From Parelaphostrongylus tenuis (lineage: Eukaryota > Nematoda > Chromadorea > Rhabditida > Metastrongylidae), in assembly GCA_019055375.1 (NCBI GenBank), contig JAHQIW010000705.1, forward strand, positions 1 through 64,000: a stretch of DNA of 64,000 bases. Direction: 5' to 3'. Positions within the stretch are counted from its first letter, which is position 1; each line of letters starts with the position of its first letter. The notes beneath the pieces are model-generated. The model worked only from the letters and a program-made list of their open reading frames with translations. It searched no databases and was not told the origin of the DNA. Both the position numbers and the translations under genes were made by a program. Below, one piece after another: positions 1 through 64,000 of the stretch.

Positions 1-1107
1 CTATACAGTAGGAACAAAAATAAGGCGAGTTTAGGAAACTGGAGGATAGAAGCTGTAGAAACTTGTAACACTTCGTCAATAGTTAGTTTCTTATTGATAA
101 CAATTTTTCTCCGCAGCAGTTAAAAAGGCGAACGATTCAAAAAGGTTTATTGCTGCGACTTGAATCTAATTATACACCTGGAGTGAGAAAATATTAACTT
201 GTCGTAACATTGGAAAAGGTAGCTGCTGACAGTGTGAAACGACTTAAATATTTGATGTGACTGTCACAATCATCAGAAAAAGCACAATGAGACATGACAC
301 GATAGAGCCCTTGAGTCTTGGCACATTGTGAAACCACATTATTTCTTTATGGCATTCATTAGGATTAGGAGGGAACAATGAAAAAACCGATCTCATTTGC
401 TGAAGGGGTTTTTTCCATAGGAGTGTTAGTGACCATTGGAAAGCTAAAACTTGAGGCTACAACCCCGCGAGCGGGTTTTCAAAAACACTCCTTTATAACG
501 CTGTAACATTCAGAATAAAATCATGTTGTATTAAACCATGTGTTTTTTTTCTTAGTTCCCTTGTTCTGGTTCTTAATTCTCTGGACAAAACTCATTTCTT
601 AGAGTGCTAGTACTTAAACTATAGCGCAAGCTTCAAAAAACTCAAAAATGTATCTGCTTTTCAAACACGTCTTCTGATTTTATGATCTTCTCTGGTGCTT
701 TAATTTGTGCTGAGAACCTCGCCGGACAGAACTCTTCATTTGGACTTTTAGTAACCATCTAAGAGCATAATGTTTCTCGATTCTGGCGAGATGCTTATTT
801 TCTGGAAATACGGTTCCGCGGCGAAATTATGATTGAGTTTTACATTCTCAGCAAGTTTGTTTACAGACTGTTCGACAAGGCGATGGCCGTTCAGGGGCGT
901 GACAGGGACGGTTTGCACACCAGTCTACATCATGGGTCTTATTTAAACATCATATCACCGCAATTGGCAGTCAAATAGGATGATTTCCGATTGATTATTG
1001 AACCCATTATCTGTCAACAAAAGTGGCCTTAATGTCGATAATGACTGATCCGCCACATCGTAGACGGTTGGCTGTTGACAGATAACGCGTTGTAGCGTAG
1101 CAGTAGT
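1..1107. other. Left flank, no gene recognised
   Basis: I see no coding region, RNA gene or intact transposon here. The stretch at about 890-935 ends in a short segment resembling the outer end of the tRNA-like foldback repeat at 1,108-1,213 (a TTTGCACACCA..CTACATCATGGG-like end), so a fragment of that family may lie here. Confidence 0.5.
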
Positions 1108-1213
1108 GGAGTGCAAAACGAGCGCCGGTGGTGCAACGGTTCAACACATGCCCGGAAAGAGTATGATGTGGGTTCAAATCTCGGCTGACGCAAACGTTTA
1201 TGCACACCACTCT
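1108..1213 (+). repeat. tRNA-like foldback repeat (family T), left flank copy
   Basis: Short dispersed repeat with a tRNA-like core. A GTGGTGCAACGGTT segment resembles an internal A box and GGGTTCAAATCTC resembles a B box. The core ends in CTGACGC followed by A, as a tRNA 3' end would. The outer ends, GTGCAAAACG and CGTTTATGCAC, are partly complementary, giving a foldback shape. The same family recurs at 5,001, 5,231, 56,901, 57,151 and 62,000. No good anticodon arm can be drawn, so I call it a tRNA-derived SINE or MITE rather than a tRNA gene. Confidence 0.7.
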
Positions 1214-2269
1214 ACATCATTGGGTTTATTCCCTTTCAATAGACTGTTTTCAATGATCTTGCTGTGAAAAAAGAGTGGCTTTGGTGATGACGATATCGCC
1301 GATACATTGACGGAAGCCACTAACGATATATAACGTAACCACCTCGAAAAAGGCTAAAAACATTCCTAAATACTACGTGTTGGAGTTATAAAAGCTAGGC
1401 CATAAAAGTAGTGGACTGAAAGGTAGTGTCGCTAGTTTTCGAGATCACAGAAATGAAAAAACAAATAAGGTACCCAGAATTATTATTCTTTTCCTAGCCA
1501 GATGGGATGCAATGATATGTGAACGCATAGTCAACGTCGTAACGCTCAACTGAGGAAAAAAAGAAGGTAACTCCCATCTACTTTTACTACGTATGAATCC
1601 GTAAGCCCTTTCCGGACGGTGACCATTTTCGGGCGACAGGGCTCTTCGTACTGCTGCGAAGAGCGGCCAGTGTGGCGCGCTTCAATGTTACTTTGGTATT
1701 TTTTTTTATGTAATTTGGACTTTTTCCCTTACTGAGAAGTGTTTGACTTCCGGTATGTAGAAAAATATGATATAGGAGACACTAATAAGTTTATTTCTCA
1801 TTGAAACATGTCTATACAAAATGATGCTTCAGATTGCGTGCGATGCTTTTTTCATCGATTGCAAACAACAATTTTTCAATTACAATTGTACTTCAGAAGT
1901 TGACACCTTCATGAAAGTATAAAGAGATTACCTGTTGTTTAATGGATAAAACTTTTCAATATCGATTGAGATTGTGCTTTGAACATTTTTCATCGTTGCA
2001 AACTTTGCCATTGGTCATGCCCAGTGAGTCAACGTGGTGTGGGTATTTGTATTCACCTGAATGGATGTTGACCCGTGCCGATTTCTAATGATTGATTGCT
2101 TTCTAATGTTGATACAAATTATTGAATGTTGAATCAATACTCTGAACAAAGCGCTTATATTAACAACTGTTAATCGGCTAAAATTTGACTTGATGGGCTA
2201 ATTATTCCGAAAGCAAGATGTTATTACAATTTCGTAATTGGTGTCGCAAAAAGTTGTCTTGATAATGAA
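1214..2269. other. No gene recognised
   Basis: Low-complexity AT-rich intergenic sequence. A perfect 8-bp hairpin stem (GCTCTTCG/CGAAGAGC, 8-base loop) is at 1,641-1,664. No supported coding region. Confidence 0.5.
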
Positions 2270-2420
2270 ATCTATTTTCTATTATATATATATTTTATAT
2301 ATTATTACATATTATTATACCTTATACCTTATTATATATAGTATATAATATATTTCCTGAGTTATTGAATACTCTATTATATACATTTTATATAATACTA
2401 TATGTGATTATATCTTATAC

Positions 2421-2460
<40 letters not shown>
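2270..2460. repeat. AT-rich tract with (AT)n microsatellite
   Basis: About 190 bases made almost only of A and T. It includes degenerate TATA/ATTATA repeats and an uninterrupted AT dinucleotide run at about 2,423-2,457. Confidence 0.95.
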
Positions 2461-2579
2461 TATCAAAAAAGCGAACTACCGAAATATCAGCTGTTGAATG
2501 AGTATAGAAATCATATAACACCTCTTATTTCGCATAAATAAAAAAGTCAGGAGAGTTGTTGTTGTTTTCAATCGAATTT

Positions 2580-3650
2580 ATGTAACACTTTGAAATTTCA
2601 GCGGGTGCTAATAATTTCGGGACCACATGTACCACTCGTAGTACACGCGCATTTTTGTGATTTTCTCGTCGAGCACAGATTTTCATCGGAATTTGAGTGT
2701 TCATCCGCTAGCTGAGGTTTCTTCCGGTTCCGATGGTATGCTTGGTTTTTGAAAACGTTTTTCTAGTGAGCTGTAGCAGCGTTTTTTCTCTAGAGTGCAT
2801 AGTGTATTTTGCATTCGTGCTTGCTTAGCTTTTCAAAACAAAGCTTTTTCACCAAAGTTTCAGAAGATCTTCGATAGCCAAAAAAGTCGCTGTTCTAATA
2901 CTGTGTTTGGTTTGTGAACATGCTTTTCTAATGAGCTGCAGAACAGAGCGAAAATTACGTTTTGCCTTGGAATGTGTAATGTAACTTGCACACGTATCTG
3001 GTTAGCTCTTCTGTCAAACAAAGTTCTTTCACTAAAGTTTTAGTAGTTATTCGATATATTAAGAAACGGAAATCCTATCGACAACTTAATTTTTGATGAA
3101 ATCTTTTATTGAGCTGTAGTAGCGACGAAAAGAAATTACCTCTCGATCCCCCTTCAGTATCAAGTGTGCCAACAGTGGGTCACTAACTTTTCCTGGTTTC
3201 CTCGTCGGGCATAGGTTTTCACTAGGATTTTAATTACTCATTCGATAGCCGAAAGATTTGCAATATAAAAAACTACTTTTGTTTCTCTAAGAGCTTTCTC
3301 GGCTCGTTGTAGCAACGAAGAGATCATTACGGTTCCCCTGCGAAGAGTCTAGTGTGCTTTGCACTCGCGTTTTGCTTGGCTTTCCGTCGGACAAAATGCT
3401 TAGTAGAGTCTTAGTAATCTACATAGCTTTGAACATTCTAATTATAGTACTCTATTTGTTTCCTGTAAAGATCTTTTTGATGAGATGTAGCAACAGCGAA
3501 AATAAAGTACGTTTTACCTTCGACATTATTATATGCATAATTGACGTCTGTGCTTGGTTTTCGCAAACATCTGGTGATACTTAGACAGCCATTTGATAGC
3601 ATAAAATATGAAAATTTCGAATTCCAGTTTCAATCTACAAAATTACATAC
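2580..3650 (+). repeat. Diverged tandem satellite, period about 165-190 bp, about six copies
   Basis: Recurring landmarks mark the copies. GAGCTGTAGCAGC-like boxes lie near 2,768, 2,933, 3,111, 3,301 and 3,480. A TTTCTCGTCGRRCA box comes about 90-110 bases later, and a TTCGATAGC-like box closes each unit (near 2,872, 3,053, 3,240 and 3,592). Copies are only moderately similar, so the array is old. Related landmarks occur in the A spacers (for example 16,919 and 45,360), which ties this flank satellite to the palindrome centres. The short open frames here look like chance. Confidence 0.75.
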
Positions 3651-3835
3651 AGAGCGTCCTAAGTGAGAAAAACATTACGTTTTACACTCAAATAACTCTA
3701 CCATTGCTATGGAATTCAAAACGTATTTATTTGCGATGTAGAAAGAAAATAAAAAGATCAATACTAATAGAACGATCAAACAAAGTTTTTTTATGATTAC
3801 GCTAAGCTTGAAAATTTTTCCAAAACGAAGAAAAA

Positions 3836-3943
3836 TTTTCTAAATGAATGACCAAGTCGTGCTCCTTCGGGGAGCTAATTGAAATCGCTGCACACAGCGC
3901 TATCGGAAAGAGCGCAAATTAATTATTCATTTAGAAATTTTGC
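3836..3943. repeat. Small foldback (MITE-like) element
   Basis: About 108 bases bounded by inverted ends. AAAATTTTCTAAATGAAT on the left pairs with ATTCATTTAGAAATTTT on the right with one gap. The core is more GC-rich than its surroundings. Only one copy was noticed in the window. Confidence 0.6.
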
Positions 3944-4224
3944 ATCTGTCACTATGGAAGGAAATGTTCAGATTTATTTTCATGTTCAGATACAATAGGA
4001 TTGTCTCTACATCCCATACGCTCTTGGTGCATACATGTCTCTTATGTGCGCAGAAAACGTGGAAGGTGAAGTGTAATATTTCCTCTACTCTCACGACGAC
4101 CTATAGAACACAATTTGAAACAAAGATTATGTCTTACATTTGCCATAAGTTATGCTATCAAACAGGTTCTAAACCTTAAATGAAGAATCATCCAGATAGT
4201 GAAAGGAGAGTTGTACAGACTCAA
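3944..4224. other. No gene recognised; lies just outside the palindromic array
   Basis: I see no similarity to the sequence beyond 58.1 kb, so the outer inverted repeat seems to begin near 4,225. The open frames here are short and not shared between arms. Confidence 0.45.
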
Positions 4225-5000
4225 GTCGAGCGAACCGGGAATACCAAGTGTGGAACATGGTCTTATTTTCGCTGTTACAACACACTACAATAATTATTTC
4301 AGAAGTCTTATAGAGTACCGTAATCGCCGGTATTTGAGCTTTCGATTGATTTCTGGAACTTTAAGGAAAAGCTTTTCCCACCAAATAAGGCTCGATACAG
4401 AAAGGGCCTTTATGCTTATGCATTATGCAGCATCACTTTTGACAAACCACTCATTATATTTTGAATTCAAGCCACAATTATAAGTTTCAAGTGTTGTATA
4501 TGATGAAATATATCAAAGGTGATAGATCTATATCATTATATTCTTTGTGCAAGTAATACAACTGACGGTATGCTGACATGATTGTAATTTCGCAGTAAAT
4601 GGGAGATTTCCATCTAAGCATAAACGTTATATTCGCACCAAGAACATACGAGTGTGTAGAGAAAATCGCAAGCTATCGGAAAATCACAAAAAACCTAAGA
4701 TTTATTTCCAAAACGTTGAAAAATCCTCAGTTCAACAAGAAATTGCGCACCGCCTACTATTTCACTGCGCGTGGCAATACAACTGGTGCTCCTCAAAGGG
4801 TCAAGAAACTTTTTCTCAACATAATAATTCTTTCTTGATTACCAGAACCGTCCTTCAGTCATCCCACACATGAAGATGAACATTCCACATTTTTTGGACA
4901 GTGGACACAAAGTTGTCAACATGCAAATTACGTTCTTATATCAGAAATGATTTTATTTGACCACCACTTGCGGTTTATGATGTTACAATATACCTATATG

Positions 5001-5113
5001 TAGAGTGCTGTGCAAAAGCGTTTGCGTCAGCCGCGATTTGAACCCAGATCGCACTCTTTCTGATAGCGTATGCCAACCGTTGCACCACCGACGCAAACAT
5101 TTTGCATGTTCTT
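5001..5113 (-). repeat. tRNA-like foldback repeat (family T), mirrored at 57,151
   Basis: Read on the minus strand it has GTGGTGCAACGGTT (A-box-like), GGGTTCAAATC (B-box-like) and CTGACGCA, between GTGCAAAA-type inverted ends. The counterpart in the right outer repeat is in the mirrored place and orientation. Confidence 0.7.
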
Positions 5114-5230
5114 TTATTGTCTGAGCATAACAATCCGCGTTGAAATATTCATACATAATCAGTCAGATTGCTTTTCAGTTGACCACCTTTAAAGAAAGTA
5201 AGATCTTATAATATACTTAATGATAAGGAA

Positions 5231-5368
5231 TGATGTGCAAAAACATTTGCGCCAGCTGAGATTCAAACCCATATTTCACGCTATCGCAATGGTTCAGCAC
5301 GCGCATCCGGATAGGGTGAAATGTGGGTTCGAATTTCAACTGACGCAAATGTTTTTGCGCATCACTCT
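5231..5368. repeat. Double tRNA-like foldback repeat (family T), mirrored at 56,901
   Basis: About 138 bases with long inverted ends. The left end runs from GATGTGCAAAAACATTTGCG through a minus-strand B-box-like stretch; the right end has GGGTTCGAATTTC followed by TGACGCAAATG and GCGCATC. The two halves pair over roughly 40 bases, so this copy is a head-to-tail inverted pair of the tRNA-like ends, with the A-box-like part in the loop. Confidence 0.7.
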
Positions 5369-6419
5369 TTAACATTGGGTACATTCATATATAGTCACTG
5401 AGAATGCTTTTAGCAGTCATTTTCTAGATCTGGTTAGATTATCCAAAGCAACAGTCAACAGCAGCACATGTGTTTCGGCAACTTCGACTTCAGAAGTGCC
5501 ATTTTCTCCGTCACTTTTCTTACCCCTGTCATGAAGAAAGAGTTCCAAAGACTGCTAAACTGTAATCACTTAAACTATCCTCCACTAGATGTTTTAAGTT
5601 GTTGTTTGTTTTGTTTGACTGTTGTTACTGACCAGTTCGAATATTCACTTTGCATGCGCGGAGTGTAACCTGCTGGCCAACGATACCTTTATGTAAGAGA
5701 TTCTTCTTCAAGAGGATTGGCTCAGACAAAAGGCACCGCTTGCACTATGTAAGTTTCGATAAAAGGCTTCATCAAAGACCCAAAAAAACATTGTTAGGTT
5801 ATATTGTTTTGAGCGAAGTCTCAAAAATCGAAGTTTAAAGGTATCATTGAAATAGCTGGTTTCAAACCAACAAGTGGCCACAGAGCCGTGAAATGTCTTA
5901 AAAAGATTTGAAAGAATTAGAGAGCGTTCTCAAAAAGGTCGCACAACCACCTTGTCTGCTCCAAAGAATATTCAGAAGATCTGTTGACATATTCATCAAA
6001 ATTCGAGCATTCGAAGCGCAGAATGGCTCGGTAAGCGCAGCAGCGCTCGAAGCAATGTCAAAAATGAGCTGAGCTACATTTACAAGATAGCTTGTGTTTA
6101 CTTTGTGAGCAAAGAGATCTAGAAAACGGCTTCCAAAACCTCACCGAATGATTCGTTCGGCAGCTGGTGCTCGCTTGTCGAGGGTGCTTTTCACTCATAA
6201 AAAGAAATGCATGGTAAAACCATTTGCGAGAAGCCAGAATTGACAGACTCGATATCAACTTTTCAAGAAGGATTAGCAGAAGTCAGCAATTGAAAGTTGC
6301 GCCACTGGACAGATGATGTTGATCTTCTTCAACAGAAACGTCAGAATGAATGCTGTGAGGTATTAGCAGCAAGTTTTACGAGGCGTAGTGGAGCCTTAGA
6401 ATACTCATGACTCAACACT

Positions 6420-6955
6420 CAACACTCTAGAGCTGAACAGGAGGAAACGAGCAGGTTGAGGAACGCTTAAAAGTACCGAAAACTCAATAAATAGGGCAAA
6501 GAACATTTGACTCCGTGCTCATCTTTTCGACTCAACCGTTATACTTACCCTAACGTATGCAACTGAAACTGATCGCCATGTAGGCATGATGAAATATTAC
6601 TCTGCGTTACTGAACACGCACTCGAAGCTCGAGCAACTCGTTCATCGCAAATGAAAGCATGCATCCGGATTTCTAAGCTATGTTAGCGATCAATGGTCAA
6701 AGATGCCATTCTAAATGCCAGGTTATTAGAAAGGTGGGCCGAACGCGTAATACGCTTCAACGACAACCGACGGACGAGTGGCGCTGGCGAGCGAATTCTT
6801 CGCAATGTCAAGCGCTTTACAGGAAGATCACGACCCAATGGTCCGATTTCTCCGCAAAAAGTCTTAGAAAAAAATATGATGCTCAAAGGATCCCTAGAGC
6901 GAGGATGATCCACTGGGCAACTCTGGAATGCGGTGGGGAAGATTTGAAGTATTGA
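6420..6955 (+). pseudogene. RTE-type reverse transcriptase, C-terminal fragment (left outer repeat)
   Basis: Broken open frames read ELNRRKRAG, then LRAHLFDSTV followed by an ALTYASE-like stretch, then RWAERVIRFNDNRR, then RIPRARMIHWATLECG. This order matches the region after the catalytic domain in RTE-clade non-LTR retrotransposon proteins, which usually reads FDTTVLPALTYASETW, then RWAGHVMRFNDNRW, then RVPRxRRxHWATLARD. Stops and frameshifts interrupt it (the part from about 6,680 spans two frames), so it is dead. The N-terminal domains are not adjacent. A mirrored copy is at 55,258-55,800 on the minus strand. Confidence 0.85.
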
Positions 6956-7899
6956 TGAGGCTCGGCCGACTCACTAGACGATCAACGCAAAGACAGTGAA
7001 ATAGGTGATTGCTTCGCATTTGCTTCGCAATACTGCTTGCAATTCTTTCCACCCTCGTGCTGTCTTCATTAACAAAATGAGAAGTTGACAGTATCAAATT
7101 ATGCTCGTATATAATCGAGAGCTACAGACAAATATCATCATGTCATAGCAAGGTTAATCGTATTCGTTTCTTGTAAGATATCAACAACGGGTTCGCCTTC
7201 TTTCTTTATCAGAATCGACTCCCTTCAGTTCTTTTGAATAAGCACAAAGGATTTTGACATGATATTCTCATGTTCAACTTTTTCACTGTCTCTTCGAATG
7301 AGAAATTTTTTGGATTCGAAGTTGTAGCTGTTGTCAGTCAACGTAAAAATTCTGATGAAGGTCAAAAAATGTGGAGAAAGAAAGAAAGTTCGATTAAGGA
7401 AGTTTATAATGATGACATCTTCTTTACACACACCATACTAATTTGTCTGGAAAAACCTACAGATCGAAACAATCCATTGATGTTGCCCATTTTTACGCTT
7501 TTTCTTAATTTCTCCTTCTAAAACAATAAGGTGCTCAAGCCGCAGAGCGAAATGCTGCAAAACATGAAGTATTCCAACCTTTCCCTATAGAGACATATCA
7601 AAAAGAACATGTGCTCATCACAACATTAGTGACTGGACCCACTGACGATGCACTGTACTTTGGAAGAATGCTGCACATAAATTTCTACGTTTCCTCTTAG
7701 CGGTGATCTGCTTTCTGAGAATATACCTGGTTTAGTCACCACTGCTGCTCAGAAAAAATTTCAAAAGCCCAATACAACCAAAAACGCAAAGAACTAGCCG
7801 CAAATTTGCATCACGAAGTGGCATAAGTACTTGCATAAGCATAAAAACCTTTCCTTACTCATCAAAGTACAATTCCTCAATTTCGAACATGCTTCGACT

Positions 7900-9240
7900 T
7901 CACAATATCTAATCGTTATTCAATTGATAAGGACAAATTGATTTCAAAACTTGGAGTGGAGAACAATCACTACTTGCACCTTGTGTGTAAGATGGTATCG
8001 CTACAAGGGTCACTGACGTAAAAGATCGTACAAAAACCAATTCTCGTCGACGAAATAGCACGTCGGATTTCTGAAGAGGAAAACGAGTTAGCCAGCATAT
8101 TCGTTCTTCTTTATCTCATATAGAAGCAATGCAGCAAGGATCTCATATCTATGTGGTGGTCGGAGATGTTTTCACATTGCCAATCTGAAAGATCTGACGA
8201 TTTCGCCTGGGCGTCGAAAAGCAGTCATCTTGCGCTCTTGATTGGCCAAACCTCCTCGGGATTCGTAAGTGCCTCCTTTTTATCATCTACTGTTGGCCGC
8301 GTCTCTTCTCCATCTAAAGGCGCTCTCAAGCGCTTAGTTCAGACACTAGTTGAAGGTTCCCAATGACCCGTGCAGCTCTATGCTGGTGTACATGCTCGAT
8401 GGAGACAAGCTTAATGGTAACTTTCAAAATCTCGGCATGGATAGCGCTAACGTCAAGATTTTGAACAACCGGTCAAAATCTATGACGATGTTGTTAACAG
8501 AGGTATCGTCCAAAGAGCCTACTATGGACTCAGATAAAATTTAGTTTATGGTACTTTCGTATTCTCGTTTTATACGGTCTTCTTATTTTTTGCAAAATGT
8601 ATTTTCGCTTGAAAAAGGCAATGTTCTGATCCTGCTTGGAATTTGAATTAGGGCATCGGTAAGGCAAAACTGATCAGTCATGTAGCCCACACTCCTTGAT
8701 AGACAACCCTCTTCTTCGATGAGATTAGTAATATTGAAACTGTTAGTTACTGCACATGGTTTTCGTCGCCACGAGTATTTGAACAGCGTGTCATTTGCAG
8801 TTGATCATTTGATCAGTTCTGCTTCGTCGTTCTCTATGTCACGCTCCTCAGGCTTTCATCTGATTCTAATCTGTAATTCCTTTTGAAGTTCGTACAGAAC
8901 GTTTCGACTTCGCCTTTGTCCTGGCTTCGTGTTGCTGCGTAAACAACTAATATGGTCAAAGGCCGCCATGATCTTCGTTATTTTAGCTTCAATGCCTGAA
9001 TCAGTTTGTCAAATGTTCGAATGAATTTATGACGATGGACAAACTTGTGGTAACGAGATATCCAGCGCCGCCGACACTTCTGTTATCACGCGTCCAAGCG
9101 ACAATGTTTCTTTAATGTCTCGGACGGCGCGGGAAAGTCTGGCGTCTTCTTGTCTCAAACTGTCTGATGACGTCAATTTTTTGCTTGTTTACATGAGCAG
9201 TTCTGTGTGAAGAGTCTGAACGCAGTTGAACTGCATCATA
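7900..9240 (-). pseudogene. RTE element, endonuclease and linker fragment, B copy 1
   Basis: Minus-strand remains of the APE-type endonuclease domain of an RTE non-LTR element. Near 8,880-8,990 the reading LVVYAATRSQDKGEVETFC corresponds to the family's ..FVVYAPTSS..EEEVEAFY strand; upstream of it lie LSLGRVITE-like remnants. Many stops and frameshifts. The fragment runs away from the plus-strand reverse transcriptase piece at 9,540, so the two parts of one element face apart. The 7.9-kb limit is uncertain. Confidence 0.7.
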
Positions 9241-9539
9241 GGTGCAAATAGCCACCTTGGTTCGTTATGATTAAGGCAGTCTCTTCCAACTTGGTTCTTC
9301 CCAACACTGCCGAAACAGGAGATTGTTCGGGGTTACGGGGATGAGACGTACTACTTTTATTATATATTCCCTTTATAAACAGGTAAATAGCTTCGATTAG
9401 CTGTGAAAGTGGAAGCCAGACTCTTACAGGTAGCATGCCAGTTTTCTCCAGAGTGATGCAGAGTTTTCAAATGCAAGCGACTCCTAATCGCCTTCGAGTA
9501 CACTTCCTAGTCAATTGACAGATTTATTTTAGCCAAGTT

Positions 9540-10350
9540 GGCTACTTGCACAAAAACTATGTAGAGAGTTTTCCAATGGAAATATACAGTTTCGTAACGA
9601 TCTTGCCATTGAGGTTAAGAGAAAAGTTGAAGAATATACCATCTTCGCTTTGCTGATGACATTATTTTTATAATACCCAACATCAGCTAAGCAGAAAGAA
9701 AGTTGTTCAACTTCGACAACGCTTGCGGTAAGATTTTCCAACTAAGTTTTGTGAAAAGATTTTTTATGAGGACCGGATGGCTTTTGAACATTATATTCAT
9801 TGTTACTGGAATGAATATCTCCGGATACTACAGTTACTTTTACCGAGGTTAAGTCAATTCAATGAATGTCATAGCTTGAAATTTGAGCAGGACGAATCGA
9901 GCAACTTGGGTAGCTTTTGATAGCACTGAAAATATATAGGAGAGAACATGGAGCATCGGACTCCGCGTCTACCCATGCGACTAAATGGTTATGGCTTAAT
10001 GTACCATAGAAGCGCGTTTGCTACGTGATCAGGATGAAAGATCATTTGGTGTTGTTGAACTTTGATCAAAAAGTCAATGCTAGTATGCCATATCTTGCAA
10101 GTAGAGAAAAGATCCAATGTTCTAACTTACGCCAGCGGCCGATAACGGCAGATGCCGTTTCCAAACCAGGCTATCGAAGATTAGATGAGCCGGGCACGCA
10201 ATTTTCATTGACGATAGCGGATAACAACAGGAATCACCATATCAAATGCTCGGAATATCAAAAACACATTAGAAAGATACCTGAGAAAGTCTTTTTTTTT
10301 TCAAAAAAAGCTCAAAAAATTGTGGTGTTCAAAATATCTACAGTTAAATT
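9540..10350 (+). pseudogene. RTE reverse transcriptase fragment with FADD box, B copy 1
   Basis: Near 9,638-9,663 the plus strand reads YHLRFADDIIF, the catalytic [YF]xDD box C of reverse transcriptases in its RTE form (LRFADDIVLI). It is followed after frame changes by SISQAE-like residues, then by a region matching the thumb and C-terminal part (TNRATW near 9,900, IADNNRNHH near 10,215). Frames are broken throughout. The same piece lies in the other three B copies. Confidence 0.85.
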
Positions 10351-11379
10351 GACCACTTAGGTTGCTCATTCACGAGCTAGGGAGAAGTGGAGGCTTACTG
10401 GCGCGCGCTCGAATCACTCAACGACGAAAGGCCTACAGGTTATGCAAATGATATCAATCCACACAAGGCTAAGCAATAATAGTCACGTAATCGACTATAG
10501 CTTTGTGATACAGTGATTCAAATCTGCTTATTATATACAGCAGCGTGTTGGAAATATAGGATGAATGCCTTGGCAAGACTGCTTGTGAATAAGCAATTCA
10601 GCTAAAACGACATGGAACTTCTCAATACGGAATTGATCTAACACGGAACTGCCACAACACGGAAGTGCCACAAAGTGCCACAACACGGAACCGCTTGTTC
10701 ATCTCAAGTCGTTGCTCGTAAAATGACTCATAATAGAGCTTGTGATTATGCATCACGTGTTTTGATTTGTCACTAGAGGATAGAGAATTCTGTCACGTTT
10801 CAGGTCGTTGATGACTTTTTGAACGAGTGAAGTTTCTCGCTTTACACACTACGTTGCACACTAGTGGAATGAGAACTCACATGAAGAACTTAATCTCCAA
10901 AACATTTTGCAGTGTGTTGGAGATGCAGTGCTCAAGTAGAAATCTTCAAAATCTGATGCCCAATTCACCGTATGTTACACTGCAAATTAATATACTGCAG
11001 AAAGAGTGTTACTGTCACGGAATGGTAAAATGTGAGATGAATGTAGCTTTTTTTACTTGTTATAAGGCAATAAATACTTGAAAGCGTTTTTGGGTGAAAA
11101 AACTAGATCAATTCTATAGCCTAATATGTTGAATGAGTTGACAGATTGCTTATATAACAAAACAACTCTTCGAACAATGGAGTGATCTTTTCAAAATATC
11201 TCTAGGGATGAGATGAAGCAGTTAAGAATTTGTAATCCTTGCACAGAGAAGATGTGGCTTTATTATAGAAAATCTGCAGAAACAAATCTAGCTTTGATGG
11301 CACATAGTTGTGAAATTGCGGGAAGTTGGGGGCGTTTGATAAACATTCACTTTGCTGAGAAACTCGGAGCGTTCAAGAA

Positions 11380-11405
11380 GGTGAGCAAAGAAGCCTCTGC
11401 TCACC
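11380..11405. other. Conserved hairpin, GGTGAGCA/TGCTCACC stem
   Basis: Perfect 8-bp stem with a 10-base loop, near the B end of the arm. The same hairpin appears in the other arms (for example near 21,900, 26,100, 36,340, 40,350 and 50,715) with small loop changes. Function unknown. Confidence 0.6.
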
Positions 11406-11885
11406 ACCACCTCACCTGATTTCTCAACAACATTCCATGCAGTCTTTTATTTTTATCTATTTATAAGATCATCAGTTCAGAATTCTCCTGCCTCATGGCA
11501 ATAACTGGTGCCTGTATGGAGTTACAACTTCTATAAGCAATTCCAAGAACATTTTCTTTTTTCCTTCGTCCCATTGGTGAACTCTTGATGACATTCCATT
11601 CACTGCTTGCCCCTGAACTCTACAGTTAAATCAGGTAGCTTTTATTCTGGGGATTACTCAACTTCTCCGTTAGCATATGCAATCCCATGAGCTTACCAGA
11701 AGTACGTGGCAATGAGTGCATCGAACGTTGACCAACGTGATTTTTGTTTCTTAGAAATCTGTCTTAGTCAATTCAAATCTGTTTTTACAGACTTAATCGG
11801 GATAGTGCATTTGTAATTTTGAAGTTTTGTCAATTGCAAATGATTTATTTTTGAGAAAAGTGTGATCTGATGTTTCAAAATCAGA

Positions 11886-11919
11886 AGAAGGCGTAAACCG
11901 AATCTAAGCTACGCCTTCT
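11886..11919. other. Hairpin about 330 bp upstream of gene copy 1
   Basis: Perfect 10-bp stem (AGAAGGCGTA/TACGCCTTCT) with a 14-base loop. Related sequence is present in all arms, but the stem is damaged in several (arm 2 near 21,390; arm 5 near 40,890). It could be a remnant of a small foldback element or a regulatory structure. Confidence 0.55.
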
Positions 11920-12229
11920 GAGTAGTGACGCTTCCACTAAAATTTCTGTCCAAATGATCACTTTCACCTGTCTTATTCTTACTTAAAACTGATTGCAGAT
12001 CGATTCTCTCATGCTTTGGATTAGCAGCACCTATTGCAGAATGTATTTCAAAGATTTTGCCCTGTATTAAGCGAGCTGGCAACTCTAAAGCTTTTGAAAA
12101 TGCGAAAGAGCTAATGAGGCGATGTCTCCCAAGTTTAAGTGACGAGTGACAAATTCGTTGTTATCTTGTATGATCATATGCGAAAGATGTTGAAATTTGT
12201 TTACAGTTGTCTTATATTAACTTCAATCT

Positions 12230-12244
12230 CTTCAAGAGCCACAA
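12230..12244 (+). promoter_or_regulatory. 5' leader and possible trans-splice acceptor of gene copy 1
   Basis: A pyrimidine-rich CTCTTCAAG lies a few bases before the ATG at 12,245. Nematode spliced-leader acceptors sit in this position and usually read TTTCAG, so this is only a weak candidate. A TATA-like CTTATATTAA is at about 12,211. Both are inference. Confidence 0.3.
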
Positions 12245-14599
12245 ATGAAGATTCTTACAAACATAAAGAGACTTCCGATTGAATTGACCTTGATTTCGCT
12301 GCTAGCAACATTTTCGACAGTGCTCGGATGTGGAGTAATGCCTGCAGGTCAAGGTAATGAAGAAAAGATTGTTATGGCACCACAACAAACACTCCCAATT
12401 TTTGATGCAGATCATGAACACTACAGATAGATTTTATAAATTAGATCATTAGTGCTCTGGACCTCTCCTGATCCGAGCATTTTGATGGGAGGATCTTCAA
12501 ACATGACTATGAAAATTCAAATGCATGAAATTACCGAGCATTGTAATTTAATTTTGTGTTGATAACTACTGTAACTAAGAAATTTCGCTGCAGTGAGCAC
12601 TAGAACGTTCAACGTCTCGGGTTTCACAACTTTACCCGTCAACATGGTCTACGCCGGAAAGCTCGAGATTTCTATTCGAGTACCTGGGATTGCAGCCAAC
12701 AGCAGGAGTGCTCAGGCATTTGTAGAACGTCTTGTAATGCAAACAGTGAGCTGCAACTCTAACATTTTGAGAGCTTTTTTTTAGAAACTCTGAAAAGTCT
12801 TAGAAAGGGCGAAAAATCGTAACTAAGTATTAATTTTCTGACAAGTCGTCAACCTCCAATTACCAACATGACTCTTATAGCTTAACTTCGTTGAACTGAA
12901 AAAACACTTTCAAATGACGTCTTCGAACTAGTGAAAATTTCGCTGTTCAGGTTTTTGACGTTCTGGAAAGTCAAGCTCGTACTGCACTCCTGCCTGATGC
13001 AGTCATCTCACTCATTTTGAGTCATCTTACTGTAAAAGTCAGTTACACACCAATGCAGTGCCAGACAATTCTTAGTAGTCCAACAGATATGACAGAAAGT
13101 AAGTAATCAGTCTCTCCATTCGACCGCTTTTTCACACACCTCGCTCAAAACAATAATAATCTGATAAGGATATAACATGTTTTGAGTCGTTAAGGTCCAA
13201 CTGCTAGACAGGCGCATGTTTCGCCCTACCTGGACTTCTTAGTAGCACAGACCCCTGGTTAAGTCATCTCCTTGTTGCTATACTCCTCTATGGAGGAATC
13301 GACGCCGAGCAACAAGTCACCGCAAGTCAGGTGAGGAGGCGAAGTAACTCGGCGGCAATTCCTCCATAGAGGAGTATAACCCCAAGGGGTTTGCTGAACC
13401 GGGAGTCTGTGCTACGGAGAAGTTCAGGTAGGGCGAAATATGCGCCTGTCTAGCACTTAGACCCTAACGATTTAAAACATGTTATATCCTTATGAGTAAT
13501 CAATTTCCAGATATTTAGAAGAATATATGCTGAAATGTATAAGGTATTCGGAAAAGGACGCAGGTTTATGATGTACAACTATATATCCCAGAATTTTGAG
13601 TGATAGGCACAGCTTTCAACCTTGGGCTGGAGCTCCACTCAAGCGTACCCGAAAAGGATAACACTGTTAGTAAAACAGTGGAGCAACGAATTCATGTACA
13701 ATGTAGAAATCCATTAACTGTCAGCTTAATAGGATTCACTGCCACTATGTGCCTACCAGACCGGACTCTTTCAAACTTGGTTGCTGACAGCTCAGTTATC
13801 AAATATCGCAAAGTATCAGCAGATCAGGGGTTCTGGTGATGCAGTGATGATCACGCCTCTAAAAAGTGTGATACGTGGCTTCAACTCCCAATCTGGTTCA
13901 AATTCTGGCATATCTTACCCTACATATCAGCATTTCCCATCAACAATCTTGGAGATGCGTTTATTGCTGTCAAAAACTCAGGCAATTTTTGTAAATATTC
14001 AGTAAATGGCCTGAATATGAGGTAGACCAATCTAATGATGCTATGATTAGAACCTTCAGGTTAGATGATATTTATTGAGCGAGTTTCCTCACATCATTTC
14101 TGAAAACCAGGTATTACTTATTGTATCAAGTGATAAAAAGAAATTTGAATGACAAAGCAATCATTTTTCAGTGCTGCTTTCGGCTTCTCAGAGTTTCGAT
14201 TCTGATAGAGTAAAGTATCCTGCCGCGACTCAAAATTCTTTCAGTTGGTGATATGCCGCAGAACTGCATAATCGTTGGCAATACAGTGACTGGGATATGC
14301 CCTAAAGTAGAAAAGGGTGCGCAAAATGACGATAAGAAGTGTATGAAGAAGAAGAATGTACCAATGGGTATTCCAGGCGAACACTTGACGATAACAGGAA
14401 CTCTTTCGGTTTGAACAGCGCCTTTCCGTACATTTCTGTTTTGTAGAAGAAAAAATCTTTTTAGACCACAAACGTCGTCATGGCGAATTGGTCGCAAGCG
14501 AACTGGCAAAATGTACTAAACAGAGCGATACGAATTCTGGCATCTGGTTCATATGGATTGCACTTTTTCTCGGCAACTGCCACTGTTGGCGGAAACTAA
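12245..14599 (+). CDS. Nematode-restricted small secreted protein, intact copy 1 (five exons)
   Basis: Exons by splice signals and frame: 12,245-12,353, 12,594-12,745, 12,951-13,098, 14,245-14,408 and 14,465-14,599. Joined they encode 235 residues and a TAA stop, with every phase matching. Residues 1-28 look like a signal peptide (Lys/Arg then a hydrophobic LTLISLLATFSTVLG run), leaving GCGVMPAGQ at the mature N-terminus. Further cysteines are at 124, 144, 155 and 169. The body contains FNVSGFTTLP and VPGIAANS, a short FDVLESQ helix, NCIIVGNTVTGIC, and a C-terminal block with VMANWSQANWQ and FFSATATVGGN. This pattern matches an uncharacterised secreted family I recall from Caenorhabditis and strongylids; its function is unknown to me. 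The donor of intron 4 (GTTTGA) is weak, but using it restores the family's TLS-TTN junction, and the intron is about 56 bases. Intron 3 carries a palindromic MITE. This is the only undamaged copy of six. Confidence 0.85.
13165..13492. mobile_element. Palindromic MITE (family P) in intron 3, copy 1
   Basis: About 328 bases, nearly a full-length inverted repeat. It starts TAAGGATATAACATG and ends CATGTTATATCCTTA; the two halves also share GCGCATGTTTCGCCCTA-type and CTCCTCTAT(G/A)GAGGAAT-type blocks. TGA flanks both ends, so the target duplication is TGA, or TA if the terminal TA belongs to the target. It codes for nothing. Present at the same place in all six arms, so it inserted before the arms multiplied. 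Confidence 0.85.
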
Positions 14600-14667
14600 A
14601 ATCGACTTGAGATGTGTTTGAAGCAGGCACTTTTATTTGACCGATGTCTATTACAGCATTACAGCGT

Positions 14668-14673
14668 AATAAA
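14668..14673 (+). terminator. Polyadenylation signal of gene copy 1
   Basis: AATAAA lies 69 bases after the stop codon, the usual distance for a nematode cleavage signal. It is conserved in the other copies (for example 29,384-29,389). Confidence 0.65.
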
Positions 14674-15289
14674 GTAGCAAATCATCTGTGATTGTTCACT
14701 ATTCAGAGGATTGCAATAGACTGCACTCAAGTGTGCATTGTGATGAATTAGATTTGCTTTTTTTCTTAAAAAGCGCCAAAGAAGTTTGAAAATCAATTTT
14801 CACATAAATACTATCACTCGCTCATAATTCGGAATAGATGTTCACTCACTATTAAAGACCGTAAGAATTTGACAGGAAGACTGCAAAAAATAAAAACATC
14901 GAAAGTTTTAAAATAAACACTTATAGCTGATTTCATGGCGACACTACAACTCATCAGCTATATATCTACCAGTCAGCTCATCGAGAAATGCTTATATCTG
15001 GTTGCTGAAGTCAGCTACATGGACGTTCAGAAAGGTTTTTACAGGATCGTGTATTCAGGAATTTAAATCCTAAGTTCTATGGATATGTCGCCAACAATTC
15101 TCTTTTCTTGTGAAGATGTTCTCCGAACGCACTAAATAAGGCGGTGAATAAAAATAGGAAATACTTTTACGGCTTACTGATTGATGATCTTCCTGGTCGC
15201 CGCAAGCCTATTTGGAAACCTTCTCAAAACAAATAAGAAATGTATAATCGCCTAATTCGTTTTGAAGGCTCTCAACTTTGTGTCCTTCT
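14674..15289. other. Conserved 3' block of arm 1, no gene assigned
   Basis: Conserved in all arms. Around 15,170-15,230 the plus strand can be read as LLIDDLPGRRKPIWKP. Other arms preserve the reading in part (arm 6 on the minus strand near 47,085-47,285 reads FHDLLIGDLPGLRMPLWKPL and is open further upstream). I do not recognise it. Stops interrupt it in most arms, so it is either a dead exon or coincidence. Confidence 0.4.
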
Positions 15290-15558
15290 AGACACTTTAG
15301 ACACTCCAATAATTTGTCTTTACAACGGTATTTTTTTCCAATATGCGGATTCCACTACTTCTAACAATCAATTCGAATTCGTCCTCTCGTCTACTTCTTT
15401 TACGTTGTAGAATGCTGGTTGAACTAGCCTCCTAACAATTCGATGATATACTAGCTTGGCGTTGTTATAGACTAGTGGAGAGGATTACGGGGTGAAACTC
15501 AGCTCTACGTGTACAGCGATGCCCATCACAACCACTTGACCACAGGCCCTCCATGCTC
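15290..15558 (-). repeat. tRNA-like SINE (family S) at arm 1/A border
   Basis: Minus-strand copy of a repeat of about 250 bp. It begins with CTGTGGTCAAGTGGTTGTGATGG, whose TGGYCNAGTGG core is the A box of leucine/serine tRNAs, followed by TACACGTAGAGCTGAGTTTCACC, a degenerate B-box position. It then has a tRNA-unrelated body. A free-standing copy at 63,143 shows it is a dispersed element. Confidence 0.7.
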
Positions 15559-15589
15559 GGGTTCTTATCTTTAGTTAGCACGTTTGACA

Positions 15590-17665
15590 ACGACGTTAAA
15601 GTCCTGCGCGGCACGCGGCGCCGTCGCGCCACGAGCGCAGCAGTTGCCCCGGCTTTGTGGTAGTTTTCTACTGATATGTAGTTTTTTATCATTACTTAAG
15701 GAAATTTAGTCGCCAGTAACTGGTAAAATATAATAAAAGAGAGAACGATAGAGCTATCTGTAGCACGAACATTGGCTATGCTTTCTCTTAAAACCTCAAA
15801 TCTCGAAGGAAAAGGCAGATTCCCATAGAAGATGTTATTTTGAACTGTCACTGAATATCCCTTTTCGGGCGATGAGGGTCATTATCACCCTCAGCTGGGC
15901 GCACCGTTTGGAGGATACGAAGACTGGCACGAGCTCCAATAGAAATTTGGGTGAATAAAGCTTCCAGAAAGACATGTTCATCAAGAAACGATGAAAGATC
16001 GCTGATGAGACTCTTATATGATTTTAGTACGATTAATGCTGATGCTGCCCAAAATTTTTCCTTTTTCAAAGGAAAAAGCCGTTTACTTGAGTGAAAGATT
16101 GTCTTTCCAGCTGTTATTGACTATTTTCTTCTATCCTCTTGCTGTTTTTAAATTCAATCAATGCACTGAGAAAATCTGATTCTAATATTAAGCTCGTTGT
16201 TTGAAAGGAATTCCACAGCACGTTCTAATAGTGGACAGAAGACGACGTCTTGCAATCGCAATCCAATTTTTCAAATTATAGCGGATTCTTAGGGATTATA
16301 AGGCTAGATGTCGATTCTTATAAAGTTGTTTTTGCTGGAAAAAACTAAATTATCATTAAAAGTACCTTAGGAAACGTTTTTCTAAAGAGAATGACGTACA
16401 AATGTCTTGAAAAATCTTGATTTGGAAAAAAAAATTCCTATCGCATGCAACCCAATTTCAAGGATTGCGTGCGTGGCTCTCGCTTTTTTCTAAAAAAAAA
16501 CCTGCTTTATTGAACTGTTGGTATTCACTCAACAGCTGAGATCACGTGAACTTGAACGCTATAATTTATTTCTCAAATGGCATGTTTCTTGCATTCTAGT
16601 AATCGAAATAAAATTTTGTTCCACATTTGAAGATTTCTCGCTAGATAGTTTTTCTCTATAAACAATCAACAGCCATTCGATAGAGCGAGTCGCAACGACT
16701 TCAAAAAAAAATTGTTTTTGGAGAAAACTTTTTGTAGCTCTGTAGCAGTCAAAAGAATTCTAAGTTTCGCACGGGGAAGGGGGTGGTTTCACGACATTGC
16801 TTCCAAGCCACCGCGCTTTTTGTAACACCGGTTAATTGCAAAACATAATATTGCTGCCACAGTATAACAAGGAGTTGTTTTCAAAAGCAAAACTGCTAGG
16901 AGAATACTCGAAATTTAGGCTATCGAACAATTTTTTAGTATAGCAGAAGTTTTGCTTACCGAGAAATGCTCAAAAGTGGGGGAATTCTATTTTTACTGTC
17001 AGAGCGCGTTAAGGAAGTCATTCTGGTAATAAAGTATACCTTCAAAATTAACGAACTTTTAGCTATTCAGCATTTTTTGAAACTCCTAAGAGAATCAAAG
17101 AAAAGGTTTTTTTTCAAGAATTTGAATCAGGTCAATCAGATTCCAGAAATTTAATATCTTTTTGTTACAGCGCTACAAGGAACCTCTCTAGAAACCAAGT
17201 ACACTGTTAAAATTTCTGAGATTCTCCTCATCTAATGATTACAAATTACAACAAAAAAACTAACAGTTTGTAAAACAGCTTACAAAAAACTTTATCTGCC
17301 GAGAAATGCCTGAATGTGAAACAAAATCTTATGTCGACTGATATAGGACAAAAAACAACCCTTTTGAGAATTAGAAAAAATCGCTCAAATTCACTTGATT
17401 TAGTTATCGAATAGTTGTCAAGTCTTGCGAGAGTAAAAATACGTTTTATCAAAAGGTTCAAACAGGGTGGAGATAAGGGAAAGAAATCACTATACCTCCA
17501 TCCCATCTTCGTAACCTTAAGTAGGAGTAAAGAATTCAAACGAATTTAGCACTGATATAAAAAATGGGGATCCGAAGCGCACTAACATTCAGAAAATTAT
17601 TGATATTAGATGAAGTGGGATCGCCACGCAATAATCAGTTCTATTTTCGACAAACTATTCATTAA
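15590..17665 (+). repeat. A spacer, copy 1
   Basis: About 2.1-kb segment between inverted arms 1 and 2, same orientation as copy 2 and inverted relative to copy 3. The left edge is GC-rich (GGCGCGACGGCGCCGCG-like on the minus strand near 15,600-15,640). The centre is itself a diverged foldback: the ACATTTGAAGATTTCTCG segment near 16,625 is the reverse complement of the CGAGAAATGCCTGAATGTG segment near 17,300. Landmarks GTAGC..TGTARCA and CTATCGAACAAT recur, as in the flank satellite. An open frame on the minus strand near 15,600-15,850 is only partly kept in the three copies and is not recognised. Confidence 0.8.
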
Positions 17666-17695
17666 CAACGTATTTACCAAAGATAAGAACACTAG

Positions 17696-17945
17696 CTTGA
17701 GGCACTGTGGCCGAGTGGTTGTGATGGGATCACTGTACACGTAGAATCGAGTTTCACCCCTTAATCCTCTCCGCCAGTCCATAACAACGCCAGGATAGTG
17801 TACCGTGGATTTTTAAGAGACTAGTACAACCAGCATTCTACGACGTATAAGAAGAAAACGAGAGGACAAATTAATTCTTAAAAATAGTGGGATCCGCACA
17901 CTAAAAAAAAGCACTGTAAAGACGAATCATTGGAGTAATCAAAGT
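17696..17945 (+). repeat. tRNA-like SINE (family S) at A/arm 2 border
   Basis: Well-preserved copy. It begins GAGGCACTGTGGCCGAGTGG (tRNA-Leu/Ser-type A box), then GTTGTGATGG, a degenerate B box in AGAATCGAGTTTCACCCC, and a body ending near ATCAAAGTGTTTAGAAGG. It is mirrored at the other end of A by the minus-strand copy at 15,290-15,558. Confidence 0.75.
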
Positions 17946-18630
17946 GTTTAGAAGGACACAAAATGAGAGCTTTCAAAACGCCTTAAGCGATTATACAATT
18001 CTTATTTGTCTTATAAAGGTTTCCAAAGAGACATGCGGCGAGCAGGAAGATTGCCAATCAGTAAGCCTTGAAAATATTTCCTATTTTTTCTCTTCGTCTT
18101 ATTTAGTGCGTTTAGAGAATATCTTCACAAGAAAAGAGAATTGTTCGCGACAATTCTATAGAACTTGAGATTTAATTTCCTAAATATACGATCCCGTAGA
18201 AAACCTGTTTGAACGTCATGTAGTTAACTTCAGCAACAAGATATAAGCACTTCTCGATGAGCTAACTGGTAGATTTATAGTTGATATTGTAGTGTCGCCA
18301 TAAAATTAACTATAGTGTAATTTTAAAACTTTCTATGCATTTACTTTCTGCACTACCTAACAAATTCTTACGATCTTTGATAGTGAGTGGACATCTTTTC
18401 CGAATTATGAGCGAGTGAAAGTAACTTATGTGATATTTGTTTTCAGATTTCTTTGGCGCCTTTCAGAAAAACGCAAATCTAATTCATCACAATGCACAGT
18501 GAGTGCAGTCTATTGCAGTCCTCTGAATAGTGAACAATCACAGGTGATTTGCTACTTTATTGCCGCTGTAACGATGTAATAGACATCGGTTGAATAAAAG
18601 TGCCTGCTTCAAACACATCTCAAGTCGATT

Positions 18631-21069
18631 TTAGTTTCCGCCAACAGTGGCAGTTGCTGAGAAATAGTGCAATCCATACGGACCAGATGCCAGATTTCGA
18701 ATCGCTCTGTTTAGTACATTTTGCCAGTTCGCTTTTGACCAATTCGCCATGACGACGTTTGTGGTCTAAACAGATTGCTTTTCTACAAAACAAAAGTGTA
18801 CGGAAAGGCGCTGTTTAAACCGAAAGAGTTCCTGTTATCTTCAAGTGTTCGCCTGGAATACCCACTGCTACATTCTTCTTCATGATACACTTCCTGGATC
18901 CGGTTCTACTTTAGGGCATATTCCAGTCGCATTGCCAACGATTATGCAGTTCTGTGGCATATCACCAACTGAAAGAATTGTGAGTCGTGGCAGGTTACTT
19001 TACTCTATCACAATCGAAAACTCTTAAAAGCCGAAAGAAGCAGCATTGAAAAATGATTGCATTCTTTTTTTTTCAAATTTCTCTATACCACTTGATACAA
19101 TGATTATTACATCGTTTCTTCTGTTTAGCCGTTCCGAGATTTATTCAAACTATGCCGAGGTTAATAGATAGTCGGTCTTGGGATTTTCGCATCGTTTCCA
19201 GAAATGATGTGAGAAAACTCATTCACCAAATATCATCTAACCTGAAGGTTTTGATCATAGCATCATTAGATTGACCTACCTCATATTTCTAGGCCTTTTA
19301 CTGGAAATTTTCAAGAATCACCTGAGTTTTGACAGCAATAAACGCATCTCCAGATTGTTGATAGGAAATGCTGATATGTAGGGTAAGACATGCCAGAAAT
19401 TGAACCTGACTGGGAGTTGAAGCCGCGTATCACACTTTTTAAAGGCGTGCTAATCACTGCGCTACCAGAACTCCTGATCTGCTAATACTTTGCGGCACTT
19501 GATAATTGAGCTGTCAGCAATCAATTTTGAAAGAGTTCGGTCTGGCAAGCATATATCGGTATTGAATCTTATTTGAGCTGACAGCTAATGGATTTATATA
19601 TAATGTACACAAATCCGTTGTTCTACTGTTTTATTAACAGTGTTACCCTTTTCGGGTATGCTTCGCTTGAGCTCCAGCCTGCGGTTGAAAGCTGTGCCTG
19701 TCACTCACAATTCTTGGACATATAGTTATAAAATATAATCCTGCGTCCTTTTCCGAATACATTCCATAATTCTGCTTACATACTTCTGAATATCTCAAAA
19801 TTGATTACTCATAAGGATATAACATGTTTTGAGTCGTTAGGATCTAAGTGCTAGACAGGCGCATGTTTCGCCCTATCTGGACTTCTCATTAGCACAGACC
19901 CCCGGTTTCAATCAATTCCTTGAGACTATACTTCTCTATGAAGGAATCGACATCGAGTAATAAATCACCGCAAGTCAGGTAACGAAATCACCGTAGGTCA
20001 GGTGACCAGATCACTCGGTGTCGATTCGTTCATAGAGGAGCGTAGCTCCAAGGAGCTGACTGAACCGGGAGCCTGTGCTACTGAGAAGTCCACATAGGGC
20101 GAAACATGCGCCCGTCTAGCACTTAGACGTTAACGACTCAAAACATGTTATATCCTTGACAGATTATTATCGTTCTGAGCAAGGTCTTTGAAAAACGGTC
20201 GGACGGAGAGATTGATTACTCACTTTCAGTCATGTCTGTTGGACTACTAAGAACGATCTGGCACTGCATTGGTGTGTAGGTGACTTTTACAGTAAGTTGA
20301 CCCAAAAGTGAGATGACTGCATCAGGCAGGAGTGCAGCACGAGCTTGACTTTCCAGAACGTCAAAAACCTGAACAGTGAATTTTCACTAAATCGAAGTTG
20401 TTAATTGAAAGTGCTTGCAATTAAATGAAGTTAAGTTGTGATAGTCATGTTAGTAATTAAAGGCTGACAAATTGTCAGAAAATCAAAACTTTGCGAATTT
20501 TCGCCCTTTCTACGATTTTCCAGGATTTCTAAAACGAGAAAACTTTTAAAATATTAGAGTTGCAGCTCACTGTTTGCATTACAAGACGTTCTACAAATGC
20601 CGGAGCACTTCCGTTGTTAGCTGCAATCCCAGGCTTTCGAATTGAAATCTCGGGCTTTCCGGCGTAGACCATGTTGACAGGCAAAATTGTGAAACCAGAG
20701 ACGTTGAACGTCCTAGTGCTCACTGCAACGAAATTACATAGTTCCAGTAGTTATCAACACGAAACTAAATTACTATGCTCGGTGATTTCGTACATTTGAA
20801 TTTTCATAGTCATGATTCAAGATTCTCCCATCAAAATGCTCGGTTCCAGACAGGTCTAGAGCACTGATGATCTGATAGTTGAAATCTTTCTGTAGAGTTC
20901 ATGATCTGTATTGAAAATTGGGAGTGTGTTTGTAGTACCATAACAATCTTTCCTTCATTACCTTGACCTGCAGGCATTACTCCACATCCGAACACTGTCG
21001 AAAATGTTGCGAGCAGTGAAATCAAAGCAATATAATCGGAAGTCTCTTTATGCTTATGAAAATCTTCAT
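18631..21069 (-). pseudogene. Secreted-protein gene copy 2, frameshifted
   Basis: Exons in transcription order: 20,962-21,069, 20,571-20,722, 20,224-20,368, 18,821-18,968 and 18,631-18,765. Exons 2, 3 and 5 are open and end in the family's ATATVGGN. Exon 3 is one codon shorter than copy 1. Exon 1 lacks one base after CTTCCGATT, so from its ATG the signal peptide runs into a stop. A different upstream ATG (from about 21,172) opens the correct frame through the hydrophobic segment, with a long odd N-terminus. Exon 4 is 16 bases shorter than in copy 1 and meets a TGA shortly after its GICPKVEPDP stretch. The protein would lose its second half, so I call it a pseudogene. Confidence 0.8.
19812..20157. 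mobile_element. Palindromic MITE (family P) in intron 3, copy 2
   Basis: About 346 bases with the same TAAGGATATAACATG inverted ends as the element at 13,165. One end is slightly shortened (ATATCCTTGACAG). The centre has an extra repeat of the CACCG(C/T)A(A/G)GTCAGGT block, making it longer. Confidence 0.8.
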
Positions 21070-22869
21070 TTGTGGCTCTTGAGATTAAAGTTGATGCAAC
21101 GCAACTGTAAACAAGTTCTAACATCCTTCGCATATGATCATACAAAGTAACAACGAATTTGTCACTCGTCACTCAAACTTGGGGACATCGCCCCTTTAGC
21201 TCTTTCACATTTTCAAAAGCTTCAGAAATTGCCAGCTCGCTTAATACAGAGCAAAGCACGTTCTACAATAGATTCTGCTGACACAAAGCGTGATAGAATC
21301 GATGTGCAATCATTTCTTGAGTAAGAATAAGCCAAGCGGAAAAGACCACTTATACAGAAATCTAGTGGAAGCGTCACTTCTCAGAAGGCGTAGCTTGGTA
21401 TCAGTTAACGCCTTCATCTGATAATGAAACATCACATCCCAGTTTTCCCAAAAATTAATCATTTGCGATCGACAAAACTCCGAAATTACAAATGTACCAC
21501 TGGAAATCTGTAAAAGCAGATTTGGATTGGCTTAAACGGAGCATGAATATCTCAGTAGAACATTTTTGACAACAAATTTTTGAGAAACAAAAGTCACGTT
21601 GGTCAACTTTTGATGCTCTTATAAGCCTCCTACTTCTGGTAAGCTTACAGGATCTTATGTTCTAACGGAGAAGTTGAGTAATTTCTGAAATAGAAGCTAC
21701 GTAATTCCACTGTAGAGTTCAGAGGCGAGCAGACAATGGAATGTCAAATGTTTTTTGGAACATATTTTAGAAGAAGTAACTCCATACAGGCATCAGTTAC
21801 TGCCATGAGACAGATGGATTCTAAACTGATGGTTTTATAAATAGACAAAAATGGGAAACTGCATGGAATGCTGTTGAGAAATCAAGTGAGGTGATGGTGA
21901 GCAGAGGCTTCTTGCTCACCTTCTTAAACGTTTCGAATTTCTCAGCAAAGTGGATGTTTATAAAACGCCCTCAACTTCCTGCAATTTGACCACTATGTGC
22001 CATCAAAACTAGAATTGTCGGTGCAGATTTTCTATAACGAAGGCACATCTCTGTGCAAGGGTTACAAGTCCTTCACTGCTTCATCTCATCTCTAGAAATA
22101 TTTTGAAAAGATCACTCCATTGTTCGAAGCCTTACTGATTCGTCTGAAAAAAAACCTACAGGTCAGAACAATTCATTGATGTTGCCCATTTTTACGTTTT
22201 TTCTCAATCTCTTCCACCAAAACAACAAGGTGCTCAAGCAGCATAACGAAATGCTGCCAATATTACCACCTTTCCCTATAAACACATATCAAAAATAACA
22301 TGTGACCATCACAACATTAGTGACACGACCCAGTGACAATGCTCTGTACTGTAACGGAAGGCTGCACACAAGTTTTCACGTTTTTCTTAGCGGAGATCTG
22401 CTTTTGGTTTAGTCACCAAAGCTGCTCGAAAAAAACTTGTAAAAGCTCAATGCAACCAAAGAAGCATAAGAACTAGTCGCAAAATTAAATTACAAAGTGG
22501 CATAAGTACTTGCACAAGCACAACGACCTTTCTTTACTCATCAAAGCAAAGTTCCTCAATTCCGAACATGCTTCGACTTCACAGTATCTAATCGTTATTC
22601 AATCCATAAGGACAAATTGATTTCAAAGCTTAAAGTAGAGAACAATCAGTAAATGCACTTTGTGTGCAAGATAATTTCGCTAAAAGGGTCTCTGACATGA
22701 AGGGTCGTACAAAAACTGATTTTTCTCGACGAATTTACCATGCCGCATTTTTGAAGAAAAAACGAGTTAGCCTGCAAACCAGTTCTTCTTTTTTCATATT
22801 TAAGCAATACAGCATGGTTATCAATGATATCTATGTAGTAGTCAGGGATGTTTCCAAATTGTCACTCTG

Positions 22870-23960
22870 AAAGCTCTGACGATTTCGTCTGGGAGTCGGA
22901 AAGTAGTCATCCTGCGTTCTTAAGTTGCCGAACTTCGTCCGGATTTGTAAGTGCCTTTTTTAGCGTCTACAGTTAGCCGCGCCTCTTCTCCATCTAAAAG
23001 CGTCTTTACGCGCTTCTATGCAGCGTACTGCAAGTTCATGCACTACTTAAAGCTTCCCAGTGGTCTGTGCAACTCTATGCTGGCGTACAAGCTCGATGGA
23101 GACAAGCATTGTGGTAACTTTCAAAATCTCGGCCTGGGTAGCGCTAACGTCATGATTTTGAACAACCGGTCAGATTCTTCGGCGATGTATAAACAGAGGC
23201 ATCGTTGAAAGAGCCTACTATGGACTAGGATAAAATCCAGTTTATGGTTCTTTCGTATTCTCGTTTTATACGGCCTTCTTATTTTTCGCAAAATGGATTT
23301 TCGCTTGAAAAAGGCAATGCTCTGACCCTGCTTGGAATTTGGATTAGCGCATCGGTAAGGCGAAACTGATCAAACATGTAGAACACACTCCGTTGATAGA
23401 CAGCCCTCTTCTTCGTTGCGATTAGTAACATTGAAACTGTTAGTTACTGCACATGGTTTTCGTCACCACGAGTATTCGGACAACCTGTCATTTGCATTTG
23501 ATCATTTGATCAGTTCTGTTTCGTCGTACTCAGTGTCACGCTCTTCAGGCGCTCACCTGAAACCAATCTGTGAGTTAAAGTCTTCAACAATGATCTTGAA
23601 AAGTGTGCTGTCATTTGAAGGACTGTCGAATTTCGTGCAGAAGGTTTCGACTTCGCCTTTGTCATGGCTTCATGTTGCTTCATAAACAACTATTATGGTC
23701 AAAGGCAGCTCTGATCCGCGTTATTTTAGCTTCAATGCCTGATTCAGTTTGTCAATTGTTCGAATGAATTGATGACAATGGACAAACATGTGGTATACAG
23801 ATAGCCAGCGCCGCCGACACTTCTGTTATCACTCGTCCAAGCGACAATGTTTCTTCAATGTCTCGGACGGCGCGGGAATATTTGGCGTCTTCTTACCTTG
23901 AACAGTCTGATGACGCCATAATTTTTTGATTGCACAAGCAGATGTGTGCAAAAAATCTGA
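22870..23960 (-). pseudogene. RTE endonuclease fragment, B copy 2
   Basis: The best-preserved endonuclease piece. On the minus strand near 23,570-23,690 it reads through GEVETFCTKFDSPSNDSTLF and then KIIVEDFNSQIG, matching the family's VEAFY..FFKVIIGDFNAKIG and keeping the Asp-Phe-Asn of the endonuclease core. Further on, remnants of the NEID..GSDHRLL region and of the linker can be followed with frame changes. It is broken by stops and frameshifts. Confidence 0.8.
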
Positions 23961-24259
23961 ACGCAGATGAACATGCATCATAGGTACAACTAGCCACTTT
24001 GGTCAGTTCTGATTTTGGAAGCCTATCCTACTTGGTTCTTCCCAACACTGCCGAATCACGAGATAGTTCGGGGTTACAGGGATGAGACGTACTCTTTTTA
24101 CTACAACCCGTTTATATCCGGTAAATAGCTTGATTAGCTGTGAAAGTGGAAGCCAGACTTTTACAGGTAGCATGCCAGTTTTCTCCGGAGTGATACAGTG
24201 TTTCCAAATACAAGCGACACCTAATAACCTTCGAGTACATTTCCTAGTCAATTGACACA

Positions 24260-25110
24260 TTATTTTAGCCAATCTGGCTACTTGTGCAAAAACTATGTAA
24301 AGGGTCTTCCAGTGGAAATATACAGTTTTGTAACGGAATTACCACTGAGGTTGAGAGAGGGAGGCTGGAAATTATACCATCTTCTCTTTGCTGATGACAT
24401 CAATCTTATTATAGCAAATATCAGCCAAGCAGAAAGTTGTCCAACATCAACGACGCTTGCTATAAGACTTCTCAGCCAAATTTCGCGAAAAGATTTTTCA
24501 TGAGGAATGGATGGCTTCTGAACGTTATGTTCATTGTTAATGGAATGAAGATCTTCAGATACTACAGTTACTTTATCTAGGTCAAGTCATTTCAATGAAT
24601 GTCATAGCTTGAAAGTTGAGCTGGACGAATCGAGCAACTTGGATAGCTTTTGGTAGCACTGAAAATATGTTGAAGAAAACATAGAGCATCGGACTCTGTG
24701 TCTACCCTTGCCATTCAGTTAGCTTTGGCTTACGTGCTTCAGAGGCGCGTTCACTACGTGATCAGGATGAAAGATCATTTGGTGCTATTGAACTTTAGTC
24801 AAAAAGTCAATATTAGCATGCCATATCTTGCAAGTGAAGAAAAGATCCGATGTTCTAATTTACGCCAGCGGTTGATAACCGCAGGCGCCGTTTCCAAACC
24901 AAGATATCGAAGGTTAGATGAGACGGACATGCAATGTTCATTGACGATAGCCGATAACAATAGGAATCACCATTTTGAATGTTGGAAATGTCAAGAGCAC
25001 ACTAAAAAGCTACCTAACAGAGCCCTCTTAGTCCAAGAATACAGAGTCCAAGAAAAGCCTAGAAAAATTGTGATGCCCAAAATATCTATAGCTAAATTGA
25101 CCACTTAGGT
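24260..25110 (+). pseudogene. RTE reverse transcriptase fragment, B copy 2
   Basis: An open stretch reads VEIYSFVTELPLRLREGG, then YHLLFADDINLI (box at about 24,376-24,411), then ISQAESC. Beyond several frame breaks, LGQVISMN and TNRATWIAF (near 24,580-24,650), LRASEARSLRDQDERSFGAI (near 24,730-24,790) and a degenerate FNDNRW region follow in the family's order. These are thumb and C-terminal parts of an RTE protein. Dead copy. Confidence 0.85.
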
Positions 25111-26970
25111 TACTCATTCAAGAGCTAGGGAGAACTGAAAGGCTTACTGGCACGCGCTTTAATCACCCAACGGCAAAAAAGCTACAGGCTAAGCAAATGA
25201 TGTCAGTCCACACAAGGCGAAGAAATTATAGCTTCGTGACCGACTATAGCTTTGTGAAACAGCGATTGAAATCTGCTTTTATATACAGCAGCGTGTTGAA
25301 AATATAGGATGAATGCCCTTTCCAAGACTGCTCCTGATTCTGCAGCTCAGCTAAAACGACACGGAACTTTTCAATACGGAATTGATCCAACACGGAACTG
25401 CCACAACACGGAACTGCTTGTTCATCTCAAATCGTTGCTCATAAAATGACCCATAATAGAGCTTATGATTATGCCGCACGTGTTTTTGATTTGTCACTAG
25501 AGGATGGAGAATTCTTTCACGTTTCAGGTGATGATTTTTGAACGAATGAAGTATTTCGCTTTACACACTGCGTCGCACATCAAAGGAATGAGAACTCACA
25601 ATAAAGAACTAGATATCCAAAACATTTTGCAATGTGCTGGAGATGCAGTGCTTAAGTGGAAATCTTCAAAACTTGATGTGCGGTTCACCGTATGTTACAC
25701 CGCAATTTAATATACTGGAGAAAAAGTGTTATTGTTATCGATTGGTCAAAATGTGTGAATCGCCTTGAATGTAGCTTTTTTACTTGCCAGATAAGGTAAT
25801 AAATGCTTGAAAGCGTCTTTGGGTGAAAAATTTAGATTTATAGACTAGTATAGTGAATGAGTTGAACTGATTGCTTACTATAACAAAACAACTCTTCGAA
25901 CAGTGGAATGACTGAAATATTTCTAGAGGTGAGATAAAGCAGTGAAGGATTTGCAACCCTTGCACAGAGAAGATGTGGCTTCGTTAAAGGAAATCTGCAT
26001 CTACAAATCTAGTTTCGATGACACATAGTGGTGAAATTGCGGACAAGTAGAGGGCGTTCCATAAACATCCACTTTGCTGAGAAACTCGAAACGTTTAAGA
26101 AGATGAGCAAGGAAGCCTCTGCTCATCATCATCTCACTAGCTTTCTCAACATCATTCCATGCACTTTTCCATTTTTATTTATTTATAATATCATCAGTTT
26201 AGAATTCTTCAGCCTCATGGCAATAACTGATGCATGTATGGACTTAGTTCCTCTATAATGAATTCCAAAAACATTTTCTTCCTTCCTTCACCCTGTTGGT
26301 GAATTCTTGATGACATTCCATTCTCTGCTTGCCTCTGAACTCTACAGTAAAATTACGTAGCTTTTATTTTGGGGATCACTCAACTTCTTCATTAGCACAT
26401 AAGATCCTAAAAGCTTACCAGAAGTAAGAGGCCATTGAGAGCATCAAAAGTTGACCAACGTGACTTTTGTTTCTTGAAAATTTGTAGCTAGAATTGTTCT
26501 GCAGAGATATTGATGTTTCGTGTTTGTCAATCCAAATCTATTTTATAGATTTCCTCGAGATTGCACACTTGTAATTTCGCACTTTTGTCGATTGCAAATG
26601 ATTTATTTCTGGGAAGATGTTTCAGAATCAGAGGAAGGCGTGAACCGAGTCTAAGCTACGCCTTTTGAGAAGTGACGCTTCCACTAAAATTTTGTCCAAA
26701 TCGATCTCTTCCGCCTGGTTTATTCTTATTCAAGAATTGATTGTACATCGATTATTTCATGCTTTGAATTAGCAGAATCTATTGCATAACGTGCTTCGAA
26801 GATTTGCTCTGTATCAAGCGAGCTGGCAATCTCTGAAGCTTTTGAAAAATGTCTCTCAAGTTTAAGTGACGAGTGACAAATTCGTTATTACTTTATATGA
26901 TCACATGCGAAAGACGTAAAACTTGTTTTCAGTTCTGTTGTATTAACTTCAATCTCTTCAAGAGCCATGA

Positions 26971-29314
26971 ATGAAGATTCTTACAAGCATAAAGATACTT
27001 CCGCTTGAACTGTTTTTGATTTCACTTCTCGCAACATTTTCGACAGTGTTCGGATGTGGAGTAATGCCTGCAGGTCAAGGTAATGAAGAAGAGATTGTTA
27101 TGATGCTACAGAAACTACCATTTTAATGCAGATCATGAGCTCTGCACAATGATTTATCTATTAGATCATCAGTGCTCTAGACCTGTCTTGATTCGAGCAT
27201 TTTGATGGAAGAATCTTGAATATTGACTATGAAAATTCAAATATATTAAATCAGCGAGCATTGTAATTCAGCTTTGTGTTGATGACTAGAGAAACTATGA
27301 AATTTCGCTGCAGTGAGCACAAGGACGTTCAACGTCTCGGGTTCACAACTTTACCTGCCAACATGGTCTACGCCGGAAAGCCCGAGATTTCTATTCGAGT
27401 ACCTGGAATTGCAGCTAACAGCGGTAGTGCTCAGGCCTTTGTAGAACGTCTTGTAATGCAAACAGTGAGCTGCAACTCTAACATTTTGAGAGCTTTCTTT
27501 TTTTGAGAATATCTGAAAAGTCTTATAAGTGTCGAAAAATCATAAACAAGTTTGATTTTCTGACAATTTGTCAGCCTCCAATTACTGACATAGCTCTCAC
27601 AGCTCAACTTCATTTAGCTGAAAGACTTTCAAATGACCTCTTCGAACTATTGAAAAATTTTCTTTTCAGTTTTTTGACGTTTTGGAGAGTCAAGCTCGTA
27701 GTGCACTCCTACCTGAAGCAGTCATCTCGCTCATTTTGGGTCAACTTAGTGTAAAAGTCAACTACACACCAATGCAGTGCCAGATAGTTCTTAGTAGTCC
27801 AACAGACATGACAGAAAGTGAGTAATCAATCTCTCATTTGACCGCTTTTTTACAGGCCTCGCTTAAAACAATAATAATCTGATAAAGATATAACTTGTTT
27901 TGAGTCGTTAAGGTTTAAGTGCAAGACAGGCGTATGTTTCGCCCTAACTGGACTTCTCATCGGCACAGACCCTCGGTTTCAACCAATCCTTGAGGCTATA
28001 CTCCTCTATGAACGAATCGACATCGAGTAATAAATCATCGCAAGCCAGGTGACGAAATCACTCGCCGTCCATTCCTTCATAGAGGAGTATTGCCCCAAGG
28101 AGCTGACTGAACCGGAGGTCTGTGCTAGTGAGAAGTCCAGATAAGGCGAAACATGCGCCTGTGTAGTACTTAGACCTTAACGACTCAAAACATGTAATAT
28201 CCTTATGAGTAATCAATTTTCAGATATTCGGAAGAATATATGCTGAAATATGAAAGGTATGCGAAAAGGGCGCAGGGATATGATGTACAACTATATATCC
28301 CAGAATTTTGAGTGTTAGGCACAACTTTCCACTCGGGCTGGAATTCAGCCCAAGCGTACCCGAAAAGGGTAACACTGTCAGTAAAACAGTAGAACAACGG
28401 ATTCATGTACAATGTATATAAATTCATTAGCTGTCAGCTAAATAGGATTCAATGCCAATATGTGCTTACCTCCCTCTTCCAAATTGGTCCAAAGCTGGCA
28501 GCTCAATTATCAAGTATCGCAAATATTAGCAGATCAGAAGTCCAGGTAATACAGTGATTATCACTCCTCTAAAAAGTGTGATACACGGCTTCAACTCTCA
28601 ATCTGGTTCAAATTCTGGCATATCTTACCCTACATATCAGCATTTCCTATCAACAATGATGGAGATGCGTTTATTGCTGTCAAAAACTCAGGCATTTTTG
28701 AATTTTTTCAGTAAATGGCCTAGAATATGAGGTAGACCAATCTAGTGATGCCATGATTAGAACCTTCAGGTTAGATGATATTTATTGAACGAGATTTCTC
28801 ACATCATTTCTGAAAACCATGTATTGCTCATTGTATCAAGTGATAAAAAGAAATTTGAATGACAAAGCAATCATTTTTCAATGTCTGCTTTCAGCTTCTG
28901 AAAGTTTTTGATTCTGAGAGAGTAAAGTATCCTGCCACGACATATGATTCTTTCAGTTGGTGTTATGCCACAGAAACTGCATAATCATTGACAATACAGT
29001 GACTGGAATATGCCTTAAAGTAGCACCGGGTGTGGTAGATGACGATAAGAAGTGTATGAAGAGTACGAATGTAGCCATGGGTATTCCAGTCGAAACACTT
29101 GACGATAACAGGAACTCTTTCGGTTTGAACAGAGTGCCTTTTCGTACACTTTTGTTTTGTAGAATAAAAATCTGTTTAGACCACAAACGTCGTCATGGCG
29201 AATTGGTCGCAAGCGAACTGGCAAAATGTACTAAACAGAGCGATTCGAATCCTGGCATCTGGTCCATATGAAATGCACTTTTTCTCGGCAGCTGCCACTG
29301 TTGGCGGAAACTAA
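26971..29314 (+). pseudogene. Secreted-protein gene copy 3, frameshifted
   Basis: Exons: 26,971-27,079, 27,314-27,464, 27,670-27,817, 28,957-29,122 and 29,180-29,314. Exon 1 is intact, with a good signal peptide (LPLELFLISLLATFSTVFG). Exon 2 lacks one T near 27,341 (GGGTTCACAAC where copy 1 has GGGTTTCACAAC). Exon 4 has an extra A near 28,975, giving an early TGA, and another extra base near 29,092. Exons 3 and 5 are open. An extra upstream ATG at 26,967 is out of frame. If the single-base changes are sequencing errors this copy could be functional, so it is the first one to recheck. Confidence 0.8.
27883..28205. mobile_element. Palindromic MITE (family P) in intron 3, copy 3
   Basis: About 323 bases between TAAAGATATAAC and ATATCCTTA. 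TGA flanks both ends, as in copy 1. The end sequences carry a few substitutions. Confidence 0.8.
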
Positions 29315-30009
29315 AATCGACTCGAGATGTGTTTGAAGCAGGCACTTTTATTTGACCGATGTATATTACAGCATTACAGCGGCAATAAAGTAGCAAATCA
29401 TCTGTGATTGTTCACTATTCAGAGGAATGCAATAGACTGCACTCAAGTGTGCATTGTGATGAATTAGATTTTTTTTTTTGAAAATCGCCAAAAAAATTTG
29501 AAATTGATTCTGACATAAGTTACTTTCACTCGCTCATAATTCGGAATAGATGTTCACTCACTATCTAAGATCGTAAGAATTTGAAAGGAAGATTGCAGAA
29601 AAAAAATGCATTGAAAGTTCTAATATTACAGTTATAGTTAATTTTATGGCGACACTACAATATCAACTATAAATCTACCACTAAGCTCATCGACAAATGC
29701 TTATATCTGGTTGCTGAAGTCAGCTGCATGACGTTCAGAAAAGTTTTTGCAGGATCGTATATTCAGGAATTTAGATCTTCAGTTCTATAGATTTGTCGCG
29801 AACAATTTTCTTTTCCTGTGAAGATGTTCTCCAAATGCACTTAATAAGGCGGTGAGTAGAAATAGGTAGAAATAGGAAATACTTTCACGGCTTATTGATT
29901 GACGATCTTCCTGGTCGCCGCATGCCTATTTGGAAACCTTCATGAGACGAATAAGAAATGTGACCACAGTCCTCCATGCTCGAGTTCTTATCTTTAGTTA
30001 ACACGTTGA

Positions 30010-32050
30010 CAACGATGTTGAAATCCTGCGCGGCACGCGGCGCAGTCGCGCCATGAGCGCAACGGTTGCACTGGCTTTGTAGTAGTTTTCTAACGATATG
30101 TAGTTTTTTATCGTTACCAAAGGAAATTTAGTCTCCAGTAACTGATAAGATATGATAAAAGAGAGAACGATAGGGCTATCTGTAGCTATCTTATTAACAA
30201 TGGCGATGCTTTCTCCTAAAATCTCAAATCTCGAGGAAAGGCAGATCTCATAGAAGATGTTATTTCTAACAGTTAATGAATATCCTTCGCGGGCGATGAG
30301 GGCCATTATGACCCTAAGCTGGGCGCGCCGTTCGGAGGATACGAAGAGTGGTACGAGCCCCAATAGAAATTTGGGTGAATAAAGTTTCCAGAGGGACATG
30401 TTCATCGAGAAGCGATGAAAGATCGCTGGTGAGACTCTTGTATGATTTTAGAACGATTAATGCTGATGCCACCCAAAATCTTTCCTTTTTCAAAGGAAAA
30501 AGCGTATACTTGAGTGAAAGATTGTATTTCCAGCTGTCATTTAATATTTTCTCCTATCTTTTTGCTGTTTTCAAAGTCAATCGATGGATTGAGAAAATTT
30601 TGATTCTAATATTAAGCTCGTTGGGTTTCTTGGGATTATGAGGCTAGGTTTCGATTCTTATAATTTTTTTGCTGGAAAAGCTCAAATTACCATTGAAAGT
30701 ACTTTAGGAAACGTATTTCTAAAAAGAATGACGCTCAGATGTCATGAAAAGTCTTGATTTGGAAGAAAAATTCCTGTCGCATGCAACCGAATTCCAAGTA
30801 TTGCGTGCGTGGCTCTTGCTTTTTTCTAGAAAAGACCTGCTTTGCTAAACTGTTGGTATTCACTCAACAGCTGAGATCACGTGAACTTGAACGCTATAAT
30901 TATTTTCTCAAATGGCATGTTTCTTGCATTCTAGTAATCGAAATAAAATTTTGTTCCACATTTGAAGATTTCTCGTCAAATAGTTTTTGCTCTATAAACA
31001 GTCAACAACCATTCGATAGCGCAAATCGCAACGATTTGAGAGAAATAGTTGATTTTTGAGGAAAACTTTTTGTAGCTGTCCACCCAGTCAAAAGAATTCT
31101 GAGTTTCGCGCGCGGGGGGGGGGGGGGGGGGGGGGGTTTCACGACATTGCTTCCAAGTCACCGCGCTTTTTGTAACACCGATTAATTGCAAAAACATAAT
31201 ATTGCTGCCACAGTATAACAAGGAGCTGTTTCAAAAACAAAAACGCTAGGAGAATAGTCGAGATTTAGCGTATCGAACAATTTTGAGTCTAGCGGAAAAG
31301 TTTTGCTCACTGAGAAATGCTCAAACGTGAGGGAATTTTATTTTTACTGTCAGAGCGCATTAAAAAGTCATTCTGGCAATAAAGTATACCTTCAAAATTA
31401 ACGAACTTTTAGCTATTAAGCAATTTTGAAACTTTTGAAAGAATCAGAGAAAAGGTTCTTCCCTAGAGCTTGAATCAGGTCATTCAGTTTCCACAAATTT
31501 AATATCTTTTTGTTAAAGCGCTACAAGGAATCCTTTCTAGAAACCATACACTGTTGAAATATCTGAGATTCTCCTCATCTAATGATTACAAATTACAACA
31601 AAAAACTTACAGTTTATAAAACAGCTTACAAAAAAACTTTATCTGCCGAGAAATGCCTGAATGTGAAACAAAATCTTATCTCGACTGATATAGGACAAAG
31701 AACAGGCCTTTTGAGAAATAGAAAACATCGCTCAGATTCACTTGATTTTAGTTATCGAATAGTTGTCTAGTCTTGCGAAAGTAAAAATACGTTCTTATCA
31801 AAAGGTTCAAACAGGGTGGAGATAAGGAAAGGAACCACTATCTCTCCATCCCATCTTCGTAAACCATAAGTATGAGTAAAGAATCTAAACGAAATTACAC
31901 ACTGATATAAAAAGTGGGGATCCGAAGTGCACTAATATTCAAAAATTATTGATATATCGATGAAGTGGGATCGCCACGCAATTATTTAGTTCTATTTTCG
32001 ACAAACTATTCATTAACTTTCGAATTAATCAATGTCCTTGCCAATGTATT
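30010..32050 (+). repeat. A spacer, copy 2 (centre of the whole array)
   Basis: Same orientation as A copy 1 and about 93-95% identical to it. It differs sharply only in the G-rich spot: copy 1 has a mixed GGGGAAGGGGGTGG, while here there is a pure 23-base G run. A minus-strand open frame of 135 codons (29,998-30,405) crosses the left edge. Only its second half is partly kept in the other A copies and it matches nothing I know. Confidence 0.8.
31114..31136 (+). repeat. Homopolymer run of 23 G
   Basis: An uninterrupted G run directly after CGCGC. It lies within tens of bases of the array's point of symmetry (half of about 62,270). A copy 1 has a broken G-rich run at about 16,772-16,787, and A copy 3 has a C-rich tract at 45,520-45,542. 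Confidence 0.95.
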
Positions 32051-32070
32051 TACTAAAGATAAGAACACTA

Positions 32071-32326
32071 GCTTGAGGCACTGTGGCTGAGTGGTTGTGA
32101 TGGGATCACTGTACACGTAAAACCGAGTTTCACCCCGTAATCCTCTCCGCCAGTCCATAACAACGCCAGGCTAGTGTACCGTTGGATTTTTAAGAGACTA
32201 GTTCAACCAGCATTCTACGACGTTCAAGAAGAAAACTAGAGGACAAATTAATTCTCAAAAATAGTGGGATCCGCACACTAAAAAAAAGCACTGTAGAGAC
32301 GAATCATTGGAGTAATCAAAGTGTTT
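32071..32326 (+). repeat. tRNA-like SINE (family S) at A/arm 4 border
   Basis: Almost the same as the copy at 17,696. It begins GAGGCACTGTGGCTGAGTGG and ends near ATCAAAGTGTTTAGAAGG. The mirrored copy that should lie at the other end of this A spacer is mostly deleted in arm 3. Confidence 0.75.
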
Positions 32327-33009
32327 AGAAGGACACAAAAATGAGAGCTTTCAAAACGCCTTAAGCGATTATACAATTCTTATTTGTCTTATAAAGGTTT
32401 CCAAAGAGACATGCGGCGAGCAGGAAGATTGCCAATCAGTAAGCCTTGAAAATATTTCCTATTTTTTCTCTTCGTCTTATTTAGTGCGTTTAGAGAATAT
32501 CTTCACAAGAAAAGAGAATTGTTCGCGACAATTCTATAGAACTTGAGATTTAATTTCCTAAATATACGATCCCGTAGAAAACCTGTTTGAACGTCATGTA
32601 GTTAACTTCAGCAACAAGATATAAGCACTTCTCGATGAGCTAACTGGTAGATTTATAGTTGATATTGTAGTGTCGCCATAAAATTAACTATAGGTGTAAT
32701 TTTAAAACTTTCTATGCATTTACTTTCTGCACTACCTAACAAATTCTTACGATCTTTGATAGTGAGTGGACATCTTTTCCGAATTATGAGCGAGTGAAAG
32801 TAACTTATGTGATATTTGTTTTCAGATTTCTTTGGCGCCTTTCAGAAAAACGCAAATCTAATTCATCACAATGCACACTGAGTGCAGTCTATTGCAGTCC
32901 TCTGAATAGTGAACAATCACAGGTGATTTGCTACTTTATTGCCGCTGTAACGATGTAATAGACATCGGTTGAATAAAAGTGCCTGCTTCAAACACATCTC
33001 AAGTCGATT

Positions 33010-35129
33010 TTAGTTTCCGCCAACAGTGGCAGTTGCTGAGAAAAAGTGCAATCCATATGGACCAGATGCCAGAATTCGAATCGCTCTGTTTAGTACATTT
33101 TGCCAGTTCGCTTTTGACCAATTCGCCATGACGACGTTTGTGGTCTAAACAGATTTCCTTTCTACAGAACAAAAGTGTACGGAAAGGCGCTGTTCAAACC
33201 GAAAGAGTTCCTGTTATCTTCAAGTGTTCGTCTGAAATACCCACTGCTACATTCTTCTTCATCGTACACTTCTTATCGTTTGGATCCGGTTCAACTTTAG
33301 GGCATATTCCAGTCACTGCATTGCCAACGATTATGCAGTTCTGTGGCATGTCACAACTGAAAGAATTGTGAGTCGTGGCAGGATACTTTACTCTATCACA
33401 ATCGAAAACTCTTAAAAGCCGAAAGAAGCAGCATTGAAAAATGATTGCATTCTTTTTTTTTCAAATTTCTCTATACCACTTGATACAATGATTATTACAT
33501 CGCTTCTTCTGTTTAGCCGTTCCGAGATTTATTCAAACTATGCCGAGGTTAATAGATAGTCGGTCTTGGGATTTTCGCATCGTTTCCAGAAATGATGTGA
33601 GAAAACTCATTCACTAAATATCATCTAACCTGAAGGTTTTAATCATAGCATCATTAGATTGACCTAACTCATATTTCTAGGCCATTTACTGGAAATTTCC
33701 AAGAATCACCTGAGTTTCGACAGCAATAAACGCATCTCCAGATTGTTGAGGGGAAATGCTGATATGTAGAGTAAGACATGCCAGAAATTGAACCTGACTG
33801 GGAGTTGAAGCCGCGTATCACACTTTTTAAAGGCGTGCTAATCACTGCGCTACCAGAACTCCTGATCTGCTAATACTTTGCGTCACTTGATAATTGAGCT
33901 GCCAGCAACCAATTTTGAAAGAGTTCGGTCTGGCAAGCATATATCGGTATTGAATCTTATTTGAGCTGACAGCTAATGGATTTATATATAATGTACACAA
34001 ATCCGTTGTTCTACTGTTTTATTAACAGTGTTACCCTTTTCGGGTATGCTTGGCTTGAGCTCCAGCCTGCGGTTGAAAGCTGTGCCTGTCACTCAAAATT
34101 CTTGGACATATAGTTATAAAATATAATCCTGCGTCCTTTTCCGAATACATTCCATAATTCTGCTTACATACTTCTGAAAATCTCAAAATTGATTACTCAT
34201 AAGGATATAACATGTTTTGAGTCGTTAAGATCTAAGTGCTAGACAGGCGCATGTTTCGCCCTATCTGGACTTCTCATTAGCACAGACCCCCGGTTTCAAT
34301 CAATTCCTTGAGACTATACTTCTCTATGAAGGAATCGACATCGAGTAATAAATCACCGCAAATCAGGTAACGAAATCACCGTAGGTCAGGTGACCAGATC
34401 ACTCGGTGTCGATTCGTTCATAGAGGAGCGTAGCTCCAAGGAGCTGACTGAACCGGGAGCCTGTGCTACTGAGAAGGCGTAGGGCTTAAGCGTCCACATA
34501 GGGCGAAACATGCGCCCGTCTAGCACTTAGACGTTAACGACTCAAAACATGTTATATCCTTAACAGATTATTATCGTTCTGAGCAAGGTCTTTGAAAAAC
34601 GGTCGGACGGAGAGATTGAATACTCACTTTCTGTCATGTCTGCTGGACTACTAAGAACGATCTGGCACTGCATTGGCGTGTAGGTGACTTTTACAGTAAG
34701 TTGACCCAAAAAGTGAGATGACTGCATCAGGCAGGAGTGCAGCACGAGCTTGACTTTCCAGAACGTCAAAAACCTGAACAGTGCAATTTTCACTAGTTCG
34801 AAGTTGTTAATTGAAAGTGCTTGCAATTAAATGAAGTTAAGTTGTGAGAGTCATGTTAGTAATTAAAAGCTGACAAATTGTCAGAAAATCAAAACTTTGC
34901 GATTTTTTCGCCCTTTCTACGATTTTCCAGGATTTCTAAAACGAGAAAACTTTTAAAATATTAGAGTTGCAGCTCACTGTTTGCATTAGAAGACGTTCTA
35001 CAAATGTCTGAGCACTCCCGCCGTTAGCTGCAATCCCAGGCGCTCGAATAGAAATCTCGGGTTTTGCGGCGTAGACGATGTTGACAGGTAAAGTTGTGAA
35101 ACCCGAGACGTTGAACGTCCTTGTGCTCA
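33010..35129 (-). pseudogene. Secreted-protein gene copy 4, exon 1 lost
   Basis: Remaining exons in transcription order: 34,978-35,129, 34,628-34,773, 33,200-33,356 and 33,010-33,144. Exon 1 with the signal peptide and about 310 bases around it are gone. Exon 3 has one extra base relative to copy 2 (five A in GACCCAAAAAG, plus strand). Exon 4 lacks one base at its start (TCACAACTG where copy 2 has TCACCAACTG). Exon 5 is open. With no start, no secretion signal and two shifts, this copy cannot make the protein. Confidence 0.85.
34200..34562. mobile_element. Palindromic MITE (family P) in intron 3, copy 4
   Basis: About 363 bases, nearly identical to the element in arm 2 but with a 16-base insertion at 34,477-34,492, near the end of the second half. 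Confidence 0.8.
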
Positions 35130-35332
35130 CTGCGACGAAATTTCATAGTTTTCTCTAGTTATCAATCCAAAACTAAATAAAAATGCTTGGCGATTTTATA
35201 CATTTGAATTTTCACAGTCATGATTCAAGATTCTCCCATCAAAATGCTCGGTTCGAGACAGGTCTAGAGCACTGATGATCTGATGGTTAAAATCCCTTTA
35301 GCTCTCTCACAATTTCAAAAGCTTCAGAGATT

Positions 35333-35623
35333 TGATAAGGATATGACATATTTTGAGCCATAGGTCTAGTGCTATATAGGCGCCTATTTCGTCCTATTGG
35401 GACTCATCAGTAGCACCCTCCCTCGGTTCCGTCGATCACTTTAGGTGAAATTATTCTCTAAAGGAATCGACGCCGAGTAAAAAACTAAGCACCCAAAGTA
35501 GGATGACGGTATTACCTGACTTTGTGGTGACCGGCAGTCGAGCTTTCGGCTTTTAAAATGAATCATACTTCTGCTATCGACTGCTTTTTTACAGACCCGC
35601 TCAAAATGATTTAGCAGAAGTAT
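35333..35623. mobile_element. Inserted half-MITE (family P) plus intron 3-like sequence replacing exon 1
   Basis: A 291-base insert lies between two copies of the 12-base GCTTCAGAGATT (35,321-35,332 and 35,624-35,635). It begins with a diverged family P end (TAAGGATATGACATATTTTGAG) and runs about 210 bases without the second inverted end. It then carries CTGCTTTTTTACAGACCCGC, which resembles the intron 3 sequence normally beside the MITE. A perfect 12-bp inverted repeat (CATACTTCTGCT/AGCAGAAGTATG) lies at 35,564-35,575 and 35,613-35,624. Confidence 0.65.
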
Positions 35624-37119
35624 GCTTCAGAGATTGCCAGCTCGCTTGATACAGAGCAAAGCACGTTCTGCAATAGATTCTGCTGACTCAAAGCGTGATA
35701 GAATCGATGTGCAATCATTTCTTGAATAAGAATGAGCCAAGCGGAAAAGACCACTTATACAGAAATCTAGTGGAAGCGTCACTTCTCAGAAGGCGTAGTT
35801 TAGAATCGGTTCACGCCTTCTTCTGATAATGAAACATCACATCCCAGTTTTCCCAAAAATTAATCATTTGCAATCGACAAAACTCCGAAATTACAAATGT
35901 ATCACTGGAAATCTGTAAAAGCAGATTTGGATTGACTTAAACGGAGCATGAATATCTCAGTAGAACATTTTTGACAACAAATTTTGAGAAACAAAAGTCA
36001 CGTTGGTCAACTTTTGATGCTCTCATAGGTCTCCTACTTCTGGTAAGCTTACAGGATCTTATGTTCTAAAGGAGAAGTTGAGTAATCTCTGAAATAGAAG
36101 CTACGTAATTCCACTGTAGAGTTCAGAGGCGAACAGACAATGGAATGTCGTCAAGAAATCATCAACAAGACGAAGGACGAAAGAAAACGTTTTTGGAATA
36201 TATTTTAGAAGAAGTAACTCCATACAGGCATCAGTTACTCCCATGAGACAGAAGAATTCTAAACTGATGGTTTTATAAATAGACAAAAATGGGAAACTGC
36301 ATGGAATACTGTTGAGGAATCAAGTGAGGTGATGGTGAGCAGAGGCTTCCTTGCTCACCTTCTTAAACGTTTCGAGTTTCTCAGCAAAGTGGATGTTTAT
36401 AGAACGCCCTCAACTTCCTGCAATTTGACCACTATGTGCCATCAAAACTAGAATTGTCTGTGCAGATTTTCTATAACGAAGGCACATCTCTGTGCAAGGG
36501 TTACAAGTCCTTCACTGCTTAATCTCAGCTCTAGAAATATTTTGAAAAGATCACTCCATTGTTCGAAGCCTTACTAATTCGTCTGAAAAAAAAAACCTAC
36601 AGGTCACAACAATTCATTGATGTTGCCCATTTTTACGTTTTTTCTCAATCTCTTCCACCAAAACAACAAGGTGCTCAAGCAGCATAACGAAATGCTGCCG
36701 TACATGGAGGATTACCACCTTTCCCTATAAACACATCTCAAAAATAACATGTGGCCATCACAACATTAGTGACCCGACCCAGTGACAATGCTCTGTACTG
36801 TAACGGAACAAAGTTCCTCAATTCCGAACATGCTTCGACTTCACAGTATCTAATCGTTATTCAATCCACAAGGACAAATTGATTTCAAAGCCTGAAGTGG
36901 AGAACAATCAGTACATGCACTTTGTGTGCATGATAATTTCGCTACAAGGGTCTCTGACATGAATGATCGTACAAAAACTGATTTTCTCGACGAATTTACC
37001 ATGCCGCATTTTTGAAGAAAAAACGAGTTAGCCTGCAAACCAGTTCTTCTTTTTTCGTATTGAAGCAATACAGCATGGTTCTCAATGATATCTATGTAGT
37101 AGTCGGAGATGTTTTCGAA

Positions 37120-38235
37120 TTGTCACTCTGAAAGCTCTGACGATTTCGTCTGGGAGTCGGAAAGTAGTCATCCTGCGTTTTTGAGTTGCCGAACTTCGTC
37201 CGGATTTGTAAGTGCCTTTTTTAGCATCTACAGTTACCCGAGCCTCTTCTCCATCTAAAAGCGTCTTCAAGCGTTTCTAGGCAGCGTACTGCAAGTTCAG
37301 ACACTAGTTAAAGGTTCCCAGTGGCCCGTTAAACTCTATGCTGGCGTACAAGCTCGATGGAGACAAGTATTGTGGCAACTTTCAAAGTCTCGGCCTGGAT
37401 AGCGCTAACGTCAAGATTTTGAACAAACCGGTCAGATTCTTCGATGATGTTGTCAACAGCGGCATCATTAAAAGAGCCCACTATGGACTGAAATAAAATC
37501 CAGTTTATGGTACTTTCGTAATCTCGTACAATAAGGTCTTCTTATTTTTTCGTAAAATAAGTCTTCGATTGAAAAAGGCAATGATCTGATCTTGCTTGGA
37601 ATTTGAATTAGTGCATCGGTAAGGCAAAATTGATCGATCATGCGGTCCACACTCTCCTGATAGACGGCGTTTTTCTTCGTTGCGATAAGTGATATTGAAA
37701 CTGTTGGTTACTGCACATGGTTTTCGTCGCTGCGAATATTTGGACAGCCGGTCATTTGCAGTTGATCATTTGATCAGTTTTGTTCCGTCGTTCTCAATGT
37801 CACGCTCTTCAGGCGTTCATCTAAATCTAATCTGCGATTTAAAATCTTCACAGTGATTTTGAAAGTGTGTGGTTATTTAGAGGACTTTTGAAGTTAGTGC
37901 GGAATGTTTCGACTTCGTCTTTGTCCTTCACGGCTTCATGTTGCTGCGTAAACAACCAATATGGTCAAAAGTCGTCATGATCTCGGTTATTTTAGCTTCA
38001 ATGCCTGATTCAGTTTGCCAGATGTTCGAATTAATTGATGACTATGGACAAACTTGTGGTAACGCGATAGCCAGCGCCGCCACCCTTCTGTTATCACGCG
38101 TCCAAGCGACAATGTGTCTTCAATTCGGACGACGCAGGAATGTCTGGCTCTTTTTTGTCTCGAACAGCCTAATGACGTCATAATTTTCTGTCTGCATGAG
38201 CAGTTCTGTGTGAAGAATCTGATCGTAGATAAACG
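37120..38235 (-). pseudogene. RTE endonuclease fragment, B copy 3
   Basis: Minus-strand remains of the same endonuclease and linker region. The open piece at 37,082-37,270 (DGEEARVTVDAKKGTYKSG, then SATQKRRM) belongs to the linker side of the fragment. The VVYAAT-like and FNSxIG-like parts follow toward 37,950 with frame breaks. Confidence 0.7.
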
Positions 38236-38529
38236 TGCATCATAGGAACAGATAGCCACCTTGGTGCGTTATGATTTTGGCAGCCTCTTCCTACTTGTTC
38301 TTCCCAACACTGCCAGATCAGGAGATTGTTCGGGATTACGGGGATAAGACGTACTCTTTTTTACTACATTCCCCTTTATACCTGGCAAATAGCTTAATTA
38401 GCTGCGAAGGTGGAAGCCAGACTTTCATCGTTAGCATGCCAGTTTTCTCCGGAGTGATAAGGAGTTTTCAAGTGCAAGCGACTCCTAACTGCCTTTGAGT
38501 ACACTTCCTAATCAACTGGCAGATTTATT

Positions 38530-39340
38530 TTAGCCAATTTGTTCACTTGTACAAATTATGTAGAGGGTTTTCAATGGAAATACACAGTTTCGCAATGAAA
38601 TTACCATTGAGGTTAAGAGATGAAAGTTGAAAATTATACCATCTTCTCTTTGCTGATGACATCATTCTTCTTACACTAAACATCAGCCAAGCAGAAAGTT
38701 GTCCAACTTCGACAACGCTTGCGGTAATCCCAACTAAATTTCGTAAAGAGAATTTTTTCATGAGGAATGGATCGCTTCTGAGCGCTATATCCATTGTTAA
38801 TGGAATTAATAACTTCGGATACTACGATTGCTCACATTTGGGTCAAGTCAACTCAATAAATGTCATAGCTTAAAAGTTGAGAGGACGAATCTAGCAACTT
38901 GGGTAGCAATCGGTAGCACTGAAAATATATTGAAGAGCATATAGAGCAGCTGACGCCGTGCCTACCCTTACGACACAATGGTTATCTTTGGCTTACGTGC
39001 TTAGAAGCGCGTTCGATACGTGATCAGGATGCAAGATCATTTGGTGTTATTGAACTTAGGTCAAAAAGTCAATGCTAATACGCCAAATCTCGCAAGTGGA
39101 GAAAAGATTCCGATATTCTAAAATACACCAGCGGTTGATAACCGCAGACGCCGTTTCCAAACAAGGCTTTCGAAGATTAGATGAGCCGCACACGCAATTT
39201 TCATTGACAATAGCCGATAACATAAGGAATCGCCATTTTGAATGCTCGGAATGTCAAATTCACATTAGAAAATTACCTAATAGAGTACTGTTTCTTCAAG
39301 ATAAGACTAAAAAATTGTGATGCCTAGAATAGCTACAGCT
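38530..39340 (+). pseudogene. RTE reverse transcriptase fragment, B copy 3
   Basis: YHLLFADDIILL is readable at about 38,636-38,671, followed by ISQAESCPTSTT. The C-terminal part continues to the IADNIRNRHFECSECQ reading near 39,210-39,260. Frames are broken at several points. Confidence 0.85.
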
Positions 39341-41251
39341 AAATTGACCTTTTTAGGTTACTCAACCACGAACTAGGGAGAACTGGAAGGCTTACTGGCG
39401 CGCGCTCGAATCACTCAACGGCAAGCGGGCTACGCGTTATGCAAGTAATGTCAATCTACACAAGGCGAAGCAATTATAGTCACGTAATCGACTAAAGCTT
39501 TGTGATACAGTGATTGAAATCTGCTTATTATGTACAACAGTGTGCTGGAAATATAGGAAAAATGACTTAGCAAGACTGCTTGTGATTCAGCAATCCAACT
39601 AAAACATACGGAACTTTCCAATACGGAATTGATTCAACACGGAACTGCCACAACACGGAACTGCTTGTTCATCTCAAATCGTTGCTCATAAAATGACTCA
39701 TAATAGAGCTTATGATTATACAGCACGTATTTTGATTGTCACTAGAGAATAGAGAATTCTGTCACGTTCAGGTCGCTGATGACTTTTTAGAAGAGTGAAG
39801 TTTTTCGCTTTACACACTACGTCGCACACCAGTGGAATGAAAAATGAAGAACTTAATCTCCAAAACATTTTGCAGTGTGTTGGAGATGCGGTGCTCAAGT
39901 AGAAATCTTCAAAATCTGATATCCATTTCACCGAATGTTACACTGCAATTAGATATACTGGAGAAAGAGTGTTATTGTTATCGAATAGTAAAAATGTGAG
40001 AATCGCCCTGAATGTAGTTTTTTCACTTGTTAGATTCGGCAATAAATGCATGAAAGCGTTTTTGAGGGAAAAATGAAGATCAGTTCTATAGCGTAATATA
40101 CTTAATGAGTCGAATTGGTTGCTTACTATAACAAAACAACGCTTCGAACAATGGAGTCAAAATATTTCTAGAGAAAACATGAGAACAGTGAAGGATCTGT
40201 AGCTCTTGCACAGGCAAGATGTGGCTTTATTGTAGGAAATCTGCACCGACAAATCTAGTTTTGACGGCACATAGTGGTGAAATTGTCGGAAGTGGAGGGC
40301 GTTCCATAAACATCTACTTTGCTGAGAAACTCGAAACGTTTAAGAAGGTGAGCAAGGAAGACTCTGCTCACCATCACCTCACCTGATTTCTCAACAACAT
40401 TCCATGCAGTTTCCATTTTTATCTATTTATAATATCATCAGCTTAGAATTCTGTTGCCTCATAGCAATAACTGATGCCTGTATGAAGTTGTTCTTCTATA
40501 ATCAATTCCAAAAACGTTTTCCTTCTTCCTTCGTCCTGTTGATGAATTCTTGATGACATTCCATTCTCCGCTTGCCTCTGAACTCTACAATTAAATCACG
40601 TATCTTTTACTTTGGGTATCACTCAACTTTTCCGTTAGAACATAAGATCCTATAAGCTTATAAGAAATAAGAGGCCAACGACAGCTTTCAAAAGTTGACC
40701 AACGTGATATTTGTTCCTTAGAAATTTGTTGTCAAAAATGTTCTGCAAAGATATTTATGCTTCGTTTTAGCCAATCCAGACCAGTTTTTGCAGATTTCCT
40801 CGAGATATGCATTTGTAATTTCGGAATTTTGTCGATTGCAAATGATTTACTTTGGCAAAACTAAGATTTGATGTTTCAAAATCAGTAGAAGGCGTGAACC
40901 GAATCTAAAACGCCTTTTGAGAAGTGACCTACCAATAAATTTCTGTCCAAGTGATCTCTTTCGCTTGGCTTATTCTTATTCAAAAATTGATTGCACATCG
41001 ATTCTCTCATGCTTCGAACTATCGAATTAGCAGAATCTATTGTAGAAAGTGCTTCGCAGATTTTGCTCTGTATCAAGCGAGCTGGCAATCTCTAAAGCTT
41101 ACGAAAATATAAAAGAGCTAACGGTGCCATGTCTCTCGAGTTTAAGTGATGACTGACAAACTCGTCGTTACCTTGGATGAGCATACGCGAAAGATGTTCA
41201 AACTTGTTTAAAGTTGTGTTATATTAATTTCAATCTCTTCAACAGCCACAA

Positions 41252-43604
41252 ATGAAGATCCTAACAAGTATAAGGATACTTCCGACTGAATTGTTATTGA
41301 TTTCACTGCTCGTAACATTTTCGGCAGTTTTCGGATGTGGAGTAATGCCTGCAGGTCAAGGTAATGAAGAAAAGATTGTTATGGTTCTACAGACACTCCC
41401 AATTTTCAATGCAGGTTATGACCTCTACAGAATGATTTTATCTATCAGATCATCAGTGCTCTAGATCTGTCTTGATCCGAGCATTTTGATGGGAGAATCT
41501 TGAGTCATGACTATGAAAATTCAAATGTATGAAATCACCGAGCACTGTAATTTAATTTTGTGTTGATAACTAGAGCAACTATGCATCCGTTGCAGTGAGC
41601 ACTAGGACATTCAATGTCTCGGGTTTTACAACTTTACCTGTTAATATGGTCTACGCCGGAAAGCCCGAGATTTCTATTCGAGTACCTGGGATTGCAGCTA
41701 ACAGCGGGATGTGCTCAGGCTTTTGTAGAACGTCTTGTAATGCAAACAGTAAGCTGCAACTCTAAAATTTCAAGAGTTTTCTTTTTTTTAGGAATCCTGA
41801 AAAATCGTAGAAAAGGAGAAAAATCGTAAGTTTCAATTATCTGACAATTTGTCAGCCTCAATTATTAAGATGACTCTCACAGCTTAACTTCATTTGATTC
41901 GAAGCACTTTCAATTAACGTCTTCGAACTAATGGAAATTTTGCTGTTCAGGTTTTCGACGTTCTGGAAAGCCAAGCTCGTAGTGCACTCCTACCTGAAAC
42001 AGTCATCTCGCTCATTTTGGGTCAACTTACTGTAAAAGTCACCTACACAGCAATGAAGTGCCTGACAGTTCTTAGTAGTCCAACAGATATGACAGAAAGT
42101 GAGTAATCAGTCTCTCCATTCGACCGCTTTTCTACAGACCTCACTCAAAAACAATAATAATCTGATAAGGGTATAACATGTTTGAGTCGCTAAGGTCTAA
42201 GTGCTAGAATAGCGTAGGCTTTTCCCTTTCTGGACTTCTCAGTGGCACACACCCCCGGTTTCAACCAATTTCTTGAGGCTATATTCCTCCATGAAGGAAT
42301 CGACGCGGAGTAATAAATCACCGCAAGTCAGATGAGATGACGAAATTACTCGGCGTCGATTCCTTCATAGAGGAGTATACCCCCAAGAGTTGGCTTTACT
42401 AGGAGTCCGTGTTACTGAGAAGTCCAGATAGGGCGAAGCATGCACCTATCTAACTCCTAGACCTTAACGACTCAAAAAATGTTATATCCTTATGAGAAAT
42501 CAATTTTGAGATATTCAAAGAATATAAGCAGAAATATGTAAAGTATTCGGAGAAGGACGTAGGGTCAGGAGGAATAACTACATATATCCCAGAATTTTGA
42601 GTGATAGGCACAATTCTCAACCTCGCGCTGGAGCTCAACCCAAAGGTACACGAAGAGGGTAACACTGTTAATAAAACACTAGAACAACGGATATGTGTAC
42701 ATTATATATAAATCTATTAGCTGTTAGCTTAATAAGATTCAGTGCCGATATTTGCTTCCCCGATGGAACTCTTTCAAAACTGGTCGCTAACAGCTCAATT
42801 ATTAAGCATCTCAGAGTATTAGCAGATCGGGAGTCCTGGTAATGCACTGACTAATGCGCCTCTAATAGTGTGAGACGCGGCTCCAACTCCCAATCAGGTT
42901 CTTCTCGGCATATAGTACTCTACATATCAGCATTTCCCATCAACAATCTTGGAGATGCGTTTGTTGCTGTCAAAAACACAGGCGATTTTTGAAAATTTCC
43001 AGTAAATGGCCTGGAATATGAGGTAGACAATCTAATGATGCTATGATTAGAACCTTCGGATTAGATGATATTCAGTGAACGAGTTTTTCTCACACCATTT
43101 CTATCTACGATGTGTTAATCATTGTATAAATTGATATGAAGAAATTTAAGGAACAAAACAATCATTTTTCAATGCTGCTTTTGACTTCCGAGAGTTTTCG
43201 ATTCTGATAAAGTAAAATATCCTGCCACTACTCGAATTCTTTCAGTTGGTGATATGCCACAGAACTGTATATTCGTTGGCATACAGTGACTGGAATATGC
43301 CCTAAAGTAGAACCGGGTCAGGCACAAGACGACAAGAAGTGTATGATGAAGATGAACGTAGCAGTGGGTATTCCAGGAGAACACTTGAAGATAACAGGAA
43401 CTCTTTCGGTTTTTGAACAGCGCCTTTCCGTACACTTTTGTTTTGTAGAAAAGAAATCTGTTTAGACCACAAACGTCGTCATGGCGAATTGGTCGCAAGC
43501 GAACTGGCAAAAATGTTCTAAAACAGAGCAATTCGAATTCTGACATCTGGTCCATATGGATTGCAACTTTTTTCTCGGCAACTGCCACTGTTGGCGGAAA
43601 CTAA
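41252..43604 (+). pseudogene. Secreted-protein gene copy 5, frameshifted
   Basis: Exons: 41,252-41,360, 41,596-41,748, 41,951-42,098, 43,246-43,408 and 43,466-43,604. Exon 1 is intact, with signal peptide LPTELLLISLLVTFSAVFG. Exon 2 has one extra T near 41,710 (GCGGGATGTGCTC). Exon 3 is open. Exon 4 lacks one A near 43,280 and so meets TGA. Exon 5 has extra bases in GGCAAAAATG and TCTAAAACAG near 43,510-43,525. A 139-codon open frame on the opposite strand (43,169-43,588) is the shadow of exons 4 and 5. Confidence 0.8.
42175..42492. mobile_element. Palindromic MITE (family P) in intron 3, copy 5
   Basis: About 318 bases from TAAGGGTATAACATG to ATGTTATATCCTTA, flanked by TGA on both sides. 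Confidence 0.8.
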
Positions 43605-44319
43605 AATCGACTTGAGATGTTGTTTGAAGCAGGCACTTTTATTTACCCATGTTTATTACAGCCTTACAGCGGCAATAAAGTAGCAAATCGCAGAGGTGCT
43701 CACTATTCAGAGGGACTGCAATAGACTGCACTCAAGTGTGCATTGTGATGAATTAGATTTTTTTTTTTTGTTTTTTTCTGAAAAAGCGACAAAGAAATTT
43801 GAAAATCATACTCCACATAAGTTACTTTCACTCGCTCGTGATTCGCCAATAGATGTCCAACTCACTATTAGAGACCTTAAGAATTTAACAGGAAGACTGA
43901 AGAAATAAAAAGCATCGAAAAGTTTCAAAATAAACACTTATAGTTAATTTTTATGACGACACTACAAGGCACCAACAATAAATCTACCAGTCAGCTCATC
44001 GAGTAGTGCTTATATCTGGTTGCTGAAGTCAACCACATGACGTTCAGAAAAGGGTTGTCTTTAGGATCGTACATTCAGGGAAAAATTAGATCTTAAGTTC
44101 TACAGAATTGTCCGCGAACAGTTCTCTTTTCTTGTGAAGATGTTCTCTAAAAACGCACTAAATAAGTCGGTGAGTAAAAAATAGGAAATATTTTCACGAC
44201 CTTACTGGTTGGCCATCTTCCTGGTCGCTGCATGTCTCTATGGAAACTTTGAAAAGACAATTAAGATATATATAATCGCTTGAGGCGTTCAAAAAGCTCT
44301 AATCTTCGTTTACTTCTAG

Positions 44320-44570
44320 GCACTTTATACACTCCGATGATTCGTCTTCACCAGTGCTTTTTTCAGCGAGCCGATCCCACTACTTCTAGCAATCAATTTG
44401 CCCTCTCGTCTTCTTCTACGTTGTTAGAATGCTGGTTGAACTAGCCTCCTGACGATCCGACGATTTACACTAGACTGGCGGAGAGAATTACGGGGTGGAA
44501 AACCTCGGCGTTCTACGTGTACAGCCGATAGCCATCACAACCACTTGGCCACAGTCCCTTCATGCTAGGG
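44320..44570 (-). repeat. tRNA-like SINE (family S) at arm 5/A border
   Basis: Minus-strand copy. The A-box-like stretch reads CTGTGGCCAAGTGGTTGTGATGG (reverse complement of the bases ending near 44,563). The mirrored copy is at 46,767. Confidence 0.7.
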
Positions 44571-44599
44571 TTCTTATTCTCTAGTTAACACGTTGACAA

Positions 44600-46745
44600 C
44601 GAAGTTGATTAAATCGCAACTTAATGAATAATTCGTTGAAAGTGGAGGTGGCTATTGCGTGGCGATCCCACTTCATCGGTATCTTAATAATTTCAGAATA
44701 TTAGTGCACTTCGATTTCCCATTTCTTACATCAGTGCGTAATTTCGTTCAAAATTCTTACATATATCTGTGGTTTACGGAGATGTAAGTATAGTGGTTCC
44801 TTTCCCTAGTCTCCATCATGTTTGAGCTTTTGGTAAGAAACGTTTTTTTTTTTACTTCCGCAAGACTTGACAACTATTCGATAACCATATCAAGTGACTT
44901 TGAACAATGTATCCCTATATCTTCAATTTCCTGTGTTTTGTCCTGTAACAGTCGAAATAAAGTTTTGTTTCACATTCAAGCGTTTCCGTTAGATTAAAGT
45001 TTTTTTGGAAGCTGTTTGTGCGCTGTAGGTTTCTTTGTTGTATTATGATCATTAAATGAGGAAAATCTAAGAAATTTCAGCAGGGTACTTGGCTTCTAGA
45101 AAGGACTCCTTGTAGCGCTGTAACAAAAAATATTAAATTTCTGGAAACTTGAACGACCTGATTCAACCTCTTGGAAAAAAACGTTTTCTTTGATTCTTTA
45201 AGAGTTTCAAAAACTGCTTAATAGAAAGTTTCGTTAATTCCGAAAATATACTTTATTACCAGAATGACTTCGTCAATGCGTTCTCACAGTGAAAAATAAA
45301 AATATATTTCACTTTTAAGCATTTCTCGGTGAGCAAGACTTCTCACGCTGAACTTCCAAAAAATTGTTCGATAGCTTAAATCTCGACTATTTCCCTAGTA
45401 ACTTTGTTGTTGAAGAGGACTCCTTGATATACTGCAGCAGTAAAAAAATACTATGTTTTTGCAATTAATCGGTATGTTACAAAAAGCGCGGTAACTTGGA
45501 AGCAATGCCGTGAAACTCCCTCCTCCCACCCTCCCCCCCACCTTGGAGTGCGAAACGTAACATTTTTTTGATTGTTATAGAGCTACAAAGAGTTTTCTCC
45601 ATAAATCAACTACTTTTTGTAATTGCTGAAATTGCCGCTATCGAATGGTTGTTGATTGTTTATTAGAGAGAAAAACTATCTCGCGAGAAATCTCCGAATT
45701 TGAAACAAACTTTTTATTTCGATTTTTGAAATGCAAGAAAAAGCCATTTGAAAAATAATTCATAACGTTCAAGTTCACGTAATCTCAGCTGCTAAATAAA
45801 TACCAAACAGTTAACAGAAAAGGTCTTTCTAGAAAAAACCAAGGAGCTACGCACGCAATCCTTAAAATTCGGTTTCAACGACACAAATTTTTTTCAGTAA
45901 ATTAAGAATTTTCAAGACAGTTGGGCGTCATTGTTCTTAGAGAAATAATGTTTTCCTAAAGTACTTTCAGTGGTGATTAAAGTTTTTTCAGGCAACAATT
46001 TATAAGAATCGAAACCTGGCCTCAAAATCCTTAAAAAAATCCCTCTGTAATTTGAAAAAATTGGATTGCAATCACCAAGGCGCCATCTTCTTTCACATTT
46101 ATTAGAACGTAATGTGGAGCTCCTTTTCAAACAGGAGATTAACAGTAGAAATCAGAATTTCTCAATCCATCGATTGACTATAGATACAACAAGAGGATAG
46201 GAGAAATTATTCAATGACAGCTGGAAATATAATCTTCCATGCAAGTATACGGTTTTTTTCCTTTGAAAAAAAAAAGATTTTGGCGGCATCAGCATTAATC
46301 GTGCTAAAATCATAAAAGAGTTCTCATCAGCGACCATTCATCGTTTCTCGATGAACACGTCCCTTTGAATCTTGATAACCCAAATTTCTATTGTAGCGTG
46401 TACCACTCTTCGTATCCGTCCGCCCAGCTGAGAGTCATAATGACTCTCATCGCTCGCTAAGAGATATTCAGTAACAGTACGAAATAACATCTTCTATGAG
46501 AATCTACCTTTTTCCCTTGAGATTTGAGGTTTTAGAAAAAAAGATCGCCATTGCTGCTGCTACAGATAGCTCTATCGTTCTCTCTTTTATGAAATTTTAC
46601 CAGTTACTGGCTACCAAATTTCCTTCAGTGACGATAAAAAACTACGTATCATTAGAAAACTACCCCCAAAGCCATTGCAGCTGCTACGCTCGTGGCGCGA
46701 CGGCGCCGCGTGCCGCGCAGATTTCAACGTCGTTGTTAACGTGTT
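44600..46745 (-). repeat. A spacer, copy 3 (inverted)
   Basis: Reverse complement of A copies 1 and 2, at roughly 85% identity. The C-rich tract at 45,520-45,542 corresponds to their G-rich tract, and the GC-rich GCGCGACGGCGCCGCGTGCC edge is now on the right (46,690-46,715). CTCCTTGTAGCGCTGTAAC near 45,105 and CTCCTTGATATACTGCAGCAG near 45,420 show the tandem, satellite-like make-up. Confidence 0.8.
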
Positions 46746-46766
46746 AACTAAAGATAAGAACCTTAG

Positions 46767-47005
46767 CATGCAGCGACTGTGGCCAAGTGGTTGTGATGGC
46801 TATCGCTGTACACGTAGAGCCGAGTATCACTCCGTAATTCTTCCCGCCAGGCTAGTGTATCGTCGGATCGTTAGGAGACTAGTTCAACAACCAGCATTCT
46901 ACAACATAAAAGAAGGAGACGAGAGGACGAATTGATTGCTAGAAGTAGTGGGATCGACACACTGAAAAAAGCACTGTGAAGACGAATCATTGGAGTGTAT
47001 AAAAG
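46767..47005 (+). repeat. tRNA-like SINE (family S) at A/arm 6 border
   Basis: Begins CGACTGTGGCCAAGTGGTTGTGATGG, followed by TACACGTAGAGCCGAGTATCACTCC and the family body, ending near GAGTGTATAAAAGTGCC. Confidence 0.7.
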
Positions 47006-47725
47006 TGCCTAAAAGTACACAAAGATGAGAGCTTTCAAAACGCCTTAAGCGATTATACATTTTCCTGTTTGGTCTTATAAAGGTTTCCATAGAGGCATGC
47101 GGAGTCCAGGAAGATCGCCAATCAGTAAGTCGTGAAAATATTTCCTATTTTTACTCACCGACTCATTTAGTGCGTTTAGAGAACATCTTCGCAAGAAAAG
47201 AGAATTGTTCGCGACAATTCTGTAGAAATTAAGATCTAATTTTTCCTGAACTGTTACGATTCCTGTAAACAACCTTTCTGACGTCATGTAGTTGACTTCA
47301 GCAACCAGATATAAGCACTTCTCGATGAGCTGACTGGTAGATTTTATAGTTGGGTGCCTTGTACTGTCGCCATAAAATTAACTAATAAGTGTTTTTATTT
47401 TGAAACTTCGATGTTCTTATTTTTTTTTCAATCTTCCTGTTAAATTCTTACGGTCTCTGATAGTGAGTGGATATCTATTCCGAATCACGAGCGAGTGAAA
47501 ATACCTTATGTGGAGTTTGATTTTCAAATTCTTTGTCGCTTTTCAAGAAAAAAAAACAAAAAAAAACAAATCTATTTCATCACATTGCACACTTGAGTGC
47601 AGTCAGTTTGCAATCCTCTGAGTACTGAACACCTCTGTGATTTTCCTACTTTATTGCCGCTGTAACGCTGTAATAAACATGGGTATAATAAAAGTGCCTG
47701 CTTCAGACACATCTCAAGTCGATTT

Positions 47726-50101
47726 TTAGTTTCCGCACAACAATGGCAGTTGCCGAGAAAAAGTGCAAATCCATATGGACCGGATGTCAGAATTCGAATG
47801 TGCTCCTGGTTTAGAACATTTTGCCAGTTCGCTTGCGACCAATTCGCCATGACGACGTTCGTGGTCTAAACAGATTTTTTTCTACAAAGCAAAAGTGTAC
47901 GGAAAGGCGCTGTTCATTACCGGAAAGAGTTCCTGTTATCGTCAAGTGTTCGCCTGGAATAACCCACTGCTACATCTCATCTTCATCATACACTTCTTGT
48001 CGTCTTGTGCCTGACCCGGTTCTACTTTAGGGCAATATTCCAGTCACTGTATTGCCAACGATTATGCAGTTCTGGTGGCATATCACCAACTGAAAGAATT
48101 GTGAGTAGTGGCAGGATACTTTACTGTCTCAGAATAGAAAACTCTCGGAAGCCGAAAGCAGCATTGAAAAATGATAGCTTTTGTTCTTTAAATTTCTTTA
48201 TATTACTTTATACAATGATTATTGCATCGTATCCAGAAATGCTGTGAGAAAACTCGTTCCCTGAATATCATTTAATCCGAAGGTTCTAATCATAGCATCA
48301 TTAGATTGTCTACCTCATATTCTAGGCCATTTACTGTAAATTTTCAGAAATCGCCTGAGTTTTTTGACAGCAATAAACGCCATCTCCAAGATTGTTGATA
48401 GGAAATGCTGATATGTAGAGTACGACTATGCCGGAAGAACCTGATTGGGAGTTGGAGACGCGTCTCACACTATTTAGAGGCGCATTAGTCAGTGCATCAC
48501 CCAGGACTCCTGATCTGCTAATACTCTGAGATGCTTGATAATCCGAGCTGGTTAGCGACCAGTTTTGAAAGAGTTCCTTCGGTGAAGCAAATGTCGGCAT
48601 TGAATCCTGTCAAGCTGGCAGCTAATGGATTTATATTAAATGTACACGAATGTGTTGTTCTACTGCTTTATCAAGAGTGTTACCATTTCCGTGTACGCTT
48701 GGGTTGAGCTCCAGCCCGAGGTTTGAGAGTTGTGCCTACCACTCAGAATTCTTGGATGTATAATTAATTATACATCATAACAATGTGTTCTTTTCCGAAT
48801 ACCTTTGGCATTTCTGCTTATATTAATTTGAATATCCTCAAAATTGATTACTCGTAAGGATATAACATGTTTTGAGTCGTTAAGTTCTTAGTACTAGGCA
48901 GGTGCATGTTTCGCCCTATCTGGACTTCTCAGTAGCACAGACTCCCGGTTCAGTCAACTCCTTGGCGTTATACTCCTCTATGAAGAAATCGACGCCGAGT
49001 AATTTCGTTACCTCACCTGACTTGCGGTGATTTATTACTCCGCGTCGATTCCTTCATAGATGAGTATAGCCTCAAGAATTTGGTTGAGACCGGGCGGTTT
49101 GTGTCACTGAGAAGTCCAGATAGGGCGAAGCCTACGCTATTCTAGCACTTAGACCTTAACGGACTCCAAAATATGTTATATCCTTATCAGATTATTATTG
49201 TTTTGAGTGAGGTCTGTAGAAAAGCGGTCGAATGGAGAGACTAATTGCTCACTTTCTGTCATATCTGTTGGACTACTAAGAACTGTCAGGCACTGCATTG
49301 GTGTGTAGGTGACTTTTACAGTAAGTTGACCCAAAGTGAGCGAGATGACTGTCTCAGGTAGGAGTGCACTACGAGCTTGGCTTTCCAGAACGTCGAAAAA
49401 CCTGAACAGCAAAATTTCCATTAGTCCGAAGACGTTAATTGAAAGTGCTTTCAATCAAATGAAGTTATGCTGTGAGAGTCATGTTAATAAGTGGAGGCTG
49501 ACAAATTGTCAAATAATTAAAACTTACTGACGATTTTTCGCCTTTTCTAACGACTTTTCAGGATTTCTAAAAAAAAGAAAACTTTTGAAACTCTAGAGTT
49601 GCAGCTCGCTGTTTGCATTACAACCGTTCTACAGAAGCCTGAGCACTCCCGCTGTTAGCTGCAATCCCAGGTACTCGAATAGAAATCTCGGGCTTACCGG
49701 CGCAGACCTATTGACAGGTAATGTTGTGAAACCCGAGACGTCCTAGTGCTCACTGCAATCCATAGTTTCTCTAGTTATCAACATAAAACTAAATCACACT
49801 GCTCGGTGGTTTCACACATTTTAAATTTTCATAGTCATAATTCAAGATTCTCCCATGAAAATGCTCGGGATCAAGCCAGGTCTAGAGCACTGATAATCTG
49901 ATAGATGAAATCATTCAATGTAAAGTTTCATAATCTGCATTCAAAAATTGGTAGTGTCTGTAGTATCTCAACACAATATTTTCTTCATTACCTTGACCTG
50001 CAGGCATTACTCCACATCCGAACACTGTCGAAAATGTTGCGAGCAGTGAAATCAAAAAACAGGTCAAGCGGAAGTCTCTTTATGCTTGTAAGAATTTTCA
50101 T
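47726..50101 (-). pseudogene. Secreted-protein gene copy 6, heavily damaged
   Basis: Exons in transcription order: 49,992-50,101, 49,620-49,752, 49,253-49,401, about 47,921-48,089, and 47,726-47,865. Exon 1 has one extra T in a run of six, shifting the signal peptide. Exon 2 is 19 bases shorter than normal, including a loss of TTCAACG, and its donor is GC instead of GT. Exon 3 has one extra base. Exons 4 and 5 have several inserted bases. The upstream region is deleted. This is the most decayed copy. Confidence 0.8.
48855..49186. mobile_element. Palindromic MITE (family P) in intron 3, copy 6
   Basis: About 332 bases from TAAGGATATAACATG to ATGTTATATCCTTA, the same intron position as in the other five copies. 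Confidence 0.8.
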
Positions 50102-51729
50102 TTGTGGCTCTTGAAGAGATTGAAGGTGGAAGTGATCATTTGGACAGAATTTTTAGTGGGAGCGTCACTTCTCAAACGGCGTAGCTTAGATTCGGTTCAC
50201 GCCTTCTGATTTTGAAAACCCCAAAAAAATAATTCAGTTGTAATCGACAACACTCCGAAATTACAAATCTACTATCTCCAAGAAATCTGTAAAAACATAT
50301 TTGGAATAACTAAAAACGGAGCACAAATATCTCTCAAGAAACAATATTGGACAACAAATTTTCAAGAAACAAGTGTCACGTTAGTCAACTTTTGATTGCT
50401 CTCATTAGCCTCTTTCTTCTGTTAAGCCTGTAGGATCTTATGTTCTAACGGAGAAGTTGAGTGGTTCCCAAAATAAAAGCTACGTAATTTCACTGTTGAG
50501 TTCAAAGGCTAGAAGGAAATGGAATGTCATCAAGAATTCATCAACAAGACGAAGGAAAAAGAAGATGTTTTTGGAATTCATTATAGAAGAAGTAACTCCA
50601 TTACATGCGTCAGTTATTGCCATGAGGCAGGAAATTCCAAACTGATGATATCATAAATAGATGAAAATGGAAAACTGCATGGAATGTTGCTGAGAAATCC
50701 AGTGAGGTGATGGTGAGCAGAGGCTTCCTTGCTCACCTTCCTAAACGTTCCGTGTTTCTCAGCAAAGTGGATGTTTATGGAACGCCCTCTACTTGTCCGC
50801 AATTTCACCACTATGTACCATCAAAAACTAGTTATGCTGGTGCCAGATTACAAATCCTTTAACTGCTTCATCTCATTTCTAGAATATTCTGAAAAGATCA
50901 CTACTTGTTCGAAGCGTTGTTTTGTTAGAGTAAGCAATCAGTTCAACTCATTCAGCATATTAGGCTATAGAATTGATCTAGATTTTTCACCCAAAAACGC
51001 TTTCAGGCATTTATTGCCGAATCTAACAAAAAAAAAACTACGTTCAAGGCAATTCTTACATTTTACCATTCGATAGCAATAACACTCTTTCTCCAGTATA
51101 TTAAATTGCACTGTAACATACGGTGAATTAGATAACAGATTTTGGGAATTTCTACTTGAGCACTGCGTCTCCAACACTATGCAAATTTTTACTTTGAAAT
51201 TAAGTTCTTCATTTCTCATCCACTAGTGTGCGACGTAGTGCGTAAAGCAAAAAACTACACTCGTTCAAAAAGTCATTAACGACTGAAAAGTGACAGAATT
51301 CTCTATCCTCTAGTGACAAATCAAAAACACGTGCTGCATAATCATAAGCTCTATTATGAGTCATTTTACGGGCAATGATTCGAGATGATCAAGCAGTTCC
51401 TTGTCGTGGCAGTTCCGTGTTGGATCAATTCCGTATGAATAGTTTTGTGTCGGTTTTAGCTGAATTACGAATCACCAGCAGTCTTGCCATTAAGGCATTT
51501 ATCCTATATTTTCAACACGCTGCTGTGTATAATAAGTAGATTTCAATCACTAATTCACAAAGTAAGTCGATTGCGTAACTATAAGTGCTTCGCCTTGTCT
51601 GCAATGATATCATTTGCATAGCCTGAAGCCCGTTTGCCGTTGAGTGATTCAAGCGCGCGCCACTAAGCCTTCCAATTCTCCCTAGCTCGTGAATACTGAG
51701 TGGTCAATTTAGCTGTAGAAATTTTCGGC

Positions 51730-52625
51730 TTCAACAGTTTTTCTTATTCCTTTCTTGAAGAAATAGGACTCTGTCTGGTAGCTTTCTAATGTGCTTTTGA
51801 CATTCCGAGCATTCGAAATGGTGATTCCTGTTGTTATCGGCTATCGCCAATGAACACTTGCCGTGTCCGGCTTCATCTAATCTTCGATAAGCCTGGTTTG
51901 GAAACGCGCGTTCTGCGGTTCTCATTACGGCGCGTGCGTGGCTTAAGTTAGAAGAACAATCAGCAGGTCTGCGTGTTTCATCTCTGCTCTATTTGTGCGT
52001 GTTGTGTATGGCAACAACCTCGCATTGACTTTTTGACGTTAAGCTTTCAATAACACCAAATGATCTTTCGTCCTGATTCACGCAGCCGAGCGCGCTTCTT
52101 CTAGTAAGCGCGTTTAGCCTAGAGATAAACCATATTAATCGCCAGGGCGTGACACAGTAGTCCGATACTCTATGTTCTCCCTCTCTTCAATATATTTTCA
52201 TTGCTACGGCTAAAACGCTCTTAAGTTGCTCGATTCGTCCTGCCCAGCCTTCAAAGCTACGACATTCATTTCATCGACTTGAAAACTCCGATAATAGTAG
52301 CTGTGGTGTGTCGGAGATATTCAGTTCCATTAAACACTGGAGGGGGGGAGAGGTAAACGATTATCGTTCAGACAGCGGATCCCGCGTTTCTCATGAAAAA
52401 CCCTCTTCACAAAATTTGGGTTGGGGAAATCCTTACCACGAGCGTTTGTCGAAATTTTATAAAACATTCTTTCTGCTTGATTGATGCTTTGGTATAACGA
52501 ACAGTGATCGTGATCGGCAAAGCGAAGATAGTACGATTTTTCAACTTTCCCTTTTAACGTCGTAGGTAAAATCGTTGCAAATTGGTGTTTTCCCATCGGA
52601 AAACCTCTACATAATTTTGTACAAG
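51730..52625 (-). pseudogene. RTE reverse transcriptase fragment, B copy 4
   Basis: The minus strand at 52,330-52,596 reads YYLRFADHDH and then INQAERM. The catalytic pair Asp-Asp of the FADD box has become Asp-His, so this copy is visibly dead. The C-terminal IADNNRNHHFECSECQKHI reading is at about 51,790-51,850. Confidence 0.85.
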
Positions 52626-52959
52626 TAGGCCAAATTGGCTAAAATGATCTGTCAATTGATTAGGAGGTGCACTCGAATGTGATTAGAGTGGCATTTGCAA
52701 ACTTTGTATCACTCCAGAGAAAAGTGGCATGCTATTTGTAAAAGTCTAGCTTCCACTTGCACAGCTAATCAAGCTATTCAACGGTTACAAAGGGGATATG
52801 TAGTAAAAAGGGTACGTCTCATCGCCGTAACCCCGAACAATCTCCTGATTTGGCAGTGTTAGAAAGAACAAGTACGAAGAAGCTGCCAAAATCATAACGG
52901 ACCCAAGGTGGCTATTTGTACCTATGATGCACGTTTATCTGCGTTCAGATTCTTCATGC

Positions 52960-53960
52960 TCATGCCGACAAAAAAAAATTATGACGTCATCAGACTGTTC
53001 GAGACAAGAAGACGTTAGACATTCCCGCGCCGTTCAGAGACATTGAAAAAACATTGTCGCTCGGACGCGTGATATACAGAAGTTGTCGGCGCCGTTGGCT
53101 ATCTCGTTACCACTAGTTTGTCCATCGTCATCAATTCATTCAAACAATTGACGAACTGAGTCAGGCATTGAAGCTAAAATAACGAAGATCACAGCGGCCT
53201 TTGAACTATTGGTCGTTTACGCAGCAACATGAAGTCATGACAAAGGCGAAGTCGAAACGTTCCGTACAAACTTCAAAAGTCCTTTGAATGACCACACACT
53301 TTTTGAGATCATTGTTGAAGATTTTGAATCACAGATAGGATTTAAATGAACGCCTAAAGAGCGTGACATTGAGAACGACTAACACAGAACTGATCAAATG
53401 ATCAACTGTAAATGACAGGCTGTCCAATGCAGTAACCAACAGTTTCAATATTACTACTCGCAACGAACAAGAGGGCAGTCTAATCAACGGAGTGTGAACC
53501 ACATGATTGAACCTTACCGATGCGCTAATTGAAATTCCAAGCAGGATCAGATCATTGCCTTTTTCAAGCGAACATCCATCTGGGGAAATTAGAAGACCGT
53601 CATACAAACGAAAATACAAAAGTACCAAAACTGGATTTTATCTTGGCCCATAGTAAGGCTCTTTCGAATGATGCTTCTGTTAAGAACATCGTCGAAGAAT
53701 CTGACCGGTTGTTCAAAATTTTAACGCTTAGCGCTTATTCCATGCTGAGACTTTGAGAACTACCACAATATTGTCTCCATCGGAGCTTTGTACGGCCAGC
53801 ATACGAATTATAAAGGGCCTATAAGGCCACTGGGAACCTTTAAATAGTGGCTGAACTTGCAGTACGCCTGCATAAAAGCGCTTGAAGACGCCTTCAAATG
53901 GAGAAGAGGCGCGACCAACTGTAGACGCTAAAAAAGGCACTTAGAAATCGTTACGAAGTT
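52960..53960 (+). pseudogene. RTE endonuclease fragment, B copy 4
   Basis: Plus-strand endonuclease remains, again facing away from the reverse transcriptase piece. Near 53,190-53,250 it reads AAFELLVVYAATHEVMTKAK; near 53,530 IPSRIRSLPF stands where the family has the GSDHRLL motif; later DGEEARxTVDAKKGT-like residues follow with frame breaks. Confidence 0.75.
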
Positions 53961-55257
53961 TGGGCCAATCAAAAAACGCATGATGACTACTTTTTGACGC
54001 CCAGAAACGAAACCCTCAGAGCTCTCAGAATGACAATATGATAACATTTCCGCTACCACATAGATATAATTGGGAACCATGTTGTATTGCTTTTATATGA
54101 AATGAGGAAATGGATATGCAGACCAACTCGTCTTTTTCTTCAAAAATCCGACATGTATTTCGTCGAGTAAGAATCGGCTTTTGGTACGATCTTTGGCGTC
54201 AAGACCCTTGTGGCGAAATCATCTCACACACAAGGTGCAAGTAGTGATTGTTCTCCACTTCAAGTATTGAAATCAATTTGTTCTCATGAATTGAATAACG
54301 ATTAGATATTGTGGAAGTTGAAGGATGTGCGAAATAGAGGAAACTTTGCTTTGATGAATAAGGAAAGGTGTTGTGTTTGTGCAAGTACTTATGACACTTA
54401 GTGATTCAGTTCTGCTACTTGTACTTATGCTTCATTGGTTTGTACTGAACTTTTACGGGATTTTTTCTGATCAGCATTGATGAGACCAGGTATCTTTCTA
54501 GAAAGCAGATTTCCGCTAAGAAAAAAACGTAGAAAAATGTGTTCAGCCTTCAAAAGTACAGAGCATTCCCAATTGGTCAGTCACTAATGTTGTTGATGAC
54601 CAAATGTTTTTTTTTTTGATATGTCTCTTTAGGGAAAGCTTGTAATCCTTCATGTATGGCAGCATTTCTTCATGCAGCTTGAGCACCTTATTGTGTTTGA
54701 AGGAGAAATTGAGAAAAAGCATAAAAATGGGCAACATCAATAAATTGTTCAATCTGTAGGTTTTTTCAGACTAATTAGTAAGGTATGTGCAAATAAAATA
54801 TCATCATTATAAACTGCCTCAATCGAAACTTTCTTTCTATCTTCACATTCAAGTTTATCAACATTTTTACGTTAACCGACAAACAAGCTACAGCTTAGAG
54901 TCCAAAAAGTTTTCTCATTCGAAGAGACAGTGAAAAAGTTGAAAATGAGAACATCATGACGAAATCTTTTTGTGCTCCCTTCAAAATAACTGAAGGGAGT
55001 CTATTGCAAAAAGGAGGTGAACCCTGTTGTTGATACCTTACAAGGAACGAATACAAATAACCTTGCTATGACATGGAGATTTTTGTCTGGTAGCTCTGGA
55101 TTATACACGGGCATAAGGATACTGTCATGTTCTCACTTTGCTGATGAAGACAGCACGAGGGTGTGAAAGAACTGCAAGTAGTTTTTGCTAGGCACAATGC
55201 AAAGCAAATCACCTATTCCCCACACGTTTCTGTTGCATCGTAGAGTGACTCGAGCGA

Positions 55258-55800
55258 TCACCACCAATACTTCCATTCTTCCTCACCGCATTTCAAGAGT
55301 TTTACCCCACTGGATCCTCCTCGCTCTATGATCCTTAGAGCATCATATTTTTCTCTTAGATCTTTTTGTGAAGAAATCGGACCATTTGGTCTGTGTCCTC
55401 CTGTAGAGCTCTTGACATTGCGAAGAATTCGCTCCGCAATGGCTCTCGCCCATCGGTTGTCGTTATGAAGCTTATTAAGTGTTCGGCCCACCTTTATATA
55501 AACTGCAATGTGGAATGGCATCTTTGACCACTGATCGCTGACATAAGTTGGAAATTTGGATCCTTCCTCTCACTTGCGATGAACGAGTTGCTCGAGCTTT
55601 CGATTGCGTATTTTGCAACGTCGAGTGATATTCCATCATGTTTACGATAGCGATAGATTCTGTTGCATACGTTAGGGTAGGTATAAACGGTTGAGTCGAA
55701 AAGATGAGCACGAAGTCAAATGTTCTTTGCCCTATTTATTAGTTCTTCGCGTACCTTTAATCGTTCCCAAACTGCTCGTTTCCTCCTGCTGAGTTCTAGC
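55258..55800 (-). pseudogene. RTE-type reverse transcriptase, C-terminal fragment (right outer repeat)
   Basis: Minus-strand reading of IPTLTYATES, then ARATRSSQVRGRIQISNLCQRS, then HNDNRWARAIAERILRNVK, then LREKYDALRI, in the order of the RTE C-terminus (ALTYASETW, SLLRQRSKI, FNDNRWTRAV, ERFDALRVP). It has at least two frame changes. It mirrors 6,420-6,955. Confidence 0.85.
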
Positions 55801-56900
55801 GTGCTAAGTGTTGAGTGCTGGAGTATTCTAAGGCTCCACTACGCCTCGCGAAAACTTTCTGCTGTATAGCAGACAGCGTTGATTTTGACGTTTTCTGTTG
55901 AAGAAGAATCAACGGCATCTGTCCAGTGGCGCAAATTTCAACTGCAAACTTCTGCTCCACCTTCTTGAAAAGTTGATATCGTATCTGTCAATTCTGGCTT
56001 CTCGGGTAATGGTTTTATACCGTGCATATCTTTTCATCCATGAAAAGTACCTTCGACAAACGTGCACCAGCTACCGAAGCGAATCATTCGGTGAGCTTTT
56101 GGAAGCTGTTTTGCTCATGTTTTTTGCTTACAAAGTAAGACAACCATACCTTGTAACTGTGTAGCTCAGTTCTTTTCGCGGCAATGCTTCGAGCGCTGTA
56201 CTCGCCAAACTAAAGCTTCCCGAGCCATTCTGCGTCTCGAATGCTAAATGTCGATGAATATGTTCAACCGATCTTTTGAATGTTTTCTGGAGCAAAAACC
56301 CAGGTGGTTGGGCAACCTTTTAAGAAATCTCTCTAATTCTTCCAAGTCTTCTCAAAGCATTTCACGGCTCTGCGGAGACTCGCTGGTTTGAAACCAGTTT
56401 TTTCTATAATACCTTCAGATTCGACTGTTTTTTGAGACCTCGCTCTAACATATAACCCCAACAATGTTTTTCTTCGCGACTTTCATTGAGGTACTTTTTT
56501 ATCGAAACTCATACAGTGTAAGCGGTGTCTTTTGCCTGAGCCAAACCCTCTTGAAGGAGAAGCTTTTTACAAAAAAGGTATCTTTGAGCGAGCAGGTTAC
56601 ACTCCGCGCATGCAAAGTGAATGTGCGAATCCTGGTCAGTAACAACAGTAAAACAAAACAGCAACAACCAAGACGACTAGTGAGGATAATCCGTATGATT
56701 ACATTTAGCATTCTATCGCAACTCTTGTTTTCCTGTGATAGAGTGTGGGGGAAAGTGACGGAGAAAATGGCACAGCTGATGTCGAAGTCGCCGAAACACA
56801 TATGCTCGCGGTTGACTGTTGCTTTGGATAACCTAACCAGATCTAGAAAAAGACTGCTAAAGCATTCTCACTGGCTATGTATGAATGTACCCAATCATAA

Positions 56901-57036
56901 AGAGTGATGCGCTAAAATTTGCTTCAGCTGGGATTCGAACCCTATTTTTACCCTATCCGGAGGCGCGTGTTGAACCATTGCACTATCGTGAAATGTGGGT
57001 TCGAATCTCAGCTGGCGCAAACTTTTTGCACATCAT
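56901..57036. repeat. Double tRNA-like foldback repeat (family T), right outer repeat
   Basis: Ends AGTGATGCGCTAAAATTTGC and GCGCAAACTTTTTGCACATCA pair. A plus-strand B-box-like GGGTTCGAATCTC and a minus-strand GGGTTCGAATCCC face each other. Mirror of 5,231-5,368. Confidence 0.7.
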
Positions 57037-57150
57037 TTTTTATCATTGAGTATATTATAAGATATTACCACCGCTAAAGGTGATAAAATGAAAAGCATTC
57101 TGACTGATTATGTATGAATGTTTCAATGAGTATTGTTGTGATTAGATGAT

Positions 57151-57268
57151 ATAAGAACGTGCAAAAACGTTTGCGTCGGTGGTGCAACGGTTAGCATACG
57201 CTCTCGCAAAGAGTGAGATCTGGATTCGAATCCCGCTGATGCAAACGTTTTCACACAGCTCTCTACAT
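57151..57268 (+). repeat. tRNA-like foldback repeat (family T), right outer repeat
   Basis: GTGGTGCAACGGTTAGCATACG (A-box-like), then GGATTCGAATCCC (B-box-like), then TGATGCAAACG, with GTGCAAAAACG/CGTTTTCACAC inverted ends. Mirror of 5,001-5,113. Confidence 0.7.
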
Positions 57269-58113
57269 ATTGGGTATATTGTATCATCATAACGCGAAGT
57301 GGCGATCAATAAATCATTTCTGATATAAGAACGTAGTTAGCACTGTTGACAACTTGTGTCCACTGTCCATAAAGTGTGGAATGTTTAGAGACTCATTGAG
57401 AGGGATGACTGACGGTTGGCTCTGGTAATGTGACGGTTGTAAGAGAGAATTATTATGTTGGAAAAAAGTTTCTTAACCCTTTCAGGAGCACCAGTTGTAT
57501 TCGTCACGCGCACTGCAAGTAGTGGCCGGTGCACTATTTTTTATTGAATTGAGCTTTTTTTCACCGTTTTGGAAATAATCTGAGGTTTTTTTTTTGTGAT
57601 TTTTCGATAGCTTACGATTTTCTCTACACACTCGTATGCTCTTGGTGCGAATATAACATTATACTTGGATAGAAATCTTTTTTTTGCTGTGCAATTACAT
57701 GATGTTGGCATTCTGTCAGTTGTAATTACTTGCACAATAAAGATAATGATATAAACCTATCCCTCTTGATTTATTTCATCGTATACACTACTTGAAATTT
57801 ATAATTGATGGCTTGAAATTGGAATATAATGAGTGGTTTTGTCAAAAATGATGTTGCATAGTGCATGCAATGGCAGGTCATCGATAAGAAAAGCATAAAA
57901 GACCCTTTCTGTATCAAACCTTATTCGGTGAGAAAGCTTTTCCCTTAGAGTACCAGTAATCATTCGACGGCTCAAATACCGGCAATCACGGTACTTTATA
58001 AGGCTTTTGAAATAATTATTGTAGCGTTTTGTAACAGCGAAAATAAGAGACCATGTTTCACACTCGGTATTGTTCGCAAGTATTCGTACTATACTTCCAA
58101 AACAATGTTTCAT

Positions 58114-58727
58114 CTCTGTGAATGCATCAAGATGATATTGTGTCGAAATACTAGTCTATGTCGGTCTAAACAAAAATCCATGATAAAATTAGCCTGGATG
58201 ACTTATATTTTTGATTTGCATGAACGTTTCTGTTATTACTTCAACAGTCTCTCTGAAAGTGAACGTTAAAGAAGAATAGTACAATCGAAGGTGAAAACTG
58301 TTAAATTCAACATCTACGTTTAAAATATCTGACGAGTCATGAATCCAATACTCACTACCAATACCCAAAACCCAAATGACGACTCTAATATTTTGACGAA
58401 ACGAAGAATCATGTCAAATGTTTAATGCTCGCCTTGTGTTTCACTATAATCTGCGTTTCTTACGGGTACTATCAAAACAACTTAACTTTTGAGTTGTCCC
58501 ATGATATCTTCAACATCATGACACTTTTGCCGATTGAAATGTTACGTGCTCAAAGAAATCTATCAGTCAACAAGGTAATTACCATCATCATCATCGAAGA
58601 ACCATGCAACGATTTTGAAAGCCTGAATGCCTTCTCCTAAAAAGAACAAGTGTGGTGATCAGAGAGGTCACTCGAGGTCATTTTTAAGCTGATTGTAATC
58701 TCTGAACTCCTTCTATCGTGCAAATCA
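58114..58727. other. No gene recognised
   Basis: First sequence outside the right outer repeat. One open frame of 71 codons (58,425-58,640) has a hydrophobic start but no recognisable family and no partner exon that I can see. Confidence 0.4.
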
Positions 58728-59270
58728 CCTTAGGGCACGAAAGAGATGGTTATGGGACAGAGCATTGTTAGGATTATACGGTGCATGTGGACTCCGTGGA
58801 TCCAGCCCAATTTTCTCCAAATGTGGAGATTGACTCTGCAGTTAGAGTTCGAGCGTACCTGGAGAAAGCGGACATAAAGTAGTTTTGTACGTTTTCTCTC
58901 ACATTGCCGCAGCCAACCTTTCGTGATTTCCTCCCTTCGCGGACTCACCATTGACGGTCTGCATGATGTCGAGCAGTTTCCGAAACAGATTTCCTGACGA
59001 TCACCCAGAAAACCGAGAGCTTATCTCTGAGCTTAAGAACTGACGCTTTGATTGGGTAGGCGGGCAGCTAACAGACCGCGATGTCCTCGTAGTAGACCCG
59101 GGACTCATCTCTAGTGATGGTCGACTTGAGAATGTCCTGCCTGTACGGCCGCAACAAAAAACTTTCGCAGTGGTCACAGCTGTAGCGCGGTCGTGGTCGC
59201 TCAGTTTACGAGGTGCTCATCGAGACATCACTTTGCGGTAGCCCATTTCATTCAAATGGCAAGCGATGGT
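58728..59270 (-). pseudogene. Mariner (Tc1/mariner superfamily) transposase remnant
   Basis: Across all three frames of the minus strand, the family's landmarks occur in order. NEMGYRKVMSR near 59,225-59,258 corresponds to the usual HLxEMGYxKVLSRW. ILKSTITRDESRVYYED near 59,090-59,140 corresponds to IVTGDExWVxY, with the second catalytic Asp kept. LSVFWVI near 59,010 corresponds to the LSVWWD block. LHIWRKLGW near 58,800-58,830 and a PYNPNNALSHNHLFRALR-like end near 58,730-58,785 correspond to LxxLGW..HPPYSPDLAPSDYHLFRSL. Frameshifts and stops make it dead. Terminal inverted repeats were not found. Confidence 0.8.
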
Positions 59271-60008
59271 TCTATGACCTTATCTCAAGTGTTCAGCTCA
59301 AGGTGCTAGAACATTCTCCGTTCTACCAGCTACATTTTGGGCAAAAACCGATCTGAAACAGAAAAACAAACTGAGCAAAACAATAGCGAAAGAGCAAATT
59401 CAAGGCTTGCGCAATAAATAAAAATGTTACCCACGTCTGATGCACCTAGTAATCATAATATCTCCTCACCCCCACTAGAATTCTGAAGCTTGCCTTATTC
59501 CTCAGCTTTTTATGGCAGCTGACACGACATTCCCAACTTGCTCACGACCTTCAACCGCTTTTTTCTAAAGCAGTAGCCGGCCGTGTGGCTTTGGCATGAT
59601 CCATCTCTTCTATATCTTTTCTCTATTTTGTCGAGGTAGATTCCCACTGCTTTCTGCTAAATACGTTTGAGTGACAAGTTATGAATAGCCATGTACTCCT
59701 AATTTACGAGTAGATAGATATAACAAACTGCGAAGTCAAAATTGCAATTCACTATTTTCCTAAGACTTAGGAATGGGATAGTATCTGGCCAGTATTTTTC
59801 ACACAAGCAGCTCCTCACTGCTGCAGCACGCAATCACTTTCAATCACGACGATTTGAAAATAAAAGTGCCGTCATACACCGTACATGAATTTACTGCATC
59901 CTTTTTGGCCTTTCATTTTCCTTTGCTCTCATTAAGGATGCACAATGCGGTACATTACTATCTACTGTATCAACGTGCCGCTAATCTCACCGCCACCACC
60001 ATGGGTGT
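59271..60008. other. No gene recognised
   Basis: AT-rich sequence after the mariner remnant. No supported coding region. Short plus-strand open frames from 59,854 are not recognisable. Confidence 0.4.
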
Positions 60009-60278
60009 TCATGAACGCCTAAATTGCGGTCGTGACACTTTGATAATTCTGAACTCTTTACGAGGATCAAGAAGATTTTCTACTATAAAAGCCAACTGTA
60101 ATGAAGTAAATCCGTTTTCCAAAAACACGTGTGCTTTCGTTATCACTTTATCGATAGCATGGACACCATAGTGTTCCAAGCTCCTCAGAGCTTTCATGGT
60201 CCTATTTCGATACGTTGTGTCGATAAACTGACTTGAATTTAGCCCTCCTCCTACTACATTTTTTCCGTTCTCCCTCAA
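60009..60278 (-). other. Unassigned open segment of about 89 codons
   Basis: An uninterrupted minus-strand frame with mixed, protein-like composition (for example LRSLEHYGVHAIDKVITKAH and NGFTSLQLAFIVENLLDP). I recognise no family, and no clear splice partners or polyadenylation signal were found. It could be an exon, a repeat-derived frame or chance; a plus-strand frame overlaps it. Confidence 0.25.
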
Positions 60279-60639
60279 TGAAACACAAGCATACCGAATA
60301 ATGATGCGATGATCGCAAAAGGCAGTTTTGCTGTTTATTGGTTAGTGATTACTGAATAAGTACTGCTATTCGGGCAGACGTACAAATCGCATTCGAAGAA
60401 CGCTTCTCACTGAAGAGCCAGCCACGTTGTGATTGTGCGGTACGGACTGGGCTTAGCAAAAGTTATCGCAAAGAATTAACAGACAAAAAATTTGTAAAAA
60501 AAAATCACATCGTCTTTCATAAGCCATACAAAATTTTCATCTTCATTGAAGGAAGCTAGGCGTTGTCACGATCTATCAAAAGCCGTGAAGAATATTTGTC
60601 GAGCGATCATCACTCTTGTGGTGAAAAACTACTTCTTTC

Positions 60640-60735
60640 TTCTCTCTCTCCTCTGCTCCACCTCTCTCTCTGTCTCTCTCTCTCTCTCTGCTCATCTCTC
60701 CTTCTCTCCGTCTCGTCTCTCTTCTCTCTCTAGCT
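60640..60735 (+). repeat. CT-rich microsatellite
   Basis: About 95 bases dominated by CT/TC dinucleotides with interruptions. It forces a Ser/Leu-rich open frame on the plus strand that I do not regard as a gene. Confidence 0.9.
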
Positions 60736-61990
60736 CCACTCTCTTTCGAATTCTAGTCCTTCTCGTAGTCTTCTTAAGCATGACTTCTTGCTGAAAATAC
60801 AATTCTTTTAGACTATCCACCAGCTTGCTCGAGAGTTCAATTGAAAACTCTAGTTTCATTTCTTTAACCGGGTCATCTAACTCGGCTGAGGTGTAACGCT
60901 TTTCATATTGTAGTCATAGATGGACGATCATAGACGTCGACTTCCTTCACAAAACCTATTACGGTAGACAGAAACCGTTCTGAATCATAATATTTATCAA
61001 TAGACTGTCACAATTAGACAAATATGTGTAGTGATAATAGGTAAAACTTTCAGCAGTTGGAGACATTAGCTGAGACACTGTCTTTCGCAAACATTTGGCA
61101 ATCAATTGACTGACCACCGGTAACGAAAACGACGACTGTTTTCCATTCAAACTTTAAAATGTTAGCCAATGTCAAATTTCGAACTTCATCGAAATTATAT
61201 TAGTAACATGCAAAGAAACGCAACATCGAGAGCAAGACAAACAATCGTACTTATCACATAAAATCGCGTTTTCACTTCCACTTTAGGAAAACAAAATCTC
61301 ACAAAACAAAGTGTTACTCAGGTCAATACAACACAATAACTTCAGACGCTAAAACACAATAACTACACCAGAATTTGCTAAAACCGAACAGTCATAAAAA
61401 TTCGAGCAGTTTTGAAGCAGGAATATTCGCTTCAATTGCAACGATCATAATGCACGAGTATCAGGAGATCGCATAGATGTTAAACAAAAAAATAAGGGTT
61501 TAGGTGAACACACTCCTTTTATCCTTACAAGAGAAATATAGAGGGAGCGGCTCGTACACGCATCTTATCAAGCAGACCTGGATCAGGAAGATGATCGAAG
61601 CACCCAGTTAGGCGCGGTTAAATGCTTCGAACGAAAATAAGTGCCATGCCGACTGCACGTTCAACCACCTTCCAAAAAATCCAAAAAGGAAATATTTTTG
61701 TACGTACGACCGTCCATTTTTCGCACTGCAATCATTCATATGATATAGAGAGCACTGTAGTTGTACACACAAGACATTGTTTTCTGAAAAATCTTCTCTC
61801 GACTGAAACCGAACTGTTTGAAACATTGGTAATTCGAAAGTTCATATCACCTCTAGAAGCGATCAAATAAAAAAATTTATGCTGGTCATCAATACCCAAT
61901 ATCCGCCAGCATGGCTGGGTTCAATGTCGAGACCGACTATCCGGGCCAGGCCGTTGAAGGTTGGCGACTGACAGATAGATGCGTTATAGC
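60736..61990. other. No gene recognised
   Basis: Intergenic-looking sequence. Open frames on both strands at 61,608-61,870 overlap each other and match nothing I know. A GC-richer stretch at 61,905-61,990 leads into the tRNA-like repeat and shares GCGTTRTAGCGTAG with the copy at about 1,089. Confidence 0.45.
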
Positions 61991-61999
61991 GTAGAAAGA

Positions 62000-62094
62000 G
62001 TGGTGTGTAAAATGAGCGTCAGCAGTGCAACGGGTTAGAGCACGCGTTACCGAATAGAGTGAGATGTGGGTTCAAGTCCCGCCTGACGCAAAAG
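62000..62094 (+). repeat. tRNA-like repeat (family T), best-preserved core
   Basis: The core at about 62,022-62,091 has a perfect 7-bp acceptor-like stem (GCGTCAG/CTGACGC), a D-arm-like GTGCAACGGGTTAGAGCAC, and a T-arm-like GTGGGTTCAAGTCCCGC with one wobble pair, followed by A. The anticodon arm does not pair well, so it is a tRNA-derived repeat or tRNA pseudogene rather than a working tRNA. It is the copy closest to a presumed tRNA ancestor. Confidence 0.65.
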
Positions 62095-63140
62095 CTTATT
62101 TTTAAAAACAGGAAGATTTCAGAAGTTACGATTTCACTACTTATGCTACAATGTGACCTCTCAGTGACTTGTTTATTAGGGAACACGCTGCCTAATGACC
62201 TCTCTAGACTCTTAATGGGCGCGATTTCCGTGACTCAACCAGAATTTTCTTCTATTTATAAAACGTTTCAGGTTTTTTTTATATTTCGATACTTCACTAC
62301 CTGCTCTACACGATCATGTGTTTTGGTGAACAATAGCTTCTACGTGCGAAGAAATTTGAGAGTGTGACGTAGTTTTCTTCTGGTTCCTACACCAACTTAT
62401 TGAAGGCTTTCTAATAAATAAACTCAATTTCAGAATCATCGTTTTTCATGCTATCGAATACACATCAAAGGGCAATGGAAAAGCTAAGCGCAGACGCCAG
62501 CTGTGAAAGCAAAGCGCACCGAAGGTGGAGCGTAATTTTCTCTTGGTCTCGATGGTGCACTGAGAAGACATTTTCAAAAACCATTTGCAGTATGAAATCG
62601 GCAGTATTCATGCTATTGAATAATTACTGAAAATTCAGAGGAAAGTCTCTGTCCTGAGAAACAGGCTTCCAAGTGATCATGCATTCAAAAAAGATGGACG
62701 CCGTCTTCAAAGGGTCAGAGCTGGAAGGCACAATCATGATCAATTTGATTTACATATTACTCATGTAGCCGTCAATATGCTGAAAGTAATAAGTGCTTTT
62801 CAAACGAAGTGGTATCAGCTGTTTTTTTTAAGATTTTCTCTTGAAATGAAGAGCTATTATAAAACAATTGCCAGATTCTATTTTTTAGTGGAGTAGTTTC
62901 GAACAGAATAATTCGGCGGTTATCGTACCTAATTTACAACAGAAGTGTCCGAGTGCTGCTCTGCGGCATTGATTATGCTCTGCAACTTCCTCATCTGCAT
63001 CATAAGCTTTTGATTTGACAGTTCTAGCTGTCGCACACGACCTAGGAAGTAATAAATTACATATCATCGGCAAACTTGCTGCCTATAATTACGTATGTGT
63101 TGGATAAATAATTGAGACATTAGCTGCATTGACACTGTAT
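62095..63140. other. No gene recognised
   Basis: No supported coding region. Open frames of 60-100 codons on both strands match no family I recognise. Confidence 0.45.
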
Positions 63141-63142
63141 AC

Positions 63143-63375
63143 TTGAGGCACCATGGCTGAGTGGTTGTGATGATCGTCTTGGCCCCCAACACTCCCCGCC
63201 GGTCAACAGCAAAATGCCCAATGGGAACACCATAACGAGGTCGTCCAAAAATTGCAAAGAGACGCGCTCAATCAGTACTCTACGACGTTCAAGAAGAATA
63301 CGAGAAAATTCGAATCTTAGAAGCATCAGGATCCGCGCGAAGAAACACTTTCAAATTGGATCAAAGTGCTAAATA
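63143..63375 (+). repeat. tRNA-like SINE (family S), solo copy outside the array
   Basis: Begins TTGAGGCACCATGGCTGAGTGG (Leu/Ser-type A box) and GTTGTGATG, then lacks the B-box part. It continues with the same body as the arm-border copies (CTCCCCGCCGGTC, TACTCTACGACGTTCAAGAAG, GGATCCGCGCGAAG) and ends at GATCAAAGTGCTAAATAAAG. This shows the arm-border sequence is a dispersed element. Confidence 0.75.
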
Positions 63376-63425
63376 AAGTGAATATATATATGAATATATA
63401 TGCATATATATATATATATTATATT
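63376..63425. repeat. AT microsatellite directly after the SINE
   Basis: Degenerate (AT)n at the 3' end of the family S copy, a usual place for a simple-repeat tail of a SINE. Confidence 0.85.
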
Positions 63426-64000
63426 GACTCGTCTTCATTCTTCATCTATTGAGCGGATCCGAGTACTTGCATAGCATTCAATCCTTCCCTTTCCGGCTGC
63501 ATACGGTTTTTTCTTACATCCATTGCGAGCAGAGGCTTTCAGAATGATGAGTGGGTTTGAATGCTGTTTGAAGGCTATAAGTCTTCTCTACGAATGTTGG
63601 CAAAGGTGGTTTAGTTGATTCTACCTGGAGCACGGGATATCCGTGCTATATTGCTCCTAGGGCTTCTGTATTGGAAAGAGCTTCTTAGACTTGCGGTTGT
63701 AATACTATAAATTCGCTCCTTTGATAGTAATCGAGGAATCAAACTGTAGAAAAAACATTCGTTCAATCAACGATTCTTAGACGGGATAGATATTGACGAT
63801 GACCAAAGGCTCTAATTGAAGTAGATTCAAGCCTACTGGGCCAAGATTATGGAGACGATCTGAGCGCAAGCAAATCAACATGTGTGGAAGGCATCAATAG
63901 AATTACAACATTTAGAAAAAGGGCGGATTGAAATATAGGAAGAGAGCAATTGTAAGCCTGATTTACGTTGTTTGTGTACAAGAGAAGCGGTTCATTTCCT
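63426..64000. other. No gene recognised
   Basis: No supported coding region. A short near-perfect palindrome, AGCACGGGATATCCGTGCT, lies at about 63,629-63,647. Confidence 0.4.

What the first reader, a model, noticed from the sequence alone, without database searches (positions are those of the whole stretch)
4225..58113. 54-kb nested palindromic array: six inverted arms, three A and four B spacers
The order is outer+, B+, arm+, A+, arm-, B+, arm+, A+, arm-, B+, arm+, A-, arm-, B-, outer-. Landmark positions in the halves sum to about 62.27 kb, so most of the window is a palindrome that also has a direct period of about 14.5 kb. A simple history is an ancestral inverted duplication (outer-B-arm around A) followed by tandem multiplication of a B-arm-A-arm block. 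I do not know a described locus of this form.
Basis: partly seen in the sequence, partly recalled or inferred. Interest (0 to 1): 0.78.

Follow-up and report, generated by a model that had tools for sequence, protein, structure and literature searches.

The report
Inverted gene array in deer brainworm
The 54-kb mirror-image repeat is a cluster of six neighbouring copies of one secreted-type protein gene in the deer brainworm, facing alternately left and right, made by an inverted duplication followed by tandem duplications; this is an ordinary kind of gene cluster, though it belongs to a strikingly large gene family of unknown function.

Summary
The array is real and lies wholly inside the window (4,240-58,071). 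Six alternating arms of about 4.4 kb flank three ~2.1-kb spacers (S); four B blocks (3.6-3.9 kb) lie between, and two outer blocks (3.2-3.3 kb) close the array. Block-wise identities are 80-93%. Copy 1 (235 aa) is intact and identical to KIN20_005217 of Parelaphostrongylus tenuis. In-frame codons are constrained (dN/dS about 0.43; 1 stop in 1,073 codons against 9 expected), so this is a local array of three tail-to-tail gene pairs. The other five copies are interrupted; many of the frameshifts are probably errors of an unpolished Q8 PacBio assembly. A 5.7-kb tract is mostly 93-100% alike between two places (gene conversion, or assembly merging). I saw 144 annotated family loci, all in P. tenuis, partly in local clusters, and no Pfam match. 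A smaller precedent of the same kind is the C. elegans hsp16 locus. Verdict: new member of a known kind.

The parts
4240..7433 (+). outer block O1, no gene recognised, carries a degenerate tRNA-like element
   Evidence: 83.2% to O2; tRNA-Leu call at 5022-5095; no Pfam match in six frames
7433..11168 (+). B1 spacer between outer block and 5' side of gene copy 1
   Evidence: 84.7% to B2 and B3, 81.6% to B4; no Pfam match
11168..15584 (+). arm 1
12245..14599 (+). gene copy 1, intact, exons 12245-12353, 12594-12745, 12951-13098, 14245-14408, 14465-14599; 235 aa, identical to KIN20_005217
15584..17667 (+). S1 unpaired core between arms 1 and 2
17667..22129 (-). arm 2 (inverted)
18634..21069 (-). 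gene copy 2 (annotated as KIN20_005218), frame interrupted in this assembly
   Evidence: KIN20_005218 100% over residues 1-153 in three pieces at 21124-20225
22130..25894 (+). B2; its left edge is the arm|B junction made by tandem duplication
25894..29961 (+). arm 3
26971..29311 (+). gene copy 3, frame interrupted in this assembly
29961..32052 (+). S2 core, same orientation as S1
32052..36568 (-). arm 4 (inverted)
33013..35130 (-). gene copy 4, exons 2-5 recognisable; exon 1 (signal sequence) replaced by other sequence, part of which resembles the intronic palindromic element
36569..40138 (+). B3; same arm|B breakpoint as at 22130
40138..44608 (+). arm 5
41252..43601 (+). gene copy 5, frame interrupted in this assembly
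44608..46724 (-). S3 core, inverted relative to S1 and S2
46724..50918 (-). arm 6 (inverted)
47739..50097 (-). gene copy 6, many one-base insertions in this assembly
50918..54783 (-). B4 (inverted)
   Evidence: 80.3-81.6% to B1-B3 overall, with a ~900-column stretch at 67-75%
54783..58071 (-). outer block O2 (inverted), tRNA-like element at 57171-57246
17400..23100 (.). tract mostly 93-100% identical to 31,800-37,500 (300-column windows; two windows around copy 4's lost exon 1 and the last B window are lower)

Best explanation
A local gene array in the meningeal worm Parelaphostrongylus tenuis: six paralogues of a secreted-type protein gene as three tail-to-tail pairs, separated by B and S spacers in which no gene was recognised. 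SHOWN: the gene in every arm, one intact copy, in-frame coding constraint across the copies, one private junction breakpoint present twice, S3 flipped, one homogenised tract, local clustering in the family. INFERRED: a founding inverted duplication made a palindrome with ~11-kb arms (O-B-gene-S-gene'-B'-O'). A tandem duplication with breakpoints at O|B and arm'|B' created B-gene-S-gene' units, and unequal crossing-over or a second duplication gave three. Recombination between inverted arms flipped S3, and gene conversion homogenised parts (a2 with a4, a5 with a6). The product is most likely an exported protein whose dosage and sequence variety the array increases, probably at the worm-host interface; that last step rests only on the signal-type N-terminus and the size of the family.
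For: Gene: five exons of copy 1 open, its eight intron-edge dinucleotides GT/AG; protein 100% identical to KIN20_005217. Constraint: for the ten pairs without a4, exons differ 6.7-10.2% and introns 11.5-17.7%; dN/dS 0.28-0.61, mean 0.43 over 15 pairs. Control without a4: exons in frame 0.42 with 0.09% stops; shifted frames 1.04 and 0.86; 54 noncoding pseudo-frames 0.49-1.04 with at least 2.98% stops. 1 stop in 1,073 in-register codons against a neutral mean of 9.05, range 1-17 in 500 simulations. History: one arm|B breakpoint at 22,130 and 36,569, S3 flip; arm tree (a2,a4), (a1,a3), (a5,a6), all three inner branches starred. Family: 144 locus tags listed in two searches, all P. tenuis; 20 neighbouring pairs within 8 tags have median tree distance 0.63 against 1.22 for all pairs, 0 of 2,000 shuffles as low; without the array's own two pairs 0.75, again 0 of 2,000.
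Against: Five of six copies are not open in this assembly, so functional copy number could be one. dN/dS alone is weak: noncoding pseudo-frames reach 0.49. The order depends on a Flye assembly of reads with mean length 8 kb and average Phred 8 at 23x from two pooled worms, and I had no reads. B4 as the deepest B branch is confounded by local base errors, since private one-base insertions are several-fold higher in the right part. a5 grouping with a6 needs conversion or another event. In 9 of the 20 neighbouring pairs the partner ranks only 20th to 98th of 133, so not all family neighbours are recent local duplicates. Function has no direct support: no Pfam match, no PDB sequence match, no clear fold match.
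Confidence: 0.87

Rival explanations
1. One functional gene (copy 1) and five true pseudogenes: the array is a decaying duplication with no present function beyond copy 1.
For: Copies 2, 3, 5 and 6 carry frame-breaking indels, and copy 4 has lost exon 1 and carries further indels.
Against: Codons stay constrained and only 1 stop is seen in 1,073 against about 9 expected. Private one-base insertions in copy 6 are at least as dense in exons as in introns (9 in 727 and 11 in 1,817 columns) and are raised in neighbouring B4 too, as sequencing error would give. The assembly paper describes no short-read DNA polishing in the two of three text parts I read. Copy 4's lost exon is a large change and looks real.
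Confidence: 0.3
2. Assembly artefact: missed SMRTbell adapters or haplotype duplication made the inverted and tandem copies.
For: Low-quality reads, two pooled worms; one 5.7-kb stretch is mostly 93-100% identical between two places.
Against: Missed-adapter palindromes and haplotype copies would be near-identical, while arms here differ by 10-20% overall with a coding signature. Local clustering of the family recurs at other loci.
Confidence: 0.05
3. A transposable element with very long terminal inverted repeats, or nested insertions of several elements.
For: Alternating inverted arms; small palindromic elements and tRNA-like elements are present in the array.
Against: The arms carry a spliced gene of a dispersed secreted-type family; no Pfam match to a transposase or polymerase in the frames scanned; the arm|B junction recurs at one breakpoint, as in tandem duplication; no target-site duplication is evident at the outer ends by eye.
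Confidence: 0.04
4. Independent gene-by-gene duplications in alternating orientation, not one palindrome multiplied.
For: Nearly star-like divergence among arms.
Against: B and O blocks are copied along with the genes and the arm|B breakpoint is the same at both places.
Confidence: 0.06

Closest known systems
C. elegans hsp16-1/hsp16-48 locus (Russnak and Candido 1985, as described in passages of PMC3966223)
   Same: Duplication and inversion of a gene, then duplication of the resulting module, with gene conversion favoured to explain high identity; inverted gene copies at one locus.
   Different: Two modules of 1.9 kb, 416 bp apart, with head-to-head genes; here three palindromes of 10.7-11.0 kb with tail-to-tail genes, 3.6-3.9-kb spacers and mostly 10-20% divergence.
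Locally clustered lineage-expanded secreted-protein families of parasitic nematodes (for example SCP/TAPS; recalled, no call)
   Same: Many paralogues with a signal-type N-terminus, clustered in the genome.
   Different: This family has no Pfam match, and the listings of my paper searches show no paper on it.
Ampliconic palindromes of mammalian X and Y chromosomes (recalled; Rozen et al. 2003 seen only as a reference)
   Same: Genes inside inverted-repeat arms, conversion between arms, flipping of the spacer.
   Different: Those arms are nearly identical (recalled); here only one 5.7-kb tract approaches that. Sex linkage and germline expression unknown.

Membership tests
Clustered multigene family (local gene array) | Adjacent homologous genes with the same exon structure | tested here: met
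   Five-exon gene aligned in all six arms, exon 1 replaced in copy 4
Clustered multigene family (local gene array) | Array copies closer to each other than to the rest of the family | tested here: inconclusive
   Only copies 1 and 2 have models in the tree. P0001's nearest rows are P0003 (0.16, another contig, neighbouring tag, partial model) and P0018 = copy 2 (0.31), then a jump to 0.76: a tight local group, but one outside gene is in it
Clustered multigene family (local gene array) | Coding constraint in the copies | tested here: met
   In-frame dN/dS 0.42 and 0.09% stops, against 0.86-1.04 in shifted frames and 0.49-1.04 with at least 2.98% stops in 54 noncoding pseudo-frames; 1 stop of 1,073 codons
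Clustered multigene family (local gene array) | More than one expressed functional copy | not testable with these tools
   No reads or RNA; only copy 1 open in this assembly
X/Y-type ampliconic palindrome | Arms nearly identical through frequent conversion | tested here: not met
   Within-palindrome arm identity: a1/a2 85.3%, a3/a4 80.8%, a5/a6 87.6%
X/Y-type ampliconic palindrome | Sex-chromosome location, germline expression | not testable with these tools
   No chromosome assignment or expression data
Long-TIR transposable element | Transposase or polymerase gene | tested here: inconclusive
   No Pfam match in six frames of 1-17,780 and 59,021-64,000 at E<=0.01; 22,131-25,893 and 54,784-58,071 at E<=10 gave only OST-HTH at E=1.3, 9.4 bits against a cut-off of 23.8; degenerate remnants would be missed
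Long-TIR transposable element | Target-site duplication at the outer ends | tested here: inconclusive
   None seen by eye at 4,201-4,300 and 58,021-58,120; old ends could have lost it

The most novel reading that the evidence does not exclude
The family spread through P. tenuis by repeated palindrome formation: inverted gene pairs are its unit of amplification, and conversion between inverted arms continually reshuffles an exported protein repertoire of well over a hundred genes, a diversity generator at the host interface of a brain-invading worm.
Probability: 0.1. Interest if true: 0.65.

Novelty: new member of a known kind. Interest (0 to 1): 0.4.

Why it matters
It turns a puzzling DNA shape into a readable record of how one gene family grows: junctions, flip and homogenised tract give the order of events. 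It also points to a large secreted-type protein family of unknown function in an important wildlife and livestock parasite, and warns that assembly indels may hide copies: of the six genes here I saw public models for only two among the hits listed.

Tried and rejected
Rejected: gene-free repeat architecture (arms are genes); missed-adapter artefact (copies too diverged); transposon with long TIRs. Six-frame Pfam scans missed the gene, which was found by reading the sequence; the spliced protein has no Pfam match either, so those scans could not have named it.

I suspected LINE remnants in O and B (an ELNRRKR-like string and an FADD motif, recognised from memory). Pfam gave no support, and a protein search with a B2 open frame (24,677-25,105) had 6 candidates, none at E<=0.001. 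Whether other nematodes hold the family is unknown: of 380 and 387 hits only the best 120 of each are listed, all P. tenuis. The tree used 134 of 145 proteins: lengths 190-260 plus P0003 and P0018. Genome papers of related worms, such as PMC6871775, were only seen in a listing and not opened.
Full report
WHAT IS THERE. Self-BLAST, a 500-bp tile map and block alignments confirm the array. In window coordinates: O1 4,240-7,433; B1 7,433-11,168; arm 1 11,168-15,584; S1 15,584-17,667; arm 2 (inverted) 17,667-22,129; B2 22,130-25,894; arm 3 25,894-29,961; S2 29,961-32,052; arm 4 (inverted) 32,052-36,568; B3 36,569-40,138; arm 5 40,138-44,608; S3 (inverted) 44,608-46,724; arm 6 (inverted) 46,724-50,918; B4 (inverted) 50,918-54,783; O2 (inverted) 54,783-58,071. 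Pairwise identity over aligned bases is 79.8-90.2% for the 3 kb of each arm next to B, 80.3-85.9% for B, 83.1-92.5% for the former 'A' blocks and 83.2% for O. Mirror landmarks sum to 62.01-62.46 kb, but B2 and B3 point the same way, so the whole is not one palindrome.

WHAT IT CARRIES. Reading the arms showed splice sites around open segments. In copy 1, exons 12,245-12,353, 12,594-12,745, 12,951-13,098, 14,245-14,408 and 14,465-14,599 join to a 708-base frame with GT/AG at all eight intron edges. The 235-aa product begins with a hydrophobic signal-type stretch (my reading; the model has a helix at 12-29) and is 100% identical over its full length to KIN20_005217 of Parelaphostrongylus tenuis, on a 93,435-bp contig. 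KIN20_005218 is copy 2: its residues 1-153 match 21,124-20,225 at 100% in three pieces. All six arms align over the five exons, except that copy 4's first exon is replaced; a ~340-bp palindromic element sits in intron 3 of each copy, and a related stretch lies at the lost exon. Each arm-S-arm block is therefore a tail-to-tail gene pair with coding ends 3.7-4.1 kb apart (coordinates), and B2 and B3 lie between the 5' ends of neighbouring pairs.

ARE THE COPIES WORKING GENES? Over the ten pairs without copy 4, exons differ by 6.7-10.2% and introns by 11.5-17.7%. The mean over all 15 pairs is 9.3, 11.3 and 14.4% for codon positions 1, 2 and 3, with copy 4's lost exon included. dN/dS is 0.28-0.61, mean 0.43, in 15 pairs (copy 4 from exon 2 on). 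As control, the same measure without copy 4 is 0.42 in frame, 1.04 and 0.86 in the shifted frames, and 0.49-1.04 (median 0.72) in 54 noncoding pseudo-frames; stops are 0.09% of codons in frame, 8.53 and 4.65% in shifted frames, and at least 2.98% in noncoding. So dN/dS alone is suggestive, and the absence of stops is the stronger sign: one stop in 1,073 in-register codons, next to an indel in copy 5, against a mean of 9.05 (1-17) in 500 neutral simulations with the intron spectrum. Yet copies 2-6 all contain indels that break the frame. Constrained codons with unconstrained indels point to assembly error. The genome paper reports Flye assembly of reads with average Phred 8 and mean length 8 kb, 23x, from two pooled females; in the two of three text parts I read, Illumina is described only for RNA (PMC10940269). 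Private one-base insertions are concentrated in the right part: 28 in arm 6 against 0, 2, 4, 4 and 14 in the others, and 25 in B4 against 1, 5 and 6. True recent loss in some copies cannot be excluded, and copy 4's lost exon is probably real.

HOW IT AROSE. The arm|B junctions at 22,130 and 36,569 share one breakpoint, whereas the O|B junctions at both ends match each other and the four B|arm junctions match each other. The economical history is a founding inverted repeat O-B-arm-S-arm'-B'-O', tandem duplication of B-arm-S-arm', and one more copy by unequal exchange. S3 is inverted relative to S1 and S2, as recombination between inverted arms would do. Arms group as (a2,a4), (a1,a3), (a5,a6), all three inner branches starred; the last pair is within one palindrome, so exchange between arms is needed too. 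A tract of about 5.7 kb (17.4-23.1 kb against 31.8-37.5 kb) is mostly 93-100% alike in 300-column windows, broken only around copy 4's lost exon and fading at its right edge, where the other comparisons are mostly 80-90%: recent gene conversion, or reads merged in assembly. The junctions lie in this tract, so their near-identity is partly due to it; their shared position is not. The apparently older split of B4 is confounded by errors in the right part and by a ~900-column stretch at 67-75%.

THE FAMILY. Two searches listed 120 of 380 and 120 of 387 hits; together 145 distinct proteins, 144 locus tags, all named P. tenuis. In 119 of the first 120 rows, 17 neighbouring pairs lie within 8 tags against a random mean of 2.8, maximum 11 in 2,000 draws from 38,371 gene models. 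In a 134-row tree, 20 such pairs have median distance 0.63 against 1.22 for all pairs, none of 2,000 shuffles as low; without the two pairs of this array's own group the median of 18 is 0.75, again 0 of 2,000. The partner is among the nine nearest rows in 11 of the 20 and ranks 20th to 98th in the other 9, so local duplication is common but not universal. Orientation at other loci is unknown to me because the own-genome search did not complete. No Pfam match, no PDB sequence match, no clear fold match. Paper searches with the species name plus genome or gene-family terms, and for expanded secreted families of metastrongyles, listed no title or abstract start that treats this family (listings only, except PMC10940269 read in two of three parts and the results section of PMC10329008).

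WHAT IT IS LIKE. PMC3966223 (passages) describes the C. elegans hsp16-1/hsp16-48 locus as an ancestral duplication and inversion, then duplication of the module, with gene conversion favoured, and names other adjacent inverted paralogues. The present locus is larger and tail-to-tail, but of that kind. It fails the near-identity feature of mammalian ampliconic palindromes (feature recalled). I judge it a new member of a known kind, of moderate interest mainly because of the family it belongs to.

Noticed in passing
5022-5095 (-), 57171-57246 (+), 62016-62090 (+), near 1112: Degenerate tRNA-like elements, called Leu(CAG) and Ala(CGC) at mirror positions of the two outer blocks, with further copies outside the array. 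They look like a dispersed tRNA-derived repeat and may explain part of the 9,623 tRNA genes reported for this genome.
   Followed up: partly
13161-13496, 19808-20157, 27879-28209, 34196-34562, 42162-42497, 48855-49191; related piece at 35335-35493: A ~340-bp self-complementary element (MITE-like) in intron 3 of all six gene copies; a related stretch lies where copy 4 lost its first exon.
   Followed up: partly
about 43,000-58,000: Private one-base insertions several-fold above the left part: a local drop in consensus quality of the public assembly.
   Followed up: yes
P0003 (KIN20_005210, 72,787-bp contig): The closest listed protein outside the array (85%) lies on another contig with a neighbouring locus tag, so a further member or a second array may be near.
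   Followed up: no
5210-5388: A short palindrome of about 180 bp resembling the tRNA-like element by eye.
   Followed up: no
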